Assembly: GCF_032884065.1 (NCBI RefSeq)
Contig: NC_088880.1
Span: forward strand, 24,552,715-24,616,714
DNA: 64,000 nucleotides
Source of the DNA: Artemia franciscana
Taxonomy: Eukaryota > Arthropoda > Branchiopoda > Anostraca > Artemiidae
Direction of reading: 5' to 3'
The notes under the pieces: generated by a model
The model's input: the letters and a program-made list of their open reading frames with translations, nothing else
The model's database searches: none
What the model was told of the DNA's origin: nothing
In this document: piece by piece, positions 1 to 64,000 of the stretch
Numbering within the stretch: position 1 is the stretch's first letter
Layout: the number at the start of each line of letters is the position of its first letter
Translations under genes and position numbers: made by a program

Positions 1-690
1 TTCAGGGGTCATTCTTAAAGAATTGGAACACAATTCAAACTTAAGCGTAAAGAGCGAGGTATTGACGAGGGAGCAAACCTCCTCATATACGTAGTAAAAA
101 TTGTGCGAATATAGAAGTTTGTTACGTAAGTTAATTCGTAACTTACGTATATTTATTACAAATAAAAACGTCCGTAGACAAAAACTAAATGTTCTAGCGG
201 CCTTTTTAAATAGCCAAAAAATGGAGGGCAACTAGGCCCCCTCCGCAGCCTTTTTTCTCAAAATCGTCCAATCAAAATTTTTAGAAAGCTATTTAGCCAC
301 AAAAAAGTACAATTAATATGCCAATTTCGTTTTAGTCATTCATGTACGGTGAGCCAAAATCAAAACCTACATTAATTAAAAAGCATTCAGATATTAAATA
401 TGAAAAACCAAGTTTTTTTAACTGAAAGTAAGGAGCAAGATTAAAACTTAAACGAACAGAAATTATTCTGTATTTGAAAGGGGCTGCCCCCTGCTCGACG
501 CCCCGCTCTTCACGCTAAAGTTTGACTCTTTCTCACAACTCCACTTTTTAAGATAATAAAAAGTTTAGTGTAAAGTGTGCGGGGTTGAGGAGTGGACAGC
601 CCCTTCCATATATGGAATAATTTATGTCTGTGTTAAGTTTTATTGTCGCTCCTTACTTTCATTAAAAAACTTATTTTTTCTTATTTAATA
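1..690 (+). repeat. Repeat family A copy, right part with fold-back end
   Basis: This is the right-hand part of a dispersed family (called family A here), recognised by a shared order of blocks: GGGGTCATTCTTAAAGAATTGG, a 'TTGGAGGGCAACTAGGC' block, an 'AAAATCAAAAC..TGCATTAATT' block, and a closing fold-back that starts GTAAGGAGCGA. Other copies lie at 14,516-15,627, 20,812-22,505 and 23,760-24,690. No reading frame is conserved between copies, so it looks non-autonomous. Its class is not recognised. Confidence 0.7.
395..680. repeat. Fold-back (inverted repeat), family A terminus
   Basis: The left arm (about 395-519, containing GTAAGGAGCAAGATTAAAAC and CGCTCTTCACGCTAAAG) is the reverse complement of the right arm (about 563-680, ending in GTCGCTCCTTACTTTCA). 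About 43 bases separate the arms. The arms have diverged more here than in the related fold-backs at 15,341 and 22,213. As RNA it would form a long imperfect hairpin. The matching copy in the duplication is at about 24,401-24,688. Confidence 0.8.
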
Positions 691-1339
691 GATATTTAGA
701 GATTAAGGCCATCACGCGCAGACAAATTCGAATTCATCATTTCCTACAATTTGTTTCATCTCCTCTGGACAATTTTCAGATTAATTAGCTCATTTTAAGT
801 TATGATATTATTTGAAAAACCTTTTTATAAAGCTTATGATCAATTAGTTTTTAGTTATATTTACTAATTCATTATTGACTAACTTAATTTTAATGTGGAA
901 TAAGTTTAAGACGACAGTAAAAAAAATTAGCTACTGAAATAAAAGTTAAAACAGCTGCAATATGTTTACTCCGATGTCTCAAGCCTAAATCATGCTATTA
1001 TTTTTTGTGAATAGAACCTAGCTACCCTTTTCCTTCCATTTAGCGAATATTTTTCGTTCAGAATCATCGAAAAACCAGATGAGAATAATCAAATTCTAGA
1101 GTCATTTTGATATGAAGTCAATGTGTCATTACAACAGTTTTTAATAATGTCAAATCACAAAACTTTGCTTCGCTTAGGTGTTAATAGCCTTAGCAAAATA
1201 ATTACTTATTTGGCTAAGTAATAAAATAATTACTTATATGATACACCCATCATTGTATAGACTGCAATTAGTGGCAGTAAGATGATATAACCAGTCAGTT
1301 CACCAGATTTTCTGATTTCAAGCTGTCCATCGTAGCCAA

Positions 1340-2690
1340 CTGTGAGTTGACTCAATATTACCAAAACTATAAAACACGCAATTTTGATATCAATAGATAT
1401 GACAAAGGAATTTTGGTGCTGATTCCAAATATGTAAGATTCATTAAGTTTAGTGTTATACATTTAAAGCTACGAGCCTAAGAAAATGTGTCTGATAGTTG
1501 AGAAAAAGGGTAGAGACCCCCAAAAGGACAAAGAAGTCTTGTTTTTGTTTTTTACTTTTGTTTTTCCCCCAGGGGTGAACGTATAGAACAAATGGTCCGT
1601 GAATATATACACAGAGATAATTTTGGTTATATTTTAACCAAAATTAGAAAGTTTGTGTGCCATTTTTAAGTGATCAAAAAGATTGGAGGGCAACTAAACT
1701 CTTTCCAACGCCCCCTTTCCCCAAAGTCTTCTGATAAAAATTTCGAGACAGCCATTTTTTTTAGCATAGTTAAAAGATCGGATAGCTTTGCTTTTGGGGA
1801 TAGCCTGATCCCAAAAGGTCCCTGGAGAAAGGGCTGCAAGTTTTGAAAATTTCTCATGTTTACAATTCGTAATTGGGAAGAATACAGACCTTTTTCACGG
1901 AAGAGGGAGGATTTTCTTCTTTAGGGATATTTTCTACGGGGATAGTTTGTCATGGGAAGAGAACTTTCAGGGGAAAAATTTCACACTAATTTGCCTGAAT
2001 TCCAATGCAAAATTTTATTTATCTGTTTTACTTTCTCTTTGCCAACTCAATTTTACATGTGGAGATGTCCCAGAGAACTGTCCCGGGGAAATTATCGGTG
2101 GGGTTGGAATGGTTTGGAAGATTTTTTTCACTCACCCAGATTTTCCAGGGGGGGGGGGATTCTCCATGCTAGAATTTTCCGTGGCAGGAATTCCCCTGTG
2201 TAAAAATTTACACGCAGGGTTAGATTTCTGGCATGATTAAAAAAAACGATCAGATATCGAAGTATTCTTCAAATGAAAGCGTGCCAAGGAGAATCACCAG
2301 CAAAAAATTTACCAGAGGAAGTTTTCAGCAAGGATGGAATAGTCCCGGGGGTATTTTCCGAGTGGGGGGATTTTTTACAGGATTAACTCTTAATGTAAGA
2401 AACTTTTTCTGGAGAAGGGAATTTTACATGGATAGGGGGCCAGATTTTCCAGGATTATTTGAAAAAATATCAGAAATGAAATTTAAATAGTAAGTTCTTT
2501 CTACTAAAAGTAAGGAGCGACATTAAAACTTAAAGAAAACAGAGATTATTCCGCATATCAGGAGGCTTGTCCTCTCCTAAATACCTCACTCTTCACACTA
2601 AAGTCTGAATTAGTGTCCCAACTCCTAAAAAACGACTTCTGAAACGACATTTAATTAAGGCCATTTAATTATAGTAGTATAATTTTAATT
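1340..2690 (+). repeat. Diverged family A copy
   Basis: The order of blocks matches the fuller copy at 20,812-22,505 but is much diverged. It has an 'ACCAAAACTATAAAACACGCAATTTTGATATC' type head (split here only for description), then 'CCCCCAGGGGTGAACGTAT', 'TTGGAGGGCAACTAAAC', 'TTTTCCAGGATTATTTGAAA', and a single fold-back arm starting at the GTAAGGAGCGACATTAAAAC near 2,511. The short open frames here are not conserved between copies and are not taken as genes. Confidence 0.55.
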
Positions 2691-2751
2691 TATTCAAAAG
2701 AACTTTAGCATGAGGAACGAGGTATTGAGGAGGGGACTCAATAGGGGGGAA

Positions 2752-2867
2752 AAAAAAAATTACTATTGATTAGTCAGTAATAAATAATCAGTAGAATGAA
2801 TCTACAAACGATGATTGCTGTATATGTTAATATGTAGCTTAAATCACTCTGTTTTGTCCTAATTAGA
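2752..2867 (+). repeat. 116-bp sequence with a perfect inverted copy
   Basis: This 116-bp stretch, from an A-run to CTAATTAGA, is identical base for base to the reverse complement of 22,890-23,005. It is also present directly at 26,765-26,880 as part of the large duplication. Similarity stops abruptly on both sides. There is no coding potential. Confidence 0.9.
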
Positions 2868-3527
2868 TATTAATATTTAAGCATAAAAGCGAGGACATTT
2901 TAGCAGTACTAAAAACGAAGGATGGCCAAAATGAGCTTTTTTTCTAGGTTGAATTTAAGAGCTGAGAATTAATTCCTAATAAACTCTGTGGAATCAAGAT
3001 AATTTTGATCCTGCTTTGCTAAAATTCTTTTCTAGTCTTTCACCGTCCAAGCGAATTACTAATGACATTATTTTTTTTTGCAGACCAAATGAACTCATGC
3101 TGTTACTTAATGGTGCTTTTTTGTTCTATTTTGAAAATGTGCTAATTAATATTTATGGTATCACATGTTAAGTTTTGTTTGTGTTAAATGTCTTGACGAT
3201 GCAAAATTCTAACCCACTTTTTAACTATGCGGTTTCCGTTCCCTATAAGATGAGTTCTTCTAGCTATTTGCTTGTTCTATAGCTCCCCTTCTGACATTTT
3301 GTATCTTTTCTAAGCTTTTTAACCTGACCGGAATTTCTTAGCCTTTTCTTGTCTTTTCTTGTCCTCTATTCTTGTTTAGTATCAACCAATGATCCTCTAG
3401 TGAGGACATCTTAGTAGAACTAAAAACGAAGGATGAATAAAACAAACGCAGATTTTAATTTTGTCCTCTATATATAGGGTCGGTTTTAAGTTTTAGAGCT
3501 GTTCTTTTTTTCTTTTTTATCACTTCT
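2868..3527. other. Non-coding, locally repeated AT-rich DNA
   Basis: No gene is seen. A motif 'GAGGACAT(T/C)TTAG(C/T)AG.ACTAAAAACGAAGGATG' followed by 'TTGAATTT(A)AGAGCTGAG' occurs near 2,893-2,975 and again near 3,410-3,600. This suggests a partial internal duplication of family B sequence. Confidence 0.5.
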
Positions 3528-3529
3528 TT

Positions 3530-4015
3530 CTTTGTCTTTTATGTCCAGTCGATTGACGTCCTTTTCCTTTTCTATGTTGAATTTTAGAGCTGAGCAGTAA
3601 TTTATAACGAACTCTGTGGAAAACTGTTTGCTGTTGCCGTCTTTTTGTGCAATGGCGTTTATTTTTACATAAAAAGTGGTTGCAACATAACAGGCATCAA
3701 GTAATTGTAAAATTCAAATAAAAATCAAGGGTTTTCAATCTTAAATTCATTAAATTATCCGTGAAATTCTTGTTTTTGCTCCTTTCTCTCCCCTTCTCAA
3801 ATTTTAAAAGAAATAGAACTCTTTACTTTTTTGGAATAAATTATCTTTTTTGCTCTCCCCTCACTAAAAGAGTTTACTGCTCATCCAAGCTCTTTTGCTC
3901 CTTTATGACCTGTTTGCTCCTTTTGATCCTAATATGGCCTGTATGTTCCTTTTGCTCTTTGTATGGCCTGTATGCTCCTTTTGTTCATTGTATGGCCTTC
4001 CTAAGCTAAGAAACT
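3530..4015 (+). repeat. Repeat family B copy
   Basis: This dispersed non-coding repeat is shared with 23,196-23,690 (direct), 43,690-44,110 (inverted) and 27,543-28,028 (via the large duplication). Common blocks are 'GCTGAGCAGTAA', 'GTTGCCGTCTTTTTGTG', a GTTGCAAC block, 'CAAGGGTTTTCAA' and 'TTTACTGCTCATC.AAGCTCTT'. Open frames across it are not conserved between copies. No class is recognised. Confidence 0.7.
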
Positions 4016-5078
4016 GCTTTTGGATTCAACAAACAGTAAAAATAAAGAATCCAGGACATCTATTTTTCCTTTATTTTAATAATAATTGAAAAACTTGTTT
4101 AACTAGAACTTTATTATATCGTTTTCTTATAGCTTATCATATACTTACTACTTCACGTTCTTAGAGTTAGGTTCTATAGAAGAGACCTAGATAAAAAGAT
4201 TGAATAAATTGAAAGGACACTCTTGCTCATATCTTAGAAAAACAAGTACAGTATCTTTGCACTCTTTAATCTATACTGCTAAATTATTAGATTAATAATT
4301 ATAAAATAAATAGTCTCTTACTTCAAATATAATTATAGTGCAGTTAATTGGCAAATCGATTCTTTCCGTTTGATTACTTACAGGAGTGCATTTATGCTCG
4401 TAATTTTTAAAATTGTGTCTTCGTTATGCTGAAAAGAAAGCATAATTTTAATTTGATTGATTTTTTCTTTTTGAAATAGCATCGTATCTGTGTATACAGT
4501 GCTTTTATGTTGGTGATAGAATTGGGTAGACGGAGAAATGTTCAAAGCTGGAATACTTGTTGTTTTTTAATGGGTATCTCTAAGTTCTGTTTTGAAGGCC
4601 AGAGCAAATTTCCAAGACAGAAACGCTAATGAAAATACTATATAAGAACCTCAACTATGCTACAAAAGAACTCTAGAGAATTTTAACGGAAAACTAGGGG
4701 TGTCCTGCACAAGTATTCTTAAATATTGCCGAAAATCATCATTGAAAGAGGGTTTTTTATAGATAGGTATATTATTCAAAAAAAAATTTACTCTACTTCT
4801 TGTCTAATTCTTTTTTTTTTCTTTTATCCTGTGATGATTGTTCTATTCTTGGATAATCTAAATGTATATCTCTTCCATGTTTCCTCTTTCTTTTCTTTTA
4901 TGGAAAATAAATTTGTTGCCATCATATATTTCTTACAGTTATGCAACATTTTTGCTCACTATTATAGCTTTTCTAATCTGTATATACTCAAAAAATTCCA
5001 ATAAATAAAATCGGATGTAGCAACAATAAATTCATTGCTGTGATATTTTAGATTGTAATTTCAATGATTTTTTTCATT
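4016..5078. other. AT-rich non-coding DNA, nothing recognised
   Basis: No domain, repeat end or RNA gene can be seen. The short frame near 4,726-5,004 is rich in F, Y and L and follows from T-rich composition, so it is not annotated as a gene. Confidence 0.6.
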
Positions 5079-5974
5079 TTATTTATGCCACCCATAATTG
5101 TAATGATTGTCACTTGTAGACAAAAATTTTTTGACTTTCACACCATCTTTTAGTAACAGCTCCAGCGATTGAGCATAAGCAAAACTTTGCTTTACAGCAC
5201 GAGAGTTCCTGAACCTTACAGTCTCTGTGACTCTTGGCCATTCTTTAAAATGAAAAACATCAAAGTAAGTGTTGAAATAGACAGCAAGCCAAAGTACTTT
5301 CAAGCGGTGACTTTTGCTGTAGCGTTTTCCAATATGTTCTGTAGGACATTACAGAGACATTTGGAGACGGTTTTATCCTGCTTAATCACTAATTTTTCCC
5401 GATTTGCCTAAACACTAGTAATTGAATCATGACCAGAAAGGCTATCAAGTAACTTTTTACACCTTGCTGGATTTTTCACTTCAGCAGGTAACTTGTTTAT
5501 TGCAACAGTAACGTCACCAGAGACTATAGAATTCACCATCGCAGCTGATCAAAGCTTAGGAAAGTATTCAATGTAACCAGCCAACTGAGTCGAAACGACA
5601 TAAAGAAGTTGCTCACACGTATTACCCTTAGATGAAAGGTGAGAGTAAGCCACTTCTGGAATATAGGGTACATCAGTTGGGAGGTAAACTACGAAATTGG
5701 GGACTTAGGTAGTATTAGCATGACATTTGCCGAAAGTGTCAAAAATGTTTTCAGATTATTCAGTTTTGCATTAGTTCCAAACCACTTAAAGACCCATTCA
5801 TTTGCTAAATTCTTACTTCACTTTGAAAATTTCAGTGCTATCAAAAGAGGCCGAACCATAACGTATAATGTCATCTTTATTAATTCCCGTGTTAAAACTC
5901 CTTTGTACAAAATTCAGCATCGGGGAAACTATTAGTTTATCTTGATTGTCCGTTTCTCGCTTAGCTGAGCTCAT
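5079..5974 (-). pseudogene. Decayed unknown protein-coding sequence (copy 1)
   Basis: Reading the minus strand from an ATG at 5,974, a protein-like sequence can be followed with interruptions to a TAA at 5,079. It starts MSSAKRETDNQDKLIVSP. A middle part reads VVYLPTDVPYIPEVAYSHLS and then STQLAGYIEYFPKL, followed by LPAEVKNPARCKKLLDSLSG, and the last part contains FHFKEWPRVTETVRFRN. It is broken by several in-frame stops (after IFKVK, FPKL, SITSV and VTA) and by frameshifts. The copy at 29,092-29,948 has one more T near 5,255 and keeps the frame there, so this copy carries a one-base deletion. I do not recognise the family. A retroelement ORF1 or a domesticated gene relic are both possible. 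Confidence 0.6.
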
Positions 5975-6586
5975 AGGTTATTATTGGCTGCATGGCATCA
6001 TATCTATTTCTTCTTTATACATGTGTTTGGAGAACTAGGTTAGCTAGTCTTCAAGGGTAGAAAAGCTTCCACCCCCTGGATATAAGTTTGGTGGCACGTC
6101 TTTCAAAACTTTTGTATGCTTTTTTTAATATAGGGAGGATATAAAAATTATATCTTCGAGCTTAAAACCAACAAGTCCATCACACAGACGGCTTATGGCT
6201 TTTGGAGATCGATTGGAAAGGTTATACTTAACTAGCCACAGATTTCTTAGCATGGTTGCTGAAATTTAGTTCACTGTGAATAAAAAATCTCACTCGTTAT
6301 TTACAAAGAAGATTGGATGGCTTCAAAGAAAATAGAATTGACAAGGATTCATTTTGCTGATATGAATGAATTAACAATTCTTTATATTTAAGTCAAGAAG
6401 CCATGCCTTATTTAATCTACCAACTAAAGGCAAGCCGATACATCAATTAAGACAGGGTTTAAGTGTGACATTTACGATACTCAGGGAACATATTCATACA
6501 CAGAAAACGTTGCAACGCTGGCCGGATATTCCCTCTATCACCATCATCAAACTCTCCGACATTTTCTCTGCACTTGGGCTGACATT
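5975..6586. other. Non-coding flank of the decayed gene
   Basis: No gene is seen. If the decayed gene began at 5,974, this would be its 5' flank, but no promoter element can be picked out with confidence. Confidence 0.5.
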
Positions 6587-6617
6587 TCAGCCAGCCCTTT
6601 GGCTGGCTGAGAACTAG
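6587..6617 (+). other. Perfect hairpin followed by CTAG (possible Helitron 3' end)
   Basis: TCAGCCAGCC (6,587-6,596), a CTTT loop and GGCTGGCTGA (6,601-6,610) form a perfect 10-bp GC-rich stem in AT-rich DNA. Three bases later comes CTAG followed by T (6,614-6,618). Helitrons end in CTRR shortly after a hairpin and insert next to T, so this is a candidate right end. The spacing is shorter than the usual 10-12 bases and no left end was found. Confidence 0.3.
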
Positions 6618-9130
6618 TAAAATCAATAAAATTGGTAAGTATAAAGTTCTTTGTACCTTCTATAGTTGTATAGTTCACTTGTTCTAATGGAAAACTAGGC
6701 TAACAAAAGCTGCAGGCCTTTGGTGTGTATGATTAGCCTATTATTAACAGAGGTCAGACTCCACCCCATTAATGTGCAAATATATACCCTGCATTGCTTA
6801 CTGAATCCAACTTTATTGTTTTCGATCAAGTAAAATAGAAGGCTTTTAACATTTTGTTTTAAATGCTTGATATATCCTTGAAAATAATAAATTTCTCTTC
6901 AGTTTTTGGTCCCTATATGGGTCAAATCATTGACATCAAACTTTCAAACTCATTGTTTATTATAGATTCATATTTAAGGTGTAATAAGTATCAAGGTAAA
7001 ATTCTAGTTTAGTTATTTCTTGCTATCTTGGAAAGGGGTTAGGTTGGAAGGTAAAATTCTAGTTAATTGACTTCTTGCTATCTCAGAAAGGGTTTAGGTG
7101 AAGAAAATGAAACTTTCAGGGATGAATCTACTAATTAAAGTATAAGTGTTTTGGTCAAAATTTCAATAGGTATTGACCCATCATTTAGGCACATTTCAGG
7201 GCCCTCTAGAGGGGGAAGGAGTAGATGTGGGTACTTTAAAATACCTTCCTGGGATATACTTTAGCCTGTAGACCCATAGTGTAGATCAATACTGCAGAGG
7301 ACCCAATAAATTATATTTAAATGTTTTTGAGTAGGCTAAGTGATATCTTGGAGGATAAATCTTCTACTTGAGTAAAGCACAAGAACATTGTTTCCAGCTT
7401 CACAACTTTATTAAAGTTTAATTTATGAGGCTTCAAAGGTCTATAAAAGTGTTTCCTAAATTTAGAAGATAACCATTTATATGGCTTAAATTTCTGCTCA
7501 AATAACTGGAATTTTTGGGTAAAATTATGCCAGTTCATATTATTGAGTTACCAATAAAGTGAACATACCGCTCAGTGCATTTTTTATGCTCTTTATGAAT
7601 ATAATAATCACTTCTATTGTAACATCAAATTTAAGCACTTTTTGACCTAACCCAACCTAACTTTATTATAAATAGCCTAGTTTGGCACTGAGAAAGTCTA
7701 GGCTAGTATTATTTTATCAAAAATGAACAAGAAAACAGGGCTAGAAAGCATAGTATTATTTTGTCAGAAAATAACCAATAACTCATACTTTAATTTAAAA
7801 TTTCTTATTTTTTAAGAGCCCAAAGGGTGCTTAAATTTGAATTTGCAATAGAAGCAATTATCATATTTGTAAAGAGCCTAAAAAAGGAACTGAATGGTAT
7901 GATCACTTTAATGGTACATCAATAGCCCAATATCAACTGTCATAATTTTACCAGTTGCAATTTCAAAGCTATAACCATAGACAGGGGCATAGCTCCATTG
8001 GCTGGGATGAGGCAAGAGGGGGTCCATAGCTGGATAGTCAATGGGCATTGACTATCTTTTGGGGGAAAGAAGTATTATATAGCCTAAGTATTACAGATAG
8101 TAACTTATTGCCAACTACAACCTTCTACTTTATTCTAATAAAGATAAAATTAAAAAAAGCTCATAAATTCATGCCCCAGGGCTAGTGCCCCCCCCTCCTC
8201 AAAAACCACCTATAAGGAAAGGGGTGTTGGTAAACTTGTGAATAACATAAGCCTAAATGTGTTTTAAAGATGTCTAAAAATCTTGATGATGCCATTCAAA
8301 ATCTTCACAATTGTAATATTTTCTCCAGGGAAAATCAAGTTTCTTTGTTAAAAAGACTCATCACAAATATGAGCCAAAGCTAAGGCTAGACCTTTAATTT
8401 GATAGGACTTATTTATTAATTTGGTCAAAGTTGAGCTGCTTTCAGTTTAAAAACTGTTTTCACTTCCTGTTTTTGTTTTACTAAAAGAATCTATGGGAAT
8501 CAAATCCTTTTTCAATGCCCTCTTCTTCTTGTTCCATCTTATATTATATTTTTTTTTTAGGTTGGTTCTGAGCCAACAAAAGAAAGTCTGATTTATTAGC
8601 CTGGTATAACCAAATAAAGCTGATACAAATTATATTTTTAATAATTCTAGAGAATGCATCAAAGTTGAGGATTGGACAAAGCTGGTTTTTATGGAACTAG
8701 TTAAGGAACTAAAAGTTTGGCCATCTTATATTACTTAGCCTACAGATGTTCTTATTCTGAATTAACAATTTGCAGAATATGTAGCAGCCCAGTTGTACCA
8801 ATCCTAGAACCACATCTGCATGTGCTCTTCCACCTGATGAGGGCAGGGATAGTGTGTTCCTTCCATATATCTTCAACAGCACATCTTTCTTAAAGCAATA
8901 ACAAAGAAAAGTTACTATTTACCAAAGATTTTACTTGGTAAAATTCAAAAACATTACAGAATACATGATAAACAATTCACACACACTAAGCAAACATAAT
9001 TTAAGTAGTGGATTCAGCTTTTCCTAAGAACGCCAGCAATCAGTTAGAACAGACAATAGTAGCATACTGTAAACAAGCTTTTGGGTAGCTGATGGTTATT
9101 GTATTATATTGGATTAGCAATGCTTCTTGT
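6618..9130. other. Non-coding DNA with a 55-bp tandem repeat
   Basis: No gene is seen. Positions 6,995-7,104 contain two copies of a 55-bp unit that starts GGTAAAATTCTAGTT and includes CTTGCTATCT and AAAGGG(G)TTAGGT. The same motif recurs at the very end of the window (about 63,966-64,000), so it is a dispersed repeat. The remainder is AT-rich with no recognisable domain. Confidence 0.5.
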
Positions 9131-9135
9131 CTACT

Positions 9136-9237
9136 AAGGTCCGTGCGTTGGCCCTGCAGTGCATTCCTGCAGCATGATTTGATCTCTGGGTCCCATATTA
9201 GCAAGCTAAGGTCAAACCCACTGCGCCACCACAGGAC
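9136..9237 (-). repeat. tRNA-derived SINE head
   Basis: On the minus strand the sequence starts GTCCTGTGG at 9,237 and continues into TGGCGCAGTGG (9,228-9,218), a perfect match to the RNA polymerase III A-box consensus TRGCNNAGYGG. A weaker B-box-like AGATCAAATCA (9,185-9,175) starts 43 bases downstream, about the distance found in tRNAs. It does not fold as a full tRNA by eye and lacks a clear anticodon arm, so a tRNA-derived SINE head fits better than a tRNA gene. Copy 2 is at 33,112-33,213. Confidence 0.6.
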
Positions 9238-9239
9238 AA

Positions 9240-10045
9240 AGCTGATGGTTAGTTTTAATAACCTTGGCATTTTGAAAATCTTGTCTATTTTTCTTTATTT
9301 ATGAAACTCAATGGGGCCATTGTATGGTGTTATATAGTACACTAGAAACACTATTTGGGTAACATTTTGGAATTGAAAGGCTGGACTGGACCCATAGAGA
9401 TCTTAGAGAACTAATTATGGGCACATTTCTAAACCAATTTTTTTTTGTAGGTTTGACTTGATTAGGTAACCATAAAGTGCCACAGTGCAGTTTGGATTGT
9501 TTTTTCACATTAAAAAGTGAATAAAAAAGGGTATTGTCTAATGAAAAAAGACAACACCCCCCCCCCTGCAGAAATTCTTAGAGAATCCCCCTGGAAGTTT
9601 CCTTAAATTTGAAATTGCAACAATATTTTTAATTTAAATTATTCCAAAAAAATGTATGGATTATTAACTTACTTGTTGAGCATGGTTTGATTAAGAATCA
9701 CCAGAAAATTGGAATGATTCTTGGCAACATTAATTAAGACTTGCCAGGAATGGCAATCACAGGGGGAAAGTTGAACTTTGAGTTTTGAAATTATCTTCCC
9801 CATTGTATCTTTGTTTTAAAAACGAAATCAGGAGAAATTAAGCAAAGTTTTTTTTTAAAAGTAAATTAGGGTATAGAAAGTATGAATTTCTGGGGGGGGG
9901 GGCACTGATTTCTTTTATTTCTAAAATTCCCTTCACCAAACAAAGCTTGGTTTCCTAGTGCTGCATGTTAAAACACTAAACTACATCTGATTTGACCTAT
10001 CTAGCTATAATACAAATATTATCATAAAAAGCACCATATCTTATT
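9240..10045. other. Non-coding DNA, nothing recognised
   Basis: No gene is seen. It contains C- and G-homopolymers, for example near 9,556 and 9,892. The short frames on both strands are uninformative. Confidence 0.5.
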
Positions 10046-12207
10046 TTTATGGCACTTGGTATCTATCAAGTGACATATAGCAATTGCATATTCTGTTGGT
10101 TGGTCTGTCTGTCTGTCCTGTTTTTGCTAGTTTAGGCACTTCCAGGTAAGCTAGGACAATGAAATCTGGCAGGCGTATCAGGAACCAGACCAGATTAAAT
10201 TTGAAATTGTCGTTTCCCCGATTCAATCATGTGGAGAAGAGTGGGGGGATGGTAAACTGGAAAAAATAGAAAAATTAGGTATTTTTAACTTACAAATGGG
10301 TGATTGGAACTTAATGGAATTTGATGTTTAGAAGGCTATTGTGTCTTAGAGCTCTTATTTTAAATGTTGACTGGATCTGGTGACATGGGGGGGGGGAACC
10401 TAAAATCTTGGAAAACGCTTAGAGTGGAGGGATTGGGATGAAACTTGGTGGGAAAAATAAACACAAGTCCTAGATACCTGATTGGCATAACTGGAACGGA
10501 TCTGCTCTCTTTGGGGGAGTTGGGGGGAGGGTTAATTCTGAAAAAATAGAAAAAATGAGGTTTTTTAACTGACAAAGGAGTGATCAGATCTTAATAAAAA
10601 TTGATATTTGGTAGGATATTGTGTCTCAGAGTTCTTATTTTAAATCCCAAACGGATCCGGTTACACTGGGGGTAGTTATGAGGGGGGACCTAAAATCTTG
10701 GGAAACACATAGAGTGTGGGGATTGGGATGAGATTTGATGGGAAAAATGAGCACAAGTCCTAGGTACATGATTGACATAACTGGAACGAATCTGCTCTCA
10801 TTAGGTGAGTTGGAGGGGGGGGGGGGTTAATTCTGAAAAATTAGAAAAAATGAGGTATTTTTAACTTACAAAGGAGTGATTGGATCTTAATGAAATTTCA
10901 TATGTAGAAGGACCTCGCAGCTCAGATCTTATTTTAAATCCAAACTGAATCCAGTGTCATTGGAGGGAGAGGGGGGGGGGACTGGAAATCTTGGGAAATA
11001 CTTAAAGAGGAGAGATCAGGGTAAAACTTGATGGGAAGAATAAGAACAAGTCCAAGATACATGACTGACATAACCCTACCAGATCCGCTCTCTTTGGTGG
11101 AGTTGGGAGGGGGGGGGGTAATTCAGAAAAATTAGAAAAAATAAGGTACTTGTAACTTAAAACAGGTGATAATGTCTTAATGAAATTTGATATTTAGAAG
11201 GATCGTGTGCTTTATCGCTCTTATTTTCAATCCCAACCAGATCTGGTGACATTGGGTGGAGTTGGAGGGGAAATCGGAATTCTTGGAAAACGTGAAAATT
11301 AAGGTATCTTTATCTTATGAATGGGTGATTAAATCTTAATGAAACTTGATATATAGAAAAATCTTCTGTTTCAGATGCTCTCTGTTCAATTTGAATTGGA
11401 TCTGAGGACATAGGGGGTTGGATGGGAAAAAAAGAAATCTTGGAAAACGCTGAGAGTGGAGAGATAGGGATGAAACTTGGTGAGAAGAATAAGCACAAGT
11501 CCTAGATATGTGATTGACATAACCGGACTGAATCCGCTCTCTTTCGGGGAGCTGGGAGTCGTTAATTTGGAAAAATTAGAAAAATTGAGGTATTTTTAAC
11601 TTAAGAACAGGTGACTTGATCTTAATGAAATTTGATATTTAGAAGGAACTCATGTCTCAGAGCTCTTATTTCAAATTCCGACCAGATATGTCGATACTGG
11701 GGGAAATCGGAAATATTAGAAAACGCTTATAGTAGAGTGATTTGGATGAAACTTGGTTGGTAGAATAAGCAAATGTCTTATATACGTGATTGACGTAACC
11801 GGACTGGATACGCCTTCTTTGGGGGAGTTAGGGGGTATGGTTCAGTGCTTTGGCGAGTTTGGTGCTTCTGGATGTGATAGGACAATGAAAATTGGTAGGT
11901 ATGTCAGGGAGCTGCATAAATTCACTTGATAAAGTTGTTTTCCCTGATTTGCCTATCTGGGGGCTGAAGGGAGAGGAAAAACTGAGGTATTTTTAACTTA
12001 TGAGTGGGTGATTGGATCAAAATGAATTTTGATATTTAGAAGGATGCCATGACTCAGAGCTCTTATTTTAAATCCTGACCAGCACTAAGTCTCTGATTTT
12101 CCTTTCAAATCAATCTGTTGATTCTTAGAATTTTGCTAGACCTCATACCATATGAGCTCTTGGCTCCTCTGACCCTGTCACAAGTGCCATTTGAGCTCTT
12201 AGCTCTT
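10046..12207 (+). repeat. Family E element 1 (hairpin-ended, tandem-repeat-filled)
   Basis: The left end reads TTTTTATGGCACTTGGT and is followed by a second CAAGTGAC half, a (GTCT)n stretch and TTAGGCACTTCCAGGTAAGC. The middle is a tandem array of units about 280-295 bp long; the landmark GGTATTTTTAACTTAC recurs near 10,277, 10,558, 10,853, 11,142, 11,302, 11,587 and 11,981. The right end carries CATATGAGCTCTTGG and CAAGTGCCAT (12,181-12,190), which is the reverse complement of the left-end ATGGCACTTG. Four other members share this plan (34,022, 40,354, 47,319 and 55,798). There is no coding capacity, so it is non-autonomous. G-runs inside the units vary in length. Confidence 0.75.
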
Positions 12208-13840
12208 GTTCTTTTTGATGATTTCTTTTTCATGTTTTTCAATGAAAGATTTCTTGTTTTCAATGATTTTTTGCTTTTCAGTGATTCCATTATGGTCCTA
12301 TTTGCAGAAGTTGAGGGTGTATTCATATCAGTTTTTAGAAGTTTTAAAACAAGAAAATTTAAAACTGACCTGATAGATTTTAGGAAGTAAAGGACTCTTA
12401 GCATAATGTCAGTGATTTCAAAAAGAACAATCTGTACAATGTCTTTGTACAACCCCATGATAATTTAAGTGTTTATGTGGACTGTGTGAAATATAGGCTA
12501 TATTTGTGTGATACACAAAGTGACGTGGATCCACTTAAAGTCCAAGGCTTAATAGAGGATTGCACATATATGAGTGATTGATTTGCTCAAACATCAACTA
12601 AACAACAACAGCAACAACATGACTCTTTAACTATCAGGGGGAAAATTTGACTTGAGCAAACATGGCAAAACAGAAGTATTTTGCCACTTTGGAATTTGCC
12701 ATTAACTAGACTCACCTATTTATTTGGTGATAGTTTCCAAAGGTGGTATATTTGTATAAATTTTAATCCGTAATATTTTTGGAAGTGTAATGGACCCCTG
12801 TTTTTTTCGTGTTTTTATATTAAAAACAAGGATGGATCAATTAAAAAAAATTGCTTAAAGTAAAGAATAAAGTTGAAACTTAGAACAAACCCCATTTTTG
12901 AACTTTTTTTCTTCATTTTGTTGTATGCGGGGGGGGGGGGGGGGGGTACTACCCCCTCCTTCAGAAAACTCCCCCATGGAAAATGTCCATATGTTTCCCA
13001 ATAATGGATATTATCTGTAAATAATTGATAAATTACAAAACTTAAAAAGGTACTTAAAATTCTACAGTAGTGTTCTCTGATTGTTTTGTTGATAGGGAGG
13101 GAGATACCCCAAACATTGCATTTTAATGCCAGAACATCCCAGCTCTCATTGAGCCATAAGATAAATACAGATTGAATTATAAGGTAGAGACAAGGGGAGG
13201 GTGAGGTGAAGATTGATTTAAAATCTCTTGGATTGTAACCAGGATTTTTGATTGGGGAAAAAAAATAGACTCTAAAAAACAGATCAAAAATGTGTAATTG
13301 ATACCAACTTCCCTAATGATTTCCAGGAATATTTTTGATCTAAGTTGTTATTATGAAAGTAAATAGTAACATTTAACACCAATTGAGCAGAATTATTCTG
13401 TGTATGAGGAGGATACCACCTTCCTTATCCACATCTCCATTTTATGGTTGTAGAAACTTCAGAGTGTGCTCATTAAGTCCAAGTGACTTGAGACCAACCA
13501 GCCATGTGGGGTTAATATTTACTGGAAGGGGGGGGGGTAAACGCCACCCACCCAATAGGGGCTCTCAAGAAGGACACTTTCTAAAAAAAAATGGAGAGGC
13601 TTTTGTATTGCTAATTTCATGGCCTTTTTTTAAAATTAAAGTCATCTTTGTGACAATTTAACCACTCCAGCATCCTTCTTTATGGTACCATATATAGCCT
13701 TAGGATGCATAGGCAGTCAAACTAAAAAAAAACAAAAAAACCACTAAACAATAGGTAAAGGCTTGTGTAGGCAAGATCTGGGATTCGATTGTCTTTGAAT
13801 TAGTTTTTTATTAGCTCTAGTATTTAATTAGCTCTATCAT
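12208..13840. other. Non-coding DNA with an 18-base G run
   Basis: No gene is seen. There is a (CAA)n-like stretch near 12,600 and an uninterrupted run of 18 G at 12,929-12,946. The segment near 13,455-13,520 read in antisense weakly resembles a LINE 3' end, but not enough to call. Confidence 0.5.
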
Positions 13841-13843
13841 TTT

Positions 13844-14515
13844 GATGGATTTGTCTTAACAAGCACAAGAAAGGCAATGAGAGAACGTGGAATCAAGTGG
13901 GGAGGAAACAATTTCCTGGGCTTAGATTATGCTTATGATTTAAGCATTTTAGATGAAACCATGAGCAAAATGGATGAACTTTAGAGGTTTTGCAAGTCCA
14001 GGGTGCTAGAATACGTCGAAAAATTAATGTAAAGAAGACTAAGTTGCTAAAGCTAGGAATAAGTGAAGATGAAAAAGGTGACATTGAGTAACAAAAAGAT
14101 TGATCAAATGGAAAGCTTCACTTACTTTTGTAGTATTATTAGTAAAGATGATGGGAACAGTGAAGATGTTAAAAGTAAAAAGCCAGGGCTCAGGGTGTTT
14201 TTTCACAGTTGAAAAAAGTTTGGAAGAATATTAAGTTGATTCTACAAACCAAGATTAGAATGTTAGAAGTTGCAGTAATCAAAGTGGTCAAATATGGTCC
14301 TGAAGCATAGGAAGTTCAAAAAATGGATAGAGATTTGCTAGATGTTTTCTTGTCTGCCAACCATCTAGGGCTAAGTGGAAAGCAGGTCATCTGTGGTTGG
14401 GATGGAAGGATGTTGTAAAGAAAAATTAAAGGGGAATGGTAACTTCTTGGGAGGGTGTAAAGAGGGAGACTTTGAATACGTTAGGATGGAGGTAGAGTAT
14501 TCATAGGTCTGTTGG
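13844..14515 (+). pseudogene. LINE reverse transcriptase relic, C-terminal half
   Basis: Read across three frames, the plus strand gives FVLTSTRKAMRERGIKWGGN, LGLDYAYDLSILDETMSKMD, LEVLQVQGARI, KINVKKTKLLKLGI, KIDQMESFTYFCSIISKDDG, then KKVWKNIKLILQTKIRMLEV and VKYGPEA. These are reverse transcriptase blocks from the palm through the thumb and connector of an endonuclease-type non-LTR retrotransposon. The catalytic box reads YAYD instead of YADD, so it is inactive. Near 14,432-14,500 the C-terminal block SWEGVKRE..LNTLGW follows directly, so the region between has been deleted. Several stops and frameshifts are present. It appears to be the same family as the fragment at 39,116-39,319. Confidence 0.85.
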
Positions 14516-15340
14516 CCTCTGGCGGCATGTATTTGCATATAGTAATGGTTACTGGGAAGTGTACAGACGTTTTCAGAGGGATTCTCTTGGTTTGGGGGGA
14601 GAGTTGAGGGGGGGTACGTGGGAGGATATTTCCGTGGAGAAACTTCTCATGGGGGAAGATAATTTCAATGAAGGGGGCGCAAGATTTTCCAGCATTATTT
14701 AAAAAAACAATGAAAAAATAAATATGAAAAGTTTTTTCATATTTCATATAAATGAAAGATTTTCCAGCATTATTTAAAAAAACAAGGAAAAAATAAATAT
14801 GAAAAGTTTTTTCTACTGAAAGTGAGAAGCAGCATTAAAACTTAAAACGAACAGAAATTATTACGCATATGAAGGGTTTACCTTCTCGTTATACCTCGCT
14901 CTTTACGGTAAGGTATTTTTAGTAATTTTAACTATTTATTCTACGACCTTTGTGACTCAGGAAACATTCTTAAGGAACTGGGACAAAATTTAAGCTTTAA
15001 TGTAAAGAGCGAGGTATCGACGAGGGGTGAGCCCCCTCATATACGCAATAAAAACATACGAATATAGAAGTTCGCTACGTAATTTAATTCGTAAGTTACG
15101 TATATTTTTTACTTGTGAAAACGTTCGTAAAAAATTGTAAGTTATAGTTGCCTTTTTAACTAATAAAAAATTGGAGGGCAACTAGGCCTCCTCCCTCGCT
15201 TTTTTTTCTCAAAATCTTCCGATTAAAACTATGAAAAAGCCATTTAGCCCAAAAAATTGATATGCAAATTTCGTTTTAATTATTTATGTGCGGAGAGCCA
15301 AGATCAAAACATGCATTAATTCAAACAACGCCCAGAAATT
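14516..15340 (+). repeat. Family A copy (body)
   Basis: It starts within CATATAGTAATGGTTACTGG and runs through TTTTCCAGCATTATTT, a GTGAGAAGCAGCATTAAAAC block, CCTCGCTCTTTACGGTAAGG, the TTGGAGGGCAACTAGGC block and a GCATTAATTCAAA block, up to the fold-back at 15,341. A short stretch ending TTTAAAAAAACAA.GAAAAAATAAATATG is duplicated in tandem near 14,685-14,810. It aligns block by block with 21,470-22,212. Confidence 0.75.
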
Positions 15341-15627
15341 AAACAAAAAAAAAAGTTTTTTAAATGAAAGTAAGGAGCGACATTAAAACTTAAAACGAAC
15401 AGAAATTACTCCGTATATGAAAGGGGCTTTTCCTCCTCCACGCCCTGCTCTTTACGCTAAAGTTTTTTACTGTTTTAAAATGTAGAGTTAAGAGAAAGAG
15501 TAATTCTTTAGCGTAAAGAGCGGGGCGTTGAGGAGGAAAAGCCCCTATAATATACGGAGTAATTTCTGTTCGTTTTAAGTTTTAGTGTTGCTCCTTACTT
15601 TCATTTAAAAAAACTTATTTTTTGTTT
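15341..15627. repeat. Fold-back with 122-bp arms
   Basis: The left arm at 15,341-15,462 pairs with the right arm at 15,506-15,627 around a 43-base loop, with roughly 8-10 mismatches. Landmarks are GTAAGGAGCGACATTAAAAC near the outside and CTCTTTACGCTAAAG at the loop side. Variants such as CTCCGTATAT occur in both arms here but not in the other fold-backs. Transcribed, it would make a double-stranded hairpin of about 120 bp. Confidence 0.9.
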
Positions 15628-15879
15628 AATTTCTTCAAAGACGGAACAACAAATTTCATTTATACATGCAGTTCAGTATAATGCTTTACCTAGGACCTTA
15701 GCCCCACCTACCTTTTATGCTTTTTTCTTCCAACTATTTTCTATATTCTGTTCTCCTTTTGAAGATATTATACCCCATAATTATGGTATTAATCTTTTCA
15801 ACAATAGCTTAAAAGCATTAGTACCAATTACCTTCCTTAAAAGAATTGATTTAGTCAAGCTCATTAAATTAGTATTGAT

Positions 15880-16470
15880 TTGTTATATAGCCATTTTGTT
15901 TGACGCAGTTGAAAGGTCTGGAAATTATGGCTTTGAGGATGACATCCCATCCCCCAAGCCAAAGGTTTTAAATTATGACTTTGGGGCATATAAGGTTTTT
16001 ATAGAAAAAGTTGTCGTAGAAGCTTCAAAAAGGGCTCATTCGAATGGAAAATGAAAGGGCCAATGGCATTTTCAATAGTCGAAAATGATTGGAGAGCAAT
16101 TAAGCCTTCTCCCACGCCCAGCATTTTCCAAAACGCTTCCAATAAAAAATTTAAATAGCTATTTTGTTCAAAGGATTTGAAAGGTCGAGAAATTTCGTCT
16201 TTGAGGGTAACAAATTCCCCCTAGCCCTCAGGGCAAGGGTTGTAAGTTATGCCCGGGTGTATAGAAGGTTTTTATAGAAAGCGCTGTCATAGAAACTTCG
16301 GAAGGGGCTCATTCGATTGGTAATCAGAAGTTCTAACGATCTTTCTAAGAATCAAGGTGATCGGAGGGCAGCAGCCCCCCCCCCCACACACACACAGAAA
16401 CATGTCGTAATGTCCCAAAATGCATCTAATAGAAATTTTGAAATAGAAATTTTATTCCAACGGTCCAAAA
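15880..16470 (+). repeat. Two degenerate family A modules
   Basis: Two successive modules (about 15,890-16,150 and 16,170-16,400) each contain GGGCTCATTCGA(A/T)TGG, a GGAGGGCA- or GGAGAGCA-like block and a GAAAGGTC(T/G)G(G/A)(A/G)A block as in the fuller family A copies. A C-run and (CA)n lie at 16,374-16,396. Nothing is coding. Confidence 0.5.
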
Positions 16471-16569
16471 AAAGGATACAAGTCCTATATACTGGTATCA
16501 GATGAAGAAATAACGTAGCAAATACTGGCAAAAAATAAAAAACCCCAAGAATAAAGCCCTTCTAGAATT

Positions 16570-16866
16570 TTAGTTCTCCGTTTTTTCTTCTTCCTCTCCT
16601 TCATCAGACTTTTCCAAGTCTTTACGTGCGGCTACAAGTTCATCCCTTCTGGTCATTTCATTTTGATTGTAAGCAGATTCGATAATATTTTGAATACAGC
16701 CGGTTAAAATGGTATCTTTGCGACCAAATGTGTACGTGACCCTGCACAGAGGACATTTCGTTTGGATTTCTTCATTCTGAAGGATACAAGCTTCGCAGAA
16801 AGCGTGTAGACACGGCAGTCTAACAGGCTCAACAAACACCTCACCATCCATCCATCCCCAAAGCAT
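16570..16866 (-). CDS. RING-finger protein fragment (98 residues)
   Basis: The frame encodes the C-terminal part of a C3HC4 RING zinc finger: EPVRLPCLHAFCEACIL followed by TKCPLCR. Cys, His, Cys, Cys, Cys and Cys at zinc-ligand positions 3-8 are present. The usual first CxxC pair is missing from this frame. It could lie on an upstream exon (an AG sits just before the ATG, in AAAATAG) or be lost. After the RING come a charged helix-like segment and an acidic tail, GEEEEKTEN. RING proteins of this type are usually ubiquitin E3 ligases, and the PVxLPC..H layout is reminiscent of RNF168-type RINGs, but an assignment is not justified. Codon use looks coding and the frame is clean, making this the best host-gene candidate. 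A retrocopy or exon of a larger gene are alternatives. Confidence 0.55.
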   Translation of the reverse strand: MLWGWMDGEVFVEPVRLPCLHAFCEACILQNEEIQTKCPLCRVTYTFGRKDTILTGCIQNIIESAYNQNEMTRRDELVAARKDLEKSDEGEEEEKTEN

Positions 16867-17205
16867 GACTATTTTAGCAAAGGATTGGGCATTTTAGGCT
16901 CGCAGATATACGAATCCTATGAAAAAACTCAAAACTTATGTAGTTAATTATTTTTAAAGTAATTGGTGGAAACAAATGTTCAACTCTGAATGCTGATGAA
17001 TTCATTTTCTTATGTAAATATGCCAGTATTCAGTTCCGCATGTTAATGTACCAATGTTCAGTTCATGCATTGCCAGTAAGAACTCAAAACGTATCCACGT
17101 CAAGCTTATTATGAGCAGGTGACAAAAAAAATCAACTGAACCAAAAAAAGATGTAAATCTCATTCGTTGATTTCATTTTTGTTCAAATTGCAGATCAGTT
17201 CAATG
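16867..17205. other. Upstream region of the RING frame
   Basis: No recognisable exon was found. If the RING frame is a 3' exon, this would be intron on the minus strand. A CCAGTATTCAG / CCAATGTTCAG type repeat occurs near 17,030-17,065. Confidence 0.35.
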
Positions 17206-17292
17206 TCAGATGTCGGTGGAGAAGTATTCTCAGAGGTCGGTGGACATATATTGTCAGAGATCGTTGGAGAGATATTGTCAGAAGTCGGTAAG
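17206..17292 (+). repeat. 24-bp minisatellite
   Basis: Three full units and a partial fourth of 24 bp: each starts TCAGA.(G/A)TCG(G/T)TGG and ends in AGTATTC or ATATTG. Units start at 17,206, 17,230, 17,254 and 17,278. The array lies in a 90-codon minus-strand frame (17,432-17,160), where it encodes a repeated PTS(D/E)N-type octapeptide. The period is a multiple of three and the substitutions keep the frame open. It might be part of a gene together with the RING frame, but no splice signal proves that. Confidence 0.7.
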
Positions 17293-17745
17293 CTATTGTG
17301 CACACTGGTAATCAATGAGTTGCCGATCTGGTAATCAATGAGTTGGATAAGAAGCCATTTATTGATTGAAATCGCAGTGAAATGAAATTTTGAATTACTT
17401 AGTTTCCAAGAAATAATAAAATCTTGTATCAAATATTTAGTTTAATTTCATTAGTTATTTCCGGTTATTTTGATATATGTAGTGTTTCTATTTATTTTTC
17501 ATCAATGTGTGGAAAAACAAAAGTCCAGTATTCAAGATACATATAGCTAAAATCATTCCTTCTTGTAAAATCTAGTCAGTATAGGTAATTTATAAGAGAG
17601 CAAACGAGGGCTAATATCGAAATAAATCTCCAACGCCATCTATTGTAGAGCAGATCCTGACTTTCTTCAAACCATTAGTTATTCAGTGATATATCTTCCT
17701 ATGAAGAAATTAGTGACAAGGCTTTGAGCATAGCCACTGCACAGT

Positions 17746-18292
17746 TTACTGTAAAACTTGGACCTCGTGATTGCCAAACGAAGCAACAACATGGTCTAAG
17801 TTAGAAGTTGTGGAAATCGGCCCAATATATGAAAAATTGTCATTCTTAGCCCATACACAATAGTCCGGAGGAGTGCAGCCCCAAAAGATTTGTGATCTGG
17901 AGACATTGTGTTTGTTTATATCTACATTAAAATCTCCGCTGACCTTATTAGATTTAGAGGCAACATTTTTAAGGAACCTGCCCAAAAGCTTGCACGCTGA
18001 CGCAAATAAGCGTTCATTACTACATGATTTTCAAGCTTAGCGGCAATAAAGTAATCAGTCTCTGCTAACAGCTTGCAAGGGAATTGGGACCAGATAGCGA
18101 GGCCACTATATGGTCTACCTCGCAGTCTATCAACTTCACTACAAAAGAGGAGATAAAAATTAGAAAATAGAGGTAACAGGCTTTGGCGGTCTTCCGACAA
18201 GAAATGCTACTGAATCAGAACTAGGTCATGGGACTGCAAAAACTGCAAAAGAATCGGGATTCGATTGGTGACTTTTCCATTAATATTCCACG
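17746..18292 (-). pseudogene. LINE AP-endonuclease domain relic
   Basis: The minus strand reads SWNINGKVTNRIPILLQFLQ, then SHDLVLIQ, a stop and HFLSEDRQSLLPLF, RPYSGLAIWSQFP, and in another frame SGDFNVDINKHN and TSNLDHVVASFG. These correspond to the WNING, QE, GDFN and S-x-DH blocks of the APE-type endonuclease of non-LTR retrotransposons, in the right order. The expected catalytic Glu after Q is TAG at about 18,211-18,213, and a frameshift with loss of some intervening sequence lies near 17,985. Its reverse transcriptase is not adjacent. Confidence 0.8.
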
Positions 18293-18372
18293 ACGAAAAT
18301 CAGCATCTGAATCTCATTTTCATCTAGATTTATCCTTTCAGCTGAGCCTGTACAACAGGGCGTTTGTAACTG

Positions 18373-18423
18373 TAACATGGGTAGCTGTCTGATTTGGACT
18401 AGCTAACATGGGTAGCTGTCTGA
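18373..18423 (+). repeat. 20-bp direct repeat pair
   Basis: TAACATGGGTAGCTGTCTGA occurs at 18,373-18,392 and identically at 18,404-18,423, separated by 11 bases, immediately before the two strong hairpins. Confidence 0.9.
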
Positions 18424-18430
18424 CGCGTAA

Positions 18431-18467
18431 CTAGTTGGTGGGGGCGCGAAGCGCCCCCACCAACTAG
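18431..18467. other. Perfect 17-bp hairpin with GAA loop
   Basis: CTAGTTGGTGGGGGCGC, a GAA loop and the exact reverse complement. The core GCGAAGC is a known unusually stable DNA mini-hairpin. The 3' end of the stem is itself CTAG (18,464-18,467). Confidence 0.95.
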
Positions 18468-18468
18468 G

Positions 18469-18504
18469 TGTTGGGGTGGCGCGAAGCGCCACCCCAACAG
18501 CTAG
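18469..18504 (+). mobile_element. Second hairpin plus CTAG: probable Helitron 3' terminus
   Basis: TGTTGGGGTGGCGC, a GAA loop and the exact complement (18,469-18,499) form a 14-bp stem, also with a GCGAAGC core. It is followed by G and CTAG (18,501-18,504), then T and a (TA)n run. A GC-rich hairpin close to a CTRR end inserted next to T is the hallmark of Helitron right ends. Two such hairpins in tandem, both ending at CTAG, suggest a duplicated or nested terminus. No left end (TC) or Rep/helicase gene was found, so only the right end is claimed. Confidence 0.55.
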
Positions 18505-18580
18505 TATATATATATATATATATCTATATATATAGATAAAATGTATATCTATACAGGATATATAGATAAACGTATCTATA
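18505..18580. repeat. TA/TATC-rich simple repeat
   Basis: (TA)n is followed by imperfect CTATATATATAGATAAA and ATCTATACAGG units. It directly abuts the hairpin pair and is presumably its AT target. Confidence 0.85.
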
Positions 18581-19820
18581 CAGGCAGGATGATGTTGGAC
18601 TATCTCTACTCCTTCTGCAAACTATTTTAAGGCGCAGGAAATTGCGTAAAGACAAGTCTACATCAGTTATAATCTACGGAAGCAATAAATATTTCTGTAA
18701 TTTTGGCTTCAGTTCTATTTTTTTTTTTAAAAGATTCCATGCATAACGATTAAACATATTATTGATTAAGTAAGCCGATCCTTTTGCCAGGAATCCTTGT
18801 CGTTTAAAATTTACTGTATTTTGTTTCGTTTTGCAAGCAATTTAATTGCTCTTTTGATTTGAGACCTTATTTTTACAAAAAATATCCTGAAATATATTCC
18901 CTGTCCACCCAAACGCCACTGCTGTTTGGCATCTGCCCCCCTCCCCCGGAACATTTTCTGCCAGCGCCCTTGTTTAATTCTAGTTCACCCTTGCGAGCAC
19001 GAATGCCTTACCTGACGTACACTGAAGGTTTCTGGTCTGAGGTGTCTTTAAGGGGAATTTTTTAAAATTTAATTTAAAATCATGGAGTCAAACTCCGACT
19101 CAGAACTAAGAAAACTTCACAGAACTTCTTATTTCAAATCAGCAAGCCGGTTCCGGGGCACGCCTTTTGAGGACGAGAGTAAGGTTTATTTTCAGGACCT
19201 TAGGCTTCGGTGACATCCAGCTGGCTGAGCCTACTAAACAAACTGCTTTTTTGTATATTTACACTAGTAATTTTTGCATCTGTTCCTTTAAAAAAGGAGG
19301 AGGGGATACTCCCACGTCACCAAGTTCAGAGACCTGTGCAAAAGCTTTTGCAAAAGTATCCAGTTTTCCCTAGTCATATTTTACCTTAAGGTCCAATAAA
19401 AGTTACACATGCACCTCCCTCTCCTACGGACACACAAATGTCCATTAAATCACCTCAGCAAAATCTGATGCGTATTTATATATCACCTTATATAATTTTA
19501 TAAGAAAAATCTGAAAAATATAATAAAAATTATTAAGATTATTAAGAAATTAATTATTCCTAAATCTAATCATTTTTATTAGAATTAAATTAGAACTAAA
19601 ATCTAATTATTTTCTTAATTATTAAGAAAAATATATCTGAAAAATATGGCCATCTCCAGCAGATAAATGTCGATACCAGAACAAAATTTTAATCTTTTCG
19701 ACAAAAAAAGAAAAAAAAAACAAAATTATTATGTAGCTGAAAATATGGCTTCATTTCGCATATAAATGGATAGCTTTATGCTAGGTAGACTTTAAGCTTG
19801 AGAAAAAAATATATCTAAAC
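18581..19820. other. AT-rich non-coding DNA, nothing recognised
   Basis: No conserved domain, repeat terminus or RNA gene was seen. The short frames near 18,859 and 19,167 have no recognisable content. Confidence 0.5.
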
Positions 19821-20517
19821 CTTCGGTGTCCCTTTCTTCTTACGAGTTCAAATGCAGTCACTGGATCTGCCGGATAAGCCTTCCTATTCTATTGCTCACT
19901 TTCTATTTGTCATTTTTTCACTTTCACTTTCTATACATTTTTACTCATTTTCATTTTTACTCTTTTTCTATTACTAATTTTCACTTTCAATTCACTTTTC
20001 TATTTTATGGGTCTCGCTTTCTATTTTCTTTTTGAAACAAAAAATTGAACAGCGCCAATTCGCTTTAAGTAAACGAAATAGCAATTTCGAAAAAGTGATT
20101 AATTTTACTTCATATAAATGGTTAATATCTGTATCGCCAATCCCATTAATCTGAAAAAAAAATGACTCTTCGGTGTCCCTTTCTTCTTACGAGTTCAAAT
20201 GCAGTCACTGGATCTGCCGGATAAGCCTGTCCTATTCTATTGCTCACTTTCTATTTGTCATTTTTTTCACTTTCACTTTCTATACATTTTTACTCATTTT
20301 CATTTTTACTCTTTTTCTATTACTAATTTTCACTTTCAATTCACTTTTCTATTTTATGGGTCTCGCTTTCTATTTTCTTTTTGAAACAAAAAATTGAACA
20401 GCGCCAATTCGCTTTAAGTAAACGAAATAGCAATTTCGAAAAAGTGATTAATTTTACTTCATATAAATGGTTAATATCTGTATCGCCAATCCCATTAATC
20501 TGAAAAAAAAAATGACT
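19821..20517 (+). repeat. 347-bp tandem duplication (two units)
   Basis: Unit 1 starts CTTCGGTGTCCCTTTCTTCT at 19,821. Unit 2 starts identically at 20,168 and runs to the A-run and ATGACT near 20,517. The units differ by only a few bases, mostly one-base indels in homopolymers. Short F- and L-rich frames in each unit come from pyrimidine-rich composition and are not considered genes. Confidence 0.95.
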
Positions 20518-20521
20518 CAAA

Positions 20522-20661
20522 CAGGGCCGTATCAAGGGGGGTAGGAGTTTTGAACACTCTCCTCTTGAATTTTTAGCTGATTCAAATAAACAAATTTTTG
20601 ATGCGTTTTAAAGTTTTTTTTGTACCCCCTTTCACGAAATAAAAATCTGGCTACGGCCCTG
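20522..20661. mobile_element. hAT-like MITE, 140 bp
   Basis: It has terminal inverted repeats CAGGGCCGTA (20,522-20,531) and TACGGCCCTG (20,652-20,661). The flanking 8-mers GACTCAAA and GACCCAAG agree at 6 of 8 positions, consistent with an aged 8-bp target duplication as made by hAT transposases. There is no coding sequence. A related but end-less sequence, GGCCGTATCAAGGGG, occurs near 49,710. Confidence 0.65.
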
Positions 20662-20811
20662 GACCCAAGGTTATAAAATGAGTATCTGGACCGATCACTT
20701 CTCCAGAGTAAATTTACAATCAGAATCATTAGGTTTGAAGATACTCAAAAGTAAATATGCTTTTTTTTCTTTGTTACACCTTGAGCCTGAAAGCAAGCAA
20801 GCATTTATCAA

Positions 20812-22212
20812 ACAGTTCGTGGTAACGAACTGTAGTAAGGAGCGACCCGGCTCAATAGTAACCAAAACTCTAAAAAATAGAATTTTGATACCAATAGCTA
20901 CATCAAAAGAATCGCATTTTAATGCTGGTTTTAAATATATAAGTTTCATCAAGTTTAGTCTTACCCATCAAAGTTACGAGTCTGAGAAAAATTTGCGTTA
21001 TTTTAGAAAATAGGGGGAAACGCCCCCTAAAAGTCATAGAATCTTAACGAAAATCACACCATCAGATTCAGCGTATCAGAGAACCCTACTGTAGAAGTTT
21101 CGAGCTCTTATCTATAAAAATGTGGAATTTTGCATTTTTTGCCAGAAGGCAGATCACGGATGCGTGTTTATTTGTTTTTTTGTTTTTTTTTTCCCCAGGG
21201 GTGATCGTATCGACCCAGTTGTCCTAGAATGTTGCAAGAGGGCTCATTCTAACGGAAATTAAAAGTTCTAGTGCCCTTTTTAAGTGACCAAAAAATTGGA
21301 GGGCACCTAGGCCCCCTCCCACGCTAATTATTTTCCCAAAGTCAACGGATCAAAATTCTGAGATAGCCATTTTATTCAGCGTAGTCGAAAAACCTTATAA
21401 CTATGTCTTTGGGGACGACTTATTCCCCACAGTCCCCTTGGGAGGGGCAACAAGTTACAAACTTTGACCTGTGCTTACATATAGTAATGGTTATTGGGAA
21501 GTATACAGGCGTTTTCAGGAGGATTTTTTTGGTTTGGGGGAGGGGTTGAGAAGAGGGGGATATGCTGGGGGAACTTTCCTTCGAGAATTTGTAATGGGAG
21601 AAGAAAATTTCCATGAAGGGAGAGCAGGATTTATAGCATTATTTAAAAAAAAAACAATTAAAAAATAAAAGTGAAAAAGCTTTTTCAGCTGGAAGTAAGG
21701 AACAGCAATAAAACTTAAAACAAACAGAAATTATTACCCATATGAGGGGCTCACCTCCTTCTAATACCTCGCTCTTTACGCTAAAGTATTTTCGGTAATT
21801 TCAACTACTTATTCTACGCTTTTGTGATTCAGGGGGTCATTCTTAATGAATTGGGATAAAATTTAAGCTTTAGTGTAAAGAGCGAGGTACTGACGATGGG
21901 CGAATCCCCTCATATATGTAATAAAAACATGAGAATACAAAAGTTCTTTACGTAAGCTAATTTATAAGTTACGTAAATCTTTTACCAATAGAAAGATTCG
22001 TAAAAAATTAAAAGTTCTAGTTGCCTTTTTACTTAACCAAAAAATCGGGGGGCAACTAGGCTTCGTCCCCCGCTCTTTTTCTCAAAATCATTCGATCAAA
22101 ATTATGAGAAAGCCATTGAGCCAAAAATAAAAATATGCAAATTTCGTTTAGATTATTCCTCTGCGGAGAGCCAAAATCAAAACATGCATTGATTCAAAAA
22201 CGTTCAGAAATT
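20812..22212 (+). repeat. Most complete family A copy (body)
   Basis: It starts with a small perfect hairpin, ACAGTTCGT (20,812-20,820), GGTA, ACGAACTGT (20,825-20,833), then GTAAGGAGCGACCCGGCTC. It continues through a head block (AATTTTGATACCAATAG), the CCCCAGGGGTGATCGTAT block near 21,194, the TTGGAGGGCACCTAGGCC block near 21,297, the ATAGTAATGGTTATTGGG block near 21,481, and the second TTCTTAATGAATTGGGAT block, ending in the fold-back at 22,213. The head alone recurs at 44,129-44,466 and, inverted, at 35,962-36,357. No conserved frame is seen. Confidence 0.75.
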
Positions 22213-22505
22213 AAATAAAAAAAACAAGTTTTTTCAACTGAAAGTAAGGAGTGACATCAAAACTTAAAACGCACAGAAATTACTTCGTATATGAAAGAGG
22301 CTGCTTCCTTATCAACGCCCCGCTCTTTACGCTAAATTTTTTTACTGTTTTAGAAAGAAGAATTGAGAGAAAGAGTCAAACTTTAGCGGAAAGAGTGGGG
22401 CGTTGATGAGGAAGCAGCCTCTTTCATATACGAAGTAATTTCTGTGCGTTTTAAGTTTTGATGTCACTCCTTACTTTCAGTTGAAAAAACTTGTTTTTTT
22501 TATTT
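22213..22505. repeat. Fold-back with 124-bp, 98%-matched arms
   Basis: The left arm at 22,213-22,336 and right arm at 22,382-22,505 differ at only three positions by my count, with a 45-base loop. Both arms share variants not found in the 15,341 fold-back, such as GTGACATCAAAAC, ACGCACAG and TTCGTATATG. The closeness of the arms implies recent formation or homogenisation. Confidence 0.9.
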
Positions 22506-22889
22506 CAATCCCTAAGATGACCAATGAAAATGATTCAATCCCAATTTTCAGGACTTTTTAAAGAATGAAAGGTGAAATTAGATGGGATACCTATTACCGG
22601 TGGAAAAAGATAGGCTGTCAAAATCTTGCTTTTCGGTCTTATATTTGGGGCCTAAAAGGAGGGTCTCGCTAATGGAAAGAGGTCGTAGAAAAAATATAAG
22701 AGTAAAAATATTTTTAGTGAATCCTGTTTGGTACTTTTGAAAAAAACCTTCTTTTTGGTCCAATTAAACGAACATACTGTTTCAGAAGTCATTTTATTCA
22801 GATGAATTGTTGTTGTATTGGTTGGTATCAGTAACCTAGTAAATCATGACTAGATTAATAGCATCTAATTAAGAAAATTAGAATTAGCG
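22506..22889. other. Non-coding DNA, nothing recognised
   Basis: No gene or repeat boundary was seen apart from neighbouring repeats. Confidence 0.5.
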
Positions 22890-23005
22890 TCTAATTAGGA
22901 CAAAACAGAGTGATTTAAGCTACATATTAACATATACAGCAATCATCGTTTGTAGATTCATTCTACTGATTATTTATTACTGACTAATCAATAGTAATTT
23001 TTTTT
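22890..23005 (-). repeat. Perfect inverted copy of 2,752-2,867
   Basis: It is identical over 116 bp to the reverse complement of 2,752-2,867, with unrelated flanks on both sides. It lies about 1 kb left of the start of duplication copy 2. Confidence 0.9.
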
Positions 23006-23195
23006 ATGACGATCGCTGTATATATGTGATAGAAATATATGGAATTTTGAACCTTTTTTTTTTCTCTGTCTAAATAAATGAATTTATCCCCATTTGAAAA
23101 TTTATTTGTTTGTCATAGATAGCCTTTGTGGTGCAAGAAGAAAATACCTAATTTAAGGTGTTACGTCGAAAATTGTCCAAAAACCTTTTGAATGT

Positions 23196-23757
23196 AAGAC
23201 TATCTTTTATCTCCAATCGATTAACGTCCTTTTTCTTTTCTAGGTTGAAAATTAAGAGAGCTGAGCAGTAAATTTCGAAACTAAATCTGTAAGGTCTGTA
23301 TGCCTGTTGCCGTCTTTTTGTGTGTAGCATTTATTTTCACATACAAAGGCGTTGCAACAGGCGTGGCCCCTTATAATTATAAAGTTTAAATAAAAAACCA
23401 AGGGTTCTCAACCTTAAGTAAAGTTAATTTCAGTAAAACTATTTCTTTTTATCTTCTTTTGTTTTATTTTAAAAGAAATGGAACCCTTAACATTTTTAAA
23501 TCTGTTATTATTTTGCTCATCCCTTGCTAAACGGATTTACTGCTCATCTAAGCTCTTCTACTCTTTACGTGGCTTCTCCGCCTCAGCCAAGGAGCCGCTT
23601 CCTGAGTCAAGAAACAAACAAACAAAAGAATCACAGACATTTTTTACAAATTACAGAAGAATTTTTTTTATGTAGTTTCTATAATTGTGTTAATAAAGTT
23701 TTATGTTTTCATCCTGTTTTGGTATATTTCACCTAACTTCACTTCTTGAATGGGGTC
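23196..23757 (+). repeat. Family B copy with tail
   Basis: It shares the GCTGAGCAGTAA, GTTGCCGTCTTTTTGTG, CAAGGGTTCTCAA and TTTACTGCTCATCTAAGCTC blocks with 3,530-4,015. Its tail (23,664-23,757: TAATTGTGTTAATAAAG ... ACTTCTTGAATGGGGTCGCT) recurs at 40,129-40,217. Confidence 0.7.
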
Positions 23758-23759
23758 GC

Positions 23760-24006
23760 TAGAATTTCCATAAAGGGGGGGGGGGGCTGGATTTTCCAGC
23801 ATTATTTGAAAAAATGAGAAATTAAATAAAAAAACAAAACAAGTTTTTTCAACTGAAAGTAAGGAGCAACAGTAAAACTTAAAAAGAACAGAAAATCATT
23901 GCGTATATGAGGGGGTTCGCCCCTTCTCAATATCTCGCATTTTACGCTAAATTTTTTTTTGCAATATCAAAAGAGCTATTTTATTCTAATTAAACGGTCT
24001 TTGTGA
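23760..24006 (+). repeat. Family A segment leading into duplication copy 2
   Basis: It contains a G-run, TTTTCCAGCATTATTTGAAA and GTAAGGAGCAACAGTAAAAC. The family A copy continues without a break into the duplicated segment at 24,007 and ends with the fold-back at about 24,401-24,688. The equivalent left part of copy 1 would lie outside the window. Confidence 0.7.
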
Positions 24007-27000
24007 TACAGGGGTCATTCTTAAAGAATTGGAACACAATTCAAACTTAAGCGTAAAGAGCCAGGTATTGACGAGGGGGCAAACCTCCTCATATACGTAG
24101 TAAAAATTGTGCGAATATAGAAGTTTGTTACGTAAGTTAATTCGTAACTTACGTATATTTATTACAAATAAAAACGTCCGTAGACAAAAACTAAATGTTC
24201 TAGCGGCCTTTTTAAATAGCCAAAAAATGGAGGGCAACTAGGCCCCCTCCCCAGCCTTTTTTCTAAAAATCGTCCAATCAAAATTTTTAGAAAGCTATTT
24301 AGCCACAAAAAAGTACAATTAATATGCCAATTTCGTTTTAGTCATTCATGTACGGTGAGCCAAAATCAAAACCTACATTAATTAAAAAGCATTCAGATAT
24401 TAAATATGAAAAACCAAGTTTTTTTAACTGAAAGTAAGGAGCAAGATTAAAACTTAAACGAACAGAAATTATTCTGTATTTGAAAGGGGCTGCCCCCTGC
24501 TCGACGCCCCGCTCTTCACGCTAAAGTTTGACTCTTTCTCACAACTCCACTTTTTAAGATAATAAAAAGTTTAGTGTAAAGTGTGCGGGGTTGAGGAGGG
24601 GACAGCCCCTTCCATATATGGAATAATTTATGTCTGTGTTAAGTTTTATTGTCGCTCCTTACTTTCATCAAAAAACTTATTTTTTCTTATTTAATAGATA
24701 TTTAGAGATTAAGGCCATCACGCGCAGACAAATTCGAATTCATCATTTTCCTACAATTTGTTTCATCTCCTCTGGACAATTTTCAGATTAATTAGCTCAT
24801 TTTAAGTTATGATATTATTTGAAAAACCTTTTTATAAAGCTTATGATCAATTAGTTTTTAGTTATATTTACTAATTCATTATTGACTAACTTAATTTTAA
24901 TGTGGAATAAGTTTAAGACGACAGTAAAAAAAATTAGCTACTGAAATAAAAGTTAAAACAGCTGCAATATGTTTACTCCGATGTCTCAAGCCTAAATCAT
25001 GCTATTATTTTTTGTGAATAGAACCTAGCTACCCTTTTCCTTCCATTTAGCGAATATTTTTCGTTCAGAATCATCGAAAAACCAGATGAGAATAATCAAA
25101 TTCTAGAGTCATTTTGATATGAAGTCAATGTGTCATTACAACAGTTTTTTAATAATGTCAAATCACAAAACTTTGCTTCGCTTAGGTGTTAATAGCCTTA
25201 GCAAAATAATTACTTATTTGGCTAAGTAATAAAATAATTACTTATATGATACACCCATCATTGTATAGACTGCAATTAGTGGCAGTAAGATGATATAACC
25301 AGTCAGTTCACCAGATTTTCTGATTTCAAGCTGTCCATCGTAGCCAACTGTGAGTTGACTCAATATTACCAAAACTATAAAACACGCAATTTTGATATCA
25401 ATAGATATGACAAAGGAATTTTGGTGCTGATTCCAAATATGTAAGATTCATTAAGTTTAGTGTTATACATTTAAAGCTACGAGCCTAAGAAAATGTGTCT
25501 GATAGTTGAGAAAAAGGGTAGAGACCCCCAAAAGGACAAAGAAGTCTTGTTTTTGTTTTTTACTTTTGTTTTTCCCCCAGGGGTGAACGTATAGAACAAA
25601 TGGTCCGTGAATATATACACAGAGATAATTTTGGTTATATTTTAACCAAAATTAGAAAGTTTGTGTGCCATTTTTTAAGTGATCAAAAAGATTGGAGGGC
25701 AACTAAACTCTTTCCAACGCCCCCTTTCCCCCAAAGTCTTCTGATAAAAATTTCGAGACAGCCATTTTTTTTAGCATAGTTAAAAGATCGGATAGCTTTG
25801 CTTTTGGGGATAGCCTGATCCCAAAAGGTCCCTGGAGAAAGGGCTGCAAGTTTTGAAAATTTCTCATGTTTACAATTCGTAATTGGGAAGAATACAGACC
25901 TTTTTCACGGAAGAGGGAGGATTTTCTTCTTTAGGGATATTTTCTACGGGGATAGTTTTGTCATGGGAAGAGAACTTTCAGGGGAAAAATTTCACACTAA
26001 TTTGCCTGAATTCCAATGCAAAATTTTATTTATCTGTTTTACTTTCTCTTTGCCAACTCAATTTTACATGTGGAGATGTCCCAGAGAACTGTCCCGGGGA
26101 AATTATCGGTGGGGTTGGAATGGTTTGGAAGATTTTTTTCACTCACCCAGATTTTCCAGGGGGGGGGGGATTCTCCATGCTAGAATTTTCCGTGGCAGGA
26201 ATTCCCCTGTGTAAAAATTTACACGCAGGGTTAGATTTCTGGCATGATTAAAAAAAAACGATCAGATGTCGAAGTATTCTTCAAATGAAAGCGTGCCAAG
26301 GAGAATCACCAGCAAAAAATTTACCAGAGGAAGTTTTCAGCAAGGATGGAATAGTCCCGGGGGTATTTTCCGAGTGGGGGGATTTTTTACAGGATTAACT
26401 CTTAATGTAAGAAACTTTTTCTGGAGAAGGGAATTGTTACATGGATAGGGGGCCAGATTTTCCAGGATTATTTGAAAAATATCAGAAATGAAATTTAAAT
26501 AGTAAGTTCTTTCTACTAAAAGTAAGGAGCGACATTAAAACTTAAAGAGAACAGAGATTATTCCGCATATCAGGAGGCTTGTCCTCTCCTAAATACCTCA
26601 CTCTTCACACTAAAGTCTGAATTAGTGTCCCAACTCCTAAAAAACGACTTCTGAAACGACATTTAATTAAGGCCATTTAATTATAGTAGTATAATTTTAA
26701 TTTATTCAAAAGAACTTTAGCATGAGGAACGAGGTATTGAGGAGGGGGACTCAATAGGGGGGAAAAAAAAAATTACTATTGATTAGTCAGTAATAAATAA
26801 TCAGTAGAATGAATCTACAAACGATGATTGCTGTATATGTTAATATGTAGCTTAAATCACTCTGTTTTGTCCTAATTAGATATTAATATTTAAGCATAAA
26901 AGCGAGGACATTTTAGCAGTACTAAAAACGAAGGATGGCCAAAATGAGCTTTTTTTCTAGGTTGAATTTAAGAGCTGAGAATTAATTCCTAATAAACTCT

Positions 27001-29091
27001 GTGGAAATCAAGATAATTTTGATCCTGCTTTGCTAAAATTCTTTTCTAGTCTTTCACCGTCCAAGCGAATTACTAATGACATTATTTTTTTTTGCAGACC
27101 AAATGAACTCATGCTGTTACTTAATGGTGCTTTTTTGTTCTATTTTGAAAATGTGCTAATTAATATTTATGGTATCACATGTTAAGTTTTGTTTGTGTTA
27201 AATGTCTTGACGATGCAAAATTCTAACCCACTTTTTAACTATGCGGTTTCCGTTCCCTATAAGATGAGTTCTTCTAGCTATTTGCTTGTTCTATAGCTCC
27301 CCTTCTGACATTTTGTATCTTTTCTAAGCTTTTTAACCTGACCGGAATTTCTTAGCCTTTTCTTGTCTTTTCTTGTCCTCTATTCTTGTTTAGTATCAAC
27401 CAATGATCCTCTAGTGAGGACATCTTAGTAGAACTAAAAACGAAGGATGAATAAAACAAACGCAGATTTTAATTTTGTCCTCTATATATAGGGTCGGTTT
27501 TAAGTTTAGAGCTGTTCTTTTTTTCTTTTTTATCACTTCTTTCTTTGTCTTTTATGTCCAGTCGATTGACGTCCTTTTCCTTTTCTATGTTGAATTTTAG
27601 AGCTGAGCAGTAATTTATAACGAACTCTGTGGAAAACTGTTTGCTGTTGCCGTCTTTTTGTGCAATGGCGTTTATTTTTACATAAAAAGTGGTTGCAACA
27701 TAACAGGCATCAAGTAATTGTAAAATTCAAATAAAAATCAAGGGTTTTCAATCTTAAATTCATTAAATTATCCGTGAAATTCTTGTTTTTGCTCCTTTCT
27801 CTCCCCTTCTCAAATTTTAAAAGAAATAGAACTCTTTACTTTTTTGGAATAAATTATCTTTTTTGCTCTCCCCTCACTAAAAGAGTTTACTGCTCATCCA
27901 AGCTCTTTTGCTCCTTTATGACCTGTTTGCTCCTTTTGATCCTAATATGGCCTGTATGTTCCTTTTGCTCTTTGTATGGCCTGTATGCTCCTTTTGTTCA
28001 TTGTATGGCCTTCCTAAGCTAAGAAACTGCTTTTGGATTCAACAAACAGTAAAAATAAAGAATCCAGGACATCTATTTTTCCTTTATTTTAATAATAATT
28101 GAAAAACTTGTTTAACTAGAACTTTATTATATCGTTTTCTTATAGCTTATCATATACTTACTACTTCACGTTCTTAGAGTTAGGTTCTATAGAAGAGACC
28201 TAGATAAAAAGATTGAATAAATTGAAAGGACACTCTTGCTCATATCTTAGAAAAACAAGTACAGTATCTTTGCACTCTTTAATCTATACTGCTAAATTAT
28301 TAGATTAATAATTATAAAATAAATAGTCTCTTACTTCAAATATAATTATAGTGCAGTTAATTGGCAAATCGATTCTTTCCGTTTGATTACTTACAGGAGT
28401 GCATTTATGCTCGTAATTTTTAAAATTGTGTCTTCGTTATGCTGAAAAGAAAGCATAATTTTAATTTGATTGATTTTTTCTTTTTGAAATAGCATCGTAT
28501 CTGTGTATACAGTGCTTTTATGTTGGTGATAGAATTGGGTAGACGGAGAAATGTTCAAAGCTGGAATACTTGTTGTTTTTTAATGGGTATCTCTAAGTTC
28601 TGTTTTGAAGGCCAGAGCAAATTTCCAAGACAGAAACGCTAATGAAAATACTATATAAGAACCTCAACTATGCTACAAAAGAACTCTAGAGAATTTTAAC
28701 GGAAAACTAGGGGTGTCCTGCACAAGTATTCTTAAATATTGCCGAAAATCATCATTGAAAGAGGGTTTTTTATAGATAGGTATATTATTCAAAAAAAAAT
28801 TTACTCTACTTCTTGTCTAATTCTTTTTTTTTTCTTTTATCCTGTGATGATTGTTCTATTCTTGGATAATCTAAATGTATATCTCTTCCATGTTTCCTCT
28901 TTCTTTTCTTTTATGGAAAATAAATTTGTTGCCATCATATATTTCTTACAGTTATGCAACATTTTTGCTCACTATTATAGCTTTTCTAATCTGTATATAC
29001 TCAAAAAATTCCAATAAATAAAATCGGATGTAGCAACAATAAATTCATTGCTGTGATATTTTAGATTGTAATTTCAATGATTTTTTTCATT

Positions 29092-29948
29092 TTATTTATG
29101 CCACCCATAATTGTAATGATTGTCACTTGTAGACAAAAATTTTTTGACTTTCACACCATCTTTTAGTAACAGCTCCAGCGATTGAGCATAAGCAAAACTT
29201 TGCTTTACAGCACGAGAGTTCCTGAACCTTACAGTCTCTGTGACTCTTGGCCATTCTTTAAAATGAAAAAACATCAAAGTAAGTGTTGAAATAGACAGCA
29301 AGCCAAAGTACTTTCAAGCGGTGACTTTTGCTGTGGCGTTTTCCAATATGTTCTGTAGGACATTACAGAGACATTTGGAGACGGTTTTATCCTGCTTAAT
29401 CACTAATTTTTCCCGATTTGCCTAAACACTAGTAATTGAATCATGACCAGAAAGGCTATCAAGTAACTTTTTACACCTTGCTGGATTTTTCACTTCAGCA
29501 TAGAATTCACCATCGCAGCTGATCAAAGCTTAGGAAAGTATTCAATGTAACCAGCCAACTGAGTCGAAACGACATAAAGAAGTTGCTCACACGTATTACC
29601 TTTAGATGAAAGGTGAGAGTAAGCCACTTCTGGAATATAGGGTACATCAGTTGGGAGGTAAACTACGAAATTGGGGACTTAGGTAGTATTAGCATGACAT
29701 TTGCCGAAAGTGTCAAAAATGTTTTCAGATTATTCAGTTTTGCATTAGTTCCAAACCACTTAAAGACCCATTCATTTGCTAAATTCTTACTTCACTTTGA
29801 AAATTTCAGTGCTATCAAAAGAGGCCGAACCATAACGTATAATGTCATCTTTATTAATTCCCGTGTTAAAACTCCTTTGTACAAAATTCAGCATCGGGGA
29901 AACTATTAGTTTATCTTGATTGTCCGTTTCTCGCTTAGCTGAGCTCAT
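29092..29948 (-). pseudogene. Decayed unknown protein-coding sequence (copy 2)
   Basis: This is the counterpart of 5,079-5,974. It keeps the frame across the T-run near 29,271, where copy 1 has lost a base, so LLSISTLTLMFFHFKEWPRV reads through. It has however lost 40 bases near 29,500, removing the SGDVTVAINKLP region and shifting frame. The in-frame stops seen in copy 1 are otherwise shared, so the gene was already dead before the copies separated. The family is not recognised. Confidence 0.6.
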
Positions 29949-30560
29949 AGGTTATTATTGGCTGCATGGCATCATATCTATTTCTTCTTTATACATGTGT
30001 TTGGAGAACTAGGTTAGCTAGTCTTCAAGGGTAGAAAAGCTTCCACCCCCTGGATATAAGTTTGGTGGCACGTCTTTCAAAACTTTTGTATGCTTTTTTT
30101 AATATAGAGAGGATATAAAAATTATATCTTCGAGCTTAAAACCAACAAGTCCATCACACAGACGGCTTATGGCTTTTGGAGATCGATTGGAAAGGTTATA
30201 CTTAACTAGCCACAGATTTCTTAGCATGGTTGCTGAAATTTAGTTCACTGTGAATAAAAAATCTCACTCGTTATTTACAAAGAAGATTGGATGGCTTCAA
30301 AGAAAATAGAATTGACAAGGATTCATTTTGCTGATATGAATGAATTAACAATTCTTTATATTTAAGTCAAGAAGCCATGCCTTATTTAATCTACCAACTA
30401 AAGGCAAGCCGATACATCAATTAAGACAGGGTTTAAGTGTGACATTTACGATACTCAGGGAACATATTCATACACAGAAAACGTTGCAACGCTGGCCGGA
30501 TATTCCCTCTATCACCATCATCAAACTCTCCGACATTTTCTCTGTACTTGGGCTGACATT

Positions 30561-30591
30561 TCAGCCAGCCCTTTGGCTGGCTGAGAACTAG
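30561..30591 (+). other. Perfect hairpin followed by CTAG (copy 2)
   Basis: Identical to 6,587-6,617: 10-bp stem, CTTT loop, GAA, CTAG, T. Confidence 0.3.
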
Positions 30592-33111
30592 TAAAATCAA
30601 TAAAATTGGTAAGTATAAAGTTCTTTGTACCTTCTATAGTTGTATAGTCGACTTGTTCTAATGGAAAACTAGGCTAACAAAAGCTGCAGGCCTTTGGTGT
30701 GTATGATTAGCCTATTATTAACAGAGGTCAGACTCCACCCCATTAATGTGCAAATATATACCCTGCATTGCTTACTGAATCCAACTTTATTGTTTTCGAT
30801 CAAGTAAAATAGAAGGCTTTTAACATTTTGTTTTAAATGCTTGATATATCCTTGAAAATAATAAATTTCTCTTCAGTTTTTGGTCCCTATATGGGTCAAA
30901 TCATTGACATCAAACTTTCAAACTCATTGTTTATTATAGATTCATATTTAAGGTGTAATAAGTATCAAGGTAAAATTCTAGTTTAGCTGTTTCTTGCTAT
31001 CTTGGAAAGGGGTTAGGTTGGAAGGTAAAATTCTAGTTAATTGACTTCTTGCTATCTCAGAAAGGGTTTAGGTGAAGAAAATGAAACTTTCAGGGATGAA
31101 TCTACTAATTAAAGTATAAGTGTTTTGGTCAAAATTTCAATAGGTATTGACCCATCATTTAGGCACATTTCAGGGCCCTCTAGAGGGGGAAGGAGTAGAT
31201 GTGGGTACTTTAAAATACCTTCCTGGGATATACTTTAGCCTGTAGACCCATAGTGTAGATCAATACAGCAGAGGACCCAATAAATTATATTTAAATGTTT
31301 TTGAGTAGGCTAAGTGATATCTTGGAGGATAAATCTTCTACTTGAGTAAAGCACAAGAACATTGTTTCCAGCTTCACAACTTTATTAAAGTTTAATTTAT
31401 GAGGCTTCAAAGGTCTATAAAAGTGTTTCCTAAATTTAGAAGATAACCATTTATATGGCTTAAATTTCTGCTCAAATAACTGGAATTTTTGGGTAAAATT
31501 ATGCCAGTTCATATTATTGAGTTACCAATAAAGTGAACATACCGCTCAGTGCATTTTTTATGCTCTTTATGAATATAATAATCACTTCTATTGTAACATC
31601 AAATTTAAGCACTTTTTGACCTAACCCAACCTAACTTTATTATAAATAGCCTAGTTTGGCACTGAGAAAGTCTAGGCTAGTATTATTTTATCAAAAATGA
31701 ACAAGAAAACAGGGCTAGAAAGCATAGTATTATTTTGTCAGAAAATAACCAATAACTCATACTTTAATTTAAAATTTCTTATTTTTTAAGAGCCCAAAGG
31801 GTGCTTAAATTTGAATTTGCAATAGAAGCAATTATCATATTTGTAAAGAGCCTAAAAAAGGAACTGAATGGTATGATCACTTTAATGGTACATCAATAGC
31901 CCAATATCAACTGTCATAATTTTACCAGTTGCAATTTCAAAGCTATAACCATAGACAGGGGCATAGCTCCATTGGCTGGGATGAGGCAAGAGGGGGTCCA
32001 TAGCTGGATAGTCAATGGGCATTGACTATCTTTTGGGGGAAAGAAGTATTATATAGCCTAAGTATTACAGATAGTAACTTATTGCCAACTACAACCTTCT
32101 ACTTTATTCTAATAAAGATAAAATTAAAAAAAGCTCATAAATTCATGCCCCAGGGCTAGTGCCCCCCCCCCTCCTCAAAAACCACCTATAAGGAAAGGGG
32201 TGTTGGTAAACTTGTGAATAACATAAGCCTAAATGTGTTTTAAAGATGTCTAAAAATCTTGATGATGCCATTCAAAATCTTCACAATTGTAATATTTTCT
32301 CCAGGGAAAATCAAGTTTCTTTGTTAAAAAGACTCATCACAAATATGAGCCAAAGCTAAGGCTAGACCTTTAATTTGATAGGACTTATTTATTAATTTGG
32401 TCAAAGTTGAGCTGCTTTCAGTTTAAAAACTGTTTTCACTTCCTGTTTTTGTTTTACTAAAAGAATCTATGGGAATCAAATCCTTTTTCAATGCCCTCTT
32501 CTTCTTGTTCCATCTTATATTATATTTTTTTTTTAGGTTGGTTCTGAGCCAACAAAAGAAAGTCTGATTTATTAGCCTGGTATAACCAAATAAAGCTGAT
32601 ACAAATTATATTTTTAATAATTCTAGAGAATGCATCAAAGTTGAGGATTGGACAAAGCTGGTTTTTATGGAACTAGTTAAGGAACTAAAAGTTTGGCCAT
32701 CTTATATTACTTAGCCTACAGATGTTCTTATTCTGAATTAACAATTTGCAGAATATGTAGCAGCCCAGTTGTACCAATCCTAGAACCACATCTGCATGTG
32801 CTCTTCCACCTGATGAGGGCAGGGATAGTGTGTTCCTTCCATATATCTTCAACAGCACATCTTTCTTAAAGCAATAACAAAGAAAAGTTACTATTTACCA
32901 AAGATTTTACTTGGTAAAATTCAAAAACATTACAGAATACATGATAAACAATTCACACACACTAAGCAAACATAATTTAAGTAGTGGATTCAGCTTTTCC
33001 TAAGAACGCCAGCAATCAGTTAGAACAGACAATAGTAGCATACTGTAAACAAGCTTTTGGGTAGCTGATGGTTATTGTATTATATTGGATTAGCAATGCT
33101 TCTTGTCTACT

Positions 33112-33213
33112 AAGGTCCGTGCGTTGGCCCTGCAGTGCATTCCTGCAGCATGATTTGATCTCTGGGTCCCATATTAGCAAGCTAAGGTCAAACCCACTGC
33201 GCCACCACAGGAC
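33112..33213 (-). repeat. tRNA-derived SINE head (copy 2)
   Basis: Counterpart of 9,136-9,237. The A-box TGGCGCAGTGG lies at 33,204-33,194 and the B-box-like element at 33,161-33,151, both unchanged. Confidence 0.6.
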
Positions 33214-34021
33214 AAAGCTGATGGTTAGTTTTAATAACCTTGGCATTTTGAAAATCTTGTCTATTTTTCTTTATTTATGAAACTCAATGGGGCCATTGTA
33301 TGGTGTTATATAGTACACTAGAAACACTATTTGGGTAACATTTTGGAATTGAAAGGCTGGACTGGACCCATAGAGATCTTAGAGAACTAATTATGGGCAC
33401 ATTTCTAAACCAATTTTTTTTTGTAGGTTTGACTTGATTAGGTAACCATAAAGTGCCACAGTGCAGTTTGGATTGTTTTTTCACATTAAAAAGTGAATAA
33501 AAAAGGGTATTGTCTAATGAAAAAAGACAACACCCCCCCCCCTGCAGAAATTCTTAGAGAATCCCCCTGGAAGTTTCCTTAAATTTGAAATTGCAACAAT
33601 ATTTTTAATTTAAATTATTCCAAAAAAATGTATGGATTATTAACTTACTTGTTGAGCATGGTTTGATTAAGAATCACCAGAAAATTGGAATGATTCTTGG
33701 CAACATTAATTAAGACTTGCCAGGAATGGCAATCACAGGGGGAAAGTTGAACTTTGAGTTTTGAAATTATCTTCCCCATTGTATCTTTGTTTTAAAAACG
33801 AAATCAGGAGAAATTAAGCAAAGTTTTTTTTTAAAAGTAAATTAGGGTATAGAAAGTATGAATTTCTGGGGGGGGGGGCACTGATTTCTTTTATTTCTAA
33901 AATTCCCTTCACCAAACAAAGCTTGGTTTCCTAGTGCTGCATGTTAAAACACTAAACTACATCTGATTTGACCTATCTAGCTATAATACAAATATTATCA
34001 TAAAAAGCACCATATCTTATT

Positions 34022-35861
34022 TTTATGGCACTTGGTATCTATCAAGTGACATATAGCAATTGCATATTCTGTTGGTTGGTCTGTCTGTCTGTCCTGTTTT
34101 TGCTAGTTTAGGCACTTCCAGGTAAGCTAGGACAATGAAATCTGGCAGGCGTATCAGGAACCAGACCAGATTAAATTTGAAATTGTCGTTTCCCCGATTC
34201 AATCATGTGGAGAAGAGTGGGGGGATGGTAAACTGGAAAAAATAGAAAAATTAGGTATTTTTAACTTACAAATGGGTGATTGGAACTTAATGGAATTTGA
34301 TGTTTAGAAGGCTATTGTGTCTTAGAGCTCTTATTTTAAATGTTGACTGGATCTGGTGACATGGGGGGGGGGAACCTAAAATCTTGGAAAACGCTTAGAG
34401 TGGAGGGATTGGGATGAAACTTGGTGGGAAAAATAAACACAAGTCCTAGATACCTGATTGGCATAACTGGAACGGATCTGCTCTCTTTGGGGGAGTTGGG
34501 GGGAGGGTTAATTCTGAAAAAATAGAAAAAATGAGGTTTTTTAACTGACAAAGGAGTGATCAGATCTTAATAAAAATTGATATTTGGTAGGATATTGTGT
34601 CTCAGAGTTCTTATTTTAAATCCCAAACGGATCCGGTTACACTGGGGGTAGTTATGAGGGGGGACCTAAAATCTTGGGAAACACATAGAGTGTGGGGATT
34701 GGGATGAGATTTGATGGGAAAAATGAGCACAAGTCCTAGGTACATGATTGACATAACTGGAACGAATCTGCTCTCATTAGGTGAGTTGGAGGGGGGGGGG
34801 GGTTAATTCTGAAAAATTAGAAAAAATGAGGTATTTTTAACTTACAAAGGAGTGATTGGATCTTAATGAAATTTCATATGTAGAAGGACCTCGCAGCTCA
34901 GATCTTATTTTAAATCCAAACTGAATCCAGTGTCATTGGAGGGAGAGGGGGGGGGGACTGGAAATCTTGGGAAATACTTAAAGAGGAGAGATCAGGGTAA
35001 AACTTGATGGGAAGAATAAGAACAAGTCCAAGATACATGACTGACATAACCCTACCAGATCCGCTCTCTTTGGTGGAGTTGGGAGGGGGGGGGGTAATTC
35101 AGAAAAATTAGAAAAAATAAGGTACTTGTAACTTAAAACAGGTGATAATGTCTTAATGAAATTTGATATTTAGAAGGATCGTGTGCTTTATCGCTCTTAT
35201 TTTCAATCCCAACCAGATCTGGTGACATTGGGTGGAGTTGGAGGGGAAATCGGAATTCTTGGAAAACGTGAAAATTAAGGTATCTTTATCTTATGAATGG
35301 GTGATTAAATCTTAATGAAACTTGATATATAGAAAAATCTTCTGTTTCAGATGCTCTCTGTTCAATTTGAATTGGATCTGAGGACATAGGGGGTTGGATG
35401 GGAAAAAAAGAAATCTTGGAAAACGCTGAGAGTGGAGAGATAGGGATGAAACTTGGTGAGAAGAATAAGCACAAGTCCTAGATACATGATTGACATACCG
35501 GACTGAATCCGCTCTCTTTTGGGGAGTTGGGGGTTGTTAATTTGGAAAAATTAGAAAAATTGAGGTATTTTTAACTTAAGAACAGCTGACTTGATCTTAA
35601 TGAAATTTGATATTTAGAAGGAACTCATGTCTCAGAGCTCTTATTTCAAATTCCGACCAGATATGTCGATACTGGGGGGGGGGAGTTGGAGGGGAAATCG
35701 GAAATATTAGAAAACGCTTATAGTAGAGTGATTTGGATGAAACTTGGTTGGTAGAATAAGCAAATGTCTTATATACGTGATTGACGTAACCGGACTGAAT
35801 ATGCCTTCTTTGGGGGAGTTAGGGGTATGGTTCAGTGCTTTGGCGAGTTTGGTGCTTCTGG
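34022..35861 (+). repeat. Family E element 2, truncated by the gap
   Basis: Counterpart of element 1 (10,046-12,207). It keeps the ATGGCACTTGG left end and the tandem units, but the right end with CAAGTGCCAT is missing because the sequence stops at the N gap. Confidence 0.75.
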
Positions 35862-35961
35862 NNNNNNNNNNNNNNNNNNNNNNNNNNNNNNNNNNNNNNN
35901 NNNNNNNNNNNNNNNNNNNNNNNNNNNNNNNNNNNNNNNNNNNNNNNNNNNNNNNNNNNNN
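35862..35961. other. Assembly gap of exactly 100 N
   Basis: One hundred consecutive N, the conventional placeholder for a gap of unknown size. Frames that span it are meaningless. Confidence 1.
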
Positions 35962-36357
35962 GACCCCTGAAAAAAAAAAAAAAAAAAAAAAAAAACAAAT
36001 AAACACGCACCCGTGATTCGTTTTCTGGCAAAAAATACGAAATTCCACATTTTTGTAGATAGGAGCTTGAAAATTTTGCAACATGGTTCTCTGATACGCC
36101 GAATGCGATGGTGTGATTTTCGTTAAGATTCTGTGACTTTTAGGGGGTGTTTCCCCTGTTTTCTAAAATAAGGCAAATTTTTTCAGGCTCGTAACTTTTG
36201 ATGACAAAGACTAAATTTGATGAAACTTATATATTTAAAATCAGCATGAAAATCTGATTCTTTTGATGTATATTTTAGCATCAAAATTCCGTTTTTTAGA
36301 GTTTCGTTTACTATGGAGCCGGGTCGCTCCTTACTACAGTTCGTTACCACGAACTGT
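35962..36357 (-). repeat. Family A head, inverted, starting at the gap
   Basis: The reverse complement matches 20,812-21,200: the ACAGTTCGT/ACGAACTGT hairpin at the right end (36,336-36,357), GGAGCGACCCGGCTC, and an AATTTTGATGC block. A run of 26 A (35,970-35,995) lies beside the gap. Confidence 0.8.
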
Positions 36358-39115
36358 TTGAAAAAGAAAGCCATAACAAATTTGTTTTCGCTTTTATTTA
36401 CTGACACTAAACTTCACGAAGTATGTACTTGAAGATGCCTTACAGAGCCCATGTAATTATCCACACTAAATGAGAGTTGTGATAAATATTACTTCACTGA
36501 TTTATCTATGTGTGTTTCAATTTTCTTGTCACCTGCTTTATTTTACGTCTGCAGATTTCATAGGTTGCGGTTTTTCATGATTAATTTGTTCTTTATTTTC
36601 TCGTGAGTCTCCTTATTCTTGTCCTAAAAATATCTCATCTTGCATTTAAGTATAGGTGTGTACAAGAAAAGTGACCTAATTACTGTGTAGAAAAGCCAAA
36701 CTCCACCAAATATTGTGAGAAAATGCACAAGAAACCGAACTTCTATCTCCGGAAAGCTAATTAACTAAACTCAATTCCTGTCTTCATTTTCCAATAATTG
36801 AATTTTGACATAAAAAGAAACTAACAAACGAAACTTCACGTATAACAAAAGGTTCTAGAATATCCTATCAACTATCAAGGGACAAAACCTCTATGTTTTG
36901 CCGATTCACTTGATCGCCAAAGATATCAATTCTTCGCCCTTAACCAGCAGATAATGCCAGAACTGCTGAGTTTGTGTCTTCCCAAGTGGCTGGTTACCTC
37001 TAAGGGATAAAAGCCAAACTTCACTTAAATTCAATCCAAATATTGAAACAAAATGGATTATATTTTAAGGAATTTGAAGTTGACCACTTCTTTACAATGG
37101 TCATTACCAAATACATTACCTGTTCCTTGAAATACACTTTTCAAGCTTGGAAAGTCGGGAAATTATATTAGCTCAAGAAACGCAATTTAGTGATATCAAA
37201 CTAGAAAAAAGTTATGGTTTTGCCTCCAATAGTTGCTTAATCAGACAAGAGCCAATGTCTGCATTTAAGCATTACCGTCGGGGGAGAGAAAAAGTGCCGT
37301 TTGAGGTCAATATTTTCTTTTTTTGAAGGGTCTAGTAGACCTAACTTCAGGGCTTCCTCTTACCCCTCTCCTAGGATCCAAAGATTATGGAATATATTTC
37401 AAGGAGCCAACGTTTTCTTCCAAGTACGAATAAAATTAAAAATTTCGACAGCGTTGCCAGGAGAGAAGTTCTTGGCAATGTACTGAACACCGATGAGATT
37501 TGAAATGGCAGTATGTTAGTAAAGCATAAAACTCACCCAGGCGTAATAATAACTGCAAACAAATATTAGATAAATGTAGCCTTTCAAAAACTTTTTCTTC
37601 TACCCGAATTTGTTTGGAATCGTTGTTAGCGGTGGCCCTCAGCAAAGCTGCTGATGTATAAATAATAGATTTTGACAAATTCAGTCATTGCAGCATTATT
37701 TTATGCTAATTTGAGTCATTTTATCTATCTAACTATTTAAATAGTATTTATTACACTTGAATCATCCATATCATTTACCACTAGAATTCTCCTACGTCAT
37801 CATCCACTGAATTACAATTTTTGGTATTCTTGTATAATCCAGAACATACTCGAGAAGTTAAGTTATGTAAATCATAATGAAACATACTAAAACATGATGA
37901 AAATATCATACTTTAGTTCATGTAATAATATAATTTAGGCTATATATTTGCACATTAGAAGGGATGGGGGTAAAGTAAGACCATTTAATGACTAAAAATA
38001 GGGTCAAACAAACATGTATTATAACATTAGTTAGCTATATCAAATAGTAACAAAGATATGAAATATCATTTTTGGGAATATGAAGTCAATCGGTAACTTA
38101 GTTGTAAGTCATCAGCCAGCAATGACGCATGTTCAAAGTTGACTGACCTAGCGGTAAACTTGGACTGTGAGAGAGGGGTGTAATTATTACAGTATTAATT
38201 TTAGCATTATTAATGGCTGCAAAATTGTTCTTTGTAATTTATGTGAATTTTTTTTATTAATTTCTTTATACCTTTTTTTTATTAACATTTGTAAAAATTG
38301 GGTTCGGAATAGATGATAGTAATACAGACCCAATAAATTATATATAAGCGATTTGGAGCAATAAGTATAAGAGTGTCCTTGGGAGGGGGTATATTTTCAC
38401 ATTTAATATGTATTGTTATTTGTATATTCTCCCCCTGAGTGCATACATACCTGATTTAAAACACATCGCCTTGAGACAATCGATTACACAACATAGTCTA
38501 TTAAAAGATTAGGTACACTTTAAATTAGTAAGGTCATCAAAACAGAAATACTTTTTTGCCCGTTCAACCCATCTTAGCTGGCTGACAAGTATTTTCTTGT
38601 ATTTTCTTTTGGTCGTTTTAGGTTATGAAGTTTTTCGTACAATAAATTTTTGTCTACGTACCCATATGAGCCAAATAAATGAATAAGCGAAGCTAATTAG
38701 TTAAATTTTATAAAGCTTTTCGTCTGAAAAAAAAAACTCGAACGTTACAAATTTATTGATCCCCAAAGATGACAACTAAAGGTTATTAAATTGTCAGGCA
38801 AGGCTGTATCCAAGTTGGAGGGAGTACGTATTTTGTGCACTACTCGTAGTTCACAAAAGATTTTTTCCCAAGGGGGAAACCCTTTCTTTTCCTTGGAAAA
38901 CTGAAAATCACCAACACCATCTAAACTTCGGTGATGGACCACTTGTCTTATTTTGGATACATTAAATGTGAGAGAGAGTAAAGGAAGTGGCATAATATCA
39001 GGAATGAAATTGCCTGCTCAAAGTTGAAAAGCCTACTGAGACCTGCCAAAATTTTTCCAAGCTAATCCATGCCTACTTAGCGAAGATTTAATTTTCACAT
39101 GAAATAGTACTACTC
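36358..39115. other. Non-coding DNA, nothing recognised
   Basis: About 2.8 kb without any recognisable domain or repeat end. Short frames near 37,301, 37,436 and 38,745 are uninformative. If host introns or intergenic DNA exist in this window, this is a candidate. Confidence 0.5.
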
Positions 39116-39319
39116 CTAGCAACTCACTCCAGCACCAAGCCACTTGAGGCCAACCCATGTACGATCACTCCTCTCCCATCCCAATTTATTCAAAGCTTCC
39201 CTCTTTACACCCTCCCAGGTATTCCCCATTTTCTTTAAATCTTTCCTTAAGACATCCTCCCATTCCAAACGGGTACGACCTGTTTTTCGTTTGGCGCTAG
39301 ACGGTTGGCCGACAAGGAC
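39116..39319 (-). pseudogene. LINE ORF2 C-terminal fragment
   Basis: The minus strand carries 67 uninterrupted codons and a stop: VGQPSSAKRKTGRTRLEWED, then LRKDLKKMGNTWEGVKREAL, NKLGWERSDRTWVGLKWLG and AGVSC. This is the typical end of an endonuclease-type LINE polyprotein (SAKRKxGRxRLxWEDV... motif). It matches the WEGVKRE..LN.LGW block of the relic at 13,844-14,515, so it is probably the same family. It is too short for an ordinary ORF search. Confidence 0.85.
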
Positions 39320-39889
39320 TTAAAACTTTCTGACTTGAAATGATTTTAAAAAAACAATACCGACTAGATATTACTTCAAGAGAAATTTCAGCTTTGATCC
39401 TGTGACACTTCTAATTAGTTCTGTCAATTATCCAGCAGGCTTTGATGTTTCAAGAGAACGTAATAGTACCTCCCTGAAGCTCTACCAGAAACCTGTTAAT
39501 AGCTGGGTAGAGAATAATGTTTTCTCCAACTATGTGGTTGGCCCAATAAGCTGAGCCCTCATCATCAGTAACCAGTATCTACAGGATTTATCCTTATTGC
39601 TTGCAACAGTGATTTAAGGCAATCAAGTTAGTATGTAATATTGCAAATTAGTTATTTGACCTGAGGGCAAGAGTTAATATGTAGCTTGTCAAGCTAATCC
39701 TTTCCCCCCAAAGTTATCTGATCAAAATTTTGAATGGTCATTTTAATCAGCATAGTTGAAAGATCCAAAAACTATGCCTGGTATATATGCATTTTAGCGA
39801 CCCTACTCAAGTTCTTGATCTGAGTAGAACTGATTTCTCTGACCATAAATGAAATTTAATAAGTTTGCCATATGTAGTGATAGAGAATA
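39320..39889. other. Non-coding DNA with a family A scrap
   Basis: Positions 39,700-39,790 contain CCCCAAAGTTATCTGATCAA and GCATAGTTGAAAGATC, as in family A. The rest is not recognised. Confidence 0.45.
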
Positions 39890-40135
39890 ATGTCTGACCG
39901 TGGATGTAAAATGAAGACTTGGGATTTGCCAAGAACTGAAGAAGAGGGAATTAGACTTTTCCAGAATAAACGGGTGTTGCTCAAAACAAAACAGTGTGTC
40001 AATGGAAACAACATGACTTTATGCTTTCTCAACAAAAAGCATATAGTTCAACTAAGCCATGTTGGAAAAGTCGGTTTGGATGTCAGCACGTGTTTTGCTG
40101 ACAGTAAAATTCTATTAATTTCCTTAATTTTCTTC
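39890..40135 (+). pseudogene. N-terminal piece of a Merlin/ISXO2-like transposase
   Basis: The frame reads MSDRGCKMKTWDLPRTEEEG, then IRLFQNKRVLLKTKQCVNGN, NMTLCFLNKKHIVQLSHVGK and GLDVSTCFADSKI. A TW(D/N)LP..EEEGI.(F/L)FQ...(I/V)L start, a degenerate zinc ribbon (C.NG..MTL) and a VGL.V.T.F..S block are what I recall of the N-terminal region of Merlin-type (ISXO2-like) DDE transposases. The catalytic domain is absent: the frame runs into a family B tail at 40,129. The second zinc-ribbon cysteine pair is lost. Confidence 0.45.
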
Positions 40136-40217
40136 TGTAGTTTCCATAATTGTGTTAATAAAGTATTATGTTTTCATCCTGTTTTGGTGTATTTCAGCTA
40201 ACTTCACTTCTTGAATG
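40129..40217 (+). repeat. Family B tail
   Basis: Matches 23,664-23,757 (TAATTGTGTTAATAAAG ... CACTTCTTGAATGGGGTCGC) with only a few substitutions. Confidence 0.85.
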
Positions 40218-40353
40218 GGGTCGCTATAATATAGAAGTACATATGTCTTTACGGACGAAATGAGCCCTCGATGTCCCTGGGTAGAGGGAATACGCCCAGA
40301 AATTTGCCCATTGTTTACGTATGGTATTTGTTATTTGGATTTGTTATTTTTTT

Positions 40354-41870
40354 ATGGCCCTTGGTATTAACCAAGTGACATAAAGCAATCACAAATTCTG
40401 TCGGTCTGTCTGTCTGTCGGTCCCGGTTTTGCTACTTTAGGCACTTCCAGGTAAGCTAGGACGACGAAATTTGGCAGGCGTATCAGGGACCGGACCACAT
40501 TAAATTAGAAATAGTTGTTTTCCCGATTTGACCATCTGGGGGCGGGGCATTAATTCGGAAAAATTGAAGTATTTTTAACTTTCGAACGGTTGATCAGATC
40601 TTGATGAAATTTGATGTTTGGAAGGATATCGTGTCTTAAAGCTGTTATTTTAAATCCCTACCGGATCTGGTGACATTGGCGGGTGGGGGGTGGGAGGGGG
40701 AGACCTAAAATCTTGGAAAATGCTTAGATTGGAGGGATCAGGATGAAACTTGGTGGGAAAAATAAGCAGAAGTCTTAAATATGTGATTTACACAATTGGA
40801 ATGGATCCGCTCTATTGGGGGGGGGGGGGTAATTCTGAGAAATTAGAAAAAATGACGTATTTTTAACTTACGAAGGAGTGATCGGATCTTCATGAAACTT
40901 CATATTTAGAAGAACCTCGTAATTCAGATTTCTTATTTTGAATCTCAACCGGATCCAGCGTCATTGAAGGGGCAGTTGGAGGGGGGGGAATCTTAGAAAA
41001 TACTTAAAGCGGAGTGATCAGGATGAAACTGGATGGGAAGAATTAAACCCGTCTAAGATACGTGACTGACATAACCGGACCGGATCTGCTCTTTCTGGTG
41101 GAGTTGGGGGGGGGGGGGTAATTTTGAAAATTGATGTATTTGTAACTTACGAAAGCGTGACCAGATCTTAATGAGACTAGATCCTGTTACATTGGGGGGA
41201 GTTGGAGGCAGAAACCGGAATTCTTGGAAAACGTGAAAACTGGGGTATTTTTGTCTTACGAATAGATGATCGGATCTTAATGAAATTTGATATATAGAAG
41301 GAATTCATGTCTCAGAGCTCTTATTTCAAATCCTGACCAGATCTTTTGACATTGGGGGGAGTCGGAGGGGTAAATCTTGGAAAACACTTGGAGTGGAGGA
41401 ATCGGGATGAAGCTTGGTGGATAGAATAAGCAAATGTCCTTGATAAGTGATTGACGTAACCGTACTGGATTTGCTCTCTTTGGGGGAAGGGGTTAAGTGA
41501 TCTGACGAGTTTGATGCTTCTGGACGTACTAGGACGATGAAAATTGGTAGGCGTGTCAGGGAGCTGCACAAATTGACTTGATAAAGTCGTTTTCCCAGAT
41601 TCGACCATCTGGGGGGCTAAAGGGAGAGGAAAAAATTAGGTATTTATAACTTACGAGTGGGTAATCGGATCTCAATGAATTTTTATATTTAGAAGGACAT
41701 CGTGACTCAGAGTCCTTATTTTAAATCCTGACCGGCATTAAGCCTCTGATTTTTCTTTTAAATCAATCTATTGATTCTTAGAATTTTGTTAGAGCTCATA
41801 CCATATGAGCTCTTGGCTCTTAGCTCTTCTTGCCTCGTAACAAGTGCCATATGAGCTCTTGGGTCTTGTT
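40354..41870 (+). repeat. Family E element 3 (both ends present)
   Basis: The left end is ATGGCCCTTGGT, ATTA, ACCAAGTGACAT, a palindromic head, then (GTCT)n. Tandem units are marked by GTATTTTTAACTT(A/T)CG near 40,561, 40,855, 41,133, 41,246 and 41,639. The right end has AATCAAT/ATTGATT, then a perfect hairpin GAGCTCATA (41,792-41,800), CCA, TATGAGCTC (41,804-41,812), and CAAGTGCCAT (41,841-41,850). Non-coding. Confidence 0.75.
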
Positions 41871-41992
41871 TTTCTAAATAAAGCAGGTAGATTTTCACAT
41901 GCAACAAAAAGAAGTGTCATGTGCAAATATTATGATATTAGCTTAAAATAAATGATATTTTACAAGGTCAATATAAATGAAAGATGTAAAAC

Positions 41993-42190
41993 GGTAAAAA
42001 ATGGCGCTCTGATGTTGCATTTGCATTTTGTACAACTTGGGCTCTATTAATAAAATACGAACGAAGGCATTTTAAAGCCACATTACGTACACCAATTAAT
42101 TCAAGAATTTTGAGTAATTTTATCATGATCAACAGTGTCTAATGCCTTTTTAATGTCTAAAAGTAAAGCTTTTAGACATAGTGTTTTCAT
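41993..42190 (-). pseudogene. LINE reverse transcriptase fragment, motif A
   Basis: The minus strand reads LKALLLDIKKALDTVDHDKI, then after a frameshift LELIGVRNVALKCLRSYFIN and RAQVVQ. The LDIKKAFDTVDHD-type block is reverse transcriptase motif A with its catalytic Asp, followed by the L..L...G....LK...SYL..R.Q block of non-LTR elements. Short and frameshifted. Confidence 0.75.
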
Positions 42191-42285
42191 TTAATCACAA
42201 ACAGCTGTTTTAGCAGCTGATTTAATCAGCAAACAGCTGATTTATTATTTGATCACAAATCACAAACTGGGCTGTTTGTGATCAT

Positions 42286-42560
42286 TTAATCACAAACAGC
42301 ATTCTGAAAATGACAGAGCTGTAACCGCTGTGTCTCTAGTATTGACCGTCGAATAGGGAGGCTCAGATATACAATATCATCCACAAGCTCAACAGTAGAA
42401 TCACCAAGTGTGACGCTCCGACCAGCATCTGATTTCGAGTTAAAAAGCAGCCCTTCAGATTTTTCAGCATTAAACTTGAGTCCATTATGGGCATACTCTT
42501 GTTGCAACTCATTAGAATAAGCTTCTAGCCCATGCAGAGGCCGGTAAAAGACTAAGTCAG
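42286..42560 (-). pseudogene. LINE reverse transcriptase fragment, palm end
   Basis: The minus strand reads DLVFYRPLHGLEAYSNELQQ, EYAHNGLKFNAEKSEGLLFN and GDSTVELVDDIVYLSLPI. This corresponds to the region just after the YADD box (the GLKFNAEKSE block, then the VKYLG-like YL.LPI block). The element family differs from the adjoining 42,552-42,890 piece. It ends in a duplicated GCTGTTTGTGATTAAATGA sequence that also occurs near 42,195. Confidence 0.7.
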
Positions 42561-42890
42561 TCTGCCCATGACAGAAGGCGCTTTAGATAATCTCACTTGC
42601 AGCTCGGGGAGAAGCGAGCCATTTGAAGAAATTACGGAGCCCTGGTAGGTGAAGTCTTGAACAACCTCGATGTCAGTGGTGCTGTCCAGGCTAACTGGAG
42701 AGTTAACAGTATGAGAAGACGGGTCTATGGCCATAATTTTAGTTTTGTTCCAGTTTATATGCAGTCCTACTTTGGCAGCCTCTTCTTGTATAATTCGGAG
42801 CGCTTCCAGCAGTTGCTCCATGAAGTCCGCCAGAATGGCCAAGTCATCGGAAAAATCAACATCTGTGATGGCACATTTGATATTAAATTT
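42552..42890 (-). pseudogene. LINE reverse transcriptase fragment with FSDD box
   Basis: Reading the minus strand: AITDVDFSDDLAILADFMEQ, then LLEALRIIQEEAAKVGLHIN, WNKTKIMAI, and VVQDFTYQGSVISSNGSLLP, VRLSKAPSVMGRL. The YADD box is FSDD here. It continues through the GL.IN..KTK and F.YLGS.IS.dG blocks and stops at MGRL, where it is joined head to tail to another LINE fragment. The reading frame is intact within the fragment. Confidence 0.8.
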
Positions 42891-43689
42891 ATCAAATGTA
42901 ATAAATATGCAAAATGTTGATGATTGTAATGATTATGTGACTGTAGAAATATTCTGCAACAGAATCCGCTGTTATGCTTAAAGTTCATGCCTGACATTTT
43001 CACACGCTAGACATAAATACCAAAAACCATTTGTTAAGCAGTTCTCAAAGGGAAAGTCAGCAGGATAATGTAGATCAGGAGGATTGAATTGTGATTGAAC
43101 ATATATTGTCTTTCTAGTCCTAATACAGTTCAGCAAACGATTTTAGCAATAATTTCAGAGGTTAGAAGTGTTGGATTTGACCTTAAGTCTTAACGTTGAC
43201 TCTGCATCAGATGTTGAGTCTACATCATTGAGTCTACATCAGACGTTGAGTCTATATCCTTCAGTCTATGTAGCGTTGAGTCAACATATTTCGTGAGTAA
43301 AACTCGGTACAATGAATTGAAGGGTGCAGTTGGAATTTTTATATATCCTGCCGTTACAAAGATAAAAAAAGAGACAAGTACGAGTTTTGACAGTATAGGA
43401 ACTCATTGAGTTATGATGGCATTTGTCTTCTTTTTTGTCAAAGAAAAAGGAGACATGCGCCAACAATAGATTGCTTTTGAATTTGCTAATACAATACCAT
43501 ATACAGGGTGGTGGTGGTAGGGGTTCGATCTCCCCACTAAAATGTTTGTCCGAATCGTAAAAACCGTAATAACTGTACTAAGCAGATGATAAGTTATAAG
43601 AATATCCGGTCTTTATTTAGATAGAGAAAATAAAATGTTTCAATTTATTTTCTTGTTTTTGGACTCGGGATGCAATTTCTTGGTTGAGG
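42891..43689. other. Non-coding DNA with a small imperfect minisatellite
   Basis: Positions 43,186-43,283 contain about five imperfect copies of GTTGAGTCTACATCA. Otherwise nothing is recognised. Confidence 0.5.
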
Positions 43690-44110
43690 AGTAGAGACTT
43701 CACAAGGAGCAGAAGAGCTGGAATGAGCAGTAAATTCGTTTAGCAAAGGATGAGCAAAAAAATATAACTAGTTCAAAAATGTTAAGGGCTCTATTTCTCT
43801 TAAAATGTGAAAAAGAAGGAGAAAAAAGACTTAAACAAGAATTTTACGGAGAATGAAACGAATTTAAGGTTGAAAGCCCTTTATTTTTATTTTAACTTTA
43901 AAATCACATAAAGCCTGGTCTGCTGCAACGCCTTTCTCTGTGAAAATTAAGGCTATCACACAAAAAGACGGCAACAGTGTACAGGCTTACACAGTTAGTT
44001 TTTTACTGCGAAATTTACTGCTCAGCTACTGCTTAGCCTAGAAAAGAAAAAGGACGTTAATAGATTAGAGATAAAAGACATGTAAAGAAGTGATAAAATA
44101 AATAAATAAA
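43690..44110 (-). repeat. Family B copy, inverted
   Basis: The reverse complement shares GCTGAGCAGTAAATTTCG, GTTGCCGTCTTTTTGTG, the GTTGCA block and GAGCAGTAAA..CGTTTAGC-type blocks with 23,196-23,610. Confidence 0.7.
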
Positions 44111-44128
44111 CAAAGAACAGATCATCAA

Positions 44129-44466
44129 ACAGTTCGTGGTAACGAACTGTAGAGAGGAGCGACCCGGCTCAATAGTAACCAAAACTCTAAAAAATGGAAT
44201 TTTGATACCAATAGCTACATCAAAAGAATTACATTTTAATGTTGATAAATATACGAGTTTCATCATGTTTAGTCTTACCCATCAAAAGTTAAGAGCCTGA
44301 AAAAATTTGCCTTATTTTAGAAAATAGGGGACAACAACCCCTAAAAGTCATAGAATCTTAACGAAAATCACACAATCGAATTCAGCGTATCAGAGAACCC
44401 TTTTGTAGAAGTTTCAAGCTACTATCTACAAAAATGTGGAATTTTGTATTTTTTGCCAGAAGGTTT
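44129..44466 (+). repeat. Family A head, truncated
   Basis: It starts with the ACAGTTCGT/ACGAACTGT hairpin (44,129-44,150) and GGAGCGACCCGGCTC, closely following 20,812-21,150, and breaks off after TTTTTTGCCAGAAGG. Confidence 0.85.
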
Positions 44467-44741
44467 AATCTACTCCTAATATTACCTAACAAATACTCTA
44501 TGTGTCTCAACCATGTCATTTTACTACGAAAAATTAGCCATGGGTAGCAGAAAGAGTCATCCAGCCTAATAGCCTGATTTACAACATTTATTTGTGGTAC
44601 TTCAGTATTATTATTTTTTTGAGACTAGCATACAAACTGTTTTCTCCTGTAATAATGTCATATTATTCTCGCTGAACCATTGTAGAACATTATTTAATGC
44701 TTTTTACATTAAAAGAGCTGGGATTAGACAAAATAGAATAT

Positions 44742-45434
44742 CTAGTGGGGAGAAAAATTTTTCGTGAGGTCATTTTTAATTAAATTTATGTTTAGAGCAT
44801 TTAATGAATACTCTCCTAAATCCCTATTTAAGGAAATATTATTATTATTCCTAAGTCTGATTTCAATTGCTTCTCGAACTACTTTCTTTATGCCTTGATC
44901 ATTGCTCATAATGGCGAATTCTTCAAAAAGTATTTTGTGGCTAGGATTTTCAAAAACCTGACTGCTTATAGCAGAATCAAAAGAAACAGAAGTAATATTA
45001 GGGTTCAGAGCTTTGGTGATATCATCTTTATGCTGTTGTAGGCGTTTCTCGAAATTCTGGCTGGTTCTCCCTACATAAAATTTGCCACAGTCACATGGTA
45101 TTTTATAGACACCTCTTTGGCGAGTAACTGGAGTTTTATCTTTACCAGAATTTAGGAGATTTATGATTTTCAAATTATTGGTAAATACAACATACGGATT
45201 ATTTTGTGTGCATATTTTTTTAAGATTTCTAGTGATTTTTGGAATATATGGGAGGTAAATTATGTTTTGGGGCTTATCGGGATTCTCACATGGTAAATTA
45301 TAGTTGATTTTATGGAAGTGTCTTTTCAGTTTACGTTTAGTTGTATTATTAATAAATAAAAGGGGATACCCATTTCCAAAAAGTATGTCCCTGATAATGT
45401 CTAGTTCAACTGTTTCCCAATTCCCACTTCTGCG
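44742..45434 (-). pseudogene. Penelope-like element C-terminus with GIY-YIG nuclease
   Basis: The frame is open on the minus strand from 45,434 to the stop at 44,742 (about 230 codons) and has no Met start, so it is a truncated piece. It begins with the region after the reverse transcriptase palm (ETVELDIIRDILFGNGYPLL, FIN..TTKRKLKRH), continues with IIYLPYIPKITRNLKKIC and NNPYVVFTNNLKIIN, and then a GIY-YIG domain: GVYKIPC (45,113 down), CGKFYVGRTSQNFEKRLQQH, and REAIEIRLRN..NLNRDLGE-like end. Tyr, Tyr-x-Gly, Arg and Glu of the nuclease are visible. The upstream end stops at a TGA (45,437-45,435). A polymerase with a C-terminal GIY-YIG is diagnostic of Penelope-like elements. Confidence 0.85.
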
Positions 45435-46417
45435 TCAATCCCGACACGATTTTTTTCTGGCGGAACAGACATACGACAGAATCGGATGGAGGTTCCCAAA
45501 TAAACGCAGACTTTTGCGTCGCTGTGACAAACTCTAGAAGAATTCAAATCAGGTTCTCAAACTGAAGCAATGAGAGTGTTAAGCCAAATTCAGAAAAAGG
45601 CTATTGTACTTTATCTGCTGAGTAAGCGAAGAAAGCAGGCAAGTTGTTTCTTTTAGATTTACGTAGGATATATGAGCTAAAATTGTGTCACCAGTTTTTT
45701 AAAATTCATAATAAAAATCTGCGTTGTTCTTTGAAGTTTAGTCCAAAATTTTTTACAGCTATCTATTTTCTTTCTTTTTATGGCCTTAAATTGAAAAACA
45801 GTTAAAAAGGAACGCCTTATCAGGTTTATTTGTTAGCACAGAATATTTAAATAGGATGTTTAACACTTGGGGCTATAATATCCTTGCCACCTAGCGTTTC
45901 CACTTTGACGAATTTTTCCGTCAAAAACGAATTTTTTGGGTCTTCGACGGATGAGAATTAGATCTGCAGGATTTTCAGATTTTTGACGGATTTTCTAAGA
46001 TTTTACGTAAGAATTGAACTTTTTTGTTTTTGTTCTCAAATCACACTGGTCTTTTTAAGTATTAATCTTTACTGTTGTTTCTTTGTTGTTTTCCGTTCCG
46101 ACTATTTTTCAACCATAGTTGATTCCCGGACTAATTAGCTCACCTACTCCAGTCCAGAAACCGGTTTGGGGTTAACACGATCAAGTCGTATCTACTCTTT
46201 AAGCAACCGTGAGCTATGCAGTGAGTCATCAGGTCAAGTTGATTCCTGCGATTTATTTATACAGGGAGTTGGCTTCTGAGAATCGAGTTGGAATTTGAAA
46301 GCTATGTTCTGGAGTTATTCAATGATTTTAACAAAATCTTCTAGAGCGAGAAGCTCTTTTGGATTGTTTTGAATTTATTAAAAAAAATTTTAGTTTTGAC
46401 AAGATTTTTGAAAAAAC
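45435..46417. other. Non-coding DNA, nothing recognised
   Basis: No domain is seen. A GACGGA/TCCGTC-rich patch occurs near 45,918-46,000. Confidence 0.45.
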
Positions 46418-47312
46418 CATGGGACTGGGGGGAGTAAACAGAGGGATGGGAGGGACAGTTGCCCTACCTTGTCCCATAGAAAATTACAACCTTGTAGTTA
46501 TTCCATTCAAAAAAAAACTGAATTTGGCCTCGCAGGGCCAGTTGTGACCACCTTATCAATGTATAGACTTTAGCCAAAAATCGTCCGCACTGGGACACTC
46601 ATCCTTTAAATGTCTCATCCAGATAAATGTCCTTTTTCTCTTTATTATGAATATTCTTCTGGTGCTCTTTCAGTGAATCGATTTTTCAAGCTTAAATTTG
46701 ACAAAATTATATTGGCCTATTGCATTAGTGTTTCTCTATGAGTGACTTAATCGTTAATCCAGCTGACTTAATCCTTTGTTGTTTCTTTTACTTTCTTTCT
46801 ATAGTCAATTGGAGTTACAAACGCTGTTTGCCAAAGCTTTGAAACGCTTATTAATCAGCACTGGTCCTTGAAAAGAGGTGACTTTACCTCATTTTCATAG
46901 TGGTATTTCGAGTTCAGTTCATATTAAGCATTTAGTGACATTCTGTTTAAGTTTTGACCTGTGCTGCAGTCTAATGAATAATTTTTTCGCGTAACTATGG
47001 GGAATTCACTATCTTACATCGGCAAATATTTGGGGACAGTACCCGTATCATACTTATTTGCTACAATATGAACACAGCCCTAGAATATCAATTAGATTCA
47101 GAGGTTATGCAAGATTAATTGGTATTTAATAGTCAGTTACAGTTAGTATAATGTATCTGCAATTTTAAAAATAAACACAAAAAATGCTGAACAAAATGGG
47201 TGGTCAAAAGAGCTTTGCATAACCAAGCTGTAACCATATTTAAATAATAAAGCCCAATCTGGCTGTTAAAGTAAATTTATCAATACTTGTAAATTGGTTG
47301 GAAGTTTCCCGC
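46418..47312 (+). repeat. Family C copy 1
   Basis: About 0.9 kb that aligns with 52,990-54,118 at high identity (CATGGG..TGGGGGGAGTAAACAG ... AAATTGGTTGGAAGTTTCCC). It lacks a segment of about 220 bases found in copy 2 between CTGGCT and GTTAAAGTAAATTTA. Its right end is interrupted, in a T-run, by family E element 4. No conserved frame. Confidence 0.85.
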
Positions 47313-47318
47313 TTTTTT

Positions 47319-48710
47319 ATGTCACTTGGTATTAACCAAGTGACATGTAGCGATCGCAAATTCTGTTGGTCTGTCTGTCCAACAGAATTTGCTGTCGGAC
47401 AAACAGACCAACAGTCCCGGTTTCGCTACTTCAGGAACTTCCAGGCCAGCTAGGACGATGAAACTTGGCAGGTATATCAGGGACCGGACCAGATTAAATT
47501 AGAAATAGTTGTTTTCCCGATTTGACCATATAGCAGGGGGGAGTGGGGGCCGGTTAATTCGGAAAAAATAGAAAAATGAAGTATTTTTAACTTACGAACG
47601 GGATATGAAATCGTGATGAAATTTGGAGTTTAGAAGGGTATCGTGTCTCAGAGCTTTTATTTTGAATCCCGACTCTGGGTGGAGTTGGAGGGGGAACCTA
47701 AAATCTTGGAAAACGCTTAGAGTGGAGGGATCGGGATGAAACTTGGAGGAAAAAACAACCAGAAGTCCTAGATACGTTATTGACATAACTGGAATGGATA
47801 TGTTCCCTTTTGGGGAGTTGGGGGGGGGGGGGTATTCTGAAAAATTAGAAAAAAATAGGTATTTTTAACCTACGAAGGAGTGATCGGATCTTAAATGAAA
47901 TTTGAATTTTGGAAGAATATCGTGTCTCAGAGCTCTTATTTTAAGTCCCGACCGGATCCGATGACATTGGGGGAATTGAGGGGTGGGGAAGTAAAATCTT
48001 GGAAAATGCTCAGAGTGGAGGGATCGGGATGAAACTTGGTGGGGAAAATAAGCACAAGTCGTAGATACGTGATTGACATAACCGGAACGGATCCGCTCTC
48101 TTTGGGGGAGTTGGAGGGGGGGGGGGGGTTAATTCTGAACAAATTGGAAAAATGAGGTATTTTTAACTTACGAAGGAGTGATCGGATCTTAATGAAATTT
48201 GGAGTTTGGAAGGATATCGTGTCTCAGAGCTCTTATTTTAAATCCCGACTTGATCCGGTGACATTGGGGGGAACCTAAAATCTTGAAAAACGCTTAGAGT
48301 GGAGGGATCGGGATGAAACTTGGTGGGAAAAATAAGAACACGTCCTAGATACGTGATTGACATAACCAGGACGGATGTGCTCTCTTTGGGGGAGTATGGG
48401 GGGAGGGTTAATTCTGAAAAATTAGAAAAATGAGATATTTTTATATTACGAAGGAGTGACTAGATCTTAATAAAATTTAATGTTCGGAAGGACATCATAT
48501 CTCAGAGCTCTTCTTTTAAATCCCGACTTGATCCGTTGACATTGGGGGGAACCTAAAATCTTGGAAAATGCTTAGAGTGGAGGGATCGGGATGAAACTTG
48601 GTGGGAAAAACCCGAAGGAGTTACGAAGGAGTGACTAGATCTTAATAAAATTTAATGTTCGGAAGGATATCATATCTCAGAGCTCTTATATTAAATCTCG
48701 ACCTTATCCA
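47319..48710 (+). repeat. Family E element 4, right end missing
   Basis: The left end has the cleanest palindromic head of the family: ATGTCACTTGGT (47,319-47,330), ATTA, ACCAAGTGACAT (47,335-47,346), a perfect 12-bp stem. A second inverted pair around AACAGAATTTGC/GCAAATTCTGTT lies near 47,356-47,393. Units recur near 47,578, 47,857, 48,155 and 48,432, with a shortened one near 48,610. The array stops against a LINE fragment near 48,720 without the CAAGTGCCAT end. Confidence 0.75.
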
Positions 48711-48750
48711 GTGAAGGTGAAGTTTGGGGGGGCGGAACCTACAATTTTTC

Positions 48751-49085
48751 GCCGCTGTTTCTCCATTATCCAGTGTGTCGTGAATAAATTGAGAAATGAC
48801 CAAGATGGTGTGTTCGGTAGAGTGATCTTTACGAAAGTCGAATTGCGAAGAAGTGAAGAATCCGGTGCTCATCAAGAACTTTACAAGTCTGTTGTAAATG
48901 CATCTTCCCAGTAATTTTGAAAATACTAAAGAATAGATATCGTGAAGAGAGATGATTCGTGGAGTTTTGAGGCTCTGAGGAAATGTCCCCTCCTTGAAAC
49001 TGAGATTAATGATATGCGTTAGGACTTCAGCTATTGTAGGGATTATTTGTTTAAGTAGGGTAGTCGTGCACCCATCTTCGCTGTT
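48751..49085 (-). pseudogene. LINE reverse transcriptase fragment, N-terminal blocks
   Basis: One open minus-strand frame reads SEDGCTTTLLKQIIPTIAEV, LTHIINLSFKEGTFPQSLKT, PRIISLH, then SLVFSKLLGRCIYNRLVKFL, MSTGFFTSSQFDFRKDHSTE and HTILVISQFIHDTLDNGETA. These are the first conserved blocks of a LINE reverse transcriptase (P..WK.A.I.P, SKL.E..i..R, QFGFR..hST). The expected NYRPISLL block between them is missing, so an in-frame deletion has occurred. It runs into family E element 4 at its 3' side. Confidence 0.85.
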
Positions 49086-52104
<3,019 letters not shown>

Positions 52105-52238
52105 TTAGTCCATATTGTCTTTTGTTAGTTTGAATTTTGTTTTTCTTCGCTGTTTATCGTATTTGTTTTTGTTTATTTATTTATATTTATTTATAATACT
52201 CCGTACTTTGTGTTTTTTATACTTTACGGGTAATAAAG

Positions 52239-52515
<277 letters not shown>

Positions 52516-52989
52516 CTTTTCTACCTCAATTAAAAAAACAAGTACGGAAGAAAAATAATAAGAAAAAGTCCGTATAAAAATTTTCTAATTCCCCAGCAAA
52601 TCGTCAAAAGGACCTAGCTTCACTTGCTCGACTAAGATGAATCGGATTCAGCTAAAAAAAAAAAATTATTTCTAGATTTCTGATTACCTTTACTATGCTG
52701 GATCAAACTGCAAATTTTAGTTATAATCTTCAGTAGACCTCCAAATATAATATATAAGTAGGAGTTGGAGCCAATTTTCCCAAATCAAGTTAAATTGGCT
52801 CTAAAAACTAAATAATAAGCCATTTGGCTCCACAAAGGTACTATGTAGTACTATAAAGATACTTTATAGTAATATATAGGTATATAGATATATAGGTAAT
52901 ATATAGGTAAATGTATTTTAAAGAAAACTGACCCTTTTCTGTTGATGTTTCGATCATGCAAAAAAAAATGCTAAATTTCAGCTGGGGTA
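52516..52989. other. AT-rich non-coding DNA
   Basis: Contains TATAGGTA-type short repeats near 52,865-52,915. No gene. Confidence 0.5.
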
Positions 52990-54118
52990 CATGGGTTTGG
53001 GGGGAGTAAACAGAGGGATGGGAGGGACAGCTGCCCTACCCTGTCCCATAGAAAATTACAACCTTGTTGTTCAACCATTCAAAAAAAAAAAAAACAGAAT
53101 TTGGCCTAGCAGGGCTAGTTGTGACCACCTTATCAATGTATAGACTTTAGCCAAAAATCGTCCGCACTGGGACACTCATCCTTTTTATTACCAGATAAAT
53201 GTCTTTTTTCTCTTTATTATGAATACTCTTCAGGTGCTCTTTCAGTGAATCGATTTTTCAAGCTTAAATTTGACAAAAATTATATTGGCTTATTGCATTA
53301 GTGTTTCTCTATGAGTGACCATACCAGCTGACTTGATCCTTTTTTACTTATTTTACTTTCTTTCCATTGTCAATTGGAGCTACAAACGCTGATGGACAAA
53401 GGTTTGTTCTTATTAATCAGCACTGGTCCTTGAAAAGAGGTGACTTTACCTTATCTTCATTGTGCTATTTGAGTGAGTTCATTTCATATTAAGCATCTAG
53501 TGACATTGTGTGTAAGTTTTGACCTGTGTTGCAGTCTAAGGAATAATTTTTGTGTGTGTAACTATGGGGAATTCACTAACTCTAAAAATTACATCGGTAA
53601 AAATTTGGGGACAGTACCCGTATCATACTTATTTGCTACAATATTACCACAGGCCTAGAATGCCAATTAGATTCAGAGGTTATGCAAGATTAATTGCTGT
53701 TTAATAGGCAGTTTTAAAGTTAGTATAATGTATCTGCAATTTTCAAAATAAACATAAAAAAGCTAAATAAAATGGGTGGTCAAAAGAGCTTTGGATAACC
53801 AAGCTGTAACCCTATTTAAATAATAAAGCCCAACCTGGCTTTGCGGTCACACCTAGAAGGTTCCAGAGATTTCCAAATGTCAAAGAGGCTGTTTTAATAG
53901 TCTATATTCATTCTTTCAGCGTATTCTCCCCTCCCCCCCTGAAACTTTCTCCCCTGGAAAATTCCACCCCGTGGAAATTCCTCCTCTCCCAGGCCGATCC
54001 CCACCCATGCTCCTCCTGAATAATTCCAAATGCTTATTAGTAGGTAAATTGAAAACTATTTATTTCTGTTAAAGTAAATTTACCAATACTTGTAAATTGG
54101 TTGGAAGTTTCCCTCTTT
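52990..54118 (+). repeat. Family C copy 2
   Basis: Aligns with 46,418-47,312. It carries about 220 extra bases near 53,840-54,065 that include C-rich family A-like sequence (TTTCTCCCCTGGAAAATTCC). The sequence after the shared T-run (TTATTTATCTGCTTGAG) shows what an uninterrupted site looks like at the point where family E element 4 begins in copy 1. Confidence 0.85.
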
Positions 54119-55797
54119 TTTTATTTATCTGCTTGAGAATTCAAATATTCGATTGTAAGTAAAAATTTGAACAAGATATGATTGCTTAGCCGCCATTTTC
54201 TATGAAGAGTAGTTTTGTTGTATAAGTTCTTAATATTCAATTAATATTTTAATATAATTAATAATAAATCAAAATTATACTAAATTAAACTATTTAAATT
54301 ATACTAATTAAACTGCAGAAGTTAAACTAAGCTAAGTTAAACAAGCTTGAAACGCAAGTAATTAAGCAAAGCAGTTCAAAACCATAAGGGTAGAAGTAGG
54401 TTCACTAAGGTCAGTTTTGGCCCAAGATTTGTTACCTTTAAATGCTTCTTCTTCATCTGCCTCCTTGGTAATCGGGTTAATTTTAGGTATTCGTTATTCT
54501 TTTATTCTTATCATTTACTCTTTTTATTTGTCTATTCTTTATTAGACGTTAGTTATTCTTTTTTGAACTCTTCGCTTCAAGATTTTCAATTTTTTTTTTT
54601 CTGTTCTCTTTCAGGTCTATTAACTTTTATTCTGTGATTTGAGTTATAGATGGTGCTTAAACACAATCACAGGACAACAGTATAGACTACTCTGGATTCA
54701 AACTCAAATGCAATGCCCCTACAGATGCTGTATTCACAATGCTCCAGTATATTCAGAATGCTCCATTACTAAAGGAAGATACCATTTTTGTATCCAATCA
54801 TGAATAAAATTAAATCAGTTGCATTTTGGGAGTCTTTTCTTCTAAACTGGAGCCGTGTAATTGAAAAACTACAAATAAAGCCTTACCATCACATAGGGTG
54901 TGCCAATGCTACCGAAAGCATCGCCCAATTTTTCCACACGGAATGTCTACGGGTACCATCTTACATCTCAGAATTTAAGATACACCAATGTATTAACTGA
55001 GTTTGAACTTCTTTTATGATTATCTCCCTTAAAGTTTTCGCTTTCCTTAAATTTTCTGTCTCAGCCTATCTTCATCTTATTAGGTTTTGGGCAGCGTTTC
55101 ATGATTTTATTTTGGGGGGCCTCTACAATGAGACAATTGAAGTCCCTGCAGTGTATGTATTTTAAAAAAGTAGTTGGCTTGAAAGCAGTTTGGCTCTTAA
55201 AGTTGACGTGGGTTTGCCAAAGTTGTACTATTGTTGGGTAAGTCCATACTTAGTTTAGCACAGATTTGGAAGGTAATCCTTTGTTTGTTTTGTGCTTTAA
55301 TTGCTTGAATGGGAAGTTTAGTTTCGACTCTGTCAATAATGAAAAATAAGAAGCTCAATACATAAGTTTGTCATGCGTGCAGTCGTATCTATTTAGTTGC
55401 AGAGGGGTTGACAACTGTACATGAATAGCTTCAGTGTGGATGAGGCTCTAAGGGTTCAAAAGCTTTGAGGGTTGCCACCTCCTTTGCTGAGGAAAGTGTA
55501 AGATCATTGGGTCTTACGAAGTAACACACAGAAATTGTATAATTTTTATTACTAGCGGTATTTACAGATGGTGTTATTTATTTATTGATAAGTGTATCAT
55601 CTACACACGCGGTTTTTTCACTGTGGATAATCAATTTGATAGTTTTGTAAAATAAAAACTGATTATTAAAAAACTTAAAGAATTTAAGCGCTATGTAATC
55701 AAGCTACTATAGGTACCCGGATATTTTTACAGATAAAGATAAATATAAAAAAATTAAATAAAATTTGAGAGAGTATTATCATCACTTGACCGTTTTT
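54119..55797. other. Non-coding DNA, nothing recognised
   Basis: No domain or repeat terminus. The 70-codon plus-strand frame at 54,788-55,000 looks protein-like in composition but matches nothing I know. Confidence 0.45.
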
Positions 55798-56962
55798 ATG
55801 GCACTTGGTAAATACCAACTACCATATAACGATCGCAAATTCTCTTGGTCTGTCTGTCGGTCCAGGTTTTGCTAGTTTAAGCACTTCCAGATAAGATAGG
55901 ACGATGAAATTTGGCAGGCGTATCAGGGACCAGACCAAATTAAATTAGAAGTAGTCGTTTCCTCGAATCAACCATCTGGAGGGGGGAGTGGAGGAATGGT
56001 TAATTCGGAAAAATTAGAAAAAGGAGATAGTTTAACTTACGAACGGGTGATCGGATCTTAATGAAATTTGATATTTAGAAGGATATTGTTTCTCAGAGCT
56101 CTAATTTTAAATTCCGACCGGATCTGTTGACAGTGGGGGGAGTTGGAGGGGGGAACCTAAAATCTTGGAAAACTCTTAGAGTGGAGGGATCAGGATAAAA
56201 CTTGTTAGGAAGAATAAGCACATGTCCTATATACGTAATTGACATTTCTGGACTGAATCCACTCTCTTTCGGGGAGTTGGAGGGGGTGTTAATTCGGAAA
56301 AATTAAAAAATTGAGGTAATTTTAACTGAAGAACTGGTGACTGTTCGTGAGGTATTTTTAAATTTGATGTTTAGAAGGAACTCATGTCTCAGAGCTCTTA
56401 TTTTAAATATCGACCAGATCAGAGGACATTTGGGCGGGAGGAGCTGGAGGGGGAAACTGGAAATCATGGAAAACACCTAGAGTGGAGAGATCGGGATAAA
56501 ACTTGGTGGGTAGAATAAGCAAATGTCGTAGATATGTTATTGACGTAATTGGACTGGATCCACTCTCTTTGGGGGATTTAGGGGGGTCCAGTGGTTTGGC
56601 GAGTTCGGTGCTTCTGGACGTGCTGGGACGATGAAAATCGGTAGGCGTGTCAGGAAGCTGCAGAAATTGGCTTGATAAAGTCGTTTTTCCCTATTCGACC
56701 ATCTGGGGGGGGGGTTGAAAGGGAGAGGAACAATTAGAAAAAATGAAGTATTTTTAACTTACGAGTGGGTGATCTGATCTTAATGAATTTTGATATTTAG
56801 AAGGACCTCATGTCTCAGAGCACTTATTTTAAATGCGGACCGGCATTATGCCTCTGATTTTTCTTTTAAATTAATCTACTGATTTTTAGGATTTTGCTAG
56901 ACCTCACGCCATATGAGCTCTTTGCTCTTCCAACCTCGTCACAAGTGCCATATGAGCTCTTG
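55798..56962 (+). repeat. Family E element 5 (both ends present)
   Basis: The left end is TTTTTATGGCACTTGGT followed by CAAATTCTCTTGGTCTGTCTG. Unit landmarks lie near 56,027, 56,315 and 56,747. The right end has the AATCTACTGATTTTTAG block, CATATGAGCTCTT and ACAAGTGCCATATGAGCTCT at 56,941-56,960. It ends about 100 bases from the LINE 3' fragment at 57,062. Confidence 0.75.
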
Positions 56963-57061
56963 TTCCGTTCTGTTCTCTGTGAGGAAATATCAGTACGGAA
57001 ATATTATTGCATGGATAAAAAGACGGGAGGCGAGCAACTGAAAAATATTCGTGTTTCATTT

Positions 57062-57435
57062 TTTTACTATTAATGCTTATGAATAAGTGCCTAGAAAAAA
57101 ATCCCTTTGGTAATATATACCCAACGGCATCCCACTCAGTTCGCCCCGGCTTTGATGACCATTCTCTATCAACGGCTCTTTTAAAGGCAGCAGTACTGGG
57201 GTAGTGACCACTTCTTCGGTGAGTGAATTCCACAAACTCACTATTCTACTAGTGAAGAAACTATTGCGTAGTCTAGTGGCAGCTCTCTTCTGATATAGTT
57301 TCCGACTATGCCCCCTAGTTCTTGCAGACTGGTCAAGTTTAAATGGCTTATTTAAAAGAAAGTTAGAATTCAGGAGCTTACAAGTCAAAATAATATCACC
57401 CCTTGTACATCTACAGACAAGAGACGTATATTGAA
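57062..57435 (-). pseudogene. LINE ORF2 C-terminal fragment
   Basis: The minus strand reads LQYTSLVCRCTRGDIILTCK, then LNSNFLLNKPFKLD, RTRGHSRKLYQKRAATRLRN, SFFTSRIVSLWNSLTEEVVT, and after a frameshift AAFKRAVDREWSSKPGRTEW and DAVGY. This is the LRGHS.KL......R..FF..R....WN.LP..VV....FK..LD..W end block of CR1/Jockey-like elements. The frame break lies near 57,195. Confidence 0.85.
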
Positions 57436-60112
57436 GCTGCTTTGAAATTATCGGCTGTTAAACAAAGATTTAAAGATGATTGTATTGTTCTTCTGAAGAC
57501 TTTCCAGTTTTCCGTTTATTTGAGTTCTAATAGTTTATGTTATTAGCTTTTGATCGTATAACGCTTTAGTAGTTGTTAAATAAAAAGTTTTTGTGTCAAA
57601 TTCTGTTATTTTGATTTTAAAAAGTTAAAATGGGGATATAGTTCCTTTAAACTGTCAATTTAAAAGTGCAATTTTTTTTTTCCATTTTACCTCCCTTGAA
57701 AATGCCGCTCCTTTCTATTGAAATATATTTTTGAATTACTTTCGTCAAAAGTAATATATCGAAACTAATTGTTTTTATTAGCTATTTCTCGGAACTGTTT
57801 GCAAATTACTCATTCTAAATGAAGAATTGTTTAATAACGTTTCCCAAAAGACTAGCAAAAAGATCCTGTCAGGTGACAAGCATAAAAAGAAGAAAAAAAA
57901 AACATAGTGCATCCTGTTTCGTGAAGGCCGATACATAGCTTTCCCTCATCTCCCGAAAATAATCTACAAGTCCTTTTACCGATCATCCCCCCCCCCCAAA
58001 AAAAAAATATTTCCTAAGAGTCGCAACTCAGTCGGAAGAAAAAACAGGTTATATATACAAAACTACGCATAAAATTCGTTATATTTCCATGAAATCTACT
58101 GACTGTATGTAATCTATGTAATTAAATGTTCGCGCTTGCCTCTTGGCTTCATTGATAAACAACAAAAAACTCTTGCTCTCTTGTGAGCATCTGAAAACCA
58201 ACTGACTGACGCCAATTGTAAAAGTACTCCAGAAAGCTGTCATCTGTCGCACGACACCATGTGATTGTTTTGAGATCAAATGTTGGCTTGGTGTACATGC
58301 ACTTACCATTTAAGTACAGTAAACCAGTATTCTTCGGCACATTTTTAAAATTAAATCTGTTAGAATCAAGTCTGTTTTGGGGTGTTGACTGTTTTTGATT
58401 ATGAGAAGTACATCATTGATCTTCTCTGAATTTTCACGGAAATGGAAGCTCTTTTATTTGAAATATAAATTTTTGGTCCAATTTGGAATTTTATTATTAG
58501 AACCAAATTGGTATTGTAAGTTAGGTAACAGATATAAAACGTGGTGTGTGATTGCTTTTGAAATAAGATAAACTAAGTGACTGAAGCATGCATCGGATGA
58601 TATTTCTCCTGATAACAATCATTTTAAGTTTAATGGTCATCCATATTATCATCCTCGTTTTCACTTTACGTTTAGAAATGTCGGAGTTTTCTTGGAAAGT
58701 AAATAGCAAGTTTTAGAGCTCTTGTATAGGTCACGAAGATAAATAATACCCATCAAACATGAGATATTCTTAAATATGAAAAAAACGATTTGGTCAAGTT
58801 TCGCGCATCATGTACGAGCATTTCTTAAACTAAATAAAATTATGGGTTAAATCTTTCGAATAAATTTTAGGAATTTCTTCAGGAGGAACCATCGTACAAA
58901 ACTTGGAATACAAAACACGGAGAAAATCGCTAAATGATATTAGGCTGTTTCTGAACGTCTATATTAAATAAAAAGCTGAGCCAAGACATAGGCTGCTTTT
59001 ATTTTATTTTGGTTTATTATTTCAAAACAGAAACATTTCACTTGTATGCAACATTAAACACATTATATTGCATGTTCGAGATCTTGTATGTTCATTTTGG
59101 GGTGGGTACCCTATTACCATCTTTCATTTGGAGGGTTTACTTTCGTATTCCTTGAAGATGAATTTCTTCTCTAAAATTTTATAAATCTGTATTTAAGCTT
59201 TATTTGTTTTTCAATTTCTGGTCAATTAACATAAAGAGGAATCCTTGTATATAATAACTATTATAAAGTGATAAGTAACGAATAAAACCTTCACGGCACA
59301 TATGGTAAAACAACTATCGCAGGCTGGTGACAAACCTTACAGTTGGACTTCTTTCTTGAAAGTTATTCATTTGTATCAAGTGCTCCGAGTCATTTTTAGT
59401 TCTTGTTCTTCAACAATAAAATAAGGATTTTTTTTTCGCTTGAACCTTCTCTTGGGAAGTGTATTGGATCTGCTTTTCCGAACTTTCCTCGGAAAGTTCT
59501 GTCCTCGAATAGCCTATGAAGGCTATCTTCATAATGTACAGTAGTTTTTGCATTTTTTTGCCTGCTAAAATGATTCAACTAATAAGCACTCTCTCCCTCG
59601 CACAGAAATGAATTTTTGTGAGCAGTCATATTTTCAACAAATTATTTTTTTTAAGGTGAAGGAGTCAAACTTCATTATCCCGCAACCCATTGTCTGCAAA
59701 TCTCTAAAACTCCACTTTTACTATCCGCTCATAAAACATCTGGTCATAAAACTGCTATTATTATCTATTAGCCCTCTGTCACTAGCAGCAAAGCCCTCTC
59801 GAGATCATTTTTTTTCATTACTCACCATCTGTTTAAATTGAGAATTTTTGGCGATAAACAAGAGGTTCATCAGCAAAGTTTATTTAGAAAAGGTTCGCAT
59901 AGTTTTTGTCTAAATGTTTCGAGCATTTTGATCTAGTTAAATTGGCTGAGTGAATATTGCTGAGTTAAATTGGCTGAGTGATCAGTGAATTTATATAGAA
60001 AATGCTATTCTTACTAAAGAATCAGGCTATAGACAAAATTAAGTTTTCAAGCGAAAGAGATAAAACTACTCCCCAAATGCTCGATTGCTATTATCAGAGA
60101 TTGGGGCATATC
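57436..60112. other. Non-coding DNA, nothing recognised
   Basis: About 2.7 kb without any confident feature. A minus-strand frame at 58,149-58,340 has a protein-like composition and a GGTAAGTG donor-like site at its upstream side (about 58,304-58,311), so an exon cannot be excluded. Confidence 0.4.
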
Positions 60113-60116
60113 TTAA
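60113..60116. repeat. TTAA target-site duplication, left
   Basis: TTAA directly precedes the inverted end CCCTTTCA. The matching TTAA is at 63,027-63,030. piggyBac transposases insert only at TTAA and duplicate it. Confidence 0.9.
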
Positions 60117-60126
60117 CCCTTTCATG

Positions 60127-60149
60127 CCTGTGGTCACCATACGGATACC
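60127..60149 (+). promoter_or_regulatory. Subterminal motif copy 1 (diverged)
   Basis: It starts CCTGTGGTCACCATACGG. It matches the right-hand copy at 62,873-62,895 at 17 of 23 positions in the same orientation and overlaps the end of the left terminal repeat. Confidence 0.45.
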
Positions 60150-60309
60150 GCTCGCCTCCTATTTTTTTTCTCTCGACTCGACAAAGTCACAACCGTGATT
60201 TCTTTTCCACTAGATAGCGCTTGCTTGACTCTGTCGCTTTTGAATTTATTGTCCCTCAAGGCTTTACCCGAGTGGTCGAGCGAGCGTCCAAGTTTAGACA
60301 AAACATAAA

Positions 60310-62860
60310 ATGTCGAAAAAGAGGAAAGGTGCAGATTTCGACCTCGATTACCTGGACGTTTCTGGTAAGTTCAGAGCCTGATTATGATCTTATTTTGTAG
60401 CTAAGAATGCGTTTTTTCGAATGAGATATCACTAGTCTAATTCTGAGCTGTAGTTTAGCCGCAAACAAGGTTGCTAACGATCGGTTACCAAATGGTCACG
60501 TCAGGCATTCAGTGCCAAACCATACCTAGGCAGATTTGTACAGCAAACGAGGCAGCAAGTCCTTTTTATGATCGGGAATAGGCACATTTTCTTTCTGTTC
60601 CTCCTTTTTACTGAAACAAGGGTAAAAAAGCTATTTTGTGGGATGCCTCAGGCAAGTGTTGAGGCCAATGGCCTATTTTATTGCAATATACTATTATTAT
60701 TGTTATTATTAAGTGATGCACTTACCTTGAATTTCTTTTCAGCTGATCCAAGCACGAGCTCTGACTCCATGAGAGGTCATGGTCCCAAGCCCTTGGAAGA
60801 GAGACTGACCAAGGAAAGAAGTAGAAGAGTTACCAAGAAAATGACTGCATAAGAAGCAGCAAGGCTTTTATTCATACCTGATTGTGATTCAGATCTCGAT
60901 ATCTCTTCCGACGACGACGACCCAAACTGGGCACCAGACAATCCAGATCAAGAATTTCAGCCTTTACGTTCTCTCAACTGTTATGGCAATGAAGACGGAA
61001 GAGATGAAGAGGATATCGACCACACAGACGACATCCCTTTAGCAATGTTTGGCGGGTTCGAGTTAGACAATGGCGATGACACGGATCAATTCGATTTGCC
61101 TCTCCCGGGCTTGAATGATACAACAGCGTCAGACAGTTCTTCAAGCACATCATCAGCACCAGTGTGAGCTTCTTCTGCAATACAGTCAGCAACAGTTACT
61201 GCACCTGCTGAACCCTTTGTCCTTACAAGAGCTCAAAAAAATGCTCCTTCCCAAGCAGTGGCCGGTCTAGTAACTCCAACTGATGCTCCTCAGGTCACGG
61301 CAAAACCAGTAGCAAAAAAGAAGGTAGCGAAGGAGGCAAAGCAATACAAGTGGATAAAAACGGAGCCCGAACCTCGAAATATTACATGGAAGGGTTCTAT
61401 GCCACACTGTGACGAGGTACAAACGCCCCTTGATCTCTTCCGAATGTTTATCACAGAAGACATTCTTACAAACATTGTGGACCAAACGAATCTGAATGCC
61501 ATGAGAAAGAAGAATCTTGCTCTGAAACTTTCTCTTGAAGAGCTGCGCAGATTTCTTGGAGTTCAAATGCTTATGAGCATTCTCAAACTTCCGGCTATTA
61601 GAATGTACTGGGAGAATGGAATACGATATTCCCCGGTGGCTGATACCATGAGCAGAGATAGGTTCATCAGCTTGAGGTCTTTTTTCCACATTTGCGATGA
61701 CACCTTAATGATACCGAAAGGGGAGGTTGGTCATGATAAACTGTTCAAGATCAGAAGACTATACGACGCATTCAGGGAGAATCTGAAAAAAAATAGACCC
61801 TGAAGAGATCCAAAGTATTGACGAACAGATGATCCCATTCAAAGGAAGAATTGGATTTCGACAGTACTTGAAGGACAAGCCCCACTCGTGGGGTGTAAAG
61901 GTTTTCACGAGAGCCGGCATCAGCGGAATAGTGTATGACATAGAGATATATACAGGAAAAGGAGCTGTTGAAATTTCTGAACTTGGCCAAGGTACTGACG
62001 TTGTCCTTCGGCTTGTAGAAAATCTGCCAAGGTTCATGAACTTCAAGTTGTTCTTTGATAACTTCTATACTGGCATCGATCTCATTCACAAGCTCCGGGT
62101 TGAATATGGCATCGATTCATGTGGTACGATACGCAGCAACAGAATGAGGGGCGCTGTTCTAGATACCGACGCCAACATGAAGAAGAAAGGACGAGGGTGA
62201 GTGGACTTCCGTTTTGAAAGACATTCAGAAGTATCGGTAGTAAAATGGTATGACAACAAACCAGTCCATTTGGCTTCTTCATACTGTGCAGTCACCCCAA
62301 TTGATAAGTGTCAGAGATGGGATGGCACAACACGGAAATACGTCGAAGTTGATCGCCCCCGAATCGTCCGTGACTACAACAAATCAATGGGGGGCGTAGA
62401 TCTTGCTGACATGTTCCTGGAGCTTTACAGGACTGACGTTCGCTCTAAGAAATGGTATATGAGGATTGTTTACTACTTCTTTGACATGGCTGTGAACAAC
62501 GCCTGGCTGATACACCGCCGACAGTGTAAGCAGATCAATGTTCAGCACATGTCTCTGCTGTACTTCAAAATGGACATTGCTCGTGGGTTGGTTCTTACTG
62601 GCGTATCTCAAAGTCCTCGAGTTGGAAGACCATTCTTATCAGTGACCAAGCGCAATACGACTACCTCGCGAGACGGGATGCCTTCGGAATCAGTGAGGTT
62701 TGACCAGACCTCGCATTTTCCGGATACGACTGAAACGGGAAGGTGTCGCTATGAGAAGTGCGTTAGGGGTGGAACCAGTCGAATCATGTGTTCGAAGTGC
62801 AAAGTTCGACTGTGTTTGAACTCAGATCGCAACTTTTTCACTAATTTTCACCTAAAATAG
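60310..62860 (+). pseudogene. piggyBac transposase, two exons, four lesions
   Basis: Exon 1 (60,310-60,364) starts MSKKRKGADFDLDYLDVS and ends at a perfect donor, G|GTAAGT. The intron of 378 bases ends TTTCTTTTCAG at 60,742, and exon 2 continues in phase (ADPSTSSDSM). The layout of about 720 codons is: acidic N-terminal region (SSDDDDPNWAPDNPD), a basic linker (KPVAKKKVAKEAKQYKW), then the DDE_Tnp_1_7 domain with catalytic Asp codons at 61,820 (SIDEQMIPFKGR), 62,057 (FDNFYTG) and 62,399 (MGGVD), and a C-terminal Cys-rich zinc-binding domain (GRCRYEKC ... CSKCKVRLC). Lesions: TAA at 60,850, TGA at 61,165, one extra A in the A8 run at 61,786-61,793, and TGA at 62,198. The codons between lesions remain conserved, so inactivation is recent. 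It has no neighbours besides its own transposon ends. Confidence 0.92.
60483..60505 (-). promoter_or_regulatory. Internal motif copy 2, inverted, within the intron
   Basis: Starts GGTTACCAAATGGTCACG. It is the reverse complement of 62,873-62,895 with one mismatch in 23. It lies inside the transposase intron. Transposase-binding internal repeats are known in piggyBac, but this role is inferred. Confidence 0.55.
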
Positions 62861-62872
62861 TATCTGTATATA

Positions 62873-62895
62873 CCTGACGTGACCATATGGTAACC
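62873..62895 (+). promoter_or_regulatory. Internal motif copy 3, 3' of the transposase
   Basis: Begins CCTGACGTGACCATATGG. The core GTGACCATATGGTAAC is a near palindrome. It lies 131 bases inside the right end, whereas copy 1 touches the left end. Such left-right asymmetry is typical of piggyBac internal repeats. Confidence 0.55.
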
Positions 62896-62919
62896 ATTCA
62901 CATTTTGGATATGGAATGA

Positions 62920-62925
62920 AATAAA
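62920..62925 (+). terminator. Polyadenylation signal of the transposase
   Basis: AATAAA lies 60 bases after the transposase stop and within the transposon. Confidence 0.6.
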
Positions 62926-63026
62926 AATTTAAAACAAATAAACCTGTTCTAGTTGAACCTCCAGGATCACTCTCTGCTATTTTCAGAATTTTTACGCAAC
63001 TCCTTCTTGGTTCAGGTCTGAAAGGG

Positions 63027-63030
63027 TTAA
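63027..63030. repeat. TTAA target-site duplication, right
   Basis: Directly follows the right inverted end TGAAAGGG, pairing with 60,113-60,116. Confidence 0.9.
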
Positions 63031-64000
63031 GGTGCTATTCGTAAAAGTCGACGTCTTAGCCACGAAAAAGTCCCAGTCGCAAAGAAAAACGATGAAAAGT
63101 AAGACTGGCTAGTGAAATTTGCAAAGACTTGTCGCAAACAATGGCAGTTAAAGGACGATATTTAAAATATTGACCAGGCTTCCATTATCATAATAAGTTT
63201 CTATCTATAATTCAGCGTTATTAATCGATATCAGTATTGATTTTATAAGAGTCGTCAGTGTCATAATTTGAATGTGTGCTAAAAGTCACTATCCCGAGAC
63301 ACTTCGCAGTATCATGCAAATAACGAGAATAAAAATGGAAAGCTAATCTAACCCTTCATTCCAGCTCACGAAAAAGGGCATTTAGTCATGGGTTTTTATC
63401 ACCCAAATAATTATATCGCTGAAACGGACATTTATTTTCAACAAATTATAAAATACGTTGTTTTGGTAAGAATTTACTCCCTTTTCTCAATAAGTAGCGC
63501 CTGGCCTTAAACAGAAAGAATAGATGACTCTCTTTCTCAGTATCTCATGGTACTATTTCATTTAATATAATTTTTAGCAACAGCAACATCACAATTTTGG
63601 AAACAAAAATGGCGGTAGAAAAGGAGAGGCCGCATCCTTAGTAATCGTATTTTGTAAGTTGAATCTTGAATGCTTGTTCCACCTTGTCTTCTAGAGTTTA
63701 TCGTTTCTTATTTTTTTTTAAGGGAAAGATAGGGAATCATAAGGTTGCCAATTTTACTTTTTCAAAATAGACTGATGGAGTCCGTTTAGCCTACACCTCT
63801 TTAGTAAATGATGTTAAAACTTATAGCTGGATGTTAGTATTCAGGTATTCCTACTCAAAATAAGCATTACACATAAGTGAAAACACCTGAAAAATAATTA
63901 ATTTAATCATTCCTTGATGCCCATTAGTAGGCTGAAAAGTTTTTGGAACTTATAGTTTTTTTTGGTTAAATTCTAGTTTAGTGACCTCTTGCTATCTTGG
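63031..64000. other. Non-coding DNA; end matches the 55-bp repeat at 6,995
   Basis: No gene is seen. The last 35 bases (AAATTCTAGTTTAGTGACCT then CTTGCTATCTTGG) match the 55-bp tandem unit at 6,995-7,104, so a further repeat copy begins at the window edge. Confidence 0.55.

What the first reader, a model, noticed from the sequence alone, without database searches (positions are those of the whole stretch)
1..35861. Direct duplication of at least 11.9 kb at a 24-kb offset, ending exactly at an assembly gap
Positions 1-11,871 and 24,007-35,861 are about 99% identical by eye, including non-coding DNA and homopolymers, and copy 2 stops at a 100-N gap inside a repeat-filled element. Both copies lie in one gap-free stretch, so this may be a genuine young segmental duplication. 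Equally, it is what an unresolved heterozygous haplotype looks like. The answer changes how many copies of every feature in this region exist.
Basis: partly seen in the sequence, partly recalled or inferred. Interest (0 to 1): 0.7.

Follow-up and report, generated by a model that had tools for sequence, protein, structure and literature searches.

The report
Near-identical 11.9-kb repeat, ends unseen
A stretch of apparently mostly non-coding animal DNA appears twice, 24 kb apart and almost letter for letter, but one end of the repeat is cut by the edge of the window and the other by a gap in the assembly, so whether the animal really carries two copies cannot be settled from this sequence alone.

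Summary
The repeat is in the sequence: 1-11,871 matches 24,007-35,861 in the same orientation, with 27 substitutions in 11,827 aligned bases (0.23%) and 17 indels.

Two corrections. The left edge of the match is the window edge: a transposon copy is colinear across 24,006/24,007, so no junction is visible there, and copy 2 may begin anywhere from about 11.9 to 24.0 kb. The right edge is a contig end. Neither true end is seen.

The differences are clustered: over-dispersion in 500-bp bins was matched by 0 of 20,000 uniform placements, or 2 of 20,000 after merging neighbours. One young event followed by even mutation does not fit; haplotype blocks or exchange between copies would.

No assembly gap separates the copies, unlike the usual same-scaffold false duplication. 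Copy 2 stopping at a contig end and an excess of one-base indels point the other way.

I put a real head-to-tail duplication (period about 24.0 kb) and an assembly artefact level at 0.45 each, a real dispersed duplication at 0.10. The assembly outside the window could not be reached (15 unanswered searches). Interest is low.

The parts
1..11871 (+). copy 1 of the direct repeat; left end cut by the window edge, right end not determined
24007..35861 (+). copy 2 of the direct repeat as far as it can be matched; stops at the assembly gap; its true start is unknown (about 11.9-24.0 kb)
11872..24006 (+). segment seen once between the copies; some or all of it could belong to the repeated unit
35862..35961 (.). 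100-N assembly gap directly after copy 2
23760..24700 (+). dispersed transposon copy, colinear with relatives at 21.6-22.5 and 14.7-15.6 kb across 24,006/24,007 (a 12-base insertion lies about 25-36 bases left of 24,007); so no junction is visible there
   Evidence: alignment; one search gives 76.7-77.7% identity for the part that copy 1 shows (1-686)
10044..12214 (+). dispersed element with internal ~290-bp tandem units, seen in copy 1 beyond the end of the match; relatives near 40.3-41.9, 47.3-48.6 and 55.8-57.0 kb
34020..35861 (+). same element in copy 2, broken off by the gap (tandem array called at 34,236-35,246; further diverged units up to the gap by blastn)
11509..11871 (+). last 363 bp of the match: 9 substitutions, after none in the preceding 4,215 bp
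   Evidence: compared with related elements
5486..5525 (+). 40 bp present in copy 1 and absent from copy 2
35675..35690 (+). 16 bp present in copy 2 and absent from copy 1
2752..2867 (+). 116 bp identical to the reverse complement of 22,890-23,005 (repeated in copy 2 at 26,765-26,880)
22890..23005 (-). inverted exact partner of 2,752-2,867; immediate flanks unrelated

Best explanation
The window shows part of a near-identical head-to-tail repeat with a period of about 24.0 kb in a repeat-rich animal genome (the repeat words look to me like brine shrimp Artemia; recalled, not shown). The source DNA really holds the block at least twice, fixed or on some chromosomes only, and the copies have since exchanged sequence or carry blocks of different age. 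The assembler followed the DNA through one period into the next copy and stopped inside a repeat element with ~290-bp tandem units; scaffolding then put 100 N. Shown: the repeat, its orientation, the gap-free stretch, the uneven differences, the contig end inside that element. Inferred: that the copies are adjacent units, that reads support the path, and why the contig stops.
For: Both copies and all DNA between them are gap-free. The copies look like distinct molecules and not one read set placed twice: a 40-bp indel outside simple repeats, 19 transitions to 8 transversions, and, in the last 363 bp, derived bases on both copies when compared with related elements at 41, 48 and 56 kb (for instance TG in copy 1 and CA in copy 2 where the relatives at 48 and 56 kb have CG). 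Inner divergence is low: 2 substitutions in 4,657 bp and 0 in 4,215 bp. The contig ends inside an element built of tandem units, a likely place for an unresolved repeat to break (inference). No gap lies between the copies, unlike the usual same-scaffold false duplication (PMC9516828, passages).
Against: Differences are over-dispersed (0 of 20,000 uniform placements as extreme for 27 substitutions; 2 of 20,000 when neighbours within 5 bp are merged to 22 events), which one event with even mutation does not predict and haplotype blocks do. Copy 2 ends at a contig end, where homotype false duplications are reported (PMC8081667, passages). The stretch 664-5,320 has 12 small indels against 2 substitutions, copy 1 being shorter in 10 of the 12 (p about 0.04), which I read as poor long-read consensus and not evolution. 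That copy 2 begins where copy 1 ends is not shown. No reads and nothing outside the window could be seen.
Confidence: 0.45

Rival explanations
1. False duplication by the assembly: two haplotypes of one locus, or one locus used twice, were laid end to end in one contig by a wrong overlap, linked-read join or gap filling, and copy 2 is a leftover that stops at its own contig end.
For: Block-like divergence 1.06 / 0.04 / 0.46 / 0 / 2.48% over five stretches chosen after seeing the data, as between haplotypes. Copy 2 stops at a contig end. Excess of one-base indels in runs of one base. If the genome is Artemia franciscana (recalled): one assembly is 1.27 Gb with 5.9% duplicated BUSCOs, a two-copy k-mer signal its authors note, and long reads from DNA pooled from 14 females (PMC11492255, sections read); k-mer genome size is ~867 Mb and heterozygosity 0.655% (PMC7955100, abstract and passages). 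A join between two copies of the transposon at 23.8-24.7 kb would leave no trace.
Against: No assembly gap between the copies. Mean divergence 0.23% is below the 0.655% cited, and haplotypes so alike are, to my knowledge, usually merged. A join from the middle segment into copy 2 has to be assumed; none is visible at 24,007.
Confidence: 0.45
2. Real but dispersed duplication: a block of at least 11.9 kb copied to a second site up to 12.1 kb away, with a true spacer between, and not a head-to-tail unit.
For: Nothing in the window shows that copy 2 begins where copy 1 ends; the left end is outside the window and the right end is hidden by the gap.
Against: Only parsimony: close young copies in the same orientation are mostly tandem (recalled). 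Nothing in the window speaks directly against it.
Confidence: 0.1

Closest known systems
Young tandem segmental duplication (unequal crossing-over or replication-based)
   Same: Same orientation, near-identical, includes stretches that are not repeats within this window, many dispersed repeats around
   Different: Adjacency and both ends unseen; divergence far from uniform
Heterotype (haplotype) false duplication as described by the Vertebrate Genomes Project (PMC8081667, PMC9516828; passages seen)
   Same: Near-identical block twice in one scaffold; block-like differences
Homotype false duplication at a contig boundary (same papers, same passages)
   Same: Copy 2 ends at a contig boundary; the visible length is of the order of a long read
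   Different: Copies differ by a 40-bp indel and transition-rich substitutions; no gap between them

Membership tests
Tandem segmental duplication | at least 1 kb at 90% identity or more (recalled criterion) | tested here: met
Tandem segmental duplication | copies in the same orientation | tested here: met
Tandem segmental duplication | copy 2 begins where copy 1 ends | not testable with these tools
   left end outside the window; the genome search did not answer in 15 tries
Tandem segmental duplication | even divergence since one event (expected of a single young event, not strictly defining) | tested here: not met
   0 of 20,000 uniform placements as over-dispersed (2 of 20,000 after merging neighbours); exchange between copies could explain it
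Heterotype false duplication | assembly gap between the pair on one scaffold | tested here: not met
   the only gap is after copy 2; the alternative, a read-depth gap, could not be tested
Heterotype false duplication | half read depth and single-copy k-mers | not testable with these tools
   no reads
Homotype false duplication | lies at a contig boundary | tested here: met
   copy 2 ends at 35,861, N from 35,862
Homotype false duplication | copies differ only by sequencing error | tested here: inconclusive
   small indels look like error; the 40-bp indel and 19:8 transitions do not

The most novel reading that the evidence does not exclude
The exact 116-bp inverted match (2,752-2,867 against 22,890-23,005) is a templated insertion left at the junction of a replication-based tandem duplication. 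Copy 2 would then start near 23,006, and the repeated unit about 1 kb left of the window. That is a sharp prediction, untested.
Probability: 0.06. Interest if true: 0.3.

Novelty: new member of a known kind. Interest (0 to 1): 0.15.

Why it matters
Mainly a caution for annotation: copy numbers of anything in 1-11.9 kb should not be doubled until read depth is checked, and 24,007 should not be used as a junction. If real, it is one more recent duplication with uneven divergence, of modest interest for how such copies exchange sequence in a repeat-rich genome. Gene content of the duplicated DNA was barely tested: of the nine open frames scanned against Pfam one lies in it (1,809-2,237, no match); no RNA family reached its gathering score anywhere in the window.

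Tried and rejected
Own genome: the genome search 'own' was sent 15 times (with window 12,500-14,000; 45, 49, 54, 59, 62, 66 with 2,752-2,867; 68, 70 with 1-1,500) and never answered. So the left flank, the copy number of the 116-bp piece, and other gap-side duplications in the assembly could not be examined.

Naming the organism: one short repeat word in viral contigs, another in prokaryote contigs and viral contigs, and six words in papers gave 0 hits each. The Artemia label rests on recall and on GC: window 35.5% from the base counts; A. franciscana figures seen are 34.68-34.90% for three assemblies and 35.8, 35.5 and 31.85% for survey reads, contigs and scaffolds.

Other papers seen and not used as evidence: PMC9526061 (outline and abstract; one section) and PMC8406910 (passages: an inbred A. 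franciscana assembly with 58% repeats; it also says that an earlier pooled assembly was 41% redundant).

Rejected: a giant LTR element with 11.9-kb ends. Among stop-to-stop frames of at least 110 residues, none in 11.9-24.0 kb exceeds 165, and copy 1 holds several dispersed repeats that do not resemble each other. That segment was not searched for protein families.

'Repeats explain all clusters': 19 of 27 substitutions fall in the 3,648 of 11,871 bp that have relatives elsewhere in the window, but 10,044-11,508 of the right-hand element has none, so repeat content alone does not explain the switch at 11,509.

A stretch at 16.56-16.86 kb looked to me, by eye, like part of a RING-finger gene. 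The frame translated holds stops and a family search there was turned back for stop codons; not pursued.

Statements on the junction at 24,007 and on the contig end were also softened.

Full report
What is there. Self-comparison of the window confirms a direct repeat: 3-5,486 with 24,009-29,500 (99.62%) and 5,526-11,871 with 29,500-35,861 (99.42%), the two pieces separated by a 40-bp stretch that only copy 1 has. A full alignment counts 27 substitutions in 11,827 aligned bases (0.23%), 19 transitions and 8 transversions, and 17 indels. The window has one gap, 100 N at 35,862-35,961; everything from 1 to 35,861 is gap-free.

Where its ends are. Neither end is seen. The match begins at the first bases of the window, so it is cut by the window. 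In copy 2 the corresponding place, 24,006/24,007, lies inside a transposon copy that is colinear on both sides with copies at 21.6-22.5 and 14.7-15.6 kb; the only irregularity nearby is a 12-base insertion about 25-36 bases to the left. The '24,007 junction' is therefore a projection of the window edge. A join between two copies of this transposon would look the same, so a junction in it is not excluded, only not shown. Copy 2 may start anywhere between about 11.9 and 24.0 kb. On the right, copy 2 stops at the gap inside an element built of ~290-bp tandem units (10,044-12,214 in copy 1; array called at 34,236-35,246 in copy 2, with more diverged units up to the gap). The sequence after the gap shows no near-identical second copy of 11,872-24,006.

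What the differences say. Divergence by stretch of copy 1: 1-663, 7 substitutions (1.06%); 664-5,320, 2 (0.04%); 5,321-7,293, 9 (0.46%); 7,294-11,508, 0; 11,509-11,871, 9 (2.48%). These stretches were chosen after seeing the data; the test that does not depend on them is the placement trial. Of 20,000 uniform placements of 27 substitutions, 0 were as over-dispersed in 500-bp bins, 9 had as long an empty run, and 0 had as dense a 350-bp cluster. After merging neighbours within 5 bp (22 events) the numbers are 2, 30 and 110 of 20,000. Repeats with relatives elsewhere in the window hold 19 of the 27 substitutions in 3,648 of 11,871 bp, but the first 1.46 kb of the right-hand element holds none, so repeat content alone does not explain the pattern. 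Comparison with relatives at 41, 48 and 56 kb shows derived bases in both copies within the last stretch; for instance copy 1 has TG and copy 2 CA where the relatives at 48 and 56 kb have CG. The copies, at least there, are two lineages. A single young duplication followed by even mutation does not give this pattern; haplotype blocks, or gene conversion between tandem copies, would.

Signs of poor consensus. Fifteen indels are of one or two bases, and 14 of the 15 change a run of one base (my reading). In 664-5,320 there are 12 of them against 2 substitutions, copy 1 being shorter in 10 of 12 (two-sided binomial p about 0.04; 11 of 15 overall, p about 0.12). I read this as uncorrected long-read error in copy 1; that is inference and suggestive only. 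The 40-bp indel is not error of that kind.

Real or artefact. The published hallmarks of false duplication are half depth, a gap between the pair, discordant linked reads, and single-copy k-mers (PMC9516828, passages); homotype errors occur at contig boundaries and are about as long as a read (PMC8081667, passages). Here an assembly gap between the pair is absent, the contig-boundary feature is present, and the read-based features cannot be tested. The repeat words of this window look to me like those of brine shrimp; that is recall, and searches gave no hit that could confirm it. If it is right, an A. franciscana assembly carries 5.9% duplicated BUSCOs, its authors note a two-copy k-mer signal, and its long reads came from 14 pooled females (PMC11492255, sections read); a second assembly used hifiasm, purge_dups and TGS-GapCloser (PMC10827361, passages and one section); and k-mer heterozygosity is 0.655% (PMC7955100, abstract and passages). 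The prior for artefact is then high. Against it, haplotypes only 0.23% apart are, to my knowledge, usually merged, and a contig that runs on into a second copy is what a real tandem repeat gives. I put a real head-to-tail duplication at 0.45, artefact at 0.45 and a real dispersed duplication at 0.10.

An unexplained detail. With low-complexity matches and the duplication's own diagonal left out, the longest exact match in the window is 116 bp, inverted: 2,752-2,867 (and 26,765-26,880 in copy 2) against 22,890-23,005. The next longest are 97 bp (arms of a fold-back element) and 68 bp. Immediate flanks are unrelated; other matches nearby are 73.7-82.1% alike. It folds modestly (z -2.0; 8 of 200 shuffles fold at least as well). 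It may be a young mobile fragment. It could also be a templated insertion at the junction of a tandem duplication, which would put the start of copy 2 near 23,006 and of the unit about 1 kb left of the window. I give that 0.06.

Limits.

Noticed in passing
60,113-63,030: piggyBac-like element (name recalled): three pieces match DDE_Tnp_1_7; bounded by TTAA and short inverted ends CCCTTTCA/TGAAAGGG (read). The reading frame is interrupted: a frame change near 61.79 kb and a stop near 62.2 kb.
   Followed up: partly
44,742-45,434 (-): 230-residue open frame with a GIY-YIG match (2.6e-5), the kind carried by Penelope-like retroelements (family link recalled).
   Followed up: partly
51,012-52,025 (+) and 42,552-42,932 (-): Reverse transcriptase fragments (RVT_1, 4.2e-14 and 7e-8).
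   Followed up: no
19,821-20,518: A 349-bp unit twice in tandem, 99.1% identical with no mismatch and three gaps: a second very young tandem duplication, inside the segment between the two copies.
   Followed up: no
15,334-15,634 and 22,206-22,509: Fold-back elements (imperfect palindromes of ~300 bp; arms of 97 bp exact in the second), related at 80-82% to 389-689 and 24,399-24,695.
   Followed up: no
46,418-47,264 and 52,990-53,840: Dispersed repeat pair, 88% alike over ~850 bp.
   Followed up: no
51,146-51,257 and 52,264-52,517: Long TC-rich arrays, the first inside the open frame that carries the reverse transcriptase match.
   Followed up: no
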